Positions 1-64,000 of a stretch of 64,000 nucleotides of DNA are shown piece by piece. Numbering within the stretch: position 1 is the stretch's first letter; each line of letters begins with the position of its first letter. The notes below the pieces were generated by a model. It searched no databases. It was not told the DNA's origin and saw nothing but the letters and a program-made list of their open reading frames with translations. The stretch is from Oasisia sp. SBJ-2009 (taxonomy: Eukaryota; Annelida; Polychaeta; Sabellida; Siboglinidae). The translations under genes and the position numbers were made by a program. The stretch covers positions 37,840,230 through 37,904,229 of the forward strand of contig OZ024864.1 in assembly GCA_964017155.1 (NCBI GenBank), given 5' to 3'.

Positions 1-950
1 TAAAGTTCCGAGAAGCCTTTGTAATTCGCGCAAAGTGACCTTTTTACGGCGACTGAAGGATCTAACCATTGTAATGGCAGCAGCAAGTTTGTCCTGTGGG
101 AGCCGAGCTTCCATTTTGATAGTGTCAATTTCTATGCCATGCACTACCACACAAGTAGAGGGCAATACAGTTTTGCTATGCTTTATGGGAATGGACAACC
201 ACCCGGCCAGAGAGAAAAACTGATGCAAATAGAATGTGCAAAGAGACTGAGATGGTGACAGGAAAATGTAATCATCAAGGATATGAGACATATGCATGAT
301 ATGATAGGTTGTTTGTAAAATCCACTGCAAAGCGCAGCTGAACTGCTCGAAGATTTTGCATGAAATGGAGCAACCCATAGGCAGGCACCGGTCGTAGTAG
401 TATTGTCCGTCGAAAGAAAAGCCAAGGAGATGATAATCAGCAGGATGAACGGGAATAATTCGAAAAGCTGATTCAATATCCGCTTTGGCAATGAAGCAAC
501 CCTGACCAACAGAAGTGAGTAATGAAACGAAGTAGTCGTAATCCTCATAGGTAACCGAACAAAACTCTTTAAGGATGCCAAAATTAACCGAATTTCCCTT
601 GGGAAACGACAAGTCGTGAATGATACAAAATTTTCCGTGCTCTACCTTGGGGATAAGGCCCAATGGTGATATAACCAAATTAGGAATTGGAAGGAAGGGG
701 AATGGACCGGCAATACGACCGAGGTGACATTCTTTGCTAATCATATCCCTGGCCACGGAAAGATTGCCTAACAGAGATGGGTGGTTGCATGGTACAGCCC
801 TGTGGCGGAGATCACCTTGAAATGAAAGCGGAAATCCGTAGGTGAAACCGGAGCAAATTTCACAAGACAAAGCGGAGTCGTACCTACTTTCCCGGAGGAG
901 CTGCCAGAGCCGGACGGCGTGGACCGGTGTTGGTAGCCTGAGAGACGGGT
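1..950 (-). CDS. DIRS-like retrotransposon reverse transcriptase, partial
   Basis: Reading the minus strand from about 950 down to base 1 gives one open frame that continues past the window edge. It carries the usual order of a DIRS-type reverse transcriptase: an N-terminal motif (GRIAGPFPFLPIPN), the motif IIHDLSFPKG, motif A (KADIESAF, about 470-490) with the first catalytic Asp, LPMGCSIS, motif C (HILDDYIF, Leu-Asp-Asp-Tyr at 268-279), and the opening of an RNase H-like region (LRELQRLLG) near base 1. The enzyme copies element RNA into DNA. The frame overlaps the end of the gag-like ORF in another phase, and the true start is not clear; it may be translated by overlap or frameshift. I saw no stop or frameshift, so this copy may be fairly young. 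The recombinase expected downstream lies outside the window. Family assignment is from motif recall, and DIRS versus a related YR element cannot be settled here. Confidence 0.85.
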
Positions 951-2017
951 AAAGCTGGGCGTTTGAAGGGTGGAACCGGGCGATGGAAGGGGGTGGGAGG
1001 GCGCTTGAATTGGTTGACTTGACGACTGCCTGGGCAATGGGGCAGGGCATGTGGCCCATTGCATGTGGGGCATTTGTGGACGAAGTTGCAGTTCGGGTTG
1101 GAGCAAAGGCCTTCACTGCAGAAGGCAAAGCAATAGCCTGTCGGAAAGGGCTGGCGTTTGGCCACCTGCTGTCGACGTTGGAGAAACATGCGATGTGGAT
1201 TGGGGAATTGACGACCCTGGACCCCTGCAGCTTTGCTCACCGAGTAGAAAAGTTCCTGGTGTAGAAGACACCAGGGCAAGGAGAAGTGACACCGCAGCTT
1301 TCGGAAGTCGCGGTCGTATGCCAAGAAAACGTGGGATGGTGCATCGCGGGACATGGTGCGGATTAGTTGCATGTACTTGAGGATGTCTTGAGTGTCAGAT
1401 GGGCAGTGTTCTGTGTGTATGGCAATGAAAATGAGGAAGGCGTCAGACCACTGTTCGATGGAGTTGATGGTTTTTAGGCGATGCGTCGTGTTTTGTTGGA
1501 AAGACAGAGGAGAGGAAGAAGAAAGATAGGTGGTTTCATGGGGAGCCTCGCTATTCAGCAGCCCCAGATCGATGAACTGGTTGGCCCAAATTCGCTCTTT
1601 GATTTTTATGTCTACCAAGCTACCCAGGGGCACAGCGGAGAAAGCCTGAATGTTGCTAGGAAATTGAGGGGAGTCCTCACCTACAACCCCAGCATCACTG
1701 GCAGCCGCAGCAGCGGTTGCAGACCCGGCCGCCACAGGCAAGGCAGGAGGAGTTGCCTCGGGTGGAGCTAATGGCGCTGACTGGGAGGAAGCCGCCATCC
1801 CCATGACCACCTCCTGGATGGAGCACATTTGGACCTGCATCAACTGCATCTGCTGTTGCAGTAGGCCAATGGATGGAGGGGCAACAGGATCCACAGGAGG
1901 GACGACTGGTCCATCCTCAGGCCCTTCCACAGTCCTGGCACGTTTGCTAGGCGGACCCACAGACGTCTCGCGATACCGAGCTGGCGCTGGGGCGACACGT
2001 TTACGCTTGGGAGGCAT
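884..2017 (-). CDS. DIRS-like retrotransposon gag-like protein
   Basis: The frame is open from 2152, but I start at the ATG at 2017 because the protein then begins MPPKRKR, a basic nuclear-signal-like stretch, as is usual for these nucleic-acid-binding proteins. It is 377 residues long. After a Pro/Ala-rich, poorly conserved N-terminal third comes the helical core (around KERIWANQFIDLG and IEQWSDAFLIF). Then follows a Cys/His cluster (CSEGLCSNPNCNFVH, KCPTCNGPHALPHC) of the gag zinc type, and a Pro/Arg-rich tail. It presumably packages element RNA. It lies directly upstream of, and overlaps, the reverse transcriptase on the same strand. No internal break is visible. Confidence 0.75.
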   Translation of the reverse strand: MPPKRKRVAPAPARYRETSVGPPSKRARTVEGPEDGPVVPPVDPVAPPSIGLLQQQMQLMQVQMCSIQEVVMGMAASSQSAPLAPPEATPPALPVAAGSATAAAAASDAGVVGEDSPQFPSNIQAFSAVPLGSLVDIKIKERIWANQFIDLGLLNSEAPHETTYLSSSSPLSFQQNTTHRLKTINSIEQWSDAFLIFIAIHTEHCPSDTQDILKYMQLIRTMSRDAPSHVFLAYDRDFRKLRCHFSLPWCLLHQELFYSVSKAAGVQGRQFPNPHRMFLQRRQQVAKRQPFPTGYCFAFCSEGLCSNPNCNFVHKCPTCNGPHALPHCPGSRQVNQFKRPPTPFHRPVPPFKRPALPVSQATNTGPRRPALAAPPGK

Positions 2018-3115
2018 TCTGAAACAGCGTGCAAACGAAAGCCGGACAGGGATTGTGTCAAATGACAAGGCAGTGGTGGGAAGTATCACCACGATAAAGT
2101 CGTAATGGCAAAACAAGTTACAATGAAATGGCCTAGAAGAGGCACAGCCCAAATGGCGTACGTATGAGACGGCCTTAAAGTGGCAAAGAAATTACATGTC
2201 CTTGATAAGGCACAGCCGAAATGGCGAAACAGTTATATGGCCATGAAACAGGCACAGCCCAAATGGCAGAACATTACCAATTACACGGCCTTAAAAAAGG
2301 CACAGCCCAAATGTCAAATAAATTACACGTCCCTGCTATGGCACAGCCAAATGGCTAAACAATTACACGGCCTTGAAACAGGCACAGCCAAAATGGCAGA
2401 AATTATCAAATTACACGGACATAAACAGGCACAGCCCAAATGGCAAAGCAATTACATGGCCATGCTAAGGCACAGCCAAAATGGCTAAACATTTACACGG
2501 CCTTTAAACAGGCACAGCCCAAATGGCAGAAAATATCAAAGTACACGGCCTTAAAAAGGCACAGCCCAAATGGCAAAGCAATTACACGTCCATGATATGG
2601 CACAGCCAAAATGGCGAAACAATTACATGGCCTGGAAACAGGCACAGCCCAAATGGCAGAAAATATCAAATTACATGGCCTTAAAAAGGCACAGCCCAAA
2701 TGGCAAAGCAATTACACGTCCATGATATGGCACAGCCAAAATGGCTAAACAATTACACGGCCTGGAAACAGGCACAGCCCAAATGGCAGAAAATATCAAA
2801 TTACAAGGCCTTAAAAAAAAACACAGCCATAGTGGCAGAGAAAATGACATTTTACACGGCCCGAAGAAAGCACAGCTGTAATGGCGAACACCTTACAATT
2901 ACACGTATTTAATAAAGGCACAGCAAAAGTTACAAATAAACGTCCTTAAGAAAAGCAAAGAAAAATTGACAAATACCCATAGGTTGTAAACAAGTCAGCC
3001 ATAATGGCAGAGTAGATATTGTTGCAATGGTGGATAGGGAAATTAAGTAAGAGTCCCGGGAGGATAGAAAGCTAATAGCAAAGCAATAACACCCCCCACC
3101 AATAACAACAAAAGG
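2018..3115 (-). other. Leader/spacer of the DIRS-like element
   Basis: This stretch between the gag-like start and the SGNH remnant holds the trimeric minisatellite (about 2140-2930) and about 180 bp of AT-rich sequence on the SGNH side. Open frames here are only read-through of the minisatellite period. Two short AATAAA-like strings occur (near 2910 and 2934) on the plus strand, but no gene leads into them. It is probably the untranslated leader of the element. Confidence 0.5.
2140..2930. repeat. Trimeric minisatellite, about 130-bp higher-order period
   Basis: About 18 copies of a 41-47 bp monomer, each opening with GGCACAGCCCAAATGGC or a close variant, run head to tail. The monomers fall into three types (about 41, 42 and 47 bp) that alternate, giving a 130-bp trimer. 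The same type recurs at 2299, 2428, 2558 and 2688. The trimers at 2558 and 2688 differ at only a few bases, while the monomers at the right end (from about 2820) are degenerate. Fresh copies in the middle and decayed copies at the edge are typical of unequal exchange. Confidence 0.9.
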
Positions 3116-3713
3116 CTAGAATTTATTTGCGGCAGCAATAACGGCCCCGCGAACACTATTGAAATATTTTGTATTCCCTGCGTCATTGAAATGGACCCCG
3201 TCCAACAAGTAATGCTGCCAGTTTGACCAAACCCCTTTATGGGACCAAAAGTGGATGTTATCAAAAGATTTGGTGGCTTCGAACATGTATTTATTGTAGA
3301 GGAATACCCGGGTATTAAAGTCATCATCGACCGGATACAGGGAGACGGCAGAATCGCGATAAAACGTGGGATATCACGACTGAACGGACCTCTGCCATTA
3401 CAGTTAGATACGACGCAAAAGCTAACACTTTATCGCCCACGTCAACAGATGTAGAATTAGCCAAATCATTTGTGCCTATGTCCAAAAAAACTACATCGCG
3501 ATTGGCACTTACAATATCCTGTGTTAGTGAGTAGAGCTGTTGCACTTTTAACCCCCCTCTCGAAATAAACGTAACCTGATATCGCTCATCGAGATCGAGG
3601 TTCAAAGACCGATGGGCGAGCGAGAAAGTCGCCAAACGGCGAACAAAGGAATGACCCGCAACGGCTACGTTAATCCTCGCCATTAAGGCGATTCGCTCGT
3701 GCACTGACAACAA
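3116..3713 (-). pseudogene. SGNH/GDSL hydrolase-like ORF with a frameshift
   Basis: The 5' part (3324-3713) has AGHSFVRRL with the block I nucleophile Ser (about 3650), SRGG as block II, and LDIGTNDL with the block III Asn (about 3470). It stops after HVLSRFCR. In a neighbouring frame the homology continues to a TAG at 3116 and contains LLDGVHFNDAG, the block V Asp-x-x-His pair (about 3189-3203). All four SGNH catalytic blocks are therefore present but split by one indel near a T-run at about 3362-3366. Such hydrolase ORFs are known passengers of invertebrate YR retrotransposons, and this one shares the strand of the gag/RT genes. It may belong to the same element. The single-base break could also be a sequencing error. 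Confidence 0.65.
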
Positions 3714-3986
3714 GAATCGGTCAACAAATTCGCGACGATAGTATTACACACCAGAATGAAAAATGTCGCATTAAATTGAACCTCGTAACGTAATTTTTTA
3801 ATCAAAATCGAGAGCGAACCCAATGTTTACCTTTTCAATCTTCGCGAAATATCAAAAGTGAAGCTGTACGCTGATTGGAGGAGCTTGTTAGCGTCCTACT
3901 TAGTATGTTTACCGTATACACACGAAAACAAGCTAGGGTTTTGTTGCCCACATAAATGCCTTTTGAGCTTGCATTCAAAAGGTGTT
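3714..3986. other. Unique left flank of the array
   Basis: This AT-rich sequence sits between the SGNH remnant and the first tandem unit. I see no gene, RNA or repeat in it. Its last bases (GTGTT) differ from the sequence that precedes every other unit (AATAGA), so the array edge can be placed at 3986/3987. Confidence 0.6.
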
Positions 3987-4340
3987 TTTAGATTTTTTTC
4001 AACATTCACATGCTGTGACATAAGTGCATTTGAACAGTCATATTTCCAGGTGTGATTGTGGAAGCTGTTGACAGTGAAATGGTGCATTTTTAGCTGATTT
4101 CACTATGCGGATGGGTACTTGGCAGTGATTTGGCTTGTTGACACCTCTGTTGTGTTACTGCCTGCATTCATTTGTAAATATTGACGGGTGTCACACATAG
4201 CGGCACTTTACGAGAAAACGAAACATTGGAACTTGACTAAACTCGACCAGCTTGTCACTGAGATGATGATAACAACAGCCAATAAGTTTTAGAATTTTCC
4301 TGCGTCTGGTTTTTTTCTTATAATCCTACAAAACGCTAAC

Positions 4341-4805
4341 ATGGTGGCCAATGGGAAAGTTAACTGTGTCATGAGCCCTATTAGACGCCTAGCAGCAGAA
4401 ACAGTTTTTAGTTGGCGCGAGATGATGGAGGCAGCGTTCTTTGACAAATATTCCGAAATAATTAGTGACAAGGTGTGCGTGTCAAGCAACAGTGAGTGTC
4501 TCATTTGGACTGCCTGTACATCAGGTGAGAAAGTGAAGTATGGTGTAGTTAAAGTGACGTATAGTTGTGGAAACCGACGAACTATAAAAGCACACCGACT
4601 GGCCTTCATGCTATTTCATAGACAGACATTCTTGGCAGCACACCTAGATGCGTCGCATTTATGTCACAACAGTCTTTGTGTTAATGCCAACCACATCAAT
4701 CTTGAACCTCGTTCCATCAACAGTCAGAGAAATTCATGCAAGAAAACCGGCAATTGTAGCGGTCATGGTATATATCCGGCATGTCTGTTATGGCTACAAC
4801 TGTGA
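4341..4805 (+). CDS. His-Cys-box (I-PpoI-like) endonuclease, unit 1
   Basis: A 154-residue protein. The C-terminal half carries ASHLCHNSLC, NHINLEP and NSQRNSC. Aligned by eye to I-PpoI of Physarum, it has the general-base His (106; His98 there), the metal-ligand Asn (127; Asn119), the first zinc site (Cys53, Cys108, Cys113, His118; Cys41, Cys100, Cys105, His110) and the second (Cys133, Cys139, His142, Cys148). Spacing from His106 to Cys133 is identical to I-PpoI; the last zinc loop differs by one or two residues. The predicted reaction is sequence-specific double-strand DNA cleavage as a dimer. The ATG has a good Kozak context (A at -3, G at +4). There is no group I intron around it, unlike I-PpoI. 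The gene ends about 0.37 kb from the facing transposase. Residue 74 is Tyr here and Phe in all other units. No canonical TATA box or AATAAA flanks it. Confidence 0.87.
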   Translation: MVANGKVNCVMSPIRRLAAETVFSWREMMEAAFFDKYSEIISDKVCVSSNSECLIWTACTSGEKVKYGVVKVTYSCGNRRTIKAHRLAFMLFHRQTFLAAHLDASHLCHNSLCVNANHINLEPRSINSQRNSCKKTGNCSGHGIYPACLLWLQL

Positions 4806-5179
4806 AATGTGGTAAGAATGAACTCACTTTTTTTCCGGAGTGCATGTGCAGAATGAACTGTTCCGATATGTTGTCTCCTTGGCTCGTAACTGGTCAATGG
4901 ACTGGACAGTGTCACACGTGTGACGGCCATGCCGTGCAACAAGTGTGATGATCGTGTCGTATCGGTACAGCGTGATGATGGCGCGGAGCTATAGTCTTCT
5001 CATGGCGTATGTCAGACAGCAGGCAGGTGATCGATGGTGTACGTAGATTGTGTTCGCATTGCATAGACAGTCAAAGTTGCAGTTCAAGTAGACGCTAAGG
5101 AATAATACAAAGTCATATTGTTAGATTACTGTCTGTGTGCTCACTTCCATCTATTTAACTGTGTGGTGAGTGTGTCTGC
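4806..5179. other. Convergent intergenic spacer of the unit (unit 1 shown)
   Basis: This 0.37-kb spacer lies between the 3' ends of the endonuclease and transposase genes and recurs in every unit. It holds a GTAAGA string right after the endonuclease stop, a perfect 14-bp palindrome with a CACGTG core (4911-4924) and an adjoining small hairpin. I see no AATAAA on either strand, so the 3' ends of both transcripts are undefined. In units 2 and 3 a T-run ends in CAGGGG where the other units read CGG or a close variant. Confidence 0.6.
4911..4935. promoter_or_regulatory. Perfect 14-bp palindrome with E-box core, plus adjoining hairpin
   Basis: GTCACACGTGTGAC (4911-4924) is a perfect palindrome centred on CACGTG. 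The overlapping ACGGC-CAT-GCCGT (4923-4935) forms a second inverted repeat with a 3-nt loop. Both are present in all units I compared, for example 9191 and 60485. The site could bind a bHLH factor, be a nuclease site, or act as a small terminator-like hairpin between the convergent genes. Function is unknown. Confidence 0.5.
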
Positions 5180-7355
5180 CTACAATTTCTTAGCATAGGG
5201 GTGGTCGGCTGATTTCCGTGATCTTAGTGAATATGAGTTTTCAGTGTCATTGCCATGTGGGGTTGGGGGTGCACGTCTCCGTCTGCGTCTCACAGTTCTT
5301 ACTGGTGTGTGTGTGGCTGTCGCTGCTGTTATTGTCTGACTGGCTGGTCTGCGATCAAGCTGTCGCTTTCTGTAAACGTCAAGTACAGATCTCTGTTGTT
5401 TTGCCTTGAAGTAGTCTTTCATCCGCTGTGACTTTGTAGCTCGTCTGTGTCGGCGCACAGCTGGCTGCCTGGCATATTCTCGTTGGTACATAACATCTTG
5501 CTGGATGCGTTTTACTGCACGAGCAACTTTTCCACCCTTCGTAATGGGACACTGCACATTTTCTAGCTTCCGCAGCATCGATTCTCCAGCACCGTAGTTT
5601 AGGCGATCTATGACAGAACACACACGTCCCAGTGCATTGCGGCTGAACTTAACATTCTTGGGCAGTGATGCAGAGAAGGCTCTGTTTGCAGATTCGTTCG
5701 GGTTGGTTGTCAGTCTGCGGCGTGTCAAGTGAAGTGCGACATGGCCAAGACGCATCTCTATCAGTCCTTGGAGTGTGCTTCGATCACCGTCTGTCATGTT
5801 TACTCGTGTCAGGCCGCACGCCTTCAGATGCGGAGAGGTGTTCCACCAGTTCCTTCTGCCACCCCTGCAGACAATCGCGTGCCTGCGACAGTTAGCACAC
5901 GAACCTGCATAGCAGTCGAGTGTAGCCTGAATGACATCCGGCATGCGTGTCGCTATGGCAGTTTCATCGCTGTCGTGAAGCATATGGACACTGGTGTAGA
6001 CCATCTGACACCTTGTCTTCACATCCTCTGCAAACAGTCTTCTGTTTTCTGTTCGCCTCGCAGCATCCTCTCCGGGAAACATCATAGAGGAAAACGATGC
6101 CTTGATGATGTGACGAAATTGTGTCTGAGACAGATGTGTCGTATCGGATTGCCTCTGTGTTTCCATGCCAGCTGGCATGGCATCTTGTATGCCACGTGAA
6201 GCCAGTGCATCTCCATCTGTAGCGACATACTTGATTGCGACACCATCTCGTGCCAGACTGTCACCAATGTGTTTCCCGATCCTGTACTCAGACAGTGGCT
6301 CTGTAGCGGGGACATATAGGCTGTACATCCAACATGTCCAGGGCAGGTGACGTTTAACCCTTTACTTCGAAGTGAAGATCCTAATTTGCACAGTTTATTG
6401 TCCAGTTGGAAAGCTATGATTTCCCGTTGACCAGTTTGCCAGCTGAATGCAGTCCCGAGAGCCTGCGATGCATTCTGTCCACCACAGCTGTAAGTGTTTT
6501 TGAGGTTCGTAGAATTGTATCGAACATAGACGCTGATGTTAATCGGAGCATCTTCTGTCAGACCACGAAGAGTGTTAGTCTCCTTGGATCTCTGTCTTCT
6601 CATGTGCAAGTCATCCATTGTTGCTTGTGCAGTGAGTGCTGCCACCTTGTTCGCTGTTCTTTGCAATCCAGTGTGACTTGGAGGGGGTGTGTGCATTGCT
6701 GTCAGAATGTGACGGAACTTGGTAGTGGCGGTTGTTGTATCCTGCAGACCGATGTGAAGTGCTACATTCGTTGTGGCAGCCCGCTGACCACAGTGTCCAG
6801 TTTCAATCTCACTGTACAGCTTGTACATGCGTGAGTGATACTCGCAGTTCACACATTTCAACGACTCCTTCCAACAGAGGCCAATCTGTTGTTCCTGGTA
6901 TATTTGAAATTGTGGCGAAGGGCACATGTTCTGCTCGGCATGCTCAGTGTAGCATTCATTCCACATCTGAGCATTCTTTCCAACATTCAGCAAACGCATT
7001 TCGGAGAGGAAAGTCCTTGATTTTCATCTGGCTGGAGGTAGCTTTCTGTTAAAGTTAGTCCTCGGTTTGGCCGCGGCCGATGAATCTTGCTGCCGCCAGA
7101 TATTCCATCAGCATCAGGGACTGTCAAGAGGCCACCAGACGTTTCTTGTACAACTCTTGAGAAATCTTCCCTGTCTAGACGTGGCATCCATACAGAACTG
7201 TGCTGTGTTTCGGTCGTTTCGTCATGTGTTGATTCAAAATATGGGTGCCCTTGCTGAAAGCCACGGCTAGATTTGCACATTCTTCCAACAGGCGATGTTT
7301 TCCTATTACTAAGCTTACTCGTCTCATTATTCTCATTATTTGCAGTCTCCTTCAT
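5180..7355 (-). pseudogene. Mutator-like transposase, unit 1, two frameshifts, long basic tail
   Basis: The gene is split into three open segments: N-terminal (6987 to the ATG at 7355), middle (6082-6999) and C-terminal (5180-6328). Break 1 (about 7005) is an extra GA in GGAGAGGAAAG; break 2 (about 6311-6320) is a net 2-bp gain in GGACATATAGG. The open frame extends to 7466 only with a GTG, so I take the ATG at 7355. The C-terminal end is the full one: with five GT repeats (5305-5314) the frame runs on into a basic tail (TVRRRRRRAP, KSADHPYAKKL) that looks like a nuclear signal. Only units 1 and 10 keep this tail. Domain content is described at unit 11. Loop residues read IDRLNY, the variant also found in units 10 and 12-14. 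Confidence 0.75.
6163..6180. other. Perfect 18-bp palindrome inside the transposase gene (unit 1 copy)
   Basis: CCATGCCAGCTGGCATGG reads the same on both strands. It is present unchanged in all 14 units (last copy 61738-61755), encoding Ala-Met-Pro-Ala-Gly-Met of the transposase. His-Cys-box enzymes such as I-PpoI bind about 15-bp pseudo-palindromes as symmetric dimers, so this is a candidate target for the endonuclease encoded in the same unit. That link is inference; coding constraint alone could also keep it. Confidence 0.5.
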
Positions 7356-7536
7356 TGTAATCGTGCAGAGTAAACCCGGCAGAATTACAATTGGCAGAGA
7401 CAATCCGTGATTTAAGATTTCAGACGTCCAAGGAGTCTGAAAGTCCAAATCACAGTGACAGAACACTGTGTGTTAGGGGGGGTTGGGGAGTGGCTTAGAC
7501 CAGTGGAGCATCTGTTTGAAAATCTATGCCCAAAGT

Positions 7537-7569
7537 GGACCAATCAGAGTACAGCAGGGTGACCAATCT
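7537..7569 (-). promoter_or_regulatory. Paired CCAAT boxes upstream of the transposase
   Basis: GGACCAATCAGAG matches the NF-Y consensus, and a second CCAAT (GTGACCAATCT) follows 23 bp later, about 185-210 bp upstream of the transposase ATG. Closely paired CCAAT boxes are common in TATA-less eukaryotic promoters. In units 5 and 8 the first box is mutated to CTAAT. Confidence 0.4.
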
Positions 7570-7670
7570 ATCATTTTTTGTTTACTTCACCTAATTAGAA
7601 ACATGGAAAGACCCCAGGATAAGGTGCTAATGACAACTGGGCTGTGCAACTTCTGATAATCACCCCATAG

Positions 7671-7694
7671 GCCAGCCCACCCCTGGTGGCTGGC
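7671..7694. other. GC-rich hairpin in the divergent spacer
   Basis: GCCAGCC(C)ACC and GGTGGCTGGC form a 10-bp stem with one bulged C and a very short loop. It recurs in all units. It lies about 320 bp upstream of the transposase ATG. It may be the remains of a transposon end or a protein site. There is no Helitron-type CTRR end behind it. Confidence 0.45.
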
Positions 7695-8617
7695 TTCTGA
7701 CTTGATCACTGCTCAATCAGGCAAGTGTGACATTGTATCAGGTGTCTACTAATTGCATTGTGTAATACTTTGCAATTGAACCAATTAAGACATCTGGTCT
7801 TTGAAGAATGCTCACTTTAAGGTCATGTATCATGTATATTTACAGTCTTTTAATAGGGACAAGGGAAAACAGTCATCATAATTCTCACTGCAAAATGACA
7901 ATAGCCTGTATGTGATATTTTACAAAAAACATACTGGGCTCTCTGAAAAATTGGGTAATGTGTTCATATATGGCACACAAAAAAGTTTGTGCACTGTGTA
8001 GTTCTGCAAGATTAGGCATTTTGAAACTGTCGCCTGCTCACTGTTGTGGCGCTCGGTGAAATAGGGTGCACTTTGTAAATGTGTCTAAAAAAAAATGTGT
8101 GGATGAAATAAAAAAACAATTACAGCATGTTGCTTCAAATAGGAGTGCCAGTAAAATGTGTTAATTTCAGATTTTTTCGCCAAAACAACCATGTCTATTT
8201 GGGGTCATGACACAGTTAGACTTCCTGTTTGGTTACCGTTGCAACATAGTCCCATAAAAAAATAGATTTAGATTTTTTTCAACATTCACATGCTGTGACA
8301 TAAGTGCATTTGAACAGTCATATTTCCAGGTGTGATTGTGGAAGCTGTTGACAGTGAAATGGTGCATTTTTAGCTGATTTCACTATGCGGATGGGTACTT
8401 GGCGGTGATTTGGCTTGTTGACACCTCTGTTGTGTTACTGCCTGCATTCATTTGTAAATATTGACGGGTGTCACACATAGCGGCACTTTACGAGAGAACG
8501 AAACATTGGAACTTGACTAAACTCGACCAGCTTGTCACTGAGATGATGATAACAACAGCCAATACGTTTTAGAATTTTCCTGCGTCTGGTTTTCTTATAA
8601 TCCTACAAAACGCTAAC

Positions 8618-9082
8618 ATGGTGGCCAATGGGAAAGTTAACTGTGTCATGAGCCCTATTAGACGCCTAGCAGCAGAAACAGTTTTTAGTTGGCGCGAGAT
8701 GATGGAGGCAGCGTTCTTTGACAAATATTCCGAAATAATTAGTGACAAGGTGTGCGTGTCAAGCAACAGTGAGTGTCTCATTTGGACTGCCTGTACATCA
8801 GGTGAGAAAGTGAAGTATGGTGTAGTTAAAGTGACGTTTAGTTGTGGAAACCGACGAACTATAAAAGCACACCGACTGGCCTTCATGCTATTTCATAGAC
8901 AGACATTCTTGGCAGCACACCTAGATGCGTCGCATTTATGTCACAACAGTCTTTGTGTTAATGCCAACCACATCAATCTTGAACCTCGTTCCATCAACAG
9001 TCAGAGAAATTCATGCAAGAAAACCGGCAATTGTAGCGGTCATGGTATATATCCGGCATGTCTGTTATGGCTACAACTGTGA
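8618..9082 (+). CDS. His-Cys-box endonuclease, unit 2
   Basis: Intact 154-residue copy with Phe74 and all catalytic and zinc residues (His106, Asn127, two Cys/His sites). This protein sequence is the majority allele, shared exactly with units 3-9. The leader is three bases shorter than in unit 1 (a T-run before CTTATAATCC). The downstream spacer has the CAGGGG variant shared only with unit 3. Confidence 0.86.
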   Translation: MVANGKVNCVMSPIRRLAAETVFSWREMMEAAFFDKYSEIISDKVCVSSNSECLIWTACTSGEKVKYGVVKVTFSCGNRRTIKAHRLAFMLFHRQTFLAAHLDASHLCHNSLCVNANHINLEPRSINSQRNSCKKTGNCSGHGIYPACLLWLQL

Positions 9083-9577
9083 AATGTGGTAAGAATGAAC
9101 TCACTTTTTTTCAGGGGAGTGCATGTGCAGAATGAACTGTTCCGATATGTTGTCTCCTTGGCTCGTAACTAGTCAATGGACTGGACAGTGTCACACGTGT
9201 GACGGCCATGCCGTGCAACAAGTGTGATGATCGTGTCGTATCGGTACAGCGTGATGATGGCGCGGAGCTATAGTCTTCTCATGGCGTATGTCAGACAGCA
9301 GGCAGGTGATCGATGGTGTACGTAGATTGTGCTCGCATTGCATAGACAGTCAAAGTTGCAGCTCAAGTAGACGCTAAGGAATAATACAAAGTCATATTGT
9401 TAGATTACTGTCTGTGTGCTCACTTCCATCTATTTAACTGTGTGGTGAGTGTGTCTGCCTACAATTTCTTAGCATAGGGGTGGTCGGCTGATTTCCGTGA
9501 TCTTAGTGAATATGAGTGTTCAGTGTCATTGCCATGTGGGGTTGGGCGTGCACGTCTCCGTCTGCGTCTCACAGTTC

Positions 9578-11636
9578 TTACTGGTGTGTGTGTGTGGCTG
9601 TCCCTGCTGTTATTGTCTGACTGGCTGGTCTGCGATCAAGCTGTCGCTTTCTGTAAACGTCAAGTACAGATCTCTGTTGTTTTGCCTTGAAGTAGTCTTT
9701 CATCCGCTGTGACTTTATAGCTCGTCTGTGTCGGCGCACAGCTGGCTGCCTGGCATATTCTCGTTGGTACATAACATCTTGCTGGATGCGTTTTACTGCA
9801 CGAGCAACTTTTCCACCCTTCGTAATGGGACACTGCACATTTTCTAGCTTCCGCAGCATCGATTCTCCAGCACCGTAGTTTACGTGATCTATGACAGAAC
9901 ACACACGTCCCAGTGCATTGCGGCTGAACTTAACATTCTTGGGCAGTGATGCAGAGAAGGCTCTGTTTGCAGATTCGTTCGGGTTGGTTGTCAGTCTGCG
10001 GCGTGTCAAGTGAAGTGCGACATGGCCAAGACGCATCTCTATCAGTCCTTGGAGTGTGCTTCGATCACCGTCTGTCATGTTTACTCGTGTCAGGCCGCAC
10101 GCCTTCAGATGCGGAGAGGTGTTCCACCAGTTCCTTCTGCCACCCCAGCAGACAATCGCGTGCCTGCGACAGTTAGCACACGAACCTGCATAGCAGTCGA
10201 GTGTAGCCTGAATGACATCCGGCATGCGTGTCGCTATGGCAGTTTCATCGCTGTCGTGAAGCATATGGACACTGGTGTAGACCATCTGACACCTTGTCTT
10301 CACATCCTCTGCAAACAGTCTTCTGTTTTCTGTTCGCCTCGCAGCATCCTCTCCGGGAAACATCATAGAGGAGAACGATGCCTTGATGATGTGACGAAAT
10401 TGTGTCTGAGACAGATGTGTCGTATCGGATTGCCTCTGTGTTTCCATGCCAGCTGGCATGGCATCTTGTATGCCACGTGAAGCCAGTGCATCTCCATCTG
10501 TAGCGACATACTTGATTGCGACACCATCTCGTGCCAGACTGTCACCAATGTGTTTCCCGATCCTGTACTCAGACAGTGGCTCTGTAGCGGGGACATATAG
10601 GCTGTACATCCAACATGTCCAGGGCAGGTGACGTTTAACCCTTTACTTCGGAGTGAAGATCCTAATTTGCACAGTTTATTGTCCAGTTGGAAAGCTATGA
10701 TTTCCCGTTGACCAGTTTGCCAGCTGAATGCAGTCCCGAGAGCCTGCGATGCATTCTGTCCACCACAGCTGTAAGTGTTTTTGAGGTTCGTAGAATTGTA
10801 TCGAACATAGACGCTGATGTTAATCGGAGCATCTTCTGGCAGACCACGAAGAGTGTTAGTCTCCTTGGATCTCTGTCTTCTCATGTGCAAGTCATCCATT
10901 GTTGCTTGTGCAGTGAGTGCTGCCACCTTGTTCGCTGTTCTTTGCAATCCAGTGTGACTTGGAGGGGGTGTGTGCATTGCTGTCAGAATGTGACGGAACT
11001 TGGTAGTGGCGGTTGTTGTATCCTGCAGACCGATGTGAAGTGCTACATTCGTTGTGGCAGCCCGCTGACCACAGTGTCCAGTTTCAATCTCACTGTACAG
11101 CTTGTACATGCGTGAGTGATACTCGCAGTTCACACATTTCAACGACTCCTTCCAACAGAGGCCAATCTGTTGTTCCTGGTATATTTGAAATTGTGGCGAA
11201 GGGCACATGTTCTGCTCGGCATGCTCAGTGTAGCATTCATTCCACATCTGAGCATTCTTTCCAACATTCAGCAAACGCATTTCGGAGAGGAAAGTTCTTG
11301 ATTTTCATCTGGCTGGAGGTAGCTTTCTGTTAAAGTTAGTCCTCGGTTTGGCCGCGGCCGAAGAATCTTGCTGCCGCCAGATATTCCATCAGCATCAGGG
11401 ACTGTCAAGAGGCCACCAGACGTTTCTTGTACAACTCTTGAGAAATCTTCCCTGTCTAGACGTGGCATCCATACAGAACTGTGCTGTGTTTCGGTCGTTT
11501 CGTCATGTGTTGATTCAAAATATGGGTGCCCTTGCTGAAAGCCACGGCTAGATTTGCACATTCTTCCAACAGGCGATGTTTTCCTATTACTAAGCTTACT
11601 CGTCTCATTATTCTCATTATTTGCAGTCTCCTTCAT
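9578..11636 (-). pseudogene. Mutator-like transposase, unit 2, two frameshifts
   Basis: Three segments: N-terminal (from ATG 11636), middle (10363-11280) and C-terminal (9578-10609). The 2-bp insertions near 11286 and 10596 are the same as in unit 1, so they are inherited. A sixth GT at 9584-9595 shifts the end, which stops after THTHQ and loses the basic tail. Loop variant IDHVNY, shared with units 3 and 6. Confidence 0.75.
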
Positions 11637-12898
11637 TGTAATCGTGCAGAGTAAACCCGGCAGAATTACAATTGGCAGAGACAATCCGTGATTTAAGATT
11701 TCAGACGTCCAAGGAGTCTGAAAGTCCAAATCACAGTGACAGAACACTGTGTGTTAGGGGGGGTTGGGGAGTGGCTTAGACCAGTGGAGCATCTGTTTGA
11801 AAATCTATGCCCAAAGTGGACCAATCAGAGTACAGCAGGGTGACCAATCTATCATTTTTTGTCTACTTCACCTAATTAGAAACATGGAAAGACCCCAGGA
11901 TAAGGTGCTAATGACAACTGGGCTGTGCAACTTCTGATAATCGCCCCCATAGGCCAGCCCACCCCTGGTGGCTGGCTTCTGACTTGATCACTGCTCAATC
12001 AGGCAAGTGTGACATTGTATCAGGTGTCTACTAATTGCATTGTGTAATACTTTGCAATTGAACCAATGAAGACGTCTGGTCTTTGAAGAATGCTCACTTT
12101 AAGGTCATGTATCATGTATATTTACAGTCTTTTAATAGGGACAAGGGAAAACAGTCATCATAATTCTCACTGCAAAATGACAATAGCCTGTATGTGATAT
12201 TTTACAAAAAACATACTGGGCTCTCTGAAAAATTGGGTAATGTGTTCATATATGGCACACAAAAAAGTTTGTGCACTGTGTAGTTCTGCAAGATTAGGCA
12301 TTTTGAAACTGTCGCCTGCTCACTGTTGTGGCGCTCGGTGAAATAGGGTGCACTTTGTAAATGTGTCTAAAAAAAAATGTGTGGATGAAATAAAAAACAA
12401 TTACAGCATGTTGCTTCAAATAGGAGTGCCAGTAAAATGTGTTAATTTCAGATTTTTTCGCCAAAACAACCATGTCTATTTGGGGTCATGACACAGTTAG
12501 ACTTCCTGTTTGGTTACCGTTGCAACATAGTCCCATAAAAAAATAGATTTAGATTTTTTTCAACATTCACATGCTGTGACATAAGTGCATTTGAACAGTC
12601 ATATTTCCAGGTGTGATTGTGGAAGCTGTTGACAGTGAAATGGTGCATTTTTAGCTGATTTCACTATGCGGATGGGTACTTGGCGGTGATTTGGCTTGTT
12701 GACACCTCTGTTGTGTTACTGCCTGCATTCATTTGTAAATATTGACGGGTGTCACACATAGCGGCACTTTACGAGAGAACGAAACATTGGAACTTGACTA
12801 AACTCGACCAGCTTGTCACTGAGATGATGATAACAACAGCCAATACGTTTTAGAATTTTCCTGCGTCTGGTTTTCTTATAATCCTACAAAACGCTAAC

Positions 12899-13363
12899 AT
12901 GGTGGCCAATGGGAAAGTTAACTGTGTCATGAGCCCTATTAGACGCCTAGCAGCAGAAACAGTTTTTAGTTGGCGCGAGATGATGGAGGCAGCGTTCTTT
13001 GACAAATATTCCGAAATAATTAGTGACAAGGTGTGCGTGTCAAGCAACAGTGAGTGTCTCATTTGGACTGCCTGTACATCAGGTGAGAAAGTGAAGTATG
13101 GTGTAGTTAAAGTGACGTTTAGTTGTGGAAACCGACGAACTATAAAAGCACACCGACTGGCCTTCATGCTATTTCATAGACAGACATTCTTGGCAGCACA
13201 CCTAGATGCGTCGCATTTATGTCACAACAGTCTTTGTGTTAATGCCAACCACATCAATCTTGAACCTCGTTCCATCAACAGTCAGAGAAATTCATGCAAG
13301 AAAACCGGCAATTGTAGCGGTCATGGTATATATCCGGCATGTCTGTTATGGCTACAACTGTGA
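12899..13363 (+). CDS. His-Cys-box endonuclease, unit 3
   Basis: Intact majority-allele copy (154 residues, all metal and catalytic residues kept). The 3' spacer still matches unit 2 (CAGGGG; CTAGTCAATGG), whereas from about 13615 the sequence becomes the type duplicated into units 6-8. The edge of the three-unit block therefore lies just downstream of this gene. Confidence 0.86.
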   Translation: MVANGKVNCVMSPIRRLAAETVFSWREMMEAAFFDKYSEIISDKVCVSSNSECLIWTACTSGEKVKYGVVKVTFSCGNRRTIKAHRLAFMLFHRQTFLAAHLDASHLCHNSLCVNANHINLEPRSINSQRNSCKKTGNCSGHGIYPACLLWLQL

Positions 13364-13858
13364 AATGTGGTAAGAATGAACTCACTTTTTTTCAGGGGAG
13401 TGCATGTGCAGAATGAACTGTTCCGATATGTTGTCTCCTTGGCTCGTAACTAGTCAATGGACTGGACAGTGTCACACGTGTGACGGCCATGCCGTGCAAC
13501 AAGTGTGATGATCGTGTCGTATCGGTACAGCGTGATGATGGCGCGGAGCTATAGTCTTCTCATGGCGTATGTCAGACAGCAGGCAGGTGATCGATGGTGT
13601 ACGTAGATTGTGCTCCCATTGCATAGACAGTCAAAGTTGCAGCTCAAGTAGACGCTAAGGAATAATACAAAGTCATATTGTTAGATTACTGTCTGTGTGC
13701 TCACTTCCATCTATTTAACTGTGTGGTGAGTGTGTCTGCCTACAATTTCTTAGCATAGGGGTGGTCGGCTGATTTCCGTGATCTTAGTGAATATGAGTGT
13801 TCAGTGTCATTGCCATGTGGGGTTGGGCGTGCACGTCTCCGTCTGCGTCTCACAGTTC

Positions 13859-15917
13859 TTACTGGTGTGTGTGTGTGGCTGTCCCTGCTGTTATTGTCTG
13901 ACTGGCTGGTCTGCGATCAAGCTGTCGCTTTCTGTAAACGTCAAGTACAGATCTCTGTTGTTTTGCCTTGAAGTAGTCTTTCATCCGCTGTGACTTTATA
14001 GCTCGTCTGTGTCGGCGCACAGCTGGCTGCCTGGCATATTCTCGTTGGTACATAACATCTTGCTGGATGCGTTTTACTGCACGAGCAACTTTTCCACCCT
14101 TCGTAATGGGACACTGCACATTTTCTAGCTTCCGCAGCATCGATTCTCCAGCACCGTAGTTTACGTGATCTATGACAGAACACACACGTCCCAGTGCATT
14201 GCGGCTAAACTTAACATTCTTGGGCAGTGATGCAGAGAAGGCTCTGTTTGCAGATTCGTTCGGGTTGGTTGTCAGTCTGCGGCGTGTCAAGTGAAGTGCG
14301 ACATGGCCAAGACGCATCTCTATCAGTCCTTGGAGTGTGCTTCGATCACCGTCTGTCATGTTTACTCGTGTCAGGCCGCACGCCTTCAGATGCGGAGAGG
14401 TGTTCCACCAGTTCCTTCTGCCACCCCAGCAGACAATCGCGTGCCTGCGACAGTTAGCACACGAACCTACATAGCAGTCGAGTGTAGCCTGAATGACATC
14501 CGGCATGCGTGTCGCTATGGCAGTTTCATCGCTGTCGTGAAGCATATGGACACTGGTGTAGACCATCTGACACCTTGTCTTCACATCCTCTGCAAACAGT
14601 CTTCTGTTTTCTGTTCGCCTCGCAGCATCCTCTCCGGGAAACATCATAGAGGAGAACGATGCCTTGATGATGTGACGAAATTGTGTCTGAGACAGATGTG
14701 TCGTATCGGATTGCCTCTGTGTTTCCATGCCAGCTGGCATGGCATCTTGTATGCCACGTGAAGCCAGTGCATCTCCATCTGTAGCGACATACTTGATTGC
14801 GACACCATCTCGTGCCAGACTGTCACCAATGTGTTTCCCGATCCTGTACTCAGACAGTGGCTCTGTAGCGGGAACATATAGGCTGTACATCCAACATGTC
14901 CAGGGCAGGTGACGTTTAACCCTTTACTTCGAAGTGAAGATCCTAATTTGCACAGTTTATTGTCCAGTTGGAAAGCTATGATTTCCCGTTGACCAGTTTG
15001 CCAGCTGAATGCAGTCCCGAGAGCCTGCGATGCATTCTGTCCACCACAGCTGTAAGTGTTTTTGAGGTTCGTAGAATTGTATCGAACATAGACGCTGATG
15101 TTAATCGGAGCATCTTCTGGCAGACCACGAAGAGTGTTAGTCTCCTTGGATCTCTGTCTTCTCATGTGCAAGTCATCCATTGTTGCTTGTGCAGTGAGTG
15201 CTGCCACCTTGTTCGCTGTTCTTTGCAATCCAGTGTGACTTGGAGGGGGTGTGTGCATTGCTGTCAGAATGTGACGGAACTTGGTAGTGGCGGTTGTTGT
15301 ATCCTGCAGACCGATGTGAAGTGCTACATTCGTTGTGGCAGCCCGCTGACCACAGTGTCCAGTTTCAATCTCACTGTACAGCTTGTACATGCGTGAGTGA
15401 TACTCGCAGTTCACACATTTCAACGACTCCTTCCAACAGAGGCCAATCTGTTGTTCCTGGTATATTTGAAATTGTGGCGAAGGGCACATGTTCTGCTCGG
15501 CATGCTCAGTGTAGCATTCATTCCACATCTGAGCATTCTTTCCAACATTCAGCAAACGCATTTCGGAGAGGAAAGTTCTTGATTTTCATCTGGCTGGAGG
15601 TAGCTTTCTGTTAAAGTTAGTCCTCGGTTTGGCCGCGGCCGAAGAATCTTGCTGCCGCCAGATATTCCATCAGCATCAGGGACTGTCAAGAGGCCACCAG
15701 ACGTTTCTTGTACAACTCTTGAGAAATCTTCCCTGTCTAGACGTGGCATCCATACAGAACTGTGCTGTGTTTCGGTCGTTTCGTCATGTGTTGATTCAAA
15801 ATATGGGTGCCCTTGCTGAAAGCCACGGCTAGATTTGCACATTCTTCCAACAGGCGATGTTTTCCTATTACTAAGCTTACTCGTCTCATTATTCTCATTA
15901 TTTGCAGTCTCCTTCAT
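13859..15917 (-). pseudogene. Mutator-like transposase, unit 3, two frameshifts
   Basis: Segments from ATG 15917, 14644-15561 and 13859-14890, with the shared 2-bp insertions near 15567 and 14877 and the six-GT short end. A Val replaces Ala between the first two Cys of the zinc cluster (CYVGSC), and a Phe appears in the frame after break 2. Both changes are found again only in unit 6, marking the block duplication. Confidence 0.75.
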
Positions 15918-17179
15918 TGTAATCGTGCAGAGTAAACCCGGCAGAATTACAATTGGCAGAGACAATCCGTGATTTAAGATTTCAGACGTCCAAGGAGTCT
16001 GAAAGTCCAAATCACAGTGACAGAACACTGTGTGTTAGGGGGGGTTGGGGAGTGGCTTAGACCAGTGGAGCATCTGTTTGAAAATCTATGCCCAAAGTGG
16101 ACCAATCAGAGTACAGCAGGGTGACCAATCTATCATTTTTTGTCTACTTCACCTAATTAGAAACATGGAAAGACCCCAGGATAAGGTGCTAATGACAACT
16201 GGGCTGTGCAACTTCTGATAATCGCCCCCATAGGCCAGCCCACCCCTGGTGGCTGGCTTCTGACTTGATCACTGCTCAATCAGGCAAGTGTGACATTGTA
16301 TCAGGTGTCTACTAATTGCATTGTGTAATACTTTGCAATTGAACCAATGAAGACGTCTGGTCTTTGAAGAATGCTCACTTTAAGGTCATGTATCATGTAT
16401 ATTTACAGTCTTTTAATAGGGACAAGGGAAAACAGTCATCATAATTCTCACTGCAAAATGACAATAGCCTGTATGTGATATTTTACAAAAAACATACTGG
16501 GCTCTCTGAAAAATTGGGTAATGTGTTCATATATGGCACACAAAAAAGTTTGTGCACTGTGTAGTTCTGCAAGATTAGGCATTTTGAAACTGTCGCCTGC
16601 TCACTGTTGTGGCGCTCGGTGAAATAGGGTGCACTTTGTAAATGTGTCTAAAAAAAAATGTGTGGATGAAATAAAAAACAATTACAGCATGTTGCTTCAA
16701 ATAGGAGTGCCAGTAAAATGTGTTAATTTCAGATTTTTTCGCCAAAACAACCATGTCTATTTGGGGTCATGACACAGTTAGACTTCCTGTTTGGTTACCG
16801 TTGCAACATAGTCCCATAAAAAAATAGATTTAGATTTTTTTCAACATTCACATGCTGTGACATAAGTGCATTTGAACAGTCATATTTCCAGGTGTGATTG
16901 TGGAAGCTGTTGACAGTGAAATGGTGCATTTTTAGCTGATTTCACTATGCGGATGGGTACTTGGCGGTGATTTGGCTTGTTGACACCTCTGTTGTGTTAC
17001 TGCCTGCATTCATTTGTAAATATTGACGGGTGTCACACATAGCGGCACTTTACGAGAGAACGAAACATTGGAACTTGACTAAACTCGACCAGCTTGTCAC
17101 TGAGATGATGATAACAACAGCCAATAAGTTTTAGAATTTTCCTGCGTCTGGTTTTCTTATAATCCTACAAAACGCTAAC

Positions 17180-17644
17180 ATGGTGGCCAATGGGAAAGTT
17201 AACTGTGTCATGAGCCCTATTAGACGCCTAGCAGCAGAAACAGTTTTTAGTTGGCGCGAGATGATGGAGGCAGCGTTCTTTGACAAATATTCCGAAATAA
17301 TTAGTGACAAGGTGTGCGTGTCAAGCAACAGTGAGTGTCTCATTTGGACTGCCTGTACATCAGGTGAGAAAGTGAAGTATGGTGTAGTTAAAGTGACGTT
17401 TAGTTGTGGAAACCGACGAACTATAAAAGCACACCGACTGGCCTTCATGCTATTTCATAGACAGACATTCTTGGCAGCACACCTAGATGCGTCGCATTTA
17501 TGTCACAACAGTCTTTGTGTTAATGCCAACCACATCAATCTTGAACCTCGTTCCATCAACAGTCAGAGAAATTCATGCAAGAAAACCGGCAATTGTAGCG
17601 GTCATGGTATATATCCGGCATGTCTGTTATGGCTACAACTGTGA
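17180..17644 (+). CDS. His-Cys-box endonuclease, unit 4
   Basis: Intact majority-allele copy with 154 residues. All ligand and catalytic positions are kept. The stop is followed by the GTAAGA string and a T-run ending CGGGAG, the common form. Confidence 0.86.
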   Translation: MVANGKVNCVMSPIRRLAAETVFSWREMMEAAFFDKYSEIISDKVCVSSNSECLIWTACTSGEKVKYGVVKVTFSCGNRRTIKAHRLAFMLFHRQTFLAAHLDASHLCHNSLCVNANHINLEPRSINSQRNSCKKTGNCSGHGIYPACLLWLQL

Positions 17645-18137
17645 AATGTGGTAAGAATGAACTCACTTTTTTTCGGGAGTGCATGTGCAGAATGAACTGT
17701 TCCGATATGTTGTCTCCTTGGCTCGTAACTGGTCAATGGACTGGACAGTGTCACACGTGTGACGGCCATGCCGTGCAACAAGTGTGATGATCGTGTCGTA
17801 TCGGTACAGCGTGATGATGGCGCGGAGCTATAGTCTTCTCATGGCGTATGTCAGACAGCAGGCAGGTGATCGATGGTGTACGTAGATTGTGCTCCCATTG
17901 CATAGACAGTCAAAGTTGCAGCTCAAGTAGACGCTAAGGAATAATACAAAGTCATATTGTTAGATTACTGTCTGTGTGCTCACTTCCATCTATTTAACTG
18001 TGTGGTGAGTGTGTCTGCCTACAATTTCTTAGCATAGGGGTGGTCGGCTGATTTCCGTGATCTTAGTGAATATGAGTGTTCAGTGTCATTGCCATGTGGG
18101 GTTGGGCGTGCACGTCTCCGTCTGCGTCTCACAGTTC

Positions 18138-20196
18138 TTACTGGTGTGTGTGTGTGGCTGTCCCTGCTGTTATTGTCTGACTGGCTGGTCTGCGATCAAG
18201 CTGTCGCTTTCTGTAAACGTCAAGTACAGATCTCTGTTGTTTTGCCTTGAAGTAGTCTTTCATCCGCTGTGACTTTATAGCTCGTCTGTGTCGGCGCACA
18301 GCTGGCTGCCTGGCATATTCTCGTTGGTACATAACATCTTGCTGGATGCGTTTTACTGCACGAGCAACTTTACCACCCTTCGTAATGGGACACTGCACAT
18401 TTTCTAGCTTCCGCAGCATCGATTCTCCAGCACCGTAGTTTAGGTGATCTATGACAGAACACACACGTCCCAGTGCATTGCGGCTAAACTTAACATTCTT
18501 GGGCAGTGATGCAGAGAAGGCTCTGTTTGCAGATTCGTTCGGGTTGGTTGTCAGTCTGCGGCGTGTCAAGTGAAGTGCGACATGGCCAAGACGCATCTCT
18601 ATCAGTCCTTGGAGTGTGCTTCGATCCCCGTCTGTCATGTTTACTCGTGTCAGGCCGCACGCCTTCAGATGCGGAGAGGTGTTCCACCAGTTCCTTCTGC
18701 CACCCCAGCAGACAATCGCGTGCCTGCGACAGTTAGCACACGAACCTGCATAGCAGTCGAGTGTAGCCTGAATGACATCCGGCATGCGTGTCGCTATGGC
18801 AGTTTCATCGCTGTCGTGAAGCATATGGACACTGGTGTAGACCATCTGACACCTTGTCTTCACATCCTCTGCAAACAGTCTTCTGTTTTCTGTTCGCCTC
18901 GCAGCATCCTCTCCGGGAAACATCATAGAGGAGAACGATGCCTTGATGATGTGACGAAATTGTGTCTGAGACAGATGTGTCGTATCGGATTGCCTCTGTG
19001 TTTCCATGCCAGCTGGCATGGCATCTTGTATGCCACGTGAAGCCAGTGCATCTCCATCTGTAGCGACATACTTGATTGCGACACCATCTCGTGCCAGACT
19101 GTCACCAATGTGTTTCCCGATCCTGTACTCAGACAGTGGCTCTGTAGCGGGGACATATAGGCTGTACATCCAACATGTCCAGGGCAGGTGACGTTTAACC
19201 CTTTACTTCGGAGTGAAGATCCTAATTTGCACAGTTTATTGTCCAGTTGGAAAGCTATGATTTCCCGTTGACCAGTTTGCCAGCTGAATGCAGTCCCGAG
19301 AGCCTGCGATGCATTCTGTCCACCACAGCTGTAAGTGTTTTTGAGGTTCGTAGAATTGTATCGAACATAGACGCTGATGTTAATCGGAGCATCTTCTGGC
19401 AGACCACGAAGAGTGTTAGTCTCCTTGGATCTCTGTCTTCTCATGTGCAAGTCATCCATTGTTGCTTGTGCAGTGAGTGCTGCCACCTTGTTCGCTGTTC
19501 TTTGCAATCCAGTGTGACTTGGAGGGGGTGTGTGCATTGCTGTCAGAATGTGACGGAACTTGGTAGTGGCGGTTGTTGTATCCTGCAGACCGATGTGAAG
19601 TGCTACATTCGTTGTGGCAGCCCGCTGACCACAGTGTCCAGTTTCAATCTCACTGTACAGCTTGTACATGCGTGAGTGATACTCGCAGTTCACACATTTC
19701 AACGACTCCTTCCAACAGAGGCCAATCTGTTGTTCCTGGTATATTTGAAATTGTGGCGAAGGGCACATGTTCTGCTCGGCATGCTCAGTGTAGCATTCAT
19801 TCCACATCTGAGCATTCTTTCCAACATTCAGCAAACGCATTTCGGAGAGGAAAGTTCTTGATTTTCATCTGGCTGGAGGTAGCTTTCTGTTAAAGTTAGT
19901 CCTCGGTTTGGCCGCGGCCGAAGAATCTTGCTGCCGCCAGATATTCCATCAGCATCAGGGACTGTCAAGAGGCCACCAGACGTTTCTTGTACAACTCTTG
20001 AGAAATCTTCCCTGTCTAGACGTGGCATCCATACAGAACTGTGCTGTGTTTCGGTCGTTTCGTCATGTGTTGATTCAAAATATGGGTGCCCTTGCTGAAA
20101 GCCACGGCTAGATTTGCACATTCTTCCAACAGGCGATGTTTTCCTATTACTAAGCTTACTCGTCTCATTATTCTCATTATTTGCAGTCTCCTTCAT
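18138..20196 (-). pseudogene. Mutator-like transposase, unit 4, two frameshifts
   Basis: Segments from ATG 20196, 18923-19840 and 18138-19169. Shared insertions lie near 19846 and 19156, and the short six-GT end is present. Loop variant IDHLNY. A change to CCCCGTCTG near 18626 and TTACCACC near 18370 are shared with units 5, 7 and 8. The G-run upstream of the gene is one base shorter than usual, as in unit 7. Confidence 0.75.
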
Positions 20197-21457
20197 TGTA
20201 ATCGTGCAGAGTAAACCCGGCAGAATTACAATTGGCAGAGACAATCCGTGATTTAAGATTTCAGACGTCCAAGGAGTCTGAAAGTCCAAATCACAGTGAC
20301 AGAACACTGTGTGTTAGGGGGGTTGGGGAGTGGCTTAGACCAGTGGAGCATCTGTTTGAAAATCTATGCCCAAAGTGGACCAATCAGAGTACAGCAGGGT
20401 GACCAATCTATCATTTTTTGTCTACTTCACCTAATTAGAAACATGGAAAGACCCCAGGATAAGGTGCTAATGACAACTGGGCTGTGCAACTTCTGATAAT
20501 CGCCCCCATAGGCCAGCCCACCCCTGGTGGCTGGCTTCTGACTTGATCACTGCTCAATCAGGCAAGTGTGACATTGTATCAGGTGTCTACTAATTGCATT
20601 GTGTAATACTTTGCAATTGAACCAATGAAGACGTCTGGTCTTTGAAGAATGCTCACTTTAAGGTCATGTATCATGTATATTTACAGTCTTTTAATAGGGA
20701 CAAGGGAAAACAGTCATCATAATTCTCACTGCAAAATGACAATAGCCTGTATGTGATATTTTACAAAAAACATACTGGGCTCTCTGAAAAATTGGGTAAT
20801 GTGTTCATATATGGCACACAAAAAAGTTTGTGCACTGTGTAGTTCTGCAAGATTAGGCATTTTGAAACTGTCGCCTGCTCACTGTTGTGGCGCTCGGTGA
20901 AATAGGGTGCACTTTGTAAATGTGTCTAAAAAAAAATGTGTGGATGAAATAAAAAACAATTACAGCATGTTGCTTCAAATAGGAGTGCCAGTAAAATGTG
21001 TTAATTTCAGATTTTTTCGCCAAAACAACCATGTCTATTTGGGGTCATGACACAGTTAGACTTCCTGTTTGGTTACCGTTGCAACATAGTCCCATAAAAA
21101 AATAGATTTAGATTTTTTTCAACATTCACATGCTGTGACATAAGTGCATTTGAACAGTCATATTTCCAGGTGTGATTGTGGAAGCTGTTGACAGTGAAAT
21201 GGTGCATTTTTAGCTGATTTCACTATGCGGATGGGTACTTGGCGGTGATTTGGCTTGTTGACACCTCTGTTGTGTTACTGCCTGCATTCATTTGTAAATA
21301 TTGACGGGTGTCACACATAGCGGCACTTTACGAGAGAACGAAACATTGGAACTTGACTAAACTCGACCAGCTTGTCACTGAGATGATGATAACAACAGCC
21401 AATAAGTTTTAGAATTTTCCTGCGTCTGGTTTTCTTATAATCCTACAAAACGCTAAC

Positions 21458-21922
21458 ATGGTGGCCAATGGGAAAGTTAACTGTGTCATGAGCCCTATTA
21501 GACGCCTAGCAGCAGAAACAGTTTTTAGTTGGCGCGAGATGATGGAGGCAGCGTTCTTTGACAAATATTCCGAAATAATTAGTGACAAGGTGTGCGTGTC
21601 AAGCAACAGTGAGTGTCTCATTTGGACTGCCTGTACATCAGGTGAGAAAGTGAAGTATGGTGTAGTTAAAGTGACGTTTAGTTGTGGAAACCGACGAACT
21701 ATAAAAGCACACCGACTGGCCTTCATGCTATTTCATAGACAGACATTCTTGGCAGCACACCTAGATGCATCGCATTTATGTCACAACAGTCTTTGTGTTA
21801 ATGCCAACCACATCAATCTTGAACCTCGTTCCATCAACAGTCAGAGAAATTCATGCAAGAAAACCGGCAATTGTAGCGGTCATGGTATATATCCGGCATG
21901 TCTGTTATGGCTACAACTGTGA
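21458..21922 (+). CDS. His-Cys-box endonuclease, unit 5
   Basis: Intact majority protein. A silent G-to-A at 21769 (Ala104 codon) recurs only in unit 8, at 34606, exactly 12,837 bp away. Confidence 0.86.
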   Translation: MVANGKVNCVMSPIRRLAAETVFSWREMMEAAFFDKYSEIISDKVCVSSNSECLIWTACTSGEKVKYGVVKVTFSCGNRRTIKAHRLAFMLFHRQTFLAAHLDASHLCHNSLCVNANHINLEPRSINSQRNSCKKTGNCSGHGIYPACLLWLQL

Positions 21923-22415
21923 AATGTGGTAAGAATGAACTCACTTTTTTTCGGGAGTGCATGTGCAGAATGAACTGTTCCGATATGTTGTCTCCTTGGC
22001 TCGTAACTGGTCAATGGACTGGACAGTGTCACACGTGTGACGGCCATGCCGTGCAACAAGTGTGATGATCGTGTCGTATCGGTACAGCGTGATGATGGCG
22101 CGGAGCTATAGTCTTCTCATGGCGTATGTCAGACAGCAGGCAGGTGATCGATGGTGTACGTAGATTGTGCTCCCATTGCATAGACAGTCAAAGTTGCAGC
22201 TCAAGTAGACGCTAAGGAATAATACAAAGTCATATTGTTAGATTACTGTCTGTGTGCTCACTTCCATCTATTTAACTGTGTGGTGAGTGTGTCTGCCTAC
22301 AATTTCTTAGCATAGGGGTGGTCGGCTGATTTCCGTGATCTTAGTGAATATGAGTGTTCAGTGTCATTGCCATGTGGGGTTGGGCGTGCACGTCTCCGTC
22401 TGCGTCTCACAGTTC

Positions 22416-24474
22416 TTACTGGTGTGTGTGTGTGGCTGTCCCTGCTGTTATTGTCTGACTGGCTGGTCTGCGATCAAGCTGTCGCTTTCTGTAAACGTCA
22501 AGTACAGATCTCTGTTGTTTTGCCTTGAAGTAGTCTTTCATCCGCTGTGACTTTATAGCTCGTCTGTGTCGGCGCACAGCTGGCTGCCTGGCATATTCTC
22601 GTTGGTACATAACATCTTGCTGGATGCGTTTTACTGCACGAGCAACTTTACCACCCTTCGTAATGGGACACTGCACATTTTCTAGCTTCCGCAGCATCGA
22701 TTCTCCAGCACCGTAGTTTAGGTGATCTATGACAGAACACACACGTCCCAGTGCATTGCGGCTAAACTTAACATTCTTGGGCAGTGATGCAGAGAAGGCT
22801 CTGTTTGCAGATTCGTTCGGGTTGGTTGTCAGTCTGCGGCGTGTCAAGTGAAGTGCGACATGGCCAAGACGCATCTCTATCAGTCCTTGGAGTGTGCTTC
22901 GATCCCCGTCTGTCATGTTTACTCGTGTCAGGCCGCACGCCTTCAGATGCGGAGAGGTGTTCCACCAGTTCCTTCTGCCACCCCAGCAGACAATCGCGTG
23001 CCTGCGACAGTTAGCACACGAACCTGCATAGCAGTCGAGTGTAGCCTGAATGACATCCGGCATGCGTGTCGCTATGGCAGTTTCATCGCTGTCGTGAAGC
23101 ATATGGACACTGGTGTAGACCATCTGACACCTTGTCTTCACATCCTCTGCAAACAGTCTTCTGTTTTCTGTTCGCCTCGCAGCATCCTCTCTGGGAAACA
23201 TCATAGAGGAGAACGATGCCTTGATGATGTGACGAAATTGTGTCTGAGACAGATGTGTCGTATCGGATTGCCTCTGTGTTTCCATGCCAGCTGGCATGGC
23301 ATCTTGTATGCCACGTGAAGCCAGTGCATCTCCATCTGTAGCGACATACTTGATTGCGACACCATCTCGTGCCAGACTGTCACCAATGTGTTTCCCGATC
23401 CTGTACTCAGACAGTGGCTCTGTAGCGGGGACATATAGGCTGTACATCCAACATGTCCAGGGCAGGTGACGTTTAACCCTTTACTTCGAAGTGAAGATCC
23501 TAATTTGCACAGTTTATTGTCCAGTTGGAAAGCTATGATTTCCCGTTGACCAGTTTGCCAGCTGAATGCAGTCCCGAGAGCCTGCGATGCATTCTGTCCA
23601 CCACAGCTGTAAGTGTTTTTGAGGTTCGTAGAATTGTATCGAACATAGACGCTGATGTTAATCGGAGCATCTTCTGTCAGACCACGAAGAGTGTTAGTCT
23701 CCTTGGATCTCTGTCTTCTCATGTGCAAGTCATCCATTGTTGCTTGTGCAGTGAGTGCTGCCACCTTGTTCGCTGTTCTTTGCAATCCAGTGTGACTTGG
23801 AGGGGGTGTGTGCATTGCTGTCAGAATGTGACGGAACTTGGTAGTGGCGGTTGTTGTATCCTGCAGACCGATGTGAAGTGCTACATTCGTTGTGGCAGCC
23901 CGCTGACCACAGTGTCCAGTTTCAATCTCACTGTACAGCTTGTACATGCGTGAGTGATACTCGCAGTTCACACATTTCAACGACTCCTTCCAACAGAGGC
24001 CAATCTGTTGTTCCTGGTATATTTGAAATTGTGGCGAAGGGCACATGTTCTGCTCGGCATGCTCAGTGTAGCATTCATTCCACATCTGAGCATTCTTTCC
24101 AACATTCAGCAAACGCATTTCGGAGAGGAAAGTCCTTGATTTTCATCTGGCTGGAGGTAGCTTTCTGTTAAAGTTAGTCCTCGGTTTGGCCGCGGCCGAA
24201 GAATCTTGCTGCCGCCAGATATTCCATCAGCATCAGGGACTGTCAAGAGGCCACCAGACGTTTCTTGTACAACTCTTGAGAAATCTTCCCTGTCTAGACG
24301 TGGCATCCATACAGAACTGTGCTGTGTTTCGGTCGTTTCGTCATGTGTTGATTCAAAATATGGGTGCCCTTGCTGAAAGCCACGGCTAGATTTGCACATT
24401 CTTCCAACAGGCGATGTTTTCCTATTACTAAGCTTACTCGTCTCATTATTCTCATTATTTGCAGTCTCCTTCAT
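22416..24474 (-). pseudogene. Mutator-like transposase, unit 5, two frameshifts
   Basis: Segments from ATG 24474, 23201-24118 and 22416-23447; breaks near 24124 and 23434; short six-GT end. Own changes: Gly to Arg in MMFPGED near 23190, and Thr for Pro before EDAP near 23677 (the latter as in units 1 and 10). The CCAAT box upstream is mutated to CTAAT (24659), shared with unit 8. Confidence 0.75.
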
Positions 24475-25737
24475 TGTAATCGTGCAGAGTAAACCCGGCA
24501 GAATTACAATTGGCAGAGACAATCCGTGATTTAAGATTTCAGACGTCCAAGGAGTCTGAAAGTCCAAATCACAGTGACAGAACACTGTGTGTTAGGGGGG
24601 GTTGGGGAGTGGCTTAGACCAGTGGAGCATCTGTTTGAAAATCTATGCCCAAAGTGGACTAATCAGAGTACAGCAGGGTGACCAATCTATCATTTTTTGT
24701 TTACTTCACCTAATTAGAAACATGGAAAGACCCCAGGATAAGGTGCTAATGACAACTGGGCTGTGCAACTTCTGATAATCGCCCCCATAGGCCAGCCCAC
24801 CCCTGGTGGCTGGCTTCTGACTTGATCACTGCTCAATCAGGCAAGTGTGACATTGTATCAGGTGTCTACTAATTGCATTGTGTAATACTTTGCAATTGAA
24901 CCAATGAAGACGTCTGGTCTTTGAAGAATGCTCACTTTAAGGTCATGTATCATGTATATTTACAGTCTTTTAATAGGGACAAGGGAAAACAGTCATCATA
25001 ATTCTCACTGCAAAATGACAATAGCCTGTATGTGATATTTTACAAAAAACATACTGGGCTCTCTGAAAAATTGGGTAATGTGTTCATATATGGCACACAA
25101 AAAAGTTTGTGCACTGTGTAGTTCTGCAAGATTAAGCATTTTGAAACTGTCGCCTGCTCACTGTTGTGGCACTCGGTGAAATAGGGTGCACTTTGTAAAT
25201 GTGTCTAAAAAAAAAATGTGTGGATGAAATAAAAAACAATTACAGCATGTTGCTTCAAATAGGAGTGCCAGTAAAATGTGTTAATTTCAGATTTGTTCGC
25301 CAAAACAACCATGTCTATTTGGGGTCATGACACAGTTAGACTTCCTGTTTGGTTACCGTTGCAACATAGTCCCATAAAAAAATAGATTTAGATTTTTTTC
25401 AACATTCACATGCTGTGACATAAGTGCATTTGAACAGTCATATTTCCAGGTGTGATTGTGGAAGCTGTTGACAGTGAAATGGTGCATTTTTAGCTGATTT
25501 CACTATGCGGATGGGTACATGGCGGTGATTTGGCTTGTTGACACCTCTGTTGTGTTACTGCCTGCATTCATTTGTAAATATTGACGGGTGTCACACATAG
25601 CGGCACTTTACGAGAGAACGAAACATTGGAACTTGACTAAACTCGACCAGCTTGTCACTGAGATGATGATAACAACAGCCAATACGTTTTAGAATTTTCC
25701 TGCGTCTGGTTTTCTTATAATCCTACAAAACGCTAAC

Positions 25738-26202
25738 ATGGTGGCCAATGGGAAAGTTAACTGTGTCATGAGCCCTATTAGACGCCTAGCAGCAGAAACA
25801 GTTTTTAGTTGGCGCGAGATGATGGAGGCAGCGTTCTTTGACAAATATTCCGAAATAATTAGTGACAAGGTGTGCGTGTCAAGCAACAGTGAGTGTCTCA
25901 TTTGGACTGCCTGTACATCAGGTGAGAAAGTGAAGTATGGTGTAGTTAAAGTGACGTTTAGTTGTGGAAACCGACGAACTATAAAAGCACACCGACTGGC
26001 CTTCATGCTATTTCATAGACAGACATTCTTGGCAGCACACCTAGATGCGTCGCATTTATGTCACAACAGTCTTTGTGTTAATGCCAACCACATCAATCTT
26101 GAACCTCGTTCCATCAACAGTCAGAGAAATTCATGCAAGAAAACCGGCAATTGTAGCGGTCATGGTATATATCCGGCATGTCTGTTATGGCTACAACTGT
26201 GA
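25738..26202 (+). CDS. His-Cys-box endonuclease, unit 6
   Basis: Intact majority-allele copy. Its leader carries TACATGG (about 25516) instead of TACTTGG, a variant found again only before unit 9, one 12,837-bp period later. Confidence 0.86.
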   Translation: MVANGKVNCVMSPIRRLAAETVFSWREMMEAAFFDKYSEIISDKVCVSSNSECLIWTACTSGEKVKYGVVKVTFSCGNRRTIKAHRLAFMLFHRQTFLAAHLDASHLCHNSLCVNANHINLEPRSINSQRNSCKKTGNCSGHGIYPACLLWLQL

Positions 26203-26695
26203 AATGTGGTAAGAATGAACTCACTTTTTTTCGGGAGTGCATGTGCAGAATGAACTGTTCCGATATGTTGTCTCCTTGGCTCGTAACTGGTCAATGGACT
26301 GGACAGTGTCACACGTGTGACGGCCATGCCGTGCAACAAGTGTGATGATCGTGTCGTATCGGTACAGCGTGATGATGGCGCGGAGCTATAGTCTTCTCAT
26401 GGCGTATGTCAGACAGCAGGCAGGTGATCGATGGTGTACGTAGATTGTGCTCCCATTGCATAGACAGTCAAAGTTGCAGCTCAAGTAGACGCTAAGGAAT
26501 AATACAAAGTCATATTGTTAGATTACTGTCTGTGTGCTCACTTCCATCTATTTAACTGTGTGGTGAGTGTGTCTGCCTACAATTTCTTAGCATAGGGGTG
26601 GTCGGCTGATTTCCGTGATCTTAGTGAATATGAGTGTTCAGTGTCATTGCCATGTGGGGTTGGGCGTGCACGTCTCCGTCTGCGTCTCACAGTTC

Positions 26696-28754
26696 TTACT
26701 GGTGTGTGTGTGTGGCTGTCCCTGCTGTTATTGTCTGACTGGCTGGTCTGCGATCAAGCTGTCGCTTTCTGTAAACGTCAAGTACAGATCTCTGTTGTTT
26801 TGCCTTGAAGTAGTCTTTCATCCGCTGTGACTTTATAGCTCGTCTGTGTCGGCGCACAGCTGGCTGCCTGGCATATTCTCGTTGGTACATAACATCTTGC
26901 TGGATGCGTTTTACTGCACGAGCAACTTTTCCACCCTTCGTAATGGGACACTGCACATTTTCTAGCTTCCGCAGCATCGATTCTCCAGCACCGTAGTTTA
27001 CGTGATCTATGACAGAACACACACGTCCCAGTGCATTGCGGCTAAACTTAACATTCTTGGGCAGTGATGCAGAGAAGGCTCTGTTTGCAGATTCGTTCGG
27101 GTTGGTTGTCAGTCTGCGGCGTGTCAAGTGAAGTGCGACATGGCCAAGACGCATCTCTATCAGTCCTTGGAGTGTGCTTCGATCACCGTCTGTCATGTTT
27201 ACTCGTGTCAGGCCGCACGCCTTCAGATGCGGAGAGGTGTTCCACCAGTTCCTTCTGCCACCCCAGCAGACAATCGCGTGCCTGCGACAGTTAGCACACG
27301 AACCTACATAGCAGTCGAGTGTAGCCTGAATGACATCCGGCATGCGTGTCGCTATGGCAGTTTCATCGCTGTCGTGAAGCATATGGACACTGGTGTAGAC
27401 CATCTGACACCTTGTCTTCACATCCTCTGCAAACAGTCTTCTGTTTTCTGTTCGCCTCGCAGCATCCTCTCCGGGAAACATCATAGAGGAGAACGATGCC
27501 TTGATGATGTGACGAAATTGTGTCTGAGACAGATGTGTCGTATCGGATTGCCTCTGTGTTTCCATGCCAGCTGGCATGGCATCTTGTATGCCACGTGAAG
27601 CCAGTGCATCTCCATCTGTAGCGACATACTTGATTGCGACACCATCTCGTGCCAGACTGTCACCAATGTGTTTCCCGATCCTGTACTCAGACAGTGGCTC
27701 TGTAGCGGGAACATATAGGCTGTACATCCAACATGTCCAGGGCAGGTGACGTTTAACCCTTTACTTCGAAGTGAAGATCCTAATTTGCACAGTTTATTGT
27801 CCAGTTGGAAAGCTATGATTTCCCGTTGACCAGTTTGCCAGCTGAATGCAGTCCCGAGAGCCTGCGATGCATTCTGTCCACCACAGCTGTAAGTGTTTTT
27901 GAGGTTCGTAGAATTGTATCGAACATAGACGCTGATGTTAATCGGAGCATCTTCTGGCAGACCACGAAGAGTGTTAGTCTCCTTGGATCTCTGTCTTCTC
28001 ATGTGCAAGTCATCCATTGTTGCTTGTGCAGTGAGTGCTGCCACCTTGTTCGCTGTTCTTTGCAATCCAGTGTGACTTGGAGGGGGTGTGTGCATTGCTG
28101 TCAGAATGTGACGGAACTTGGTAGTGGCGGTTGTTGTATCCTGCAGACCGATGTGAAGTGCTACATTCGTTGTGGCAGCCCGCTGACCACAGTGTCCAGT
28201 TTCAATCTCACTGTACAGCTTGTACATGCGTGAGTGATACTCGCAGTTCACACATTTCAACGACTCCTTCCAACAGAGGCCAATCTGTTGTTCCTGGTAT
28301 ATTTGAAATTGTGGCGAAGGGCACATGTTCTGCTCGGCATGCTCAGTGTAGCATTCATTCCACATCTGAGCATTCTTTCCAACATTCAGCAAACGCATTT
28401 CGGAGAGGAAAGTTCTTGATTTTCATCTGGCTGGAGGTAGCTTTCTGTTAAAGTTAGTCCTCGGTTTGGCCGCGGCCGAAGAATCTTGCTGCCGCCAGAT
28501 ATTCCATCAGCATCAGGGACTGTCAAGAGGCCACCAGACGTTTCTTGTACAACTCTTGAGAAATCTTCCCTGTCTAGACGTGGCATCCATACAGAACTGT
28601 GCTGTGTTTCGGTCGTTTCGTCATGTGTTGATTCAAAATATGGGTGCCCTTGCTGAAAGCCACGGCTAGATTTGCACATTCTTCCAACAGGCGATGTTTT
28701 CCTATTACTAAGCTTACTCGTCTCATTATTCTCATTATTTGCAGTCTCCTTCAT
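26696..28754 (-). pseudogene. Mutator-like transposase, unit 6, two frameshifts
   Basis: Segments from ATG 28754, 27481-28398 and 26696-27727; breaks near 28404 and 27714; six-GT short end. CYVGSC and the Phe variant are identical to unit 3, its higher-order partner. Confidence 0.75.
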
Positions 28755-30016
28755 TGTAATCGTGCAGAGTAAACCCGGCAGAATTACAATTGGCAGAGAC
28801 AATCCGTGATTTAAGATTTCAGACGTCCAAGGAGTCTGAAAGTCCAAATCACAGTGACAGAACACTGTGTGTTAGGGGGGGTTGGGGAGTGGCTTAGACC
28901 AGTGGAGCATCTGTTTGAAAATCTATGCCCAAAGTGGACCAATCAGAGTACAGCAGGGTGACCAATCTATCATTTTTTGTCTACTTCACCTAATTAGAAA
29001 CATGGAAAGACCCCAGGATAAGGTGCTAATGACAACTGGGCTGTGCAACTTCTGATAATCGCCCCCATAGGCCAGCCCACCCCTGGTGGCTGGCTTCTGA
29101 CTTGATCACTGCTCAATCAGGCAAGTGTGACATTGTATCAGGTGTCTACTAATTGCATTGTGTAATACTTTGCAATTGAACCAATGAAGACGTCTGGTCT
29201 TTGAAGAATGCTCACTTTAAGGTCATGTATCATGTATATTTACAGTCTTTTAATAGGGACAAGGGAAAACAGTCATCATAATTCTCACTGCAAAATGACA
29301 ATAGCCTGTATGTGATATTTTACAAAAAACATACTGGGCTCTCTGAAAAATTGGGTAATGTGTTCATATATGGCACACAAAAAAGTTTGTGCACTGTGTA
29401 GTTCTGCAAGATTAGGCATTTTGAAACTGTCGCCTGCTCACTGTTGTGGCGCTCGGTGAAATAGGGTGCACTTTGTAAATGTGTCTAAAAAAAAATGTGT
29501 GGATGAAATAAAAAACAATTACAGCATGTTGCTTCAAATAGGAGTGCCAGTAAAATGTGTTAATTTCAGATTTTTTCGCCAAAACAACCATGTCTATTTG
29601 GGGTCATGACACAGTTAGACTTCCTGTTTGGTTACCGTTGCAACATAGTCCCATAAAAAAATAGATTTAGATTTTTTTCAACATTCACATGCTGTGACAT
29701 AAGTGCATTTGAACAGTCATATTTCCAGGTGTGATTGTGGAAGCTGTTGACAGTGAAATGGTGCATTTTTAGCTGATTTCACTATGCGGATGGGTACTTG
29801 GCGGTGATTTGGCTTGTTGACACCTCTGTTGTGTTACTGCCTGCATTCATTTGTAAATATTGACGGGTGTCACACATAGCGGCACTTTACGAGAGAACGA
29901 AACATTGGAACTTGACTAAACTCGACCAGCTTGTCACTGAGATGATGATAACAACAGCCAATAAGTTTTAGAATTTTCCTGCGTCTGGTTTTCTTATAAT
30001 CCTACAAAACGCTAAC

Positions 30017-30481
30017 ATGGTGGCCAATGGGAAAGTTAACTGTGTCATGAGCCCTATTAGACGCCTAGCAGCAGAAACAGTTTTTAGTTGGCGCGAGATG
30101 ATGGAGGCAGCGTTCTTTGACAAATATTCCGAAATAATTAGTGACAAGGTGTGCGTGTCAAGCAACAGTGAGTGTCTCATTTGGACTGCCTGTACATCAG
30201 GTGAGAAAGTGAAGTATGGTGTAGTTAAAGTGACGTTTAGTTGTGGAAACCGACGAACTATAAAAGCACACCGACTGGCCTTCATGCTATTTCATAGACA
30301 GACATTCTTGGCAGCACACCTAGATGCGTCGCATTTATGTCACAACAGTCTTTGTGTTAATGCCAACCACATCAATCTTGAACCTCGTTCCATCAACAGT
30401 CAGAGAAATTCATGCAAGAAAACCGGCAATTGTAGCGGTCATGGTATATATCCGGCATGTCTGTTATGGCTACAACTGTGA
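30017..30481 (+). CDS. His-Cys-box endonuclease, unit 7
   Basis: Intact majority-allele copy, 154 residues, with every ligand and catalytic position kept. It is the partner of the unit 4 gene in the three-unit block. Confidence 0.86.
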   Translation: MVANGKVNCVMSPIRRLAAETVFSWREMMEAAFFDKYSEIISDKVCVSSNSECLIWTACTSGEKVKYGVVKVTFSCGNRRTIKAHRLAFMLFHRQTFLAAHLDASHLCHNSLCVNANHINLEPRSINSQRNSCKKTGNCSGHGIYPACLLWLQL

Positions 30482-30974
30482 AATGTGGTAAGAATGAACT
30501 CACTTTTTTTCGGGAGTGCATGTGCAGAATGAACTGTTCCGATATGTTGTCTCCTTGGCTCGTAACTGGTCAATGGACTGGACAGTGTCACACGTGTGAC
30601 GGCCATGCCGTGCAACAAGTGTGATGATCGTGTCGTATCGGTACAGCGTGATGATGGCGCGGAGCTATAGTCTTCTCATGGCGTATGTCAGACAGCAGGC
30701 AGGTGATCGATGGTGTACGTAGATTGTGCTCCCATTGCATAGACAGTCAAAGTTGCAGCTCAAGTAGACGCTAAGGAATAATACAAAGTCATATTGTTAG
30801 ATTACTGTCTGTGTGCTCACTTCCATCTATTTAACTGTGTGGTGAGTGTGTCTGCCTACAATTTCTTAGCATAGGGGTGGTCGGCTGATTTCCGTGATCT
30901 TAGTGAATATGAGTGTTCAGTGTCATTGCCATGTGGGGTTGGGCGTGCACGTCTCCGTCTGCGTCTCACAGTTC

Positions 30975-33033
30975 TTACTGGTGTGTGTGTGTGGCTGTCC
31001 CTGCTGTTATTGTCTGACTGGCTGGTCTGCGATCAAGCTGTCGCTTTCTGTAAACGTCAAGTACAGATCTCTGTTGTTTTGCCTTGAAGTAGTCTTTCAT
31101 CCGCTGTGACTTTATAGCTCGTCTGTGTCGGCGCACAGCTGGCTGCCTGGCATATTCTCGTTGGTACATAACATCTTGCTGGATGCGTTTTACTGCACGA
31201 GCAACTTTACCACCCTTCGTAATGGGACACTGCACATTTTCTAGCTTCCGCAGCATCGATTCTCCAGCACCGTAGTTTAGGTGATCTATGACAGAACACA
31301 CACGTCCCAGTGCATTGCGGCTAAACTTAACATTCTTGGGCAGTGATGCAGAGAAGGCTCTGTTTGCAGATTCGTTCGGGTTGGTTGTCAGTCTGCGGCG
31401 TGTCAAGTGAAGTGCGACATGGCCAAGACGCATCTCTATCAGTCCTTGGAGTGTGCTTCGATCCCCGTCTGTCATGTTTACTCGTGTCAGGCCGCACGCC
31501 TTCAGATGCGGAGAGGTGTTCCACCAGTTCCTTCTGCCACCCCAGCAGACAATCGCGTGCCTGCGACAGTTAGCACACGAACCTGCATAGCAGTCGAGTG
31601 TAGCCTGAATGACATCCGGCATGCGTGTCGCTATGGCAGTTTCATCGCTGTCGTGAAGCATATGGACACTGGTGTAGACCATCTGACACCTTGTCTTCAC
31701 ATCCTCTGCAAACAGTCTTCTGTTTTCTGTTCGCCTCGCAGCATCCTCTCCGGGAAACATCATAGAGGAGAACGATGCCTTGATGATGTGACGAAATTGT
31801 GTCTGAGACAGATGTGTCGTATCGGATTGCCTCTGTGTTTCCATGCCAGCTGGCATGGCATCTTGTATGCCACGTGAAGCCAGTGCATCTCCATCTGTAG
31901 CGACATACTTGATTGCGACACCATCTCGTGCCAGACTGTCACCAATGTGTTTCCCGATCCTGTACTCAGACAGTGGCTCTGTAGCGGGGACATATAGGCT
32001 GTACATCCAACATGTCCAGGGCAGGTGACGTTTAACCCTTTACTTCGGAGTGAAGATCCTAATTTGCACAGTTTATTGTCCAGTTGGAAAGCTATGATTT
32101 CCCGTTGACCAGTTTGCCAGCTGAATGCAGTCCCGAGAGCCTGCGATGCATTCTGTCCACCACAGCTGTAAGTGTTTTTGAGGTTCGTAGAATTGTATCG
32201 AACATAGACGCTGATGTTAATCGGAGCATCTTCTGGCAGACCACGAAGAGTGTTAGTCTCCTTGGATCTCTGTCTTCTCATGTGCAAGTCATCCATTGTT
32301 GCTTGTGCAGTGAGTGCTGCCACCTTGTTCGCTGTTCTTTGCAATCCAGTGTGACTTGGAGGGGGTGTGTGCATTGCTGTCAGAATGTGACGGAACTTGG
32401 TAGTGGCGGTTGTTGTATCCTGCAGACCGATGTGAAGTGCTACATTCGTTGTGGCAGCCCGCTGACCACAGTGTCCAGTTTCAATCTCACTGTACAGCTT
32501 GTACATGCGTGAGTGATACTCGCAGTTCACACATTTCAACGACTCCTTCCAACAGAGGCCAATCTGTTGTTCCTGGTATATTTGAAATTGTGGCGAAGGG
32601 CACATGTTCTGCTCGGCATGCTCAGTGTAGCATTCATTCCACATCTGAGCATTCTTTCCAACATTCAGCAAACGCATTTCGGAGAGGAAAGTTCTTGATT
32701 TTCATCTGGCTGGAGGTAGCTTTCTGTTAAAGTTAGTCCTCGGTTTGGCCGCGGCCGAAGAATCTTGCTGCCGCCAGATATTCCATCAGCATCAGGGACT
32801 GTCAAGAGGCCACCAGACGTTTCTTGTACAACTCTTGAGAAATCTTCCCTGTCTAGACGTGGCATCCATACAGAACTGTGCTGTGTTTCGGTCGTTTCGT
32901 CATGTGTTGATTCAAAATATGGGTGCCCTTGCTGAAAGCCACGGCTAGATTTGCACATTCTTCCAACAGGCGATGTTTTCCTATTACTAAGCTTACTCGT
33001 CTCATTATTCTCATTATTTGCAGTCTCCTTCAT
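30975..33033 (-). pseudogene. Mutator-like transposase, unit 7, two frameshifts
   Basis: Segments from ATG 33033, 31760-32677 and 30975-32006; breaks near 32683 and 31993; six-GT short end. IDHLNY, the CCCCGTCTG change and the short G-run upstream match unit 4. Confidence 0.75.
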
Positions 33034-34294
33034 TGTAATCGTGCAGAGTAAACCCGGCAGAATTACAATTGGCAGAGACAATCCGTGATTTAAGATTTCA
33101 GACGTCCAAGGAGTCTGAAAGTCCAAATCACAGTGACAGAACACTGTGTGTTAGGGGGGTTGGGGAGTGGCTTAGACCAGTGGAGCATCTGTTTGAAAAT
33201 CTATGCCCAAAGTGGACCAATCAGAGTACAGCAGGGTGACCAATCTATCATTTTTTGTCTACTTCACCTAATTAGAAACATGGAAAGACCCCAGGATAAG
33301 GTGCTAATGACAACTGGGCTGTGCAACTTCTGATAATCGCCCCCATAGGCCAGCCCACCCCTGGTGGCTGGCTTCTGACTTGATCACTGCTCAATCAGGC
33401 AAGTGTGACATTGTATCAGGTGTCTACTAATTGCATTGTGTAATACTTTGCAATTGAACCAATGAAGACGTCTGGTCTTTGAAGAATGCTCACTTTAAGG
33501 TCATGTATCATGTATATTTACAGTCTTTTAATAGGGACAAGGGAAAACAGTCATCATAATTCTCACTGCAAAATGACAATAGCCTGTATGTGATATTTTA
33601 CAAAAAACATACTGGGCTCTCTGAAAAATTGGGTAATGTGTTCATATATGGCACACAAAAAAGTTTGTGCACTGTGTAGTTCTGCAAGATTAGGCATTTT
33701 GAAACTGTCGCCTGCTCACTGTTGTGGCGCTCGGTGAAATAGGGTGCACTTTGTAAATGTGTCTAAAAAAAAATGTGTGGATGAAATAAAAAACAATTAC
33801 AGCATGTTGCTTCAAATAGGAGTGCCAGTAAAATGTGTTAATTTCAGATTTTTTCGCCAAAACAACCATGTCTATTTGGGGTCATGACACAGTTAGACTT
33901 CCTGTTTGGTTACCGTTGCAACATAGTCCCATAAAAAAATAGATTTAGATTTTTTTCAACATTCACATGCTGTGACATAAGTGCATTTGAACAGTCATAT
34001 TTCCAGGTGTGATTGTGGAAGCTGTTGACAGTGAAATGGTGCATTTTTAGCTGATTTCACTATGCGGATGGGTACTTGGCGGTGATTTGGCTTGTTGACA
34101 CCTCTGTTGTGTTACTGCCTGCATTCATTTGTAAATATTGACGGGTGTCACACATAGCGGCACTTTACGAGAGAACGAAACATTGGAACTTGACTAAACT
34201 CGACCAGCTTGTCACTGAGATGATGATAACAACAGCCAATAAGTTTTAGAATTTTCCTGCGTCTGGTTTTCTTATAATCCTACAAAACGCTAAC

Positions 34295-34759
34295 ATGGTG
34301 GCCAATGGGAAAGTTAACTGTGTCATGAGCCCTATTAGACGCCTAGCAGCAGAAACAGTTTTTAGTTGGCGCGAGATGATGGAGGCAGCGTTCTTTGACA
34401 AATATTCCGAAATAATTAGTGACAAGGTGTGCGTGTCAAGCAACAGTGAGTGTCTCATTTGGACTGCCTGTACATCAGGTGAGAAAGTGAAGTATGGTGT
34501 AGTTAAAGTGACGTTTAGTTGTGGAAACCGACGAACTATAAAAGCACACCGACTGGCCTTCATGCTATTTCATAGACAGACATTCTTGGCAGCACACCTA
34601 GATGCATCGCATTTATGTCACAACAGTCTTTGTGTTAATGCCAACCACATCAATCTTGAACCTCGTTCCATCAACAGTCAGAGAAATTCATGCAAGAAAA
34701 CCGGCAATTGTAGCGGTCATGGTATATATCCGGCATGTCTGTTATGGCTACAACTGTGA
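34295..34759 (+). CDS. His-Cys-box endonuclease, unit 8
   Basis: Intact majority protein with the silent A at 34606 shared with unit 5. Confidence 0.86.
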   Translation: MVANGKVNCVMSPIRRLAAETVFSWREMMEAAFFDKYSEIISDKVCVSSNSECLIWTACTSGEKVKYGVVKVTFSCGNRRTIKAHRLAFMLFHRQTFLAAHLDASHLCHNSLCVNANHINLEPRSINSQRNSCKKTGNCSGHGIYPACLLWLQL

Positions 34760-35252
34760 AATGTGGTAAGAATGAACTCACTTTTTTTCGGGAGTGCATG
34801 TGCAGAATGAACTGTTCCGATATGTTGTCTCCTTGGCTCGTAACTGGTCAATGGACTGGACAGTGTCACACGTGTGACGGCCATGCCGTGCAACAAGTGT
34901 GATGATCGTGTCGTATCGGTACAGCGTGATGATGGCGCGGAGCTATAGTCTTCTCATGGCGTATGTCAGACAGCAGGCAGGTGATCGATGGTGTACGTAG
35001 ATTGTGCTCCCATTGCATAGACAGTCAAAGTTGCAGCTCAAGTAGACGCTAAGGAATAATACAAAGTCATATTGTTAGATTACTGTCTGTGTGCTCACTT
35101 CCATCTATTTAACTGTGTGGTGAGTGTGTCTGCCTACAATTTCTTAGCATAGGGGTGGTCGGCTGATTTCCGTGATCTTAGTGAATATGAGTGTTCAGTG
35201 TCATTGCCATGTGGGGTTGGGCGTGCACGTCTCCGTCTGCGTCTCACAGTTC

Positions 35253-37311
35253 TTACTGGTGTGTGTGTGTGGCTGTCCCTGCTGTTATTGTCTGACTGGC
35301 TGGTCTGCGATCAAGCTGTCGCTTTCTGTAAACGTCAAGTACAGATCTCTGTTGTTTTGCCTTGAAGTAGTCTTTCATCCGCTGTGACTTTATAGCTCGT
35401 CTGTGTCGGCGCACAGCTGGCTGCCTGGCATATTCTCGTTGGTACATAACATCTTGCTGGATGCGTTTTACTGCACGAGCAACTTTACCACCCTTCGTAA
35501 TGGGACACTGCACATTTTCTAGCTTCCGCAGCATCGATTCTCCAGCACCGTAGTTTAGGTGATCTATGACAGAACACACACGTCCCAGTGCATTGCGGCT
35601 AAACTTAACATTCTTGGGCAGTGATGCAGAGAAGGCTCTGTTTGCAGATTCGTTCGGGTTGGTTGTCAGTCTGCGGCGTGTCAAGTGAAGTGCGACATGG
35701 CCAAGACGCATCTCTATCAGTCCTTGGAGTGTGCTTCGATCCCCGTCTGTCATGTTTACTCGTGTCAGGCCGCACGCCTTCAGATGCGGAGAGGTGTTCC
35801 ACCAGTTCCTTCTGCCACCCCAGCAGACAATCGCGTGCCTGCGACAGTTAGCACACGAACCTGCATAGCAGTCGAGTGTAGCCTGAATGACATCCGGCAT
35901 GCGTGTCGCTATGGCAGTTTCATCGCTGTCGTGAAGCATATGGACACTGGTGTAGACCATCTGACACCTTGTCTTCACATCCTCTGCAAACAGTCTTCTG
36001 TTTTCTGTTCGCCTCGCAGCATCCTCTCCGGGAAACATCATAGAGGAGAACGATGCCTTGATGATGTGACGAAATTGTGTCTGAGACAGATGTGTCGTAT
36101 CGGATTGCCTCTGTGTTTCCATGCCAGCTGGCATGGCATCTTGTATGCCACGTGAAGCCAGTGCATCTCCATCTGTAGCGACATACTTGATTGCGACACC
36201 ATCTCGTGCCAGACTGTCACCAATGTGTTTCCCGATCCTGTACTCAGACAGTGGCTCTGTAGCGGGGACATATAGGCTGTACATCCAACATGTCCAGGGC
36301 AGGTGACGTTTAACCCTTTACTTCGAAGTGAAGATCCTAATTTGCACAGTTTATTGTCCAGTTGGAAAGCTATGATTTCCCGTTGACCAGTTTGCCAGCT
36401 GAATGCAGTCCCGAGAGCCTGCGATGCATTCTGTCCACCACAGCTGTAAGTGTTTTTGAGGTTCGTAGAATTGTATCGAACATAGACGCTGATGTTAATC
36501 GGAGCATCTTCTGGCAGACCACGAAGAGTGTTAGTCTCCTTGGATCTCTGTCTTCTCATGCGCAAGTCATCCATTGTTGCTGGTGCAGTGAGTGCTGCCA
36601 CCTTGTTCGCTGTTCTTTGCAATCCAGTGTGACTTGGAGGGGGTGTGTGCATTGCTGTCAGAATGTGACGGAACTTGGTAGTGGCGGTTGTTGTATCCTG
36701 CAGACCGATGTGAAGTGCTACATTCGTTGTGGCAGCCCGCTGACCACAGTGTCCAGTTTCAATCTCACTGTACAGCTTGTACATGCGTGAGTGATACTCG
36801 CAGTTCACACATTTCAACGACTCCTTCCAACAGAGGCCAATCTGTTGTTCCTGGTATATTTGAAATTGTGGCGAAGGGCACATGTTCTGCTCGGCATGCT
36901 CAGTGTAGCATTCATTCCACATCTGAGCATTCTTTCCAACATTCAGCAAACGCATTTCGGAGAGGAAAGTCCTTGATTTTCATCTGGCTGGAGGTAGCTT
37001 TCTGTTAAAGTTAGTCCTCGGTTTGGCCGCGGCCGAAGAATCTTGCTGCCGCCAGATATTCCATCAGCATCAGGGACTGTCAAGAGGCCACCAGACGTTT
37101 CTTGTACAACTCTTGAGAAATCTTCCCTGTCTAGACGTGGCATCCATACAGAACTGTGCTGTGTTTCGGTCGTTTCGTCATGTGTTGATTCAAAATATGG
37201 GTGCCCTTGCTGAAAGCCACGGCTAGATTTGCACATTCTTCCAACAGGCGATGTTTTCCTATTACTAAGCTTACTCGTCTCATTATTCTCATTATTTGCA
37301 GTCTCCTTCAT
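35253..37311 (-). pseudogene. Mutator-like transposase, unit 8, two frameshifts
   Basis: Segments from ATG 37311, 36038-36955 and 35253-36284; breaks near 36961 and 36271; short end. It differs from its partner unit 5 at a Gln-to-Pro (LTAPAT, near 36582) and a His-to-Arg (near 36560). The Arg is also seen in units 12-14, so some patchwork exchange followed the block duplication. Confidence 0.75.
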
Positions 37312-38574
37312 TGTAATCGTGCAGAGTAAACCCGGCAGAATTACAATTGGCAGAGACAATCCGTGATTTAAGATTTCAGACGTCCAAGGAGTCTGAAAGT
37401 CCAAATCACAGTGACAGAACACTGTGTGTTAGGGGGGGTTGGGGAGTGGCTTAGACCAGTGGAGCATCTGTTTGAAAATCTATGCCCAAAGTGGACTAAT
37501 CAGAGTACAGCAGGGTGACCAATCTATCATTTTTTGTTTACTTCACCTAATTAGAAACATGGAAAGACCCCAGGATAAGGTGCTAATGACAACTGGGCTG
37601 TGCAACTTCTGATAATCGCCCCCATAGGCCAGCCCACCCCTGGTGGCTGGCTTCTGACTTGATCACTGCTCAATCAGGCAAGTGTGACATTGTATCAGGT
37701 GTCTACTAATTGCATTGTGTAATACTTTGCAATTGAACCAATGAAGACGTCTGGTCTTTGAAGAATGCTCACTTTAAGGTCATGTATCATGTATATTTAC
37801 AGTCTTTTAATAGGGACAAGGGAAAACAGTCATCATAATTCTCACTGCAAAATGACAATAGCCTGTATGTGATATTTTACAAAAAACATACTGGGCTCTC
37901 TGAAAAATTGGGTAATGTGTTCATATATGGCACACAAAAAAGTTTGTGCACTGTGTAGTTCTGCAAGATTAAGCATTTTGAAACTGTCGCCTGCTCACTG
38001 TTGTGGCACTCGGTGAAATAGGGTGCACTTTGTAAATGTGTCTAAAAAAAAAATGTGTGGATGAAATAAAAAACAATTACAGCATGTTGCTTCAAATAGG
38101 AGTGCCAGTAAAATGTGTTAATTTCAGATTTGTTCGCCAAAACAACCATGTCTATTTGGGGTCATGACACAGTTAGACTTCCTGTTTGGTTACCGTTGCA
38201 ACATAGTCCCATAAAAAAATAGATTTAGATTTTTTTCAACATTCACATGCTGTGACATAAGTGCATTTGAACAGTCATATTTCCAGGTGTGATTGTGGAA
38301 GCTGTTGACAGTGAAATGGTGCATTTTTAGCTGATTTCACTATGCGGATGGGTACATGGCGGTGATTTGGCTTGTTGACACCTCTGTTGTGTTACTGCCT
38401 GCATTCATTTGTAAATATTGACGGGTGTCACACATAGCGGCACTTTACGAGAGAACGAAACATTGGAACTTGACTAAACTCGACCAGCTTGTCACTGAGA
38501 TGATGATAACAACAGCCAATACGTTTTAGAATTTTCCTGCGTCTGGTTTTCTTATAATCCTACAAAACGCTAAC

Positions 38575-39039
38575 ATGGTGGCCAATGGGAAAGTTAACTG
38601 TGTCATGAGCCCTATTAGACGCCTAGCAGCAGAAACAGTTTTTAGTTGGCGCGAGATGATGGAGGCAGCGTTCTTTGACAAATATTCCGAAATAATTAGT
38701 GACAAGGTGTGCGTGTCAAGCAACAGTGAGTGTCTCATTTGGACTGCCTGTACATCAGGTGAGAAAGTGAAGTATGGTGTAGTTAAAGTGACGTTTAGTT
38801 GTGGAAACCGACGAACTATAAAAGCACACCGACTGGCCTTCATGCTATTTCATAGACAGACATTCTTGGCAGCACACCTAGATGCGTCGCATTTATGTCA
38901 CAACAGTCTTTGTGTTAATGCCAACCACATCAATCTTGAACCTCGTTCCATCAACAGTCAGAGAAATTCATGCAAGAAAACCGGCAATTGTAGCGGTCAT
39001 GGTATATATCCGGCATGTCTGTTATGGCTACAACTGTGA
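38575..39039 (+). CDS. His-Cys-box endonuclease, unit 9
   Basis: Intact majority protein. The gene and its leader (TACATGG) belong to the block type, while the transposase downstream in the same unit is of the other subfamily, so unit 9 is a mosaic. Confidence 0.86.
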   Translation: MVANGKVNCVMSPIRRLAAETVFSWREMMEAAFFDKYSEIISDKVCVSSNSECLIWTACTSGEKVKYGVVKVTFSCGNRRTIKAHRLAFMLFHRQTFLAAHLDASHLCHNSLCVNANHINLEPRSINSQRNSCKKTGNCSGHGIYPACLLWLQL

Positions 39040-39532
39040 AATGTGGTAAGAATGAACTCACTTTTTTTCGGGAGTGCATGTGCAGAATGAACTGTTCCGA
39101 TATGTTGTCTCCTTGGCTCGTAACTGGTCAATGGACTGGACAGTGTCACACGTGTGACGGCCATGCCGTGCAACAAGTGTGATGATCGTGTCGTATCGGT
39201 ACAGCGTGATGATGGCGCGGAGCTATAGTCTTCTCATGGCGTATGTCAGACAGCAGGCAGGTGATCGATGGTGTACGTAGATTGTGCTCCCATTGCATAG
39301 ACAGTCAAAGTTGCAGCTCAAGTAGACGCTAAGGAATAATACAAAGTCATATTGTTAGATTACTGTCTGTGTGCTCACTTCCATCTATTTAACTGTGTGG
39401 TGAGTGTGTCTGCCTACAATTTCTTAGCATAGGGGTGGTCGGCTGATTTCCGTGATCTTAGTGAATATGAGTGTTCAGTGTCATTGCCATGTGGGGTTGG
39501 GCGTGCACGTCTCCGTCTGCGTCTCACAGTTC

Positions 39533-41582
39533 TTACTGGTGTGTGTGTGTGGCTGTCCCTGCTGTTATTGTCTGACTGGCTGGTCTGCGATCAAGCTGTC
39601 GCTTTCTGTAAACGTCAAGTACAGATCTCTGTTGTTTTGCCTTGAAGTAGTCTTTCATCCGCTGTGACTTTATAGCTCGTCTGTGTCGGCGCACAGCTGG
39701 CTGCCTGGCATATTCTCGTTGGTACATAACATCTTGCTGGATGCGTTTTACTGCACGAGCAACTTTTCCACCCTTCGTAATGGGACACTGCACATTTTCT
39801 AGCTTCCGCAGCATCGATTCTCCAGCACCGTAGTTTAGGTGATCTATGACAGAACACACACGTCCCAGTGCATTGCGGCTGAACTTAACATTCTTGGGCA
39901 GTGATGCAGAGAAGGCTCTGTTTGCAGATTCGTTCGGGTTGGTTGTCAGTCTGCGGCGTGTCAAGTGAAGTGCGACATGGCCAAGACGCATCTCTATCAG
40001 TCCTTGGAGTGTGCTTCGATCACCGTCTGTCATGTTTACTCGTGTCAGGCCGCACGCCTTCAGATGCGGAGAGGTGTTCCACCAGTTCCTTCTGCCACCC
40101 CAGCAGACAATCGCGTGCCTGCGACAGTTAGCACACGAACCTGCATAGCAGTCGAGTGTAGCCTGAATGACATCCGGCATGCGTGTCGCTATGGCAGTTT
40201 CATCGCTGTCGTGAAGCATATGGACACTGGTGTAGACCATCTGACACCTTGTCTTCACATCCTCTGCAAACAGTCTTCTGTTTTCTGTTCGCCTCGCAGC
40301 ATCCTCTCCGGGAAACATCATAGAGGAGAACGATGCCTTCATGATGTGACGAAATTGTGTCTGAGACAGATGTGTCGTATCGGATTGCCTCTGTGTTTCC
40401 ATGCCAGCTGGCATGGCATCTTGTATGCCACGTGAAGCCAGTGCATCTCCATCTGTAGGGACATACTTGATTGTGACACCATCTCGTGCCAGACTGTCAC
40501 CAATGTGTTTCCCGATCCTGTACTCAGACAGTGGCTCTGTAGCTGGCACATTGGCTGTACATCCAACATGTCCAGGGCAGGTGACGTTTAACCCTTTACT
40601 TCGAAGTGAAGATCCTAATTTGCACAGTTTATTGTCCAGTTGGAAAGCTATGATTTCCCGTTGACCAGTTTGCCAGCTGAATGCAGTCCCCAGAGCCTGC
40701 GATGCATTCTGTCCACCACAGCTGTAAGTGTTTTTGAGGTTCGTAGAATTGTATCGAACATAGACGCTGATTTTAATCGGAGCATCTTCTGGCAGACCAC
40801 GAAGAGTGTTAGTCTCCTTGGATCTCTGTCTTCTCATGTGCAAGTCATCCATTGTTGCTTGTGCAGTGAGTGCTGCCACCTTGTTCGCTGTTCTTTGCAA
40901 TCCAGTGTGACTTGGAGGGGGTGTGTGCATTGCTGTCAGAATGTGACGGAACTTGGTAGTGGCAGTTGTTGTATCCTGCAGACCGATGTGAAGTGCTACA
41001 TTCGTTGTGGCTGCCCGCTGACCACAGTGTCCAGTTTCAATCTCACTGTACAGCTTGTACATGCGTGAGTTCGCAGTTCACACATTTCAACGACTCCTTC
41101 CAACAGAGGCCAATCTGTTGTTCCTGGTATATTTGAAATTGTGGCGAAGGGCACATGTTCTGCTCGGCATGCTCAGTGTAGCATTCATTCCACATCTGAG
41201 CATTCTTTCCAACATTCAGCAAACGCATTTCGGAGGAAAGTCCTTGATTTTCATCTGGCTGGAGGTAGCTTTCTGTTAAAGTTAGTCTTCGGTTTGGCCG
41301 CGGCCGAAGAATCTTGCTGCCGCCAGATATTCCATCAGCATCAGGGACTGTCAAGAGGCCACCAGACGTTTCTTGTACAACTCTTGAGAAATCTTCCCTG
41401 TCTAGACGTGGCATCCATACAGAACTGTGCTGTGTTTCGGTCGTTTCGTCATGTGTTGATTCAAAATATGGGTGCCCTTGCTGAAAGCCACGGCTAGATT
41501 TGCACATTCTTCCAACAGGCGATGTTTTCCTATTACTAAGCTTACTCGTCTCATTATTCTCATTATTTGCAGTCTCCTTCAT
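39533..41582 (-). pseudogene. Mutator-like transposase, unit 9, single 5-bp deletion
   Basis: Neither 2-bp insertion is present. The frame is open from the ATG at 41582 to 41043, and again from 41062 to 39533. A 5-bp deletion (GATAC lost at about 41070) shifts the frame just after the CVNC cysteine pair. The long second segment reads uninterrupted through GCTANVPATEP, TDGD, the zinc cluster and the late Glu. The six-GT short end is present. Apart from one indel this copy is complete. Confidence 0.78.
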
Positions 41583-42839
41583 TGTAATCGTGCAGAGTAA
41601 TCCCGGCAGAATTACAATTGGCAGAGACAAACCGTGATTTAAGATTTCAGACGTCCAAGGAGTCTGAAAGTCCAAATCACAGTGACAGAACACTGTGTGT
41701 TAGGGGGGTGGGGAGTGGCTCAGACCAGTGGAGCATCTGTTTGAAAATCTATGCCCAAAGTGGACCAATCAGAGTACAGCACGGTGACCAATCTATCATT
41801 TTTTATTTACTTCACCTAATTAGAAACATGGAAAGACCCCAGGATAAGGTGCTAATGACAACTGGGCTGTGCAACTTCTGATAATCGCCCCCATAGGCCA
41901 GCCCACCCCTGGTGGCTGGCTTCTGACTTGATCACTGCTCAATCAGGCAAGTGTGACAGTGTATCAGGTGTCTACTAATTGCATTGTGTAATACTTTGCA
42001 ATTGAACCAATTAAGACGTCTGGTCTTTGAAGAATGCTCACTTTAAGGTCAATTATCATGTATATTTACAGTCTTTTAATAGGGACAAGGGAAAACAGTC
42101 ATCATAATTCTCACTGCAAAATGACAATAGCCTGTATGTGATATTTTACAAAAAACATACTGGGCTCTCTGAAAAATTGGGTAATGTGTTCATATATGGC
42201 ACACAAAAAAGTTTGTGCACTGTGTAGTTCTGCAAGATTAGGCATTTTGAAACTGTCGCCTGCTCACTGTTGTGGCGCTCGGTGAAATAGGGTGCACTTT
42301 GTAAATGTGTCTAAAAAAAAAATGTGTGGATGAAATAAAAAACAATTACAGCATGTTGCTTCAAATAGGAGTGCCAGTAAAATGTGTTAATTTCAGATTT
42401 GTTCGCCAAAACAACCATGTCTATTTGGGGTCATGACACAGACTTCCTGTTTGGTTACCGTTGCAACATAGTCCCATAAAAAAATAGATTTAGATTTTTT
42501 TCAACATTCACATGCTGTGACATAAGTGCATTTGAACAGTCATATTTCCAGGTGTGATTGTGGAAGCTGTTGACAGTGAAATGGTGCATTTTTAGCTGAT
42601 TTCACTATGCGGATGGGTACTTGGCAGTGATTTATCTTGTTGACACCTCTGTTGTGTTACTGCCTGCATTCATTTGTAAATATTGACGGGTGTCACACAT
42701 AGCGGCACTTTACGAGAGAACGAAACATTGGAACTTGACTAAACTCGACCAGCTTGTCACTGAGATGATGATAACTACAGCCAATACGTTTTAGAATTTT
42801 CCTGCGTCTGGTTTTCTTATAATCCTACAAAACGCTAAC

Positions 42840-43304
42840 ATGGTGGCCAATGGGAAAGTTAACTGTGTCATGAGCCCTATTAGACGCCTAGCAGCAGAAA
42901 AACTTTTTAGTTGGAGCGAGATGATGGAGGCAGCGTTCTTTGACAAATATTCCGAAATAATTAGTGACAAGGTGTGCGTGTCAAGCAACAGTGAGTGTCT
43001 CATTTGGACTGCCTGTACATCAGGTGAGAAAGTGAAATATGGTGTAGTAAAAGTGACGTTTAGTTGTGGAAACCGACGAACTATAAAAGCACACCGACTG
43101 GCCTTCATGCTACTTCATAGACAGACATTCTTGGCAGCACACCTAGATGCGTCGCATTTATGTCACAACAGTCTTTGTGTTAATGCCAACCACATCAATC
43201 TTGAACCTCGTTCCATCAACAGTCAGAGAAATTCATGCAAGAAAACCGGCAATTGTAGCGGTCATGGTATATATCCGGCATGTCTGTTATGGCTACAACT
43301 GTGA
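42840..43304 (+). CDS. His-Cys-box endonuclease, unit 10, variant allele
   Basis: Intact, 154 residues, but with a divergent N-terminal segment: Lys21-Leu22 for Thr-Val, Ser26 for Arg, and Leu92 for Phe. The same changes recur in units 13 and 14. All catalytic and zinc residues are unchanged. Substitutions cluster outside the active site. Confidence 0.86.
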   Translation: MVANGKVNCVMSPIRRLAAEKLFSWSEMMEAAFFDKYSEIISDKVCVSSNSECLIWTACTSGEKVKYGVVKVTFSCGNRRTIKAHRLAFMLLHRQTFLAAHLDASHLCHNSLCVNANHINLEPRSINSQRNSCKKTGNCSGHGIYPACLLWLQL

Positions 43305-43679
43305 AATGTGGTAAGAATGAACTCACTTTTTTTCGGGAGTGCATGTGCAGAATGAACTGTTCCGATATGTTGTCTCCTTGGCTCGTAACTGGTCAATGGA
43401 CTGGACAGTGTCACACGTGTGACGGCCATGCCGTGCAACAAGTGTGATGATCGTGTCGTATCGGTACAGCGTGATGATGGCGCGGAGCTATAGTCTTCTC
43501 ATGGCGTATGTCAGACAGCAGGCAGGTGATCGATGGTGTACGTAGATTGTGTTCGCATTGCATACACAGTCAAAGTTGCAGCTCAAGTAGACGCTAAGGA
43601 ATAATACAAAGTCATATTGTTAGATTACTGTCTTGTGTGCTCACTTCCATCTATTTAACTGTGTGGTGAGTGTGTCTGC

Positions 43680-45855
43680 CTACAATTTCTTAGCATAGGG
43701 GTGGTCGGCTGATTTCCGTGATCTTAGTGAATATGAGTGTTCAGTGTCATTGCCATGTGGGGTTGGGGGTGCACGTCTCCGTCTGCGTCTCACAGTTCTT
43801 ACTGGTGTGTGTGTGGCTGTCGCTGCTGTTATTGTCTGACTGGCTGGTCTGCGATCAAGCTGTCGCTTTCTGTAAACGTCAAGTACAGATCTCTGTTGTT
43901 TTGCCTTGAAGTAGTCTTTCATCCGCTGTGACTTTGTAGCTCGTCTGTGTCGGCGCACAGCTGGCTGCCTGGCATATTCTCGTTGGTACATAACATCTTG
44001 CTGGATGCGTTTTACTGCACGAGCAACTTTTCCACCCTTCGTAATGGGACACTGCACATTTTCTAGCTTCCGCAGCATCGATTCTCCAGCACCGTAGTTT
44101 AGGCGATCTATGACAGAACACACACGTCCCAGTGCATTGCGGCTGAACTTAACATTCTTGGGCAGTGATGCAGAGAAGGCTCTGTTTGCAGATTCGTTCG
44201 GGTTGGTTGTCAGTCTGCGGCGTGTCAAGTGAAGTGCGACATGGCCAAGACGCATCTCTATCAGTCCTTGGAGTGTGCTTCGATCACCGTCTGTCATGTT
44301 TACTCGTGTCAGGCCGCACGCCTTCAGATGCGGAGAGGTGTTCCACCAGTTCCTTCTGCCACCCCTGCAGACAATCGCGTGCCTGCGACAGTTAGCACAC
44401 GAACCTGCATAGCAGTCGAGTGTAGCCTGAATGACATCCGGCATGCGTGTCGCTATGGCAGTTTCATCGCTGTCGTGAAGCATATGGACACTGGTGTAGA
44501 CCATCTGACACCTTGTCTTCACATCCTCTGCAAACAGTCTTCTGTTTTCTGTTCGCCTCGCAGCATCCTCTCCGGGAAACATCATAGAGGAGAACGATGC
44601 CTTCAAGATGTGACGAAATTGTGTCTGAGACAGATGTGTCGTATCGGATTGCCTCTGTGTTTCCATGCCAGCTGGCATGGCATCTTGTATGCCACGTGAA
44701 GCCAGTGCATCTCCATCTGTAGTGACATACTTGATTGCGACACCATCTCGTGCCAGACTGTCACCAATGTGTTTCCCGATCCTGTACTCAGACAGTGGCT
44801 CTGTAGCGGGGACATATAGGCTGTACATCCAACATGTCCAGGGCAGGTGACGTTTAACCCTTTACTTCGAAGTGAAGATCCTAATTTGCACAGTTTATTG
44901 TCCAGTTGGAAAGCTATGATTTCCCGTTGACCAGTTTGCCAGCTGAATGCAGTCCCGAGAGCCTGCGATGCATTCTGTCCACCACAGCTGTAAGTGTTTT
45001 TGAGGTTCGTAGAATTGTATCGAACATAGACGCTGATGTTAATCGGAGCATCTTCTGTCAGACCACGAAGAGTGTTAGTCTCCTTGGATCTCTGTCTTCT
45101 CATGTGCAAGTCATCCATTGTTGCTTGTGCAGTGAGTGCTGCCACCTTGTTCGCTGTTCTTTGCAATCCAGTGTGACTTGGAGGGGGTGTGTGCATTGCT
45201 GTCAGAATGTGACGGAACTTGGTAGTGGCGGTTGTTGTATCCTGCAGACCGATGTGAAGTGCTACATTCGTTGTGGCAGCCCGCTGACCACAGTGTCCAG
45301 TTTCAATCTCACTGTACAGCTTGTACATGCGTGAGTGATACTCGCAGTTCACACATTTCAACGACTCCTTCCAACAGAGGCCAATCTGTTGTTCCTGGTA
45401 TATTTGAAATTGTGGCGAAGGGCACATGTTCTGCTCGGCATGCTCAGTGTAGCATTCATTCCACATCTGAGCATTCTTTCCAACATTCAGCAAACGCATT
45501 TCGGAGAGGAAAGTCCTTGATTTTCATCTGGCTGGAGGTAGCTTTCTGTTAAAGTTAGTCCTCGGTTTGGCCGCGGCCGAAGAATCTTGCTGCCGCCAGA
45601 TATTCCATCAGCATCAGGGACTGTCAAGAGGCCACCAGACGTTTCTTGTACAACTCTTGAGAAATCTTCCCTGTCTAGACGTGGCATCCATTCAGAACTG
45701 TGCTGTGTTTCGGTCGTTTCGTCATGTGTTGATTCAAAATATGGGTGCCCTTGCTGAAAGCCACGGCTAGATTTGCACATTCTTCCAACAGGCGATGTTT
45801 TCCTATTACTAAGCTTACTCGTCTCATTATTCTCATTATTTGCAGTCTCCTTCAT
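43680..45855 (-). pseudogene. Mutator-like transposase, unit 10, two frameshifts, long basic tail
   Basis: Segments from ATG 45855, 44603-45499 and 43680-44828, with the shared 2-bp insertions near 45505 and 44815. With five GT repeats it keeps the full basic tail, as in unit 1, and has IDRLNY. Unit 1 and unit 10 transposases are thus close relatives although nine units apart. A Val-to-Glu change (HSSEWMP, near 45691) is private. Confidence 0.75.
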
Positions 45856-47147
45856 TGTAATCGTGCAGAGTAAACCCGGCAGAATTACAATTGGCAGAGA
45901 CAATCCGTGATTTAAGATTTCAGACGTCCAAGGAGTCTGAAAGTCCAAATCACAGTGACAGAACACTGTGTGTTAGGGGGGGTTGGGGAGTGGCTTAGAC
46001 CAGTGGAGCATCTGTTTGAAAATCTATGCCCAAAGTGGACCAATCAGAGTACAGCAGGGTGACCAATCTATCATTTTTTGTTTACTTCACCTAATTAGAA
46101 ACATGGAAAGACCCCAGGATAAGGTGCTAATGACAACTGGGCTGTGCAACTTCTGATAATCGCCCCCATAGGCCAGCCCACCCCTGGTGGCTGGCTTCTG
46201 ACTTGATCACTGCTCAATCAGGCAAGTGTGACATTGTATCAGGTGTCTACTAATTGCATTGTGTAATACTTTGCAATTGAACCAATTAAGACGTCTGGTC
46301 TTTGAAGAATGCTCACTTTAAGGTCATGTATCATGTATATTTACAGTCTTTTAATAGGGACAAGGGAAAACAGTCATCATAATTCTCACTGCAAAATGAC
46401 AATAGCCTGTATGTGATATTTTACAAAAAACATACTGGGCTCTCTGAAAAATTGGGTAATGTGTTCATATATGGCACACAAAAAAGTTTGTGCACTGTGT
46501 AGTTCTGCAAGATTAGGCATTTTGAAACTGTCGCCTGCTCACTGTTGTGGCGCTCGGTGAAATAGGGTGCACTTTGTAAATGTGTCTAAAAAAAAAATGT
46601 GTGGATGAAATAAAAAACAATTACAGCATGTTGCTTCAAATAGGAGTGCCAGTAAAATGTGTTAATTTCAGATTTGTTCGCCAAAACAACCATGTCTATT
46701 TGGGGTCATGACACAGTTAGACTTCCTGTTTGGTTACCGTTGCAACATAGTCCCATAAAAAAATAGATTTAGATTTTTTTCAACATTCACATGCTGTGAC
46801 ATAAGTGCATTTGAACAGTCATATTTCCAGGTGTGATTGTGGAAGCTGTTGACAGTGAAATGGTGCATTTTTAGCTGATTTCACTATGCGGATGGGTACT
46901 TGGCGGTGATTTGGCTTGTTGACACCTCTGTTGTGTTACTGCCTGCATTCATTTGTAAATATTGACGGGTGTCACACATAGCGGCACTTTACAAGAGAAC
47001 GAAACATTGGAACTTGACTAAACTCGACCAGCTTGTCACTGAGATGATGATAACAACAGCCAATACGTTTTAGAATTTTCCTGCGTCTGGTTTTCTTATA
47101 ATCCTACAAAACGCTAACATGGTGCCCATGGGAAAGTTAACTGTGTC

Positions 47148-47582
47148 ATGAGCCCTATTAGACGCCTAGCAGCAGAAACAGTTTTTAGTTGGCGCGAGAT
47201 GATGGAGGCAGCGTTCTTTGACAAATATTCCGAAATAATTAGTGACAAGGTGTGCGTGTCAAGCAACAGTGAGTGTCTCATTTGGACTGCCTGTACATCA
47301 GGTGAGAAAGTGAAGTATGGTGTAGTTAAAGTGACGTTTAGTTGTGGAAACCGACGAACTATAAAAGCACACCGACTGGCCTTCATGCTATTTCATAGAC
47401 AGACATTCTTGGCAGCACACCTAGATGCGTCGCATTTATGTCACAACAGTCTTTGTGTTAATGCCAACCACATCAATCTTGAACCTCGTTCCATCAACAG
47501 TCAGAGAAATTCATGCAAGAAAACTGGCAATTGTAGCGGTCATGGTATATATCCGGCATGTCTGTTATGGCTACAACTGTGA
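47148..47582 (+). CDS. His-Cys-box endonuclease, unit 11, altered start
   Basis: The usual ATG (47119) is followed by GTGCCCATGGG in place of GTGGCCAATGGG, a net loss of one base that puts the start out of frame. The next in-frame ATG (47148, normally Met11) gives a 144-residue protein that still contains both zinc sites, His106 and Asn127 in standard numbering. It may be made, but the out-of-frame upstream ATG would compete. This is the only damaged endonuclease in the array, and it lies in the unit with the only full-length open transposase. Confidence 0.8.
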   Translation: MSPIRRLAAETVFSWREMMEAAFFDKYSEIISDKVCVSSNSECLIWTACTSGEKVKYGVVKVTFSCGNRRTIKAHRLAFMLFHRQTFLAAHLDASHLCHNSLCVNANHINLEPRSINSQRNSCKKTGNCSGHGIYPACLLWLQL

Positions 47583-48075
47583 AATGTGGTAAGAATGAAC
47601 TCACTTTTTTTCGGGAGTGCATGTGCAGAATGAACTGTTCCGATATGTTGTCTCCTTGGCTCGTAACTAGTCAATGGACTGGACAGTGTCACACGTGTGA
47701 CGGCCATGCCGTGCAACAAGTGTGATGATCGTGTCGTATCGGTACAGAGTGATGATGGCGCGGAGCTATAGTCTTCTGATGGCGTATGTCAGACAGCAGG
47801 CAGGTGATCGATGGTGTACGTAGATTGTGCTCGCATTGCATAGACAGTCAAAGTTGCAGCTCAAGTAGACGCTAAGGAATAATACAAAGTCATATTGTTA
47901 GATTACTGTCTGTGTGCTCACTTCCATCTATTTAACTGTGTGGTGAGTGTGTCTGCCTACAATTTCTTAGCATAGGGGTGGTCGGCTGATTTCCGTGATC
48001 TTAGTGAATATGAGTGTTCAGTGTCATTGCCATGTGGGGTTGGGCGTGCACGTCTCCGTCTGCGTCTCACAGTTC

Positions 48076-50115
48076 TTACTGGTGTGTGTGTGTGGCTGTC
48101 CCTGCTGTTATTGTCTGACTGGCTGGTCTGCGATCAAGCTGTCGCTTTCTGTAAACGTCAAGTACAGATCTCTGTTGTTTTGCCTTGAAGTAGTCTTTCA
48201 TCCGCTGTGACTTTATAGCTCGTCTGTGTCGGCGCACAGCTGGCTGCCTGGCATATTCTCGTTGGTACATAACATCTTGCTGGATGCGTTTTACTGCACG
48301 AGCAACTTTTCCACCCTTCGTAATGGGACACTGCACATTTTCTAGCTTCCGCAGCATCGATTCTCCAGCACCGTAGTTTAGGTGATCTATGACAGAACAC
48401 ACACGTCCCAGTGCATTGCGGCTGAACTTAACATTCTTGGGCAGTGATGCAGAGAAGGCTCTGTTTGCAGATTCGTTCGGGTTGGTTGTCAGTCTGCGGC
48501 GTGTCAAGTGAAGTGCGACATGGCCAAGACGCATCTCTATCAGTCCTTGGAGTGTGCTTCGATCACCATCTGTCATGTTTACTCGTGTCAGGCCGCACGC
48601 CTTCAGATGCGGAGAGGTGTTCCACCAGTTCCTTCTGCCACCCCAGCAGACAATCGCGTGCCTGCGACAGTTAGCACACGAACCTGCATAGCAGTCGAGT
48701 GTAGCCTGAATGACATCCGGCATGCGTGTCGCTATGGCAGTTTCATCGCTGTCGTGAAGCATATGGACACTGGTGTAGACCATCTGACACCTTGTCTTCA
48801 CATCCTCTGCAAACAGTCTTCTGTTTTCTGTTCGCCTCGCAGCATCCTCTCCGGGAAACATCATAGAGGAAAACGATGCCTTCATGATGTGAAGAAATTG
48901 TGTCTGAGACAGATGTGTCGTATCGGATTGCCTCTGTGTTTCCATGCCAGCTGGCATGGCATCTTGTATGCCACGTGAAGCCAGTGCATCTCCATCTGTA
49001 GGGACATACTTGATTGCGACACCATCTCGTGCCAGACTGTCACCAATGTGTTTCCCGATCCTGTACTCAGACAGTGGCTCTGTAGCTGGCACATTGGCTG
49101 TACATCCAACATGTCCAGGGCAGGTGACGTTTAACCCTTTACTTCGAAGTGAAGATCCTAATTTGCACAGTTTATTGTCCAGTTGGAAAGCTATGATTTC
49201 CCGTTGACCAGTTTGCCAGCTGAATGCAGTCCCGAGAGCCTGCGATGCATTCTGTCCACCACAGCTGTAAGTGTTTTTGAGGTTCGTAGAATTGTATCGA
49301 ACATAGACGCTGATTTTAATCGGAGCATCTTCTGGCAGACCACGAAGAGTGTTAGTCTCCTTGGATCTCTGTCTTCTCATGTGCAAGTCATCCATTGTTG
49401 CTTGTGCAGTGAGTGCTGTTCTTTGCAATCCAGTGTGACTTGGAGGGGGTGTGTGCATTGCTGTCAGAATGTGACGGAACTTGGTAGTGGCAGTTGTTGT
49501 ATCCTGCAGACCGATGTGAAGTGCTACATTCGTTGTGGCAGCCTGCTGACCACAGTGTCCAGTTTCAATCTCACTGTACAGCTTGTACATGCGTGAGTGA
49601 TACTCGCAGTTCACACATTTCAACGACTCCTTCCAACAGAGGCCAATCTGTTGTTCCTGGTATATTTGAAATTGTGGCGAAGGGCACATGTTCTGCTCGG
49701 CATGCTCAGTGTAGCATTCATTCCACATCTGAGCATTCTTTCCAACATTCAGCAAACGCATTTCAGAGGAAAGTCCTTGATTTTCATCTGGCTGGAGGTA
49801 GCTTTCTGTTAAAGTTAGTCTTCGGTTTGGCCGCGGCCGAAGAATCTTGCTGCCGCCAGATATTCCATCAGCATCAGGGACTGTCAAGAGGCCACCAGAC
49901 GTTTCTTGTACAACTCTTGAGAAATCTTCCCTGTCTAGACGTGGCATCCATACAGAACTGTGCTGTGTTTCGGTCGTTTCGTCATGTGTTGATTCAAAAT
50001 ATGGGTGCCCTTGCTGAAAGCCACGGCTAGATTTGCACATTCTTCCAACAGGCGATGTTTTCCTATTACTAAGCTTACTCGTCTCATTATTCTCATTATT
50101 TGCAGTCTCCTTCAT
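48076..50115 (-). CDS. Mutator-like transposase, unit 11, uninterrupted
   Basis: A single open frame of 679 residues from the ATG at 50115 (open to 50226 only from a GTG). Order: a polar N-terminus; a Cys cluster (134, 144, 160, 167, 170, 188, with CVNC); a helical stretch ending near 265; then a putative RNase H-like catalytic core with AFSWQTGQREIIAF (about 297-310), CPGHVGC (332-338), TDGD (373-376) and DTTHLSQ (398-404). A zinc cluster C-x4-C-x2-C-x2-H-x3-C (475-490) is inserted in the core. NPNES with Glu548 is the likely last acidic residue, and the C-terminus is basic. It would cut and join its own element's ends. The six-GT end gives the short THTHQ tail. A 15-bp in-frame deletion (NKVAA lost near 49420) between GCTG direct repeats is private to this copy. 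The family call is by motif pattern; the expected first Asp near YVRYNS is not obvious. Confidence 0.75.
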   Translation of the reverse strand: MKETANNENNETSKLSNRKTSPVGRMCKSSRGFQQGHPYFESTHDETTETQHSSVWMPRLDREDFSRVVQETSGGLLTVPDADGISGGSKILRPRPNRRLTLTESYLQPDENQGLSSEMRLLNVGKNAQMWNECYTEHAEQNMCPSPQFQIYQEQQIGLCWKESLKCVNCEYHSRMYKLYSEIETGHCGQQAATTNVALHIGLQDTTTATTKFRHILTAMHTPPPSHTGLQRTALTAQATMDDLHMRRQRSKETNTLRGLPEDAPIKISVYVRYNSTNLKNTYSCGGQNASQALGTAFSWQTGQREIIAFQLDNKLCKLGSSLRSKGLNVTCPGHVGCTANVPATEPLSEYRIGKHIGDSLARDGVAIKYVPTDGDALASRGIQDAMPAGMETQRQSDTTHLSQTQFLHIMKASFSSMMFPGEDAARRTENRRLFAEDVKTRCQMVYTSVHMLHDSDETAIATRMPDVIQATLDCYAGSCANCRRHAIVCWGGRRNWWNTSPHLKACGLTRVNMTDGDRSTLQGLIEMRLGHVALHLTRRRLTTNPNESANRAFSASLPKNVKFSRNALGRVCSVIDHLNYGAGESMLRKLENVQCPITKGGKVARAVKRIQQDVMYQREYARQPAVRRHRRAIKSQRMKDYFKAKQQRSVLDVYRKRQLDRRPASQTITAGTATHTHQ

Positions 50116-51377
50116 TGTAATCGTGCAGAGTAATCCCGGCAGAATTACAATTGGCAGAGACAAACCGTGATTTAAGATTTCAGACGTCCAAGGAGTCTGA
50201 AAGTCCAAATCACAGTGACAGAACACTGTGTGTTAGGGGGGTGGGGAGTGGCTTAGACCAGTGGAGCATCTGTTTGAAAATCTATGCCCAAAGTGGATCA
50301 ATCAGAGTACAGCACGGTGACTAATCTATCATTTTTTATTTACTTCACCTAATTAGAAACATGGAAAGACCCCAGGATAAGGTGCTAATGACAACTGGGC
50401 TGTGCAACTTCTGATAATCGCCCCCATAGGCCAGCCCACCCCTGGTGGCTGGCTTCTGACTTGATCACTGCTCAATCAGGCAAGTGTGACATTGTATCAG
50501 GTGTCTACTAATTGCATTGTGTAATACTTTGCAATTGAACCAATTAAGACTTCTGGTCTTTGAAGAATGCTCACTTTAAGGTCATGTATCATGTATATTT
50601 ACAGTCTTTTAATAGGGACAAGGGAAAACAGTCATCATAATTCTCACTGCAAAATGACAATAGCCTGTATGTGATATTTTACAAAAAACATACTGGGCTC
50701 TCTGAAAAATTGGGTAATGTGTTCATATATGGCACACACAAAAGTTTGTGCACTGTGTAGTTCTGCAAGATTAGGCATTTTGAAACTGTCGCCTGCTCAC
50801 TGTTGTGGCACTCGGTGAAATAGGGTGCACTTTGTAAATGTGTCTAAAAAAAAAAATGTGTGGATGAAATAAAAAACAATTACAGCATGTTGCTTCAAAT
50901 AGGAGTGCCAGTAAAATGTGTTAATTTCAGATTTTTTCGCCAAAACAACCATGTCTATTTGGGGTCATGACACAGTTAGACTTCCTGTTTGGTTACCGTT
51001 GCAACATAGTCCCATAAAAAAATTGATTTAGATTTTTTTCAATATTCACATGCTGTGACATAAGTGCATTTGAACAGTCATATTTCCAGGTGTGATTGTG
51101 GAAGCTGTTGACAGTGAAATGGTGCATTTTTAGCTGATTTCACTATGCGGATGGGTACTTGGCAGTGATTTGGCTTGTTGACACCTCTGTTGTGTTACTG
51201 CCTGCATTCATTTGTAAATATTGACGGGTGTCACACATAGCGGCACTTTACGAGAGAACGAAACATTGGAACTTGACTAAACTCGACCAGCTTGTCACTG
51301 ATATGATGATAACAACAGCCAATAAGTTTTAGAATTTTCCTGCGTCTGGTTTTCTTATAATCCTACAAAATGCTAAC

Positions 51378-51842
51378 ATGGTGGCCAATGGGAAAGTTAA
51401 CTGTGTCATGAGCCCTATTAGACGCCTAGCAACAGAAACAGTTTTTAGTTGGCGCGAGATGATGGAGGCAGCGTTCTTTGACAAATATTCCGAAATAATT
51501 AGTGACAAGGTGTGCGTGTCAAGCAACAGTGAGTGTCTCATTTGGACTGCCTGTACATCAGGTGAGAAAGTGAAGTATGGTGTAGTTAAAGTGATGTTTA
51601 GTTGTGGAAACCGACGAACTATAAAAGCACACCGACTGGCCTTCATGCTATTTCATAGACAGACATTCTTGGCAGCACACCTAGATGCGTCGCATTTATG
51701 TCACAACAGTCTTTGTGTTAATGCCAACCACATCCATCTTGAACCTCGTTCCATCAACAGTCAGAGAAATTCATGCAAGAAAACCGGCAATTGTAGCGGT
51801 CATGGTATATATCCGGCATGTCTGTTATGGCTACAACTGTGA
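51378..51842 (+). CDS. His-Cys-box endonuclease, unit 12, three substitutions
   Basis: Intact length, with Thr19 for Ala, Met73 for Thr and His120 for Asn. Position 120 lies two residues after the zinc ligand His118. All core residues are retained. It is the most divergent endonuclease in single substitutions. Confidence 0.85.
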   Translation: MVANGKVNCVMSPIRRLATETVFSWREMMEAAFFDKYSEIISDKVCVSSNSECLIWTACTSGEKVKYGVVKVMFSCGNRRTIKAHRLAFMLFHRQTFLAAHLDASHLCHNSLCVNANHIHLEPRSINSQRNSCKKTGNCSGHGIYPACLLWLQL

Positions 51843-52335
51843 AATGTGGTAAGAATGAACTCACTTTTTTTCGGGAGTGCATGTGCAGAATGAACTGTTC
51901 CGATATGTTGTCTCCTTGGCTCGTAACTGGTCAATGGACTGGACAGTGTCACACGTGTGACGGCCATGCCGTGCAACAAGTGTGATGATCGTGTCGTATC
52001 GGTACAGCGTGATGATGGCGCGGAGCTATAGTGTTTTCATGGCGTATGTCAGACAGCAGGCAGGTGATCGATGGTGTACGTAGATTGTGTTCGCATTGCA
52101 TACACAGTCAAAGTTGCAGCTCAAGTAGACGCTAAGGAATAATACAACGTCATATTGTTAGATTACTGTCTGTGTGCTCACTTCCATCTATTTAACTGTG
52201 TGGTGAGTGTGTCTGCCTACAATTTCTTAGCATAGGGGTGGTCGGCTGATTTCCGTGATCTTAGTGAATATGAGTGTTCAGTGTCATTGCCATGTGGGGT
52301 TGGGGGTGCACGTCTCCGTCTGCGTCTCACAGTTC

Positions 52336-54385
52336 TTACTGGTGTGTGTGTGTGGCTGTCGCTGCTGTTATTGTCTGACTGGCTGGTCTGTGATCAAGCT
52401 GTCGCTTTCTGTAAACGTCAAGTACAGATCTCTGTTGTTTTGCCTTGAAGTAGTCTTTCATCCGCTGTGACTTTGTAGCTCGTCTGTGTCGGCGCACAGC
52501 TGGCTGCCTGGCATATTCTCGTTGGTACATAACATCTTGCTGGATGCGTTTTACTGCACGGGCAACTTTTCCACCCTTCGTAATGGGACACTGCACATTT
52601 TCTAGCTTCCGCAGCATCGATTCTCCAGCACCGTAGTTTAGGCGATCTATGACAGAACACACACGTCCCAGTGCATTGCGGCTGAACTTAACATTCTTGG
52701 GCAGTGATGCAGAGAAGGCTCTGTTTGCAGATTCGTTCGGGTTGGTTGTCAGTCTGCGGCGTGTCAAGTGAAGTGCGACATGGCCAAGACGCATCTCTAT
52801 CAGTCCTTGGAGTGTGCTTCGATCACCGTCTGTCATGTTTACTCGTGTCAGGCCGCACGCCTTCAGATGCGGAGAGGTGTTCCACCAGTTCCTTCTGCCA
52901 CCCCTGCAGACAATCGCGTGCCTGCGACAGTTAGCACACGAACCTGCATAGCAGTCGAGTGTAGCCTGAATGACATCCGGCATGCGTGTCGCTATGGCAG
53001 TTTCATCGCTGTCGTGAAGCATATGGACACTGGTGTAGACCATCTGACACCTTGTCTTCACATCCTCTGCAAACAGTCTTCTGTTTTCTGTTCGCCTCGC
53101 AGCATCCTCTCCGGGAAACATCATAGAGGAGAACGATGCCTTCATGATGTGACGAAATTGTGTCTGAGACAGATGTGTCGTATCGGATTGCCTCTGTGTT
53201 TCCATGCCAGCTGGCATGGCATCTTGTATGCCACGTGAAGCCAGTGCATCTCCATCTGTAGTGACATACTTGATTGCGACACCATCTCGTGCCAGACTGT
53301 CACCAATGTGTTTCCCGATCCTGTACTCAGACAGTGGCTCTGTAGCTGGCACATTGGCTGTACATCCAACATGTCCAGGGCAGGTGACGTTTAACCCTTT
53401 ACTTCGAAGTGAAGATCCTAATTTGCACAGTTTATTGTCCAGTTGGAAAGCTATGATTTCCCGTTGACCAGTTTGCCAGCTGAATGCAGTCCCGAGAGCC
53501 TGCGATGCATTCTGTCCACCACAGCTGTAAGTGTTTTTGAGGTTCGTAGAATTGTATCGAACATAGACGCTGATGTTAATCGGAGCATCTTATGGCAGAC
53601 CACGAAGAGTGTTAGTCTCCTTGGATCTCTGTCTTCTCATGCGCAAGTCATCCATTGTTGCTTGTGCAGTGAGTGCTGCCACCTTGTTCGCTGTTCTTTG
53701 CAATCCAGTGTGACTTGGAGGGGGTGTGTGCATTGCTGTCAGAATGTGACGGAACTTGGTAGTGGCGATTGTTGTATCCTGCAGACCGATGTGAAGTGCT
53801 ACATTCGTTGTGGCAGCCCGCTGACCACAGTGTCCAGTTTCAATCTCACTGTACAGCTTGTACATGCGTGAGTTCACAGTTCACACATTTCAACGACTCC
53901 TTCCAACAGAGGCCAATCTGTTGTTCCTGGTATATTTGAAATTGTGGCGAAGGGCACATGTTCTGCTCGGCATGCTCAGTGTAGCATTCATTCCACATCT
54001 GAGCATTCTTTCCAACATTCAGCAAACGCATTTCGGAGGAAAGTCCTTGATTTTCATCTGGCTGGAGGTAGCTTTCTGTTAAAGTTAGTCCTCGGTTTGG
54101 CCGCGGCCGAAGAATCTTGCTGCCGCCAGATATTCCATCAGCATCAGGGACTGTCAAGATGCCACCAGACGTTTCTTGTACAACTCTTGAGAAATCTTCC
54201 CTGTCTAGACGTGGCATCCATACAGAACTGTGCTGTGTTTCGGTCGTTTCGTCATGTGTTGATTCAAAATATGGGTGCCCTTGCTGAAAGCCACGGCTAG
54301 ATTTGCACATTCTTCCAACAGGCGATGTTTTCCTATTACTAAGCTTACTCGTCTCATTATTCTCATTATTTGCAGTCTCCTTCAT
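52336..54385 (-). pseudogene. Mutator-like transposase, unit 12, deletion plus stop
   Basis: No 2-bp insertions, but a 5-bp deletion (about 53873) and a nonsense change (Glu codon to TAA at 53590-53592, in GLPED). Open pieces are ATG 54385 to 53846, then 53877 to 53590, then from the stop to 52336 (first Met at 53352). Short six-GT end, IDRLNY. Confidence 0.76.
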
Positions 54386-55644
54386 TGTAATCGTGCAGAG
54401 TAATCCCGGCAGAATTACAATTGGCAGAGACAAACTGTGATTTAAGATTTCAGACGTCCAAGGAGTCTGAAAGTCCAAATCACAGTGACAGAACACTGTG
54501 TGTTAGGGGGGTGGGGAGTGGCTCAGACCAGTGGAGCATCTGTTTGAAAATCTATGCCCAAAGTGGACCAATCAGAGTACAGCACGGTGACCAATCTATC
54601 ATTTTTTATTTACTTCACCTAATTAGAAACATGGAAAGACCCCAGGATAAGGTGCTAATGACAACTGGGCTGTGCAACTTCTGATAATCGCCCCCATAGG
54701 CCAGCCCACCCCTGGTGGCTGGCTTCTGACTTGATCACTGCTCAATCAGGCAAGTGTGACAGTGTATCAGGTGTCTACTAATTGCATTGTGTAATACTTT
54801 GCAATTGAACCAATTAAGACGTCTGGTCTTTGAAGAATGCTCACTTTAAGGTCAATTATCATGTATATTTACAGTCTTTTAATAGGGACAAGGGAAAACA
54901 GTCATCATAATTCTCACTGCAAAATGACAATAGCCTGTATGTGATATTTTACAAAAAACATACTGGGCTCTCTGAAAAATTGGGTAATGTGTTCATATAT
55001 GGCACACACAAAAGTTTGTGCACTGTGTAGTTCTGCAAGATTAGGCATTTTGAAACTGTCGCCTGCTCACTGTTGTGGCGCTCGGTGAAATAGGGTGCAC
55101 TTTGTAAATGTGTCTAAAAAAAAAAATGTGTGGATGAAATAAAAAAACAATTACAGCATGTTGCTTCAAATAGGAGTGCCAGTAAAATGTGTTAATTTCA
55201 GATTTTTTCGCCAAAACAACCATGTCTATTTGGGGTCATGACACAGACTTCCTGTTTGGTTACCGTTGCAACATAGTCCCATAAAAAAATAGATTTAGAT
55301 TTTTTTCAACATTCACATGCTGTGACATAAGTGCATTTGAACAGTCATATTTCCAGGTGTGATTGTGGAAGCTGTTGACAGTGAAATGGTGCATTTTTAG
55401 CTGATTTCACTATGCGGATGGGTACTTGGCAGTGATTTAGCTTGTTGACACCTCTGTTGTGTTACTGCCTGCATTCATTTGTAAATATTGACGGGTGTCA
55501 CACATAGCGGCACTTTACGAGAGAACGAAACATTGGAACTTGACTAAACTCGACCAGCTTGTCACTGAGATGATGATAACAACAGCCAATACGTTTTAGA
55601 ATTTTCCTGCGTCTGGTTTTCTTATAATCCTACAAAACGCTAAC

Positions 55645-56109
55645 ATGGTGGCCAATTGGAAAGTTAACTGTGTCATGAGCCCTATTAGACGCCTAGCAGC
55701 AGAAAAACTTTTTAGTTGGAGCGAGATGATGGAGGCAGCGTTCTTTGACAAATATTCCGAAATAATTAGTGACAAGGTGTGCGTGTCAAGCAACAGTGAG
55801 TGTCTCATTTGGACTGCCTGTACATCAGGTGAGAAAGTGAAATATGGTGTAGTAAAAGTGACGTTTAGTTGTGGAAACCGACGAACTATAAAAGCACACC
55901 GACTGGCCTTCATGCTACTTCATAGACAGACATTCTTGGCAGCACACCTAGATGCGTCGCATTTATGTCACAACAGTCTTTGTGTTAATGCCAACCACAT
56001 CAATCTTGAACCTCGTTCCATCAACAGTCAGAGAAATTCATGCAAGAAAACCGGCAATTGTAGCGGTCATGGTATATATCCGGCATGTCTGTTATGGCTA
56101 CAACTGTGA
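55645..56109 (+). CDS. His-Cys-box endonuclease, unit 13, variant allele
   Basis: Intact. It has the unit 10 allele changes (Lys21, Leu22, Ser26, Leu92) plus Trp5 for Gly. Identical in protein to unit 14, 4,268 bp downstream. Confidence 0.86.
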   Translation: MVANWKVNCVMSPIRRLAAEKLFSWSEMMEAAFFDKYSEIISDKVCVSSNSECLIWTACTSGEKVKYGVVKVTFSCGNRRTIKAHRLAFMLLHRQTFLAAHLDASHLCHNSLCVNANHINLEPRSINSQRNSCKKTGNCSGHGIYPACLLWLQL

Positions 56110-56603
56110 AATGTGGTAAGAATGAACTCACTTTTTTTCGGGAGTGCATGTGCAGAATGAACTGTTCCGATATGTTGTCTCCTTGGCTCGTAACTGGTCA
56201 ATGGACTGGACAGTGTCACACGTGTGACGGCCATGCCGTGCAACAAGTGTGATGATCGTGTCGTATCGGTACAGCGTGATGATGGCGCGGAGCTATAGTC
56301 TTCTCATGGCGTATGTCAGACAGCAGGCAGGTGATCGATGGTTTACGTAGATTGTGTTCGCATTGCATACACAGTCAAAGTTGCAGCTCAAGTAGACGCT
56401 AAGGAATTATACAAAGTCATATTGTTAGATTACTGTCTTGTGTGCTCACTTCCATCTATTTAACTGTGTGGTGAGTGTGTCTGCCTACAATTTCTTAGCA
56501 TAGGGGTGGTCGGCTGATTTCCGTGATCTTAGTGAATATGAGTGTTCAGTGTCATTGCCATGTGGGGTTGGGCGTGCACGTCTCCGTCTGCGTCTCACAG
56601 TTC

Positions 56604-58653
56604 TTACTGGTGTGTGTGTGTGGCTGTCGCTGCTGTTATTGTCTGACTGGCTGGTCTGCGATCAAGCTGTCGCTTTCTGTAAACGTCAAGTACAGATCTC
56701 TGTTGTTTTGCCTTGAAGTAGTCTTTCATCCGCTGTGACTTTGTAGCTCGTCTGTGTCGGCGCACAGCTGGCTGCCTGGCATATTCTCGTTGGTACATAA
56801 CATCTTGCTGGATGCGTTTTACTGCACGGGCAACTTTTCCACCCTTCGTAATGGGACACTGCACATTTTCTAGCTTCCGCAGCATCGATTCTCCAGCACC
56901 GTAGTTTAGGCGATCTATGACAGAACACACACGTCCCAGTGCATTGCGGCTGAACTTAACATTCTTGGGCAGTGATGCAGAGAAGGCTCTGTTTGCAGAT
57001 TCGTTCGGGTTGGTTGTCAGTCTGCGGCGTGTCAAGTGAAGTGCGACATGGCCAAGACGCATCTCTATCAGTCCTTGGAGTGTGCTTCGATCACCGTCTG
57101 TCATGTTTACTCGTGTCAGGCCGCACGCCTTCAGATGCGGAGAGGTGTTCCACCAGTTCCTTCTGCCACCCCTGCAGACAATCGCGTGCCTGCGACAGTT
57201 AGCACACGAACCTGCATAGCAGTCGAGTGTAGCCTGAATGACATCCGGCATGCGTGTCGCTATGGCAGTTTCATCGCTGTCGTGAAGCATATGGACACTG
57301 GTGTAGACCATCTGACACCTTGTCTTCACATCCTCTGCAAACAGTCTTCTGTTTTCTGTTCGCCTCGCAGCATCCTCTCCGGGAAACATCATAGAGGAGA
57401 ACGATGCCTTGATGATGTGACGAAATTGTGTCTGAGACAGATGTGTCGTATCGGATTGCCTCTGTGTTTCCATGCCAGCTGGCATGGCATCTTGTATGCC
57501 ACGTGAAGCCAGTGCATCTCCATCTGTAGCGACATACTTGATTGCGACACCATCTCGTGCCAGACTGTCACCAATGTGTTTCCCGATCCTGTACTCAGAC
57601 AGTGGCTCTGTAGCTGGCACATTGGCTGTACATCCAACATGTCCAGGGCAGGTGACGTTTAACCCTTTACTTCGAAGTGAAGATCCTAATTTGCACAGTT
57701 TATTGTCCAGTTGGAAAGCTATGATTTCCCGTTGACCAGTTTGCCAGCTGAATGCAGTCCCGAGAGCCTGCGATGCATTCTGTCCACCACAGCTGTAAGT
57801 GTTTTTGAGGTTCGTAGAATTGTATCGAACATAGACGCTGATGTTAATCGGAGCATCTTATGGCAGACCACGAAGAGTGTTAGTCTCCTTGGATCTCTGT
57901 CTTCTCATGCGCAAGTCATCCATTGTTGCTTGTGCAGTGAGTGCTGCCACCTTGTTCGCTGTTCTTTGCAATCCAGTGTGACTTGGAGGGGGTGTGTGCA
58001 TTGCTGTCAGAATGTGACGGAACTTGGTAGTGGCGATTGTTGTATCCTGCAGACCGATGTGAAGTGCTACATTCGTTGTGGCAGCCCGCTGACCACAGTG
58101 TCCAGTTTCAATCTCACTGTACAGCTTGTACATGCGTGAGTTCACAGTTCACACATTTCAACGACTCCTTCCAACAGAGGCCAATCTGTTGTTCCTGGTA
58201 TATTTGAAATTGTGGCGAAGGGCACATGTTCTGCTCGGCATGCTCAGTGTAGCATTCATTCCACATCTGAGCATTCTTTCCAACATTCAGCAAACGCATT
58301 TCGGAGGAAAGTCCTTGATTTTCATCTGGCTGGAGGTAGCTTTCTGTTAAAGTTAGTCCTCGGTTTGGCCGCGGCCGAAGAATCTTGCTGCCGCCAGATA
58401 TTCCATCAGCATCAGGGACTGTCAAGATGCCACCAGACGTTTCTTGTACAACTCTTGAGAAATCTTCCCTGTCTAGACGTGGCATCCATACAGAACTGTG
58501 CTGTGTTTCGGTCGTTTCGTCATGTGTTGATTCAAAATATGGGTGCCCTTGCTGAAAGCCACGGCTAGATTTGCACATTCTTCCAACAGGCGATGTTTTC
58601 CTATTACTAAGCTTACTCGTCTCATTATTCTCATTATTTGCAGTCTCCTTCAT
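56604..58653 (-). pseudogene. Mutator-like transposase, unit 13, deletion plus stop
   Basis: Same lesions as unit 12: a 5-bp deletion (about 58141) and a TAA (57858-57860). Open pieces are ATG 58653 to 58114, 58145 to 57858, and on to 56604 (first Met 57620). The shared lesions show that units 12 and 13 are recent sisters here. Short six-GT end, IDRLNY. Confidence 0.76.
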
Positions 58654-59912
58654 TGTAATCGTGCAGAGTAATCCCGGCAGAATTACAATTGGCAGAGACA
58701 AACTGTGATTTAAGATTTCAGACGTCCAAGGAGTCTGAAAGTCCAAATCACAGTGACAGAACACTGTGTGTTAGGGGGGTGGGGAGTGGCTCAGACCAGT
58801 GGAGCATCTGTTTGAAAATCTATGCCCAAAGTGGACCAATCAGAGTACAGCACGGTGACCAATCTATCATTTTTTATTTACTTCACCTAATTAGAAACAT
58901 GGAAAGACCCCAGGATAAGGTGCTAATGACAACTGGGCTGTGCAACTTCTGATAATCGCCCCCATAGGCCAGCCCACCCCTGGTGGCTGGCTTCTGACTT
59001 GATCACTGCTCAATCAGGCAAGTGTGACAGTGTATCAGGTGTCTACTAATTGCATTGTGTAATACTTTGCAATTGAACCAATTAAGACGTCTGGTCTTTG
59101 AAGAATGCTCACTTTAAGGTCAATTATCATGTATATTTACAGTCTTTTAATAGGGACAAGGGAAAACAGTCATCATAATTCTCACTGCAAAATGACAATA
59201 GCCTGTATGTGATATTTTACAAAAAACATACTGGGCTCTCTGAAAAATTGGGTAATGTGTTCATATATGGCACACACAAAAGTTTGTGCACTGTGTAGTT
59301 CTGCAAGATTAGGCATTTTGAAACTGTCGCCTGCTCACTGTTGTGGCGCTCGGTGAAATAGGGTGCACTTTGTAAATGTGTCTAAAAAAAAAAATGTGTG
59401 GATGAAATAAAAAAACAATTACAGCATGTTGCTTCAAATAGGAGTGCCAGTAAAATGTGTTAATTTCAGATTTTTTCGCCAAAACAACCATGTCTATTTG
59501 GGGTCATGACACAGACTTCCTGTTTGGTTACCGTTGCAACATAGTCCCATAAAAAAATAGATTTAGATTTTTTTCAACATTCACATGCTGTGACATAAGT
59601 GCATTTGAACAGTCATATTTCCAGGTGTGATTGTGGAAGCTGTTGACAGTGAAATGGTGCATTTTTAGCTGATTTCACTATGCGGATGGGTACTTGGCAG
59701 TGATTTAGCTTGTTGACACCTCTGTTGTGTTACTGCCTGCATTCATTTGTAAATATTGACGGGTGTCACACATAGCGGCACTTTACGAGAGAACGAAACA
59801 TTGGAACTTGACTAAACTCGACCAGCTTGTCACTGAGATGATGATAACAACAGCCAATACGTTTTAGAATTTTCCTGCGTCTGGTTTTCTTATAATCCTA
59901 CAAAACGCTAAC

Positions 59913-60377
59913 ATGGTGGCCAATTGGAAAGTTAACTGTGTCATGAGCCCTATTAGACGCCTAGCAGCAGAAAAACTTTTTAGTTGGAGCGAGATGATGG
60001 AGGCAGCGTTCTTTGACAAATATTCCGAAATAATTAGTGACAAGGTGTGCGTGTCAAGCAACAGTGAGTGTCTCATTTGGACTGCCTGTACATCAGGTGA
60101 GAAAGTGAAATATGGTGTAGTAAAAGTGACGTTTAGTTGTGGAAACCGACGAACTATAAAAGCACACCGACTGGCCTTCATGCTACTTCATAGACAGACA
60201 TTCTTGGCAGCACACCTAGATGCGTCGCATTTATGTCACAACAGTCTTTGTGTTAATGCCAACCACATCAATCTTGAACCTCGTTCCATCAACAGTCAGA
60301 GAAATTCATGCAAGAAAACCGGCAATTGTAGCGGTCATGGTATATATCCGGCATGTCTGTTATGGCTACAACTGTGA
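59913..60377 (+). CDS. His-Cys-box endonuclease, unit 14, variant allele
   Basis: Intact, with the same protein as unit 13 (Trp5, Lys21, Leu22, Ser26, Leu92). It is the last endonuclease before the array ends. Confidence 0.86.
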   Translation: MVANWKVNCVMSPIRRLAAEKLFSWSEMMEAAFFDKYSEIISDKVCVSSNSECLIWTACTSGEKVKYGVVKVTFSCGNRRTIKAHRLAFMLLHRQTFLAAHLDASHLCHNSLCVNANHINLEPRSINSQRNSCKKTGNCSGHGIYPACLLWLQL

Positions 60378-60871
60378 AATGTGGTAAGAATGAACTCACT
60401 TTTTTTCGGGAGTGCATGTGCAGAATGAACTGTTCCGATATGTTGTCTCCTTGGCTCGTAACTGGTCAATGGACTGGACAGTGTCACACGTGTGACGGCC
60501 ATGCCGTGCAACAAGTGTGATGATCGTGTCGTATCGGTACAGCGTGATGATGGCGCGGAGCTATAGTGTTCTCATGGCGTATGTCAGACAGCAGGCAGGT
60601 GATCGATGGTTTACGTAGATTGTGTTCGCATTGCATACACAGTCAAAGTTGCAGCTCAAGTAGACGCTAAGGAATTATACAAAGTCATATTGTTAGATTA
60701 CTGTCTTGTGTGCTCACTTCCATCTATTTAACTGTGTGGTGAGTGTGTCTGCCTACAATTTCTTAGCATAGGGGTGGTCGGCTGATTTCCGTGATCTTAG
60801 TGAATATGAGTGTTCAGTGTCATTGACATGTGGGGTTGGGGGTGCACGTCTCCGTCTGCGTCTCACAGTTC

Positions 60872-62851
60872 TTACTGGTGTGTGTGTGTGGCTGTCGCTG
60901 CTGTTATTGTCTGACTGGCTGGTCTGCGATCAAGCTGTCGCTTTCTGTAAACGTCAAGTACAGATCTCTGTTGTTTTGCCTTGAAGTAGTCTTTCATCCG
61001 CTGTGACTTTGTAGCTCGTCTGTGTCGGCGCACAGCTGGCTGCCTGGCATATTCTCGTTGGTACATAACATCTTGCTGGATGCGTTTTACTGCACGAGCA
61101 ACTTTTCCACCCTTCGTAATGGGACACTGCACATTTTCTAGCTTCCGCAGCATCGATTCTCCAGCACCGTAGTTTAGGCGATCTATGACAGAACACACAC
61201 GTCCCAGTGCATTGCGGCTGAACTTAACATTCTTGGGCAGTGATGCAGAGAAGGCTCTGTTTGCAGATTCGTTCGGGTTGGTTGTCAGTCTGCGGCGTGT
61301 CAAGTGAAGTGCGACATGGCCAAGACGCATCTCTATCAGTCCTTGGAGTGTGCTTCGATCACCGTCTGTCATGTTTACTCGTGTCAGGCCGCACGCCTTC
61401 AGATGCGGAGAGGTGTTCCACCAGTTCCTTCTGCCACCCCTGCAGACAATCGCGTGCCTGCGACAGTTAGCACACGAACCTGCATAGCAGTCGAGTGTAG
61501 CCTGAATGACATCCGGCATGCGTGTCGCTATGGCAGTTTCATCGCTGTCGTGAAGCATATGGACACTGGTGTAGACCATCTGACACCTTGTCTTCACATC
61601 CTCTGAAAACAGTCTTCTGTTTTCTGTTCGCCTCGCTGCATTCTCTCCGGGAAACATCATAGAGGAGAACGATGCCTTCACGATGTGACGAAATTGTGTC
61701 TGAGACAGATGTGTCGTATTGGATTGCCTCTGTGTTTCCATGCCAGCTGGCATGGCATCTTGTATGCCACGTGAAGCCAGTGCATCTCCATCTGTAGCGA
61801 CATACTTGATTGCGACACCATCTCGTGCCAGACTGTCACCAATGTGTTTCCCGATCCTGTACTCAGACAGTGGCTCTGTAGCGGGGACATTGGCTGTACA
61901 TCCAACATGTCCAGGGCAGGTGACGTTTAACCCTTTACTTCGAAGTGAAGATCCTAATTTGCACAGTTTATTGTCCAGTTGGAAAGCTATGATTTCCCGT
62001 TGACCAGTTTGCCAGCTGAATGCAGTCCCGAGAGCCTGCGATGCATTCTGTCCACCACAGCTGTAAGTGTTTTTGAGGTTCGTAGAATTGTATCGAACAT
62101 AGACACTGATGTTAATCGGAGCATCTTCTGGCAGACCACCAAGAGTGTTAGTCTCCTTGGATCTCTGTCTTCTCATGCGCAAGTCATCCATTGTTGCTTG
62201 TGCAGTGAGTGCTGCCACCTTGTTCGCTGTTCTTTGCAATCCAGTGTGACTTGGAGGGGGTGTGTGCATTGCTGTCAGAATGTGACGGAACTTGGTAGTG
62301 GCGGTTGTTGTATCCTGCAGACCGATGTGAAGTGCTACATTCGTTGTGGCAGCCCGCTGACCACAGTGTCCAGTTTCAATCTCACTGTACAGCTTGTACA
62401 TGCGTGAGTGATACTCGCAGTTCACACATTTCAACGACTCCTTCCAACAGAGGCCAATCTGTTGTTCCTGGTATAATTGAAATTGTGGCGAAGGGCACAT
62501 GTTCTGCTCGGCATGCTCAGTGTAGCATTCATTCCACATCTGAGCATTCTTTCCAACATTCAGCAAACGCATTTCGGAGGAAAGTCCTTGATTTTCATCT
62601 GGCTGGAGGTAGCTTTCTGTTAAAGTTAGTCCTCGGTTTGGCCGCGGCCGAAGAATCTTGCTGCCGCCAGATATTCCATCAGCATCAGGGACTGTCAAGA
62701 GGCCACCAGACGTTTCTTGTACAACTCTTGAGAAATCTTCCCTGTCTAGACGTGGCATCCATACAGAACTGTGCTGTGTTTCGGTCGTTTCGTCATGTGT
62801 TGATTCAAAATATGGGTGCCCTTGCTGAAAGCCACGGCTAGATTTGCACAT
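60872..62851 (-). CDS. Mutator-like transposase, unit 14, open but 5'-truncated
   Basis: One open frame of 659 residues from Met 62851 (MCKSSRGF) to the short THTHQ end. It has no frameshift or stop and keeps the NKVAA segment missing from unit 11. The array ends at 62881, so the first 25 residues of the standard start and the whole promoter are lost, and a TAA just beyond the junction closes the frame upstream. All the core motifs (Cys cluster, TDGD, zinc cluster, NPNES) are intact. It could be expressed only from a flanking promoter. Confidence 0.72.
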   Translation of the reverse strand: MCKSSRGFQQGHPYFESTHDETTETQHSSVWMPRLDREDFSRVVQETSGGLLTVPDADGISGGSKILRPRPNRGLTLTESYLQPDENQGLSSEMRLLNVGKNAQMWNECYTEHAEQNMCPSPQFQLYQEQQIGLCWKESLKCVNCEYHSRMYKLYSEIETGHCGQRAATTNVALHIGLQDTTTATTKFRHILTAMHTPPPSHTGLQRTANKVAALTAQATMDDLRMRRQRSKETNTLGGLPEDAPINISVYVRYNSTNLKNTYSCGGQNASQALGTAFSWQTGQREIIAFQLDNKLCKLGSSLRSKGLNVTCPGHVGCTANVPATEPLSEYRIGKHIGDSLARDGVAIKYVATDGDALASRGIQDAMPAGMETQRQSNTTHLSQTQFRHIVKASFSSMMFPGENAARRTENRRLFSEDVKTRCQMVYTSVHMLHDSDETAIATRMPDVIQATLDCYAGSCANCRRHAIVCRGGRRNWWNTSPHLKACGLTRVNMTDGDRSTLQGLIEMRLGHVALHLTRRRLTTNPNESANRAFSASLPKNVKFSRNALGRVCSVIDRLNYGAGESMLRKLENVQCPITKGGKVARAVKRIQQDVMYQREYARQPAVRRHRRATKSQRMKDYFKAKQQRSVLDVYRKRQLDRRPASQTITAATATHTHQ

Positions 62852-62881
62852 TCTTCCAACAGGCGATGTTTTCCTATTACT

Positions 62882-64000
62882 TTATGAGAAGACAAAAATC
62901 ATGCCATAATTTACAAAATTGCTATCGTTTACCAATCACGTTGCCGAAAAACTTTTCGTATGTAACATCAACACTCGAATAACGAACGATAGCACACTCC
63001 TTTCACAAGTAGATGCTCCCTTATCAGAAGCAATGTGAGCATAGTGCATATTAATGAAATACTATAAATTAAATAAACCAAACTATGTACGGACGGTGAA
63101 CCGATCAACAAAATGGCTGCAAATCGGCGAAACGAACATGCCGCCGACGGGTCATCTTCATTGTATCTCAACAACGAAAAGTCGCACAGACAACGTAGAT
63201 GGACCATAACAGGGTCTCCGTGATTGCTGTCGACATTATTCACGTTGCAAACATCGAAATCCGACTCGAAATCGTCGAGAAATGATCTCAGTAATATCCG
63301 CCAAATGCCGCACAATGTCGGAGGTCAACTAGACGAACGCACTTCAACATCCTTCCAAATAAACTCACTTAATTCGCAAACGAAAACAATTTTTCACAAG
63401 ATGGCGACAGCACATGTTTCCGTGACCTACATTGAGCTTAGATCAGCAGTTTCAGCTGGCTGGTTAAAGTAAAAGAGGGATTTGATCGCGGTAAACGAAA
63501 GGCCCACGAACTGTGATTTTACTGGGCGGTTTTGGACGGTCTGCGCGTACGAGGGGTTGGGCGGTTTTGGACGGTCTGCGCAGTAAAGAGTTAAGAGCCC
63601 TCACTAAAACTCTCTCCCGCTTTTTTTGTGAGAGGCCGTCTATCACGGCCCCAACCCCTGCTCACCATGTGATGAGGGCCCCTACATCATAGGCCATGGA
63701 GGCACAGTGGCGCCATCTACCTGACCAGAAGCTGTTTTGCCAGGAGCGCAGAAGGGGATGGCCATGAAGTCCGCACTGGACTGGGTCCCGCTGATTGGCT
63801 AAATTCATCTCCGATGCCTAATTAACATATGGACCTTGAACTGGTTAAAGTCCGTCTTCCTACTACAGGGCGACCAGTATCAGTAGTGCTGCCACCTCGC
63901 GTAAAGATCAGTATGAAATCTAATCTCATACCTAAATTTAGTTTCACACGAATCAGTCCATTCAAATGGTCCTTTTGGTTTCTTCAATATTTTGTTTTTT
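62882..64000. other. Unique right flank, no recognised gene
   Basis: About 1.1 kb with no copy of the unit. The longest minus-strand frame (62968-63315) has no recognisable motif, and I do not call it a gene. Two ATGGC strings in YY1-like context (AAAATGGCTGC near 63110, AAGATGGCGAC near 63399) could mark a TATA-less promoter. The part beyond 63450 is more GC-rich and holds a short direct repeat and a GGCCGT/ACGGCC hairpin (about 63632-63648). Confidence 0.5.
63516..63581. repeat. Direct repeat, 23 bp, two copies
   Basis: GGGCGGTTTTGGACGGTCTG followed by CGC occurs twice, at about 63516 and 63559, 43 bp apart. The second copy runs into CAGTAAAGAGTTAAG. It could be part of another mobile element's end or leader. 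Confidence 0.7.

Follow-up and report, generated by a model that had tools for sequence, protein, structure and literature searches.

The tandem array that fills 59 kb of the window (the whole 64,000-nucleotide stretch of DNA analysed here) is, judged by its sequence features, built of KolobokP elements, and we put at slightly above one half (about 0.52) the probability that it is a KolobokP multimer which descended from a transposase-dead founder and grew by unequal recombination, probably started by cuts of the nuclease. What is noteworthy at this locus is that the same Tyr occupies the predicted first catalytic position in all 14 transposases alongside 11 intact nuclease residues. Two modes of spread have been proposed for KolobokP, one through the transposase and one through unequal crossover that the nuclease induces, and in autonomous copies they are confounded; the units of this array keep them apart, the transposase being predicted dead in 14/14 and the nuclease kept in 14/14, and it offers a concrete locus for the published nuclease model, by way of cutting and copy-number assays.

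Self-BLAST and unit alignment confirm the head-to-tail array of 14 units of about 4.27 kb that the original prediction had claimed, as 13 complete periods and one partial, with a period of 4259-4281 bp (spacings between the 14 unit starts). The layout is (truncated LTDR)-INT-(LTDR-INT)12-LTDR-(truncated INT), where LTDR denotes a long terminal direct repeat, which has terminal inverted repeats (TIRs) of its own. Both ends are truncated, the left one lacking the terminal left TIR and the right one an LTDR, and the last unit (U14) is cut at the right end to 3321 bp, or 78% of a full unit; non-array DNA flanks the array on both sides. In every unit a nuclease ORF is convergent with a transposase gene. 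The same prediction had each unit carry a complete nuclease ORF facing a transposase, which holds for the nuclease in 14/14 units, whereas an undamaged transposase is found in 0/14. An LTDR at each unit junction had been overlooked in that first reading. The 13 internal LTDRs, one per junction, measure 451-455 bp, and the 455-bp form has TIRs paired at 17 of 18 bp with the termini 5'-GG..CC-3'; an inverted repeat of such kind at the LTDR span appeared in 0/200 Markov controls. The left TIR is present in 13/13 internal LTDRs, although three of these have lost 4 bp at its inner edge; the right TIR is kept in 14/14 LTDRs (Table 1).

Table 1. Coordinates of the array, its LTDRs and its genes, in positions of the window (Tyr: at the predicted first catalytic position of the transposase)
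Feature	Position	Strand	Details
Tandem array	3987..62881	.	14 units, 13 complete and one partial
Block, units 3-5	13453..27000	.	duplicated as units 6-8 at 26290..39837, shift 12,837 bp
Left-most LTDR	3987..4378	.	first 66 bp and left TIR missing
LTDR	8201..8655	.	455 bp; TIRs 8201-8218 / 8638-8655 (17/18 paired), GG..CC
LTDR	12482..12936	.	455 bp
LTDR	16763..17217	.	455 bp
LTDR	21041..21495	.	455 bp
LTDR	25321..25775	.	455 bp
LTDR	29600..30054	.	455 bp
LTDR	33878..34332	.	455 bp
LTDR	38158..38612	.	455 bp
LTDR	42427..42877	.	451 bp, 4-bp deletion at left TIR inner edge
LTDR	46702..47155	.	454 bp
LTDR	50961..51415	.	455 bp
LTDR	55232..55682	.	451 bp, 4-bp deletion as in 42427..42877
LTDR	59500..59950	.	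451 bp, 4-bp deletion as in 42427..42877
U1 His-Me nuclease ORF	4341..4805	+	154 aa, 11 residues intact
U2 nuclease ORF	8618..9082	+	11 residues intact
U3 nuclease ORF	12899..13363	+	11 residues intact
U4 nuclease ORF	17180..17644	+	11 residues intact
U5 nuclease ORF	21458..21922	+	11 residues intact
U6 nuclease ORF	25738..26202	+	11 residues intact
U7 nuclease ORF	30017..30481	+	11 residues intact
U8 nuclease ORF	34295..34759	+	11 residues intact
U9 nuclease ORF	38575..39039	+	11 residues intact
U10 nuclease ORF	42840..43304	+	11 residues intact
U11 nuclease ORF	47148..47582	+	144 aa, 11 residues intact
U12 nuclease ORF	51378..51842	+	11 residues intact
U13 nuclease ORF	55645..56109	+	11 residues intact
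U14 nuclease ORF	59913..60377	+	11 residues intact
U1 transposase region	5306..7466	-	two frameshifts, Tyr
U2 transposase region	9581..11747	-	two frameshifts, C-terminal tail lost, Tyr
U3 transposase region	13862..16028	-	two frameshifts, C-terminal tail lost, Tyr
U4 transposase region	18141..20307	-	two frameshifts, C-terminal tail lost, Tyr
U5 transposase region	22419..24585	-	two frameshifts, C-terminal tail lost, Tyr
U6 transposase region	26699..28865	-	two frameshifts, C-terminal tail lost, Tyr
U7 transposase region	30978..33144	-	two frameshifts, C-terminal tail lost, Tyr
U8 transposase region	35256..37422	-	two frameshifts, C-terminal tail lost, Tyr
U9 transposase region	39536..41693	-	5-bp deletion frameshift, tail lost, Tyr
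U10 transposase region	43806..45966	-	two frameshifts, Tyr
U11 transposase	48079..50226	-	longest open frame, 716 aa; Tyr, 5-residue internal deletion, tail lost
U12 transposase region	52339..54496	-	5-bp deletion frameshift, nonsense codon, tail lost, Tyr
U13 transposase region	56607..58764	-	5-bp deletion frameshift, nonsense codon, tail lost, Tyr
U14 transposase	60875..62881	-	open frame 659 aa; Tyr, DxxH Asp to Asn, tail lost

Substitution divergence between unit pairs in the alignment is 0.00-1.39%, and 155 variable columns tell the units apart. U4 and U7 differ by zero substitutions, which would suit a true locus of few units multiplied by the assembler; all other units are distinguishable. 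The longest contig listed for the nuclease entry P0001, 64,060 bp, would suit it as well, since the window may then be almost an entire small contig whose flanks are short. The variable columns and the indels private to a unit (U11, for example, lacks 15 bp) are however unlikely to have arisen by copying of a single unit, and the database cluster of the nuclease has 25 member sequences as against six distinct nuclease proteins in the window. Since the units can be told apart except for U4/U7, and both flanks are non-array DNA, a pure assembly artefact is disfavoured and in our estimation very improbable.

Units 3-5 were recently block-duplicated as units 6-8: at the shift between the blocks there are four differences in 13.5 kb, and U3/U6, U4/U7 and U5/U8 diverge by 0.05, 0.00 and 0.09%, against 0.12-0.40% for the remaining pairs among U2-U8. 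This block could itself be an assembly duplication. The crossover maps within 13453..14164, or the matching interval of another unit, and so not in the LTDR (12482-12936). Assuming that recurrent mutation is absent, the four-gamete test on units 1-13 (the set that also served for diversity counts, U14 being partial) gives at least 17 recombination intervals, which are scattered over the whole unit as mosaic exchange throughout, with no clustering of breakpoints in the LTDR seen among them.

KolobokP comprises DNA transposons from seven animal phyla that carry a DDD/E transposase of the Kolobok superfamily and a convergent I-PpoI-like nuclease (Kojima & Bao 2022, PMC9587614). Their LTDRs are about 450 or 660 bp with short TIRs of their own (5'-RR..YY-3'), TIRs reach up to 18 bp, autonomous oyster families measure 4.0-4.7 kb, and multimers take the form (LTDR-INT)n-LTDR flanked by target-site duplications (TSDs; PMC9587614). 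The array was assigned to KolobokP because of its LTDR, its TIRs and its DxxH and CCHC motifs, which suit that group, and it shares with these elements the convergent gene pair, the ~450-bp LTDRs, the RR..YY TIRs, the element size and the (LTDR-INT)n repeats. It differs from the multimers whose sizes are given in the main text of that paper in having 13 complete units and one partial; it differs also in a transposase predicted dead at one catalytic position throughout while the nuclease is kept, and in lacking intact outer ends, so that no TSD flank is visible. Contrary to the statement that the pairing of an I-PpoI-type nuclease and such a transposase was undescribed in animals, it was published in 2022, and the proposed linkage of the two genes elsewhere gains support from the same source (PMC9587614) and from one database coincidence, in which nuclease P0008 and transposase P0018 have an identical longest-contig figure of 133,498 bp. 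The description of the transposase as Mutator-like stands as a Pfam label (U14 frame, PF20700 Mutator-like transposase, E=1.7e-49), whereas the motifs, LTDR and TIRs point to KolobokP. Mutator element as the exact name was rejected, as it rests on that label and PF20700 alone does not define MuDR. MuDR/Mutator proper has MuDR-type TIRs and TSDs of 8-9 bp. Transposon-derived satellites exist. TRIM retrotransposon arrays, known here from their citation in PMC9587614, are another tandem transposon case; the present array resembles both in its head-to-tail repeats of a transposable element, and is unlike them in its 4.3-kb units, each with an open nuclease gene, and in the absence of reverse transcription.

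I-PpoI is the His-Cys-box homing endonuclease of a Physarum group I intron, and enzymes of its type cut a semi-palindromic site and leave 4-nt 3' overhangs. The predicted I-PpoI type of the array nuclease is supported at the level of sequence by a His-Me Pfam domain (U1, PF05551 zf-His_Me_endon, E=4.6e-10), by the I-PpoI match (phmmer E = 0.0076, profile E = 2.8e-5) and by 11 residues intact in 14/14 units (S105, H106, C108, C113, H118, E122, N127, C133, C139, H142 and C148), to which roles were assigned from the I-PpoI alignment and the residue list in PMC9587614. The SHLCHN...H...N motif and the Cys/His residues align with I-PpoI, in a sequence alignment that spans 42-48 residues only; I-PpoI is intron-encoded, whereas the array nuclease is transposon-encoded. 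The nuclease alignment used 15 of 16 matches and omitted P0001 as near-identical to the query. The ORF has 154 aa in 13 units and 144 aa in U11, where a 1-bp deletion lies upstream of the domain, within the LTDR part. The AlphaFold model of the nuclease was poor (pLDDT 54), and a fold search with it gave no match at E <= 0.001.

The transposase is of the DDD/E type with DxxH and a CCHC finger after the first catalytic position. At this predicted first position all 14 units have Tyr, and 20/20 homologues have Asp (the alignment took 20 of 20 matches; that for folding held 17 sequences, with P0021, P0033 and P0034 omitted as partial). In the AlphaFold model of P0017 this predicted catalytic Asp is on strand 246-255, Asp354/356 come after strand 348-353, and helix 525-537 carries Glu528; structural alignment with HIV-1 integrase starts at residue 244 of the model and residue 57 of the integrase, so that the P0017 Asp would match Asp64, provided that the strand is ungapped. 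Alignment and model together predict a dead transposase in all 14 units, most of which carry additional lesions. U11 and U14, whose frames are open, were rejected as intact copies because of the Tyr; the upstream part of the U14 gene is removed by the array end. Asn304 is changed to Lys at a variable site in U9 and U11. When PDB sequences were searched with a profile of the transposase, nothing was found up to E = 10; in viral contigs one pattern scan was matchless and another gave 114 pattern matches, none related. A scan of genome contigs gave one match, a 3.2-kb contig in a Chromatiales MAG with the transposase only, which is probably contamination.

Because Tyr is common to 14/14 transposases, the array did not need a transposase of its own units in order to grow; growth was likely via unequal recombination and not transposition, and perhaps the nuclease itself provoked it. 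In the favoured explanation the founder copy would already have been transposase-dead before amplification (alternatively, Tyr may have spread by gene conversion), the nuclease would be expressed and active and would cut inside the unit, and units would be gained when the cut is mended from a sister or neighbour that is out of register, as Kojima & Bao proposed for KolobokP (PMC9587614). Their model of a nuclease cut and unequal crossover locates the cut in the LTDR, and they report multimers in 10 of 19 families (Table 2 of PMC9587614), so that some feature of the element appears to favour multimers. Two nonautonomous Corbicula families of 2.5-2.6 kb are multimeric too (24 and 30; PMC9587614); the transposase, and perhaps the nuclease too, would thus be dispensable in cis, and multimer formation without a transposase in cis is already known from them. 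A possible role for the nuclease as driver is favoured by the predicted death of the transposase in all units. Counting against a nuclease trigger, breakpoints are unfocused on the LTDR, the block crossover lies outside it, and no nuclease-specific constraint is detectable.

A possible but less probable account is that a broken multimer grew passively, as satellites do, through gene conversion and ordinary unequal exchange between sister chromatids, with the nuclease a mere passenger that is intact solely through the youth of the array. It agrees with exchange intervals across the whole unit and a crossover outside the LTDR, and also with the substitutions: the nuclease has 8 nonsynonymous and 4 synonymous changes within the array (counted from residue 11) and the dead transposase 39 and 18, ratios so alike that no nuclease-specific constraint was detected in this comparison (Fisher p = 1). 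Nor is an intact 0.4-kb gene improbable by chance, as the ~7 disabling events in the 2.15-kb transposase lead to an estimate of about 3 in 10 for zero events in the ~0.4-kb nuclease. Multimers in 10/19 families (PMC9587614) suggest instead a promoting feature, for which LTDRs alone could suffice. The present data do not strongly separate passive growth from the nuclease model.

The possibility of a transposase acting in trans also weakens the favoured explanation. The P0017 representative (cluster of 54 member sequences) is 97% identical over 91% and keeps the catalytic Asp, and TIRs remain at the internal LTDRs (left 13/13) and beyond (right 14/14), so an intact KolobokP elsewhere might make LTDR-INT circles that insert into LTDRs, a route among the multimer origins weighed in PMC9587614. 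We consider this improbable, for the Tyr common to all units would require every inserted circle to come from dead copies, and homologous exchange would account for a block copied as three units whose crossover is not in the LTDR.

It is rather unlikely, in our view, that the array is a nuclease-only satellite, that is, a KolobokP lineage without transposition which spreads as a coding tandem repeat by self-cutting and by misaligned repair that both adds units and homogenises them. If so, a homing endonuclease would be homing into its own copies within the array, and a transposon would have turned into a self-amplifying megasatellite.

Two kinds of palindrome were considered as nuclease targets, and neither is put forward as one. 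A TTAA-centred near-palindrome stands at the TIR inner edge (8632) and is unremarkable by estimate. A perfect 14-bp palindrome, GTCACACGTGTGAC, occurs at 9190 and equivalents in 14/14 units, within the crossover interval, and a second is found in the transposase region; randomised units contain at least one 14-bp palindrome in 26-28% of cases and at least two in 3-4%, and the left flank likewise holds one.

A single array is found by self-comparison of the window, at 3987-62881, with 14 unit starts (U1 to U14) spaced 4259-4281 bp apart and a last unit that ends after 3321 bp, which bears out the original prediction of 14 units of about 4.27 kb. Substitution divergence between unit pairs ranges from 0.00 to 1.39%. 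All units carry two convergent genes, a nuclease ORF on the + strand (PF05551) and a transposase region on the - strand (PF20700). The expected arrangement, a nuclease ORF facing a transposase gene, thus holds in 14/14 units, yet the transposase is damaged in every one of them.

Position 308 of the transposase (U11 numbering) is encoded as Tyr in 14/14 units, and the equivalent residue is Asp in 20/20 homologues. A same-family transposase with the Asp is found in public data (P0017, 97% identity over 91%), the residue having been read in the representative alone of this 54-member-sequence cluster. In the AlphaFold model of P0017 the equivalent residue, Asp251, is placed on strand 246-255, with a further predicted strand at 348-353 followed by Asp354/356, and Glu528 on helix 525-537. 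Structural alignment with HIV-1 integrase begins at model residue 244 and integrase residue 57, so that Asp251 would match the catalytic Asp64, provided that the strand is ungapped. The frame is shifted by two 2-bp length changes in U1-U8 and U10; other lesions are a 5-bp deletion (U9, U12 and U13), a nonsense codon (U12 and U13), a 15-bp deletion (U11) and replacement of the DxxH Asp by Asn (U14). The C-terminal tail is removed by a 2-bp length change in 12/14 units, the exceptions being U1 and U10.

The nuclease keeps 11/11 checked residues in 14/14 units, and from residue 11 onward its ORF has no internal stop in 14/14. Intactness of this predicted enzyme is by itself no proof of selection, since its substitutions within the array (8 nonsynonymous, 4 synonymous) are proportioned like those of the dead transposase (39 and 18; Fisher p = 1). 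Seven of 15 aligned nuclease relatives start at a Met matching residues 28-29, and one more starts two residues earlier, so the real start probably lies near residues 28-29 of the ORF.

Inside the unit, an 18-bp inverted repeat (17 paired), overlooked in the first reading, bounds 455 bp at 8201-8655; a comparable repeat (at most one mismatch in 18, span 430-480 or 640-690) occurred in 0/200 first-order Markov controls of the unit. The long terminal direct repeat (LTDR) has GG..CC termini, and its 13 internal copies measure 455 bp (9), 454 bp (1) or 451 bp (3), while the left-most LTDR is without its first 66 bp. The nuclease ORF starts within the LTDR, which is flanked in the array by two outward-pointing genes and so may hold the promoters of both. 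Three LTDRs, at 42427-42877, 55232-55682 and 59500-59950, share a 4-bp deletion in their left terminal inverted repeat (TIR), on its inner edge, at a site that mirrors the TTAA core of the right TIR. The deletion has the size of the four-base overhang of I-PpoI cuts described in PMC9587614; slippage between two AG steps is an equally good explanation. Unrelated DNA is joined at LTDR position 67 at the left array end, and at the right end the unit breaks off at 62881, 30 bp past the Met opening the U14 transposase frame. These ends offer neither a terminal left TIR nor a right-end LTDR nor a target-site duplication to inspect; as both are incomplete, the published (LTDR-INT)n-LTDR structure with duplications, INT being the internal part, is not confirmed there.

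Units 3-4-5 and 6-7-8 differ pairwise by 0.05, 0.00 and 0.09%, and 13453..27000 matches 26290..39837 at a 12,837-bp shift with four differences. Two of these are alleles found in other units, so inter-unit exchange probably continued past the block duplication. The crossover interval given by the excess match length, 13453..14164, lies outside the LTDR at 12482-12936, and a four-gamete test on units 1-13 yields 17 non-overlapping intervals distributed along the unit, a count that recurrent mutation would inflate. Block duplication with scattered intervals is what unequal exchange combined with conversion would leave. Because Tyr is common to all units, the simplest history would have a founder unit already transposase-dead before amplification; possibly, Tyr was instead spread among units by conversion.

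In the KolobokP model, as set out in PMC9587614, the nuclease cuts in the LTDR and repair adds a unit; nuclease-provoked recombination would add units here in the same way. The array fits this model in that no unit is expected to supply a working transposase, but it is without the exchange focus at the LTDR that the model predicts, and resection could shift the exchange point away from the cut. Passive exchange could also have built the array; it is ranked lower mainly because multimers are reported in 10/19 KolobokP families tabulated in Table 2 of PMC9587614, and nuclease-provoked recombination, unproven and dependent on a predicted activity, is favoured. Two nonautonomous Corbicula families in that source, with monomers of 2637 and 2453 bp, have 24 and 30 multimers, so multimer formation in these families does not depend on a transposase in cis, nor perhaps on a nuclease in cis. 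A perfect 14-bp palindrome, GTCACACGTGTGAC, lies at 9190-9203 and at equivalent positions in 14/14 units, between both genes and within the mapped interval of the crossover. By chance, 26-28% of randomised units should hold one or more palindromes of this kind.

Among database protein clusters, nuclease match P0008 and transposase match P0018 have a longest contig of 133,498 bp, the sole value shared between 120 listed of 130 nuclease matches and 20 transposase matches, from which we infer that both are located on one and the same contig. The longest contig is 4.0-4.5 kb for 8/20 transposase matches and between 4.5 and 30 kb for 0/20; about one LTDR-INT unit in length, the former would fit collapsed repeats and circles alike. 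A 666-aa transposase relative (33% identity) occupies 533-2533 of a 3.2-kb contig, L001, in a Chromatiales MAG bin, and this contig is probably misbinned eukaryotic DNA.

Features to the left of the array
Feature	Position	Strand	Details
Reverse transcriptase ORF	1-1128	-	PF00078, E = 8.4e-9; runs past left window edge
422-aa ORF	884-2152	-	Pfam: nothing at E ≤ 0.1
Minisatellite	2181-2817		130-bp period, 4.9 copies, 89% matches; inner period of about 41 bp
ORF with weak GDSL hydrolase similarity	3324-3713	-	E = 0.0024, below curated cut-off

The first two ORFs in the table are perhaps pieces of a retrotransposon.
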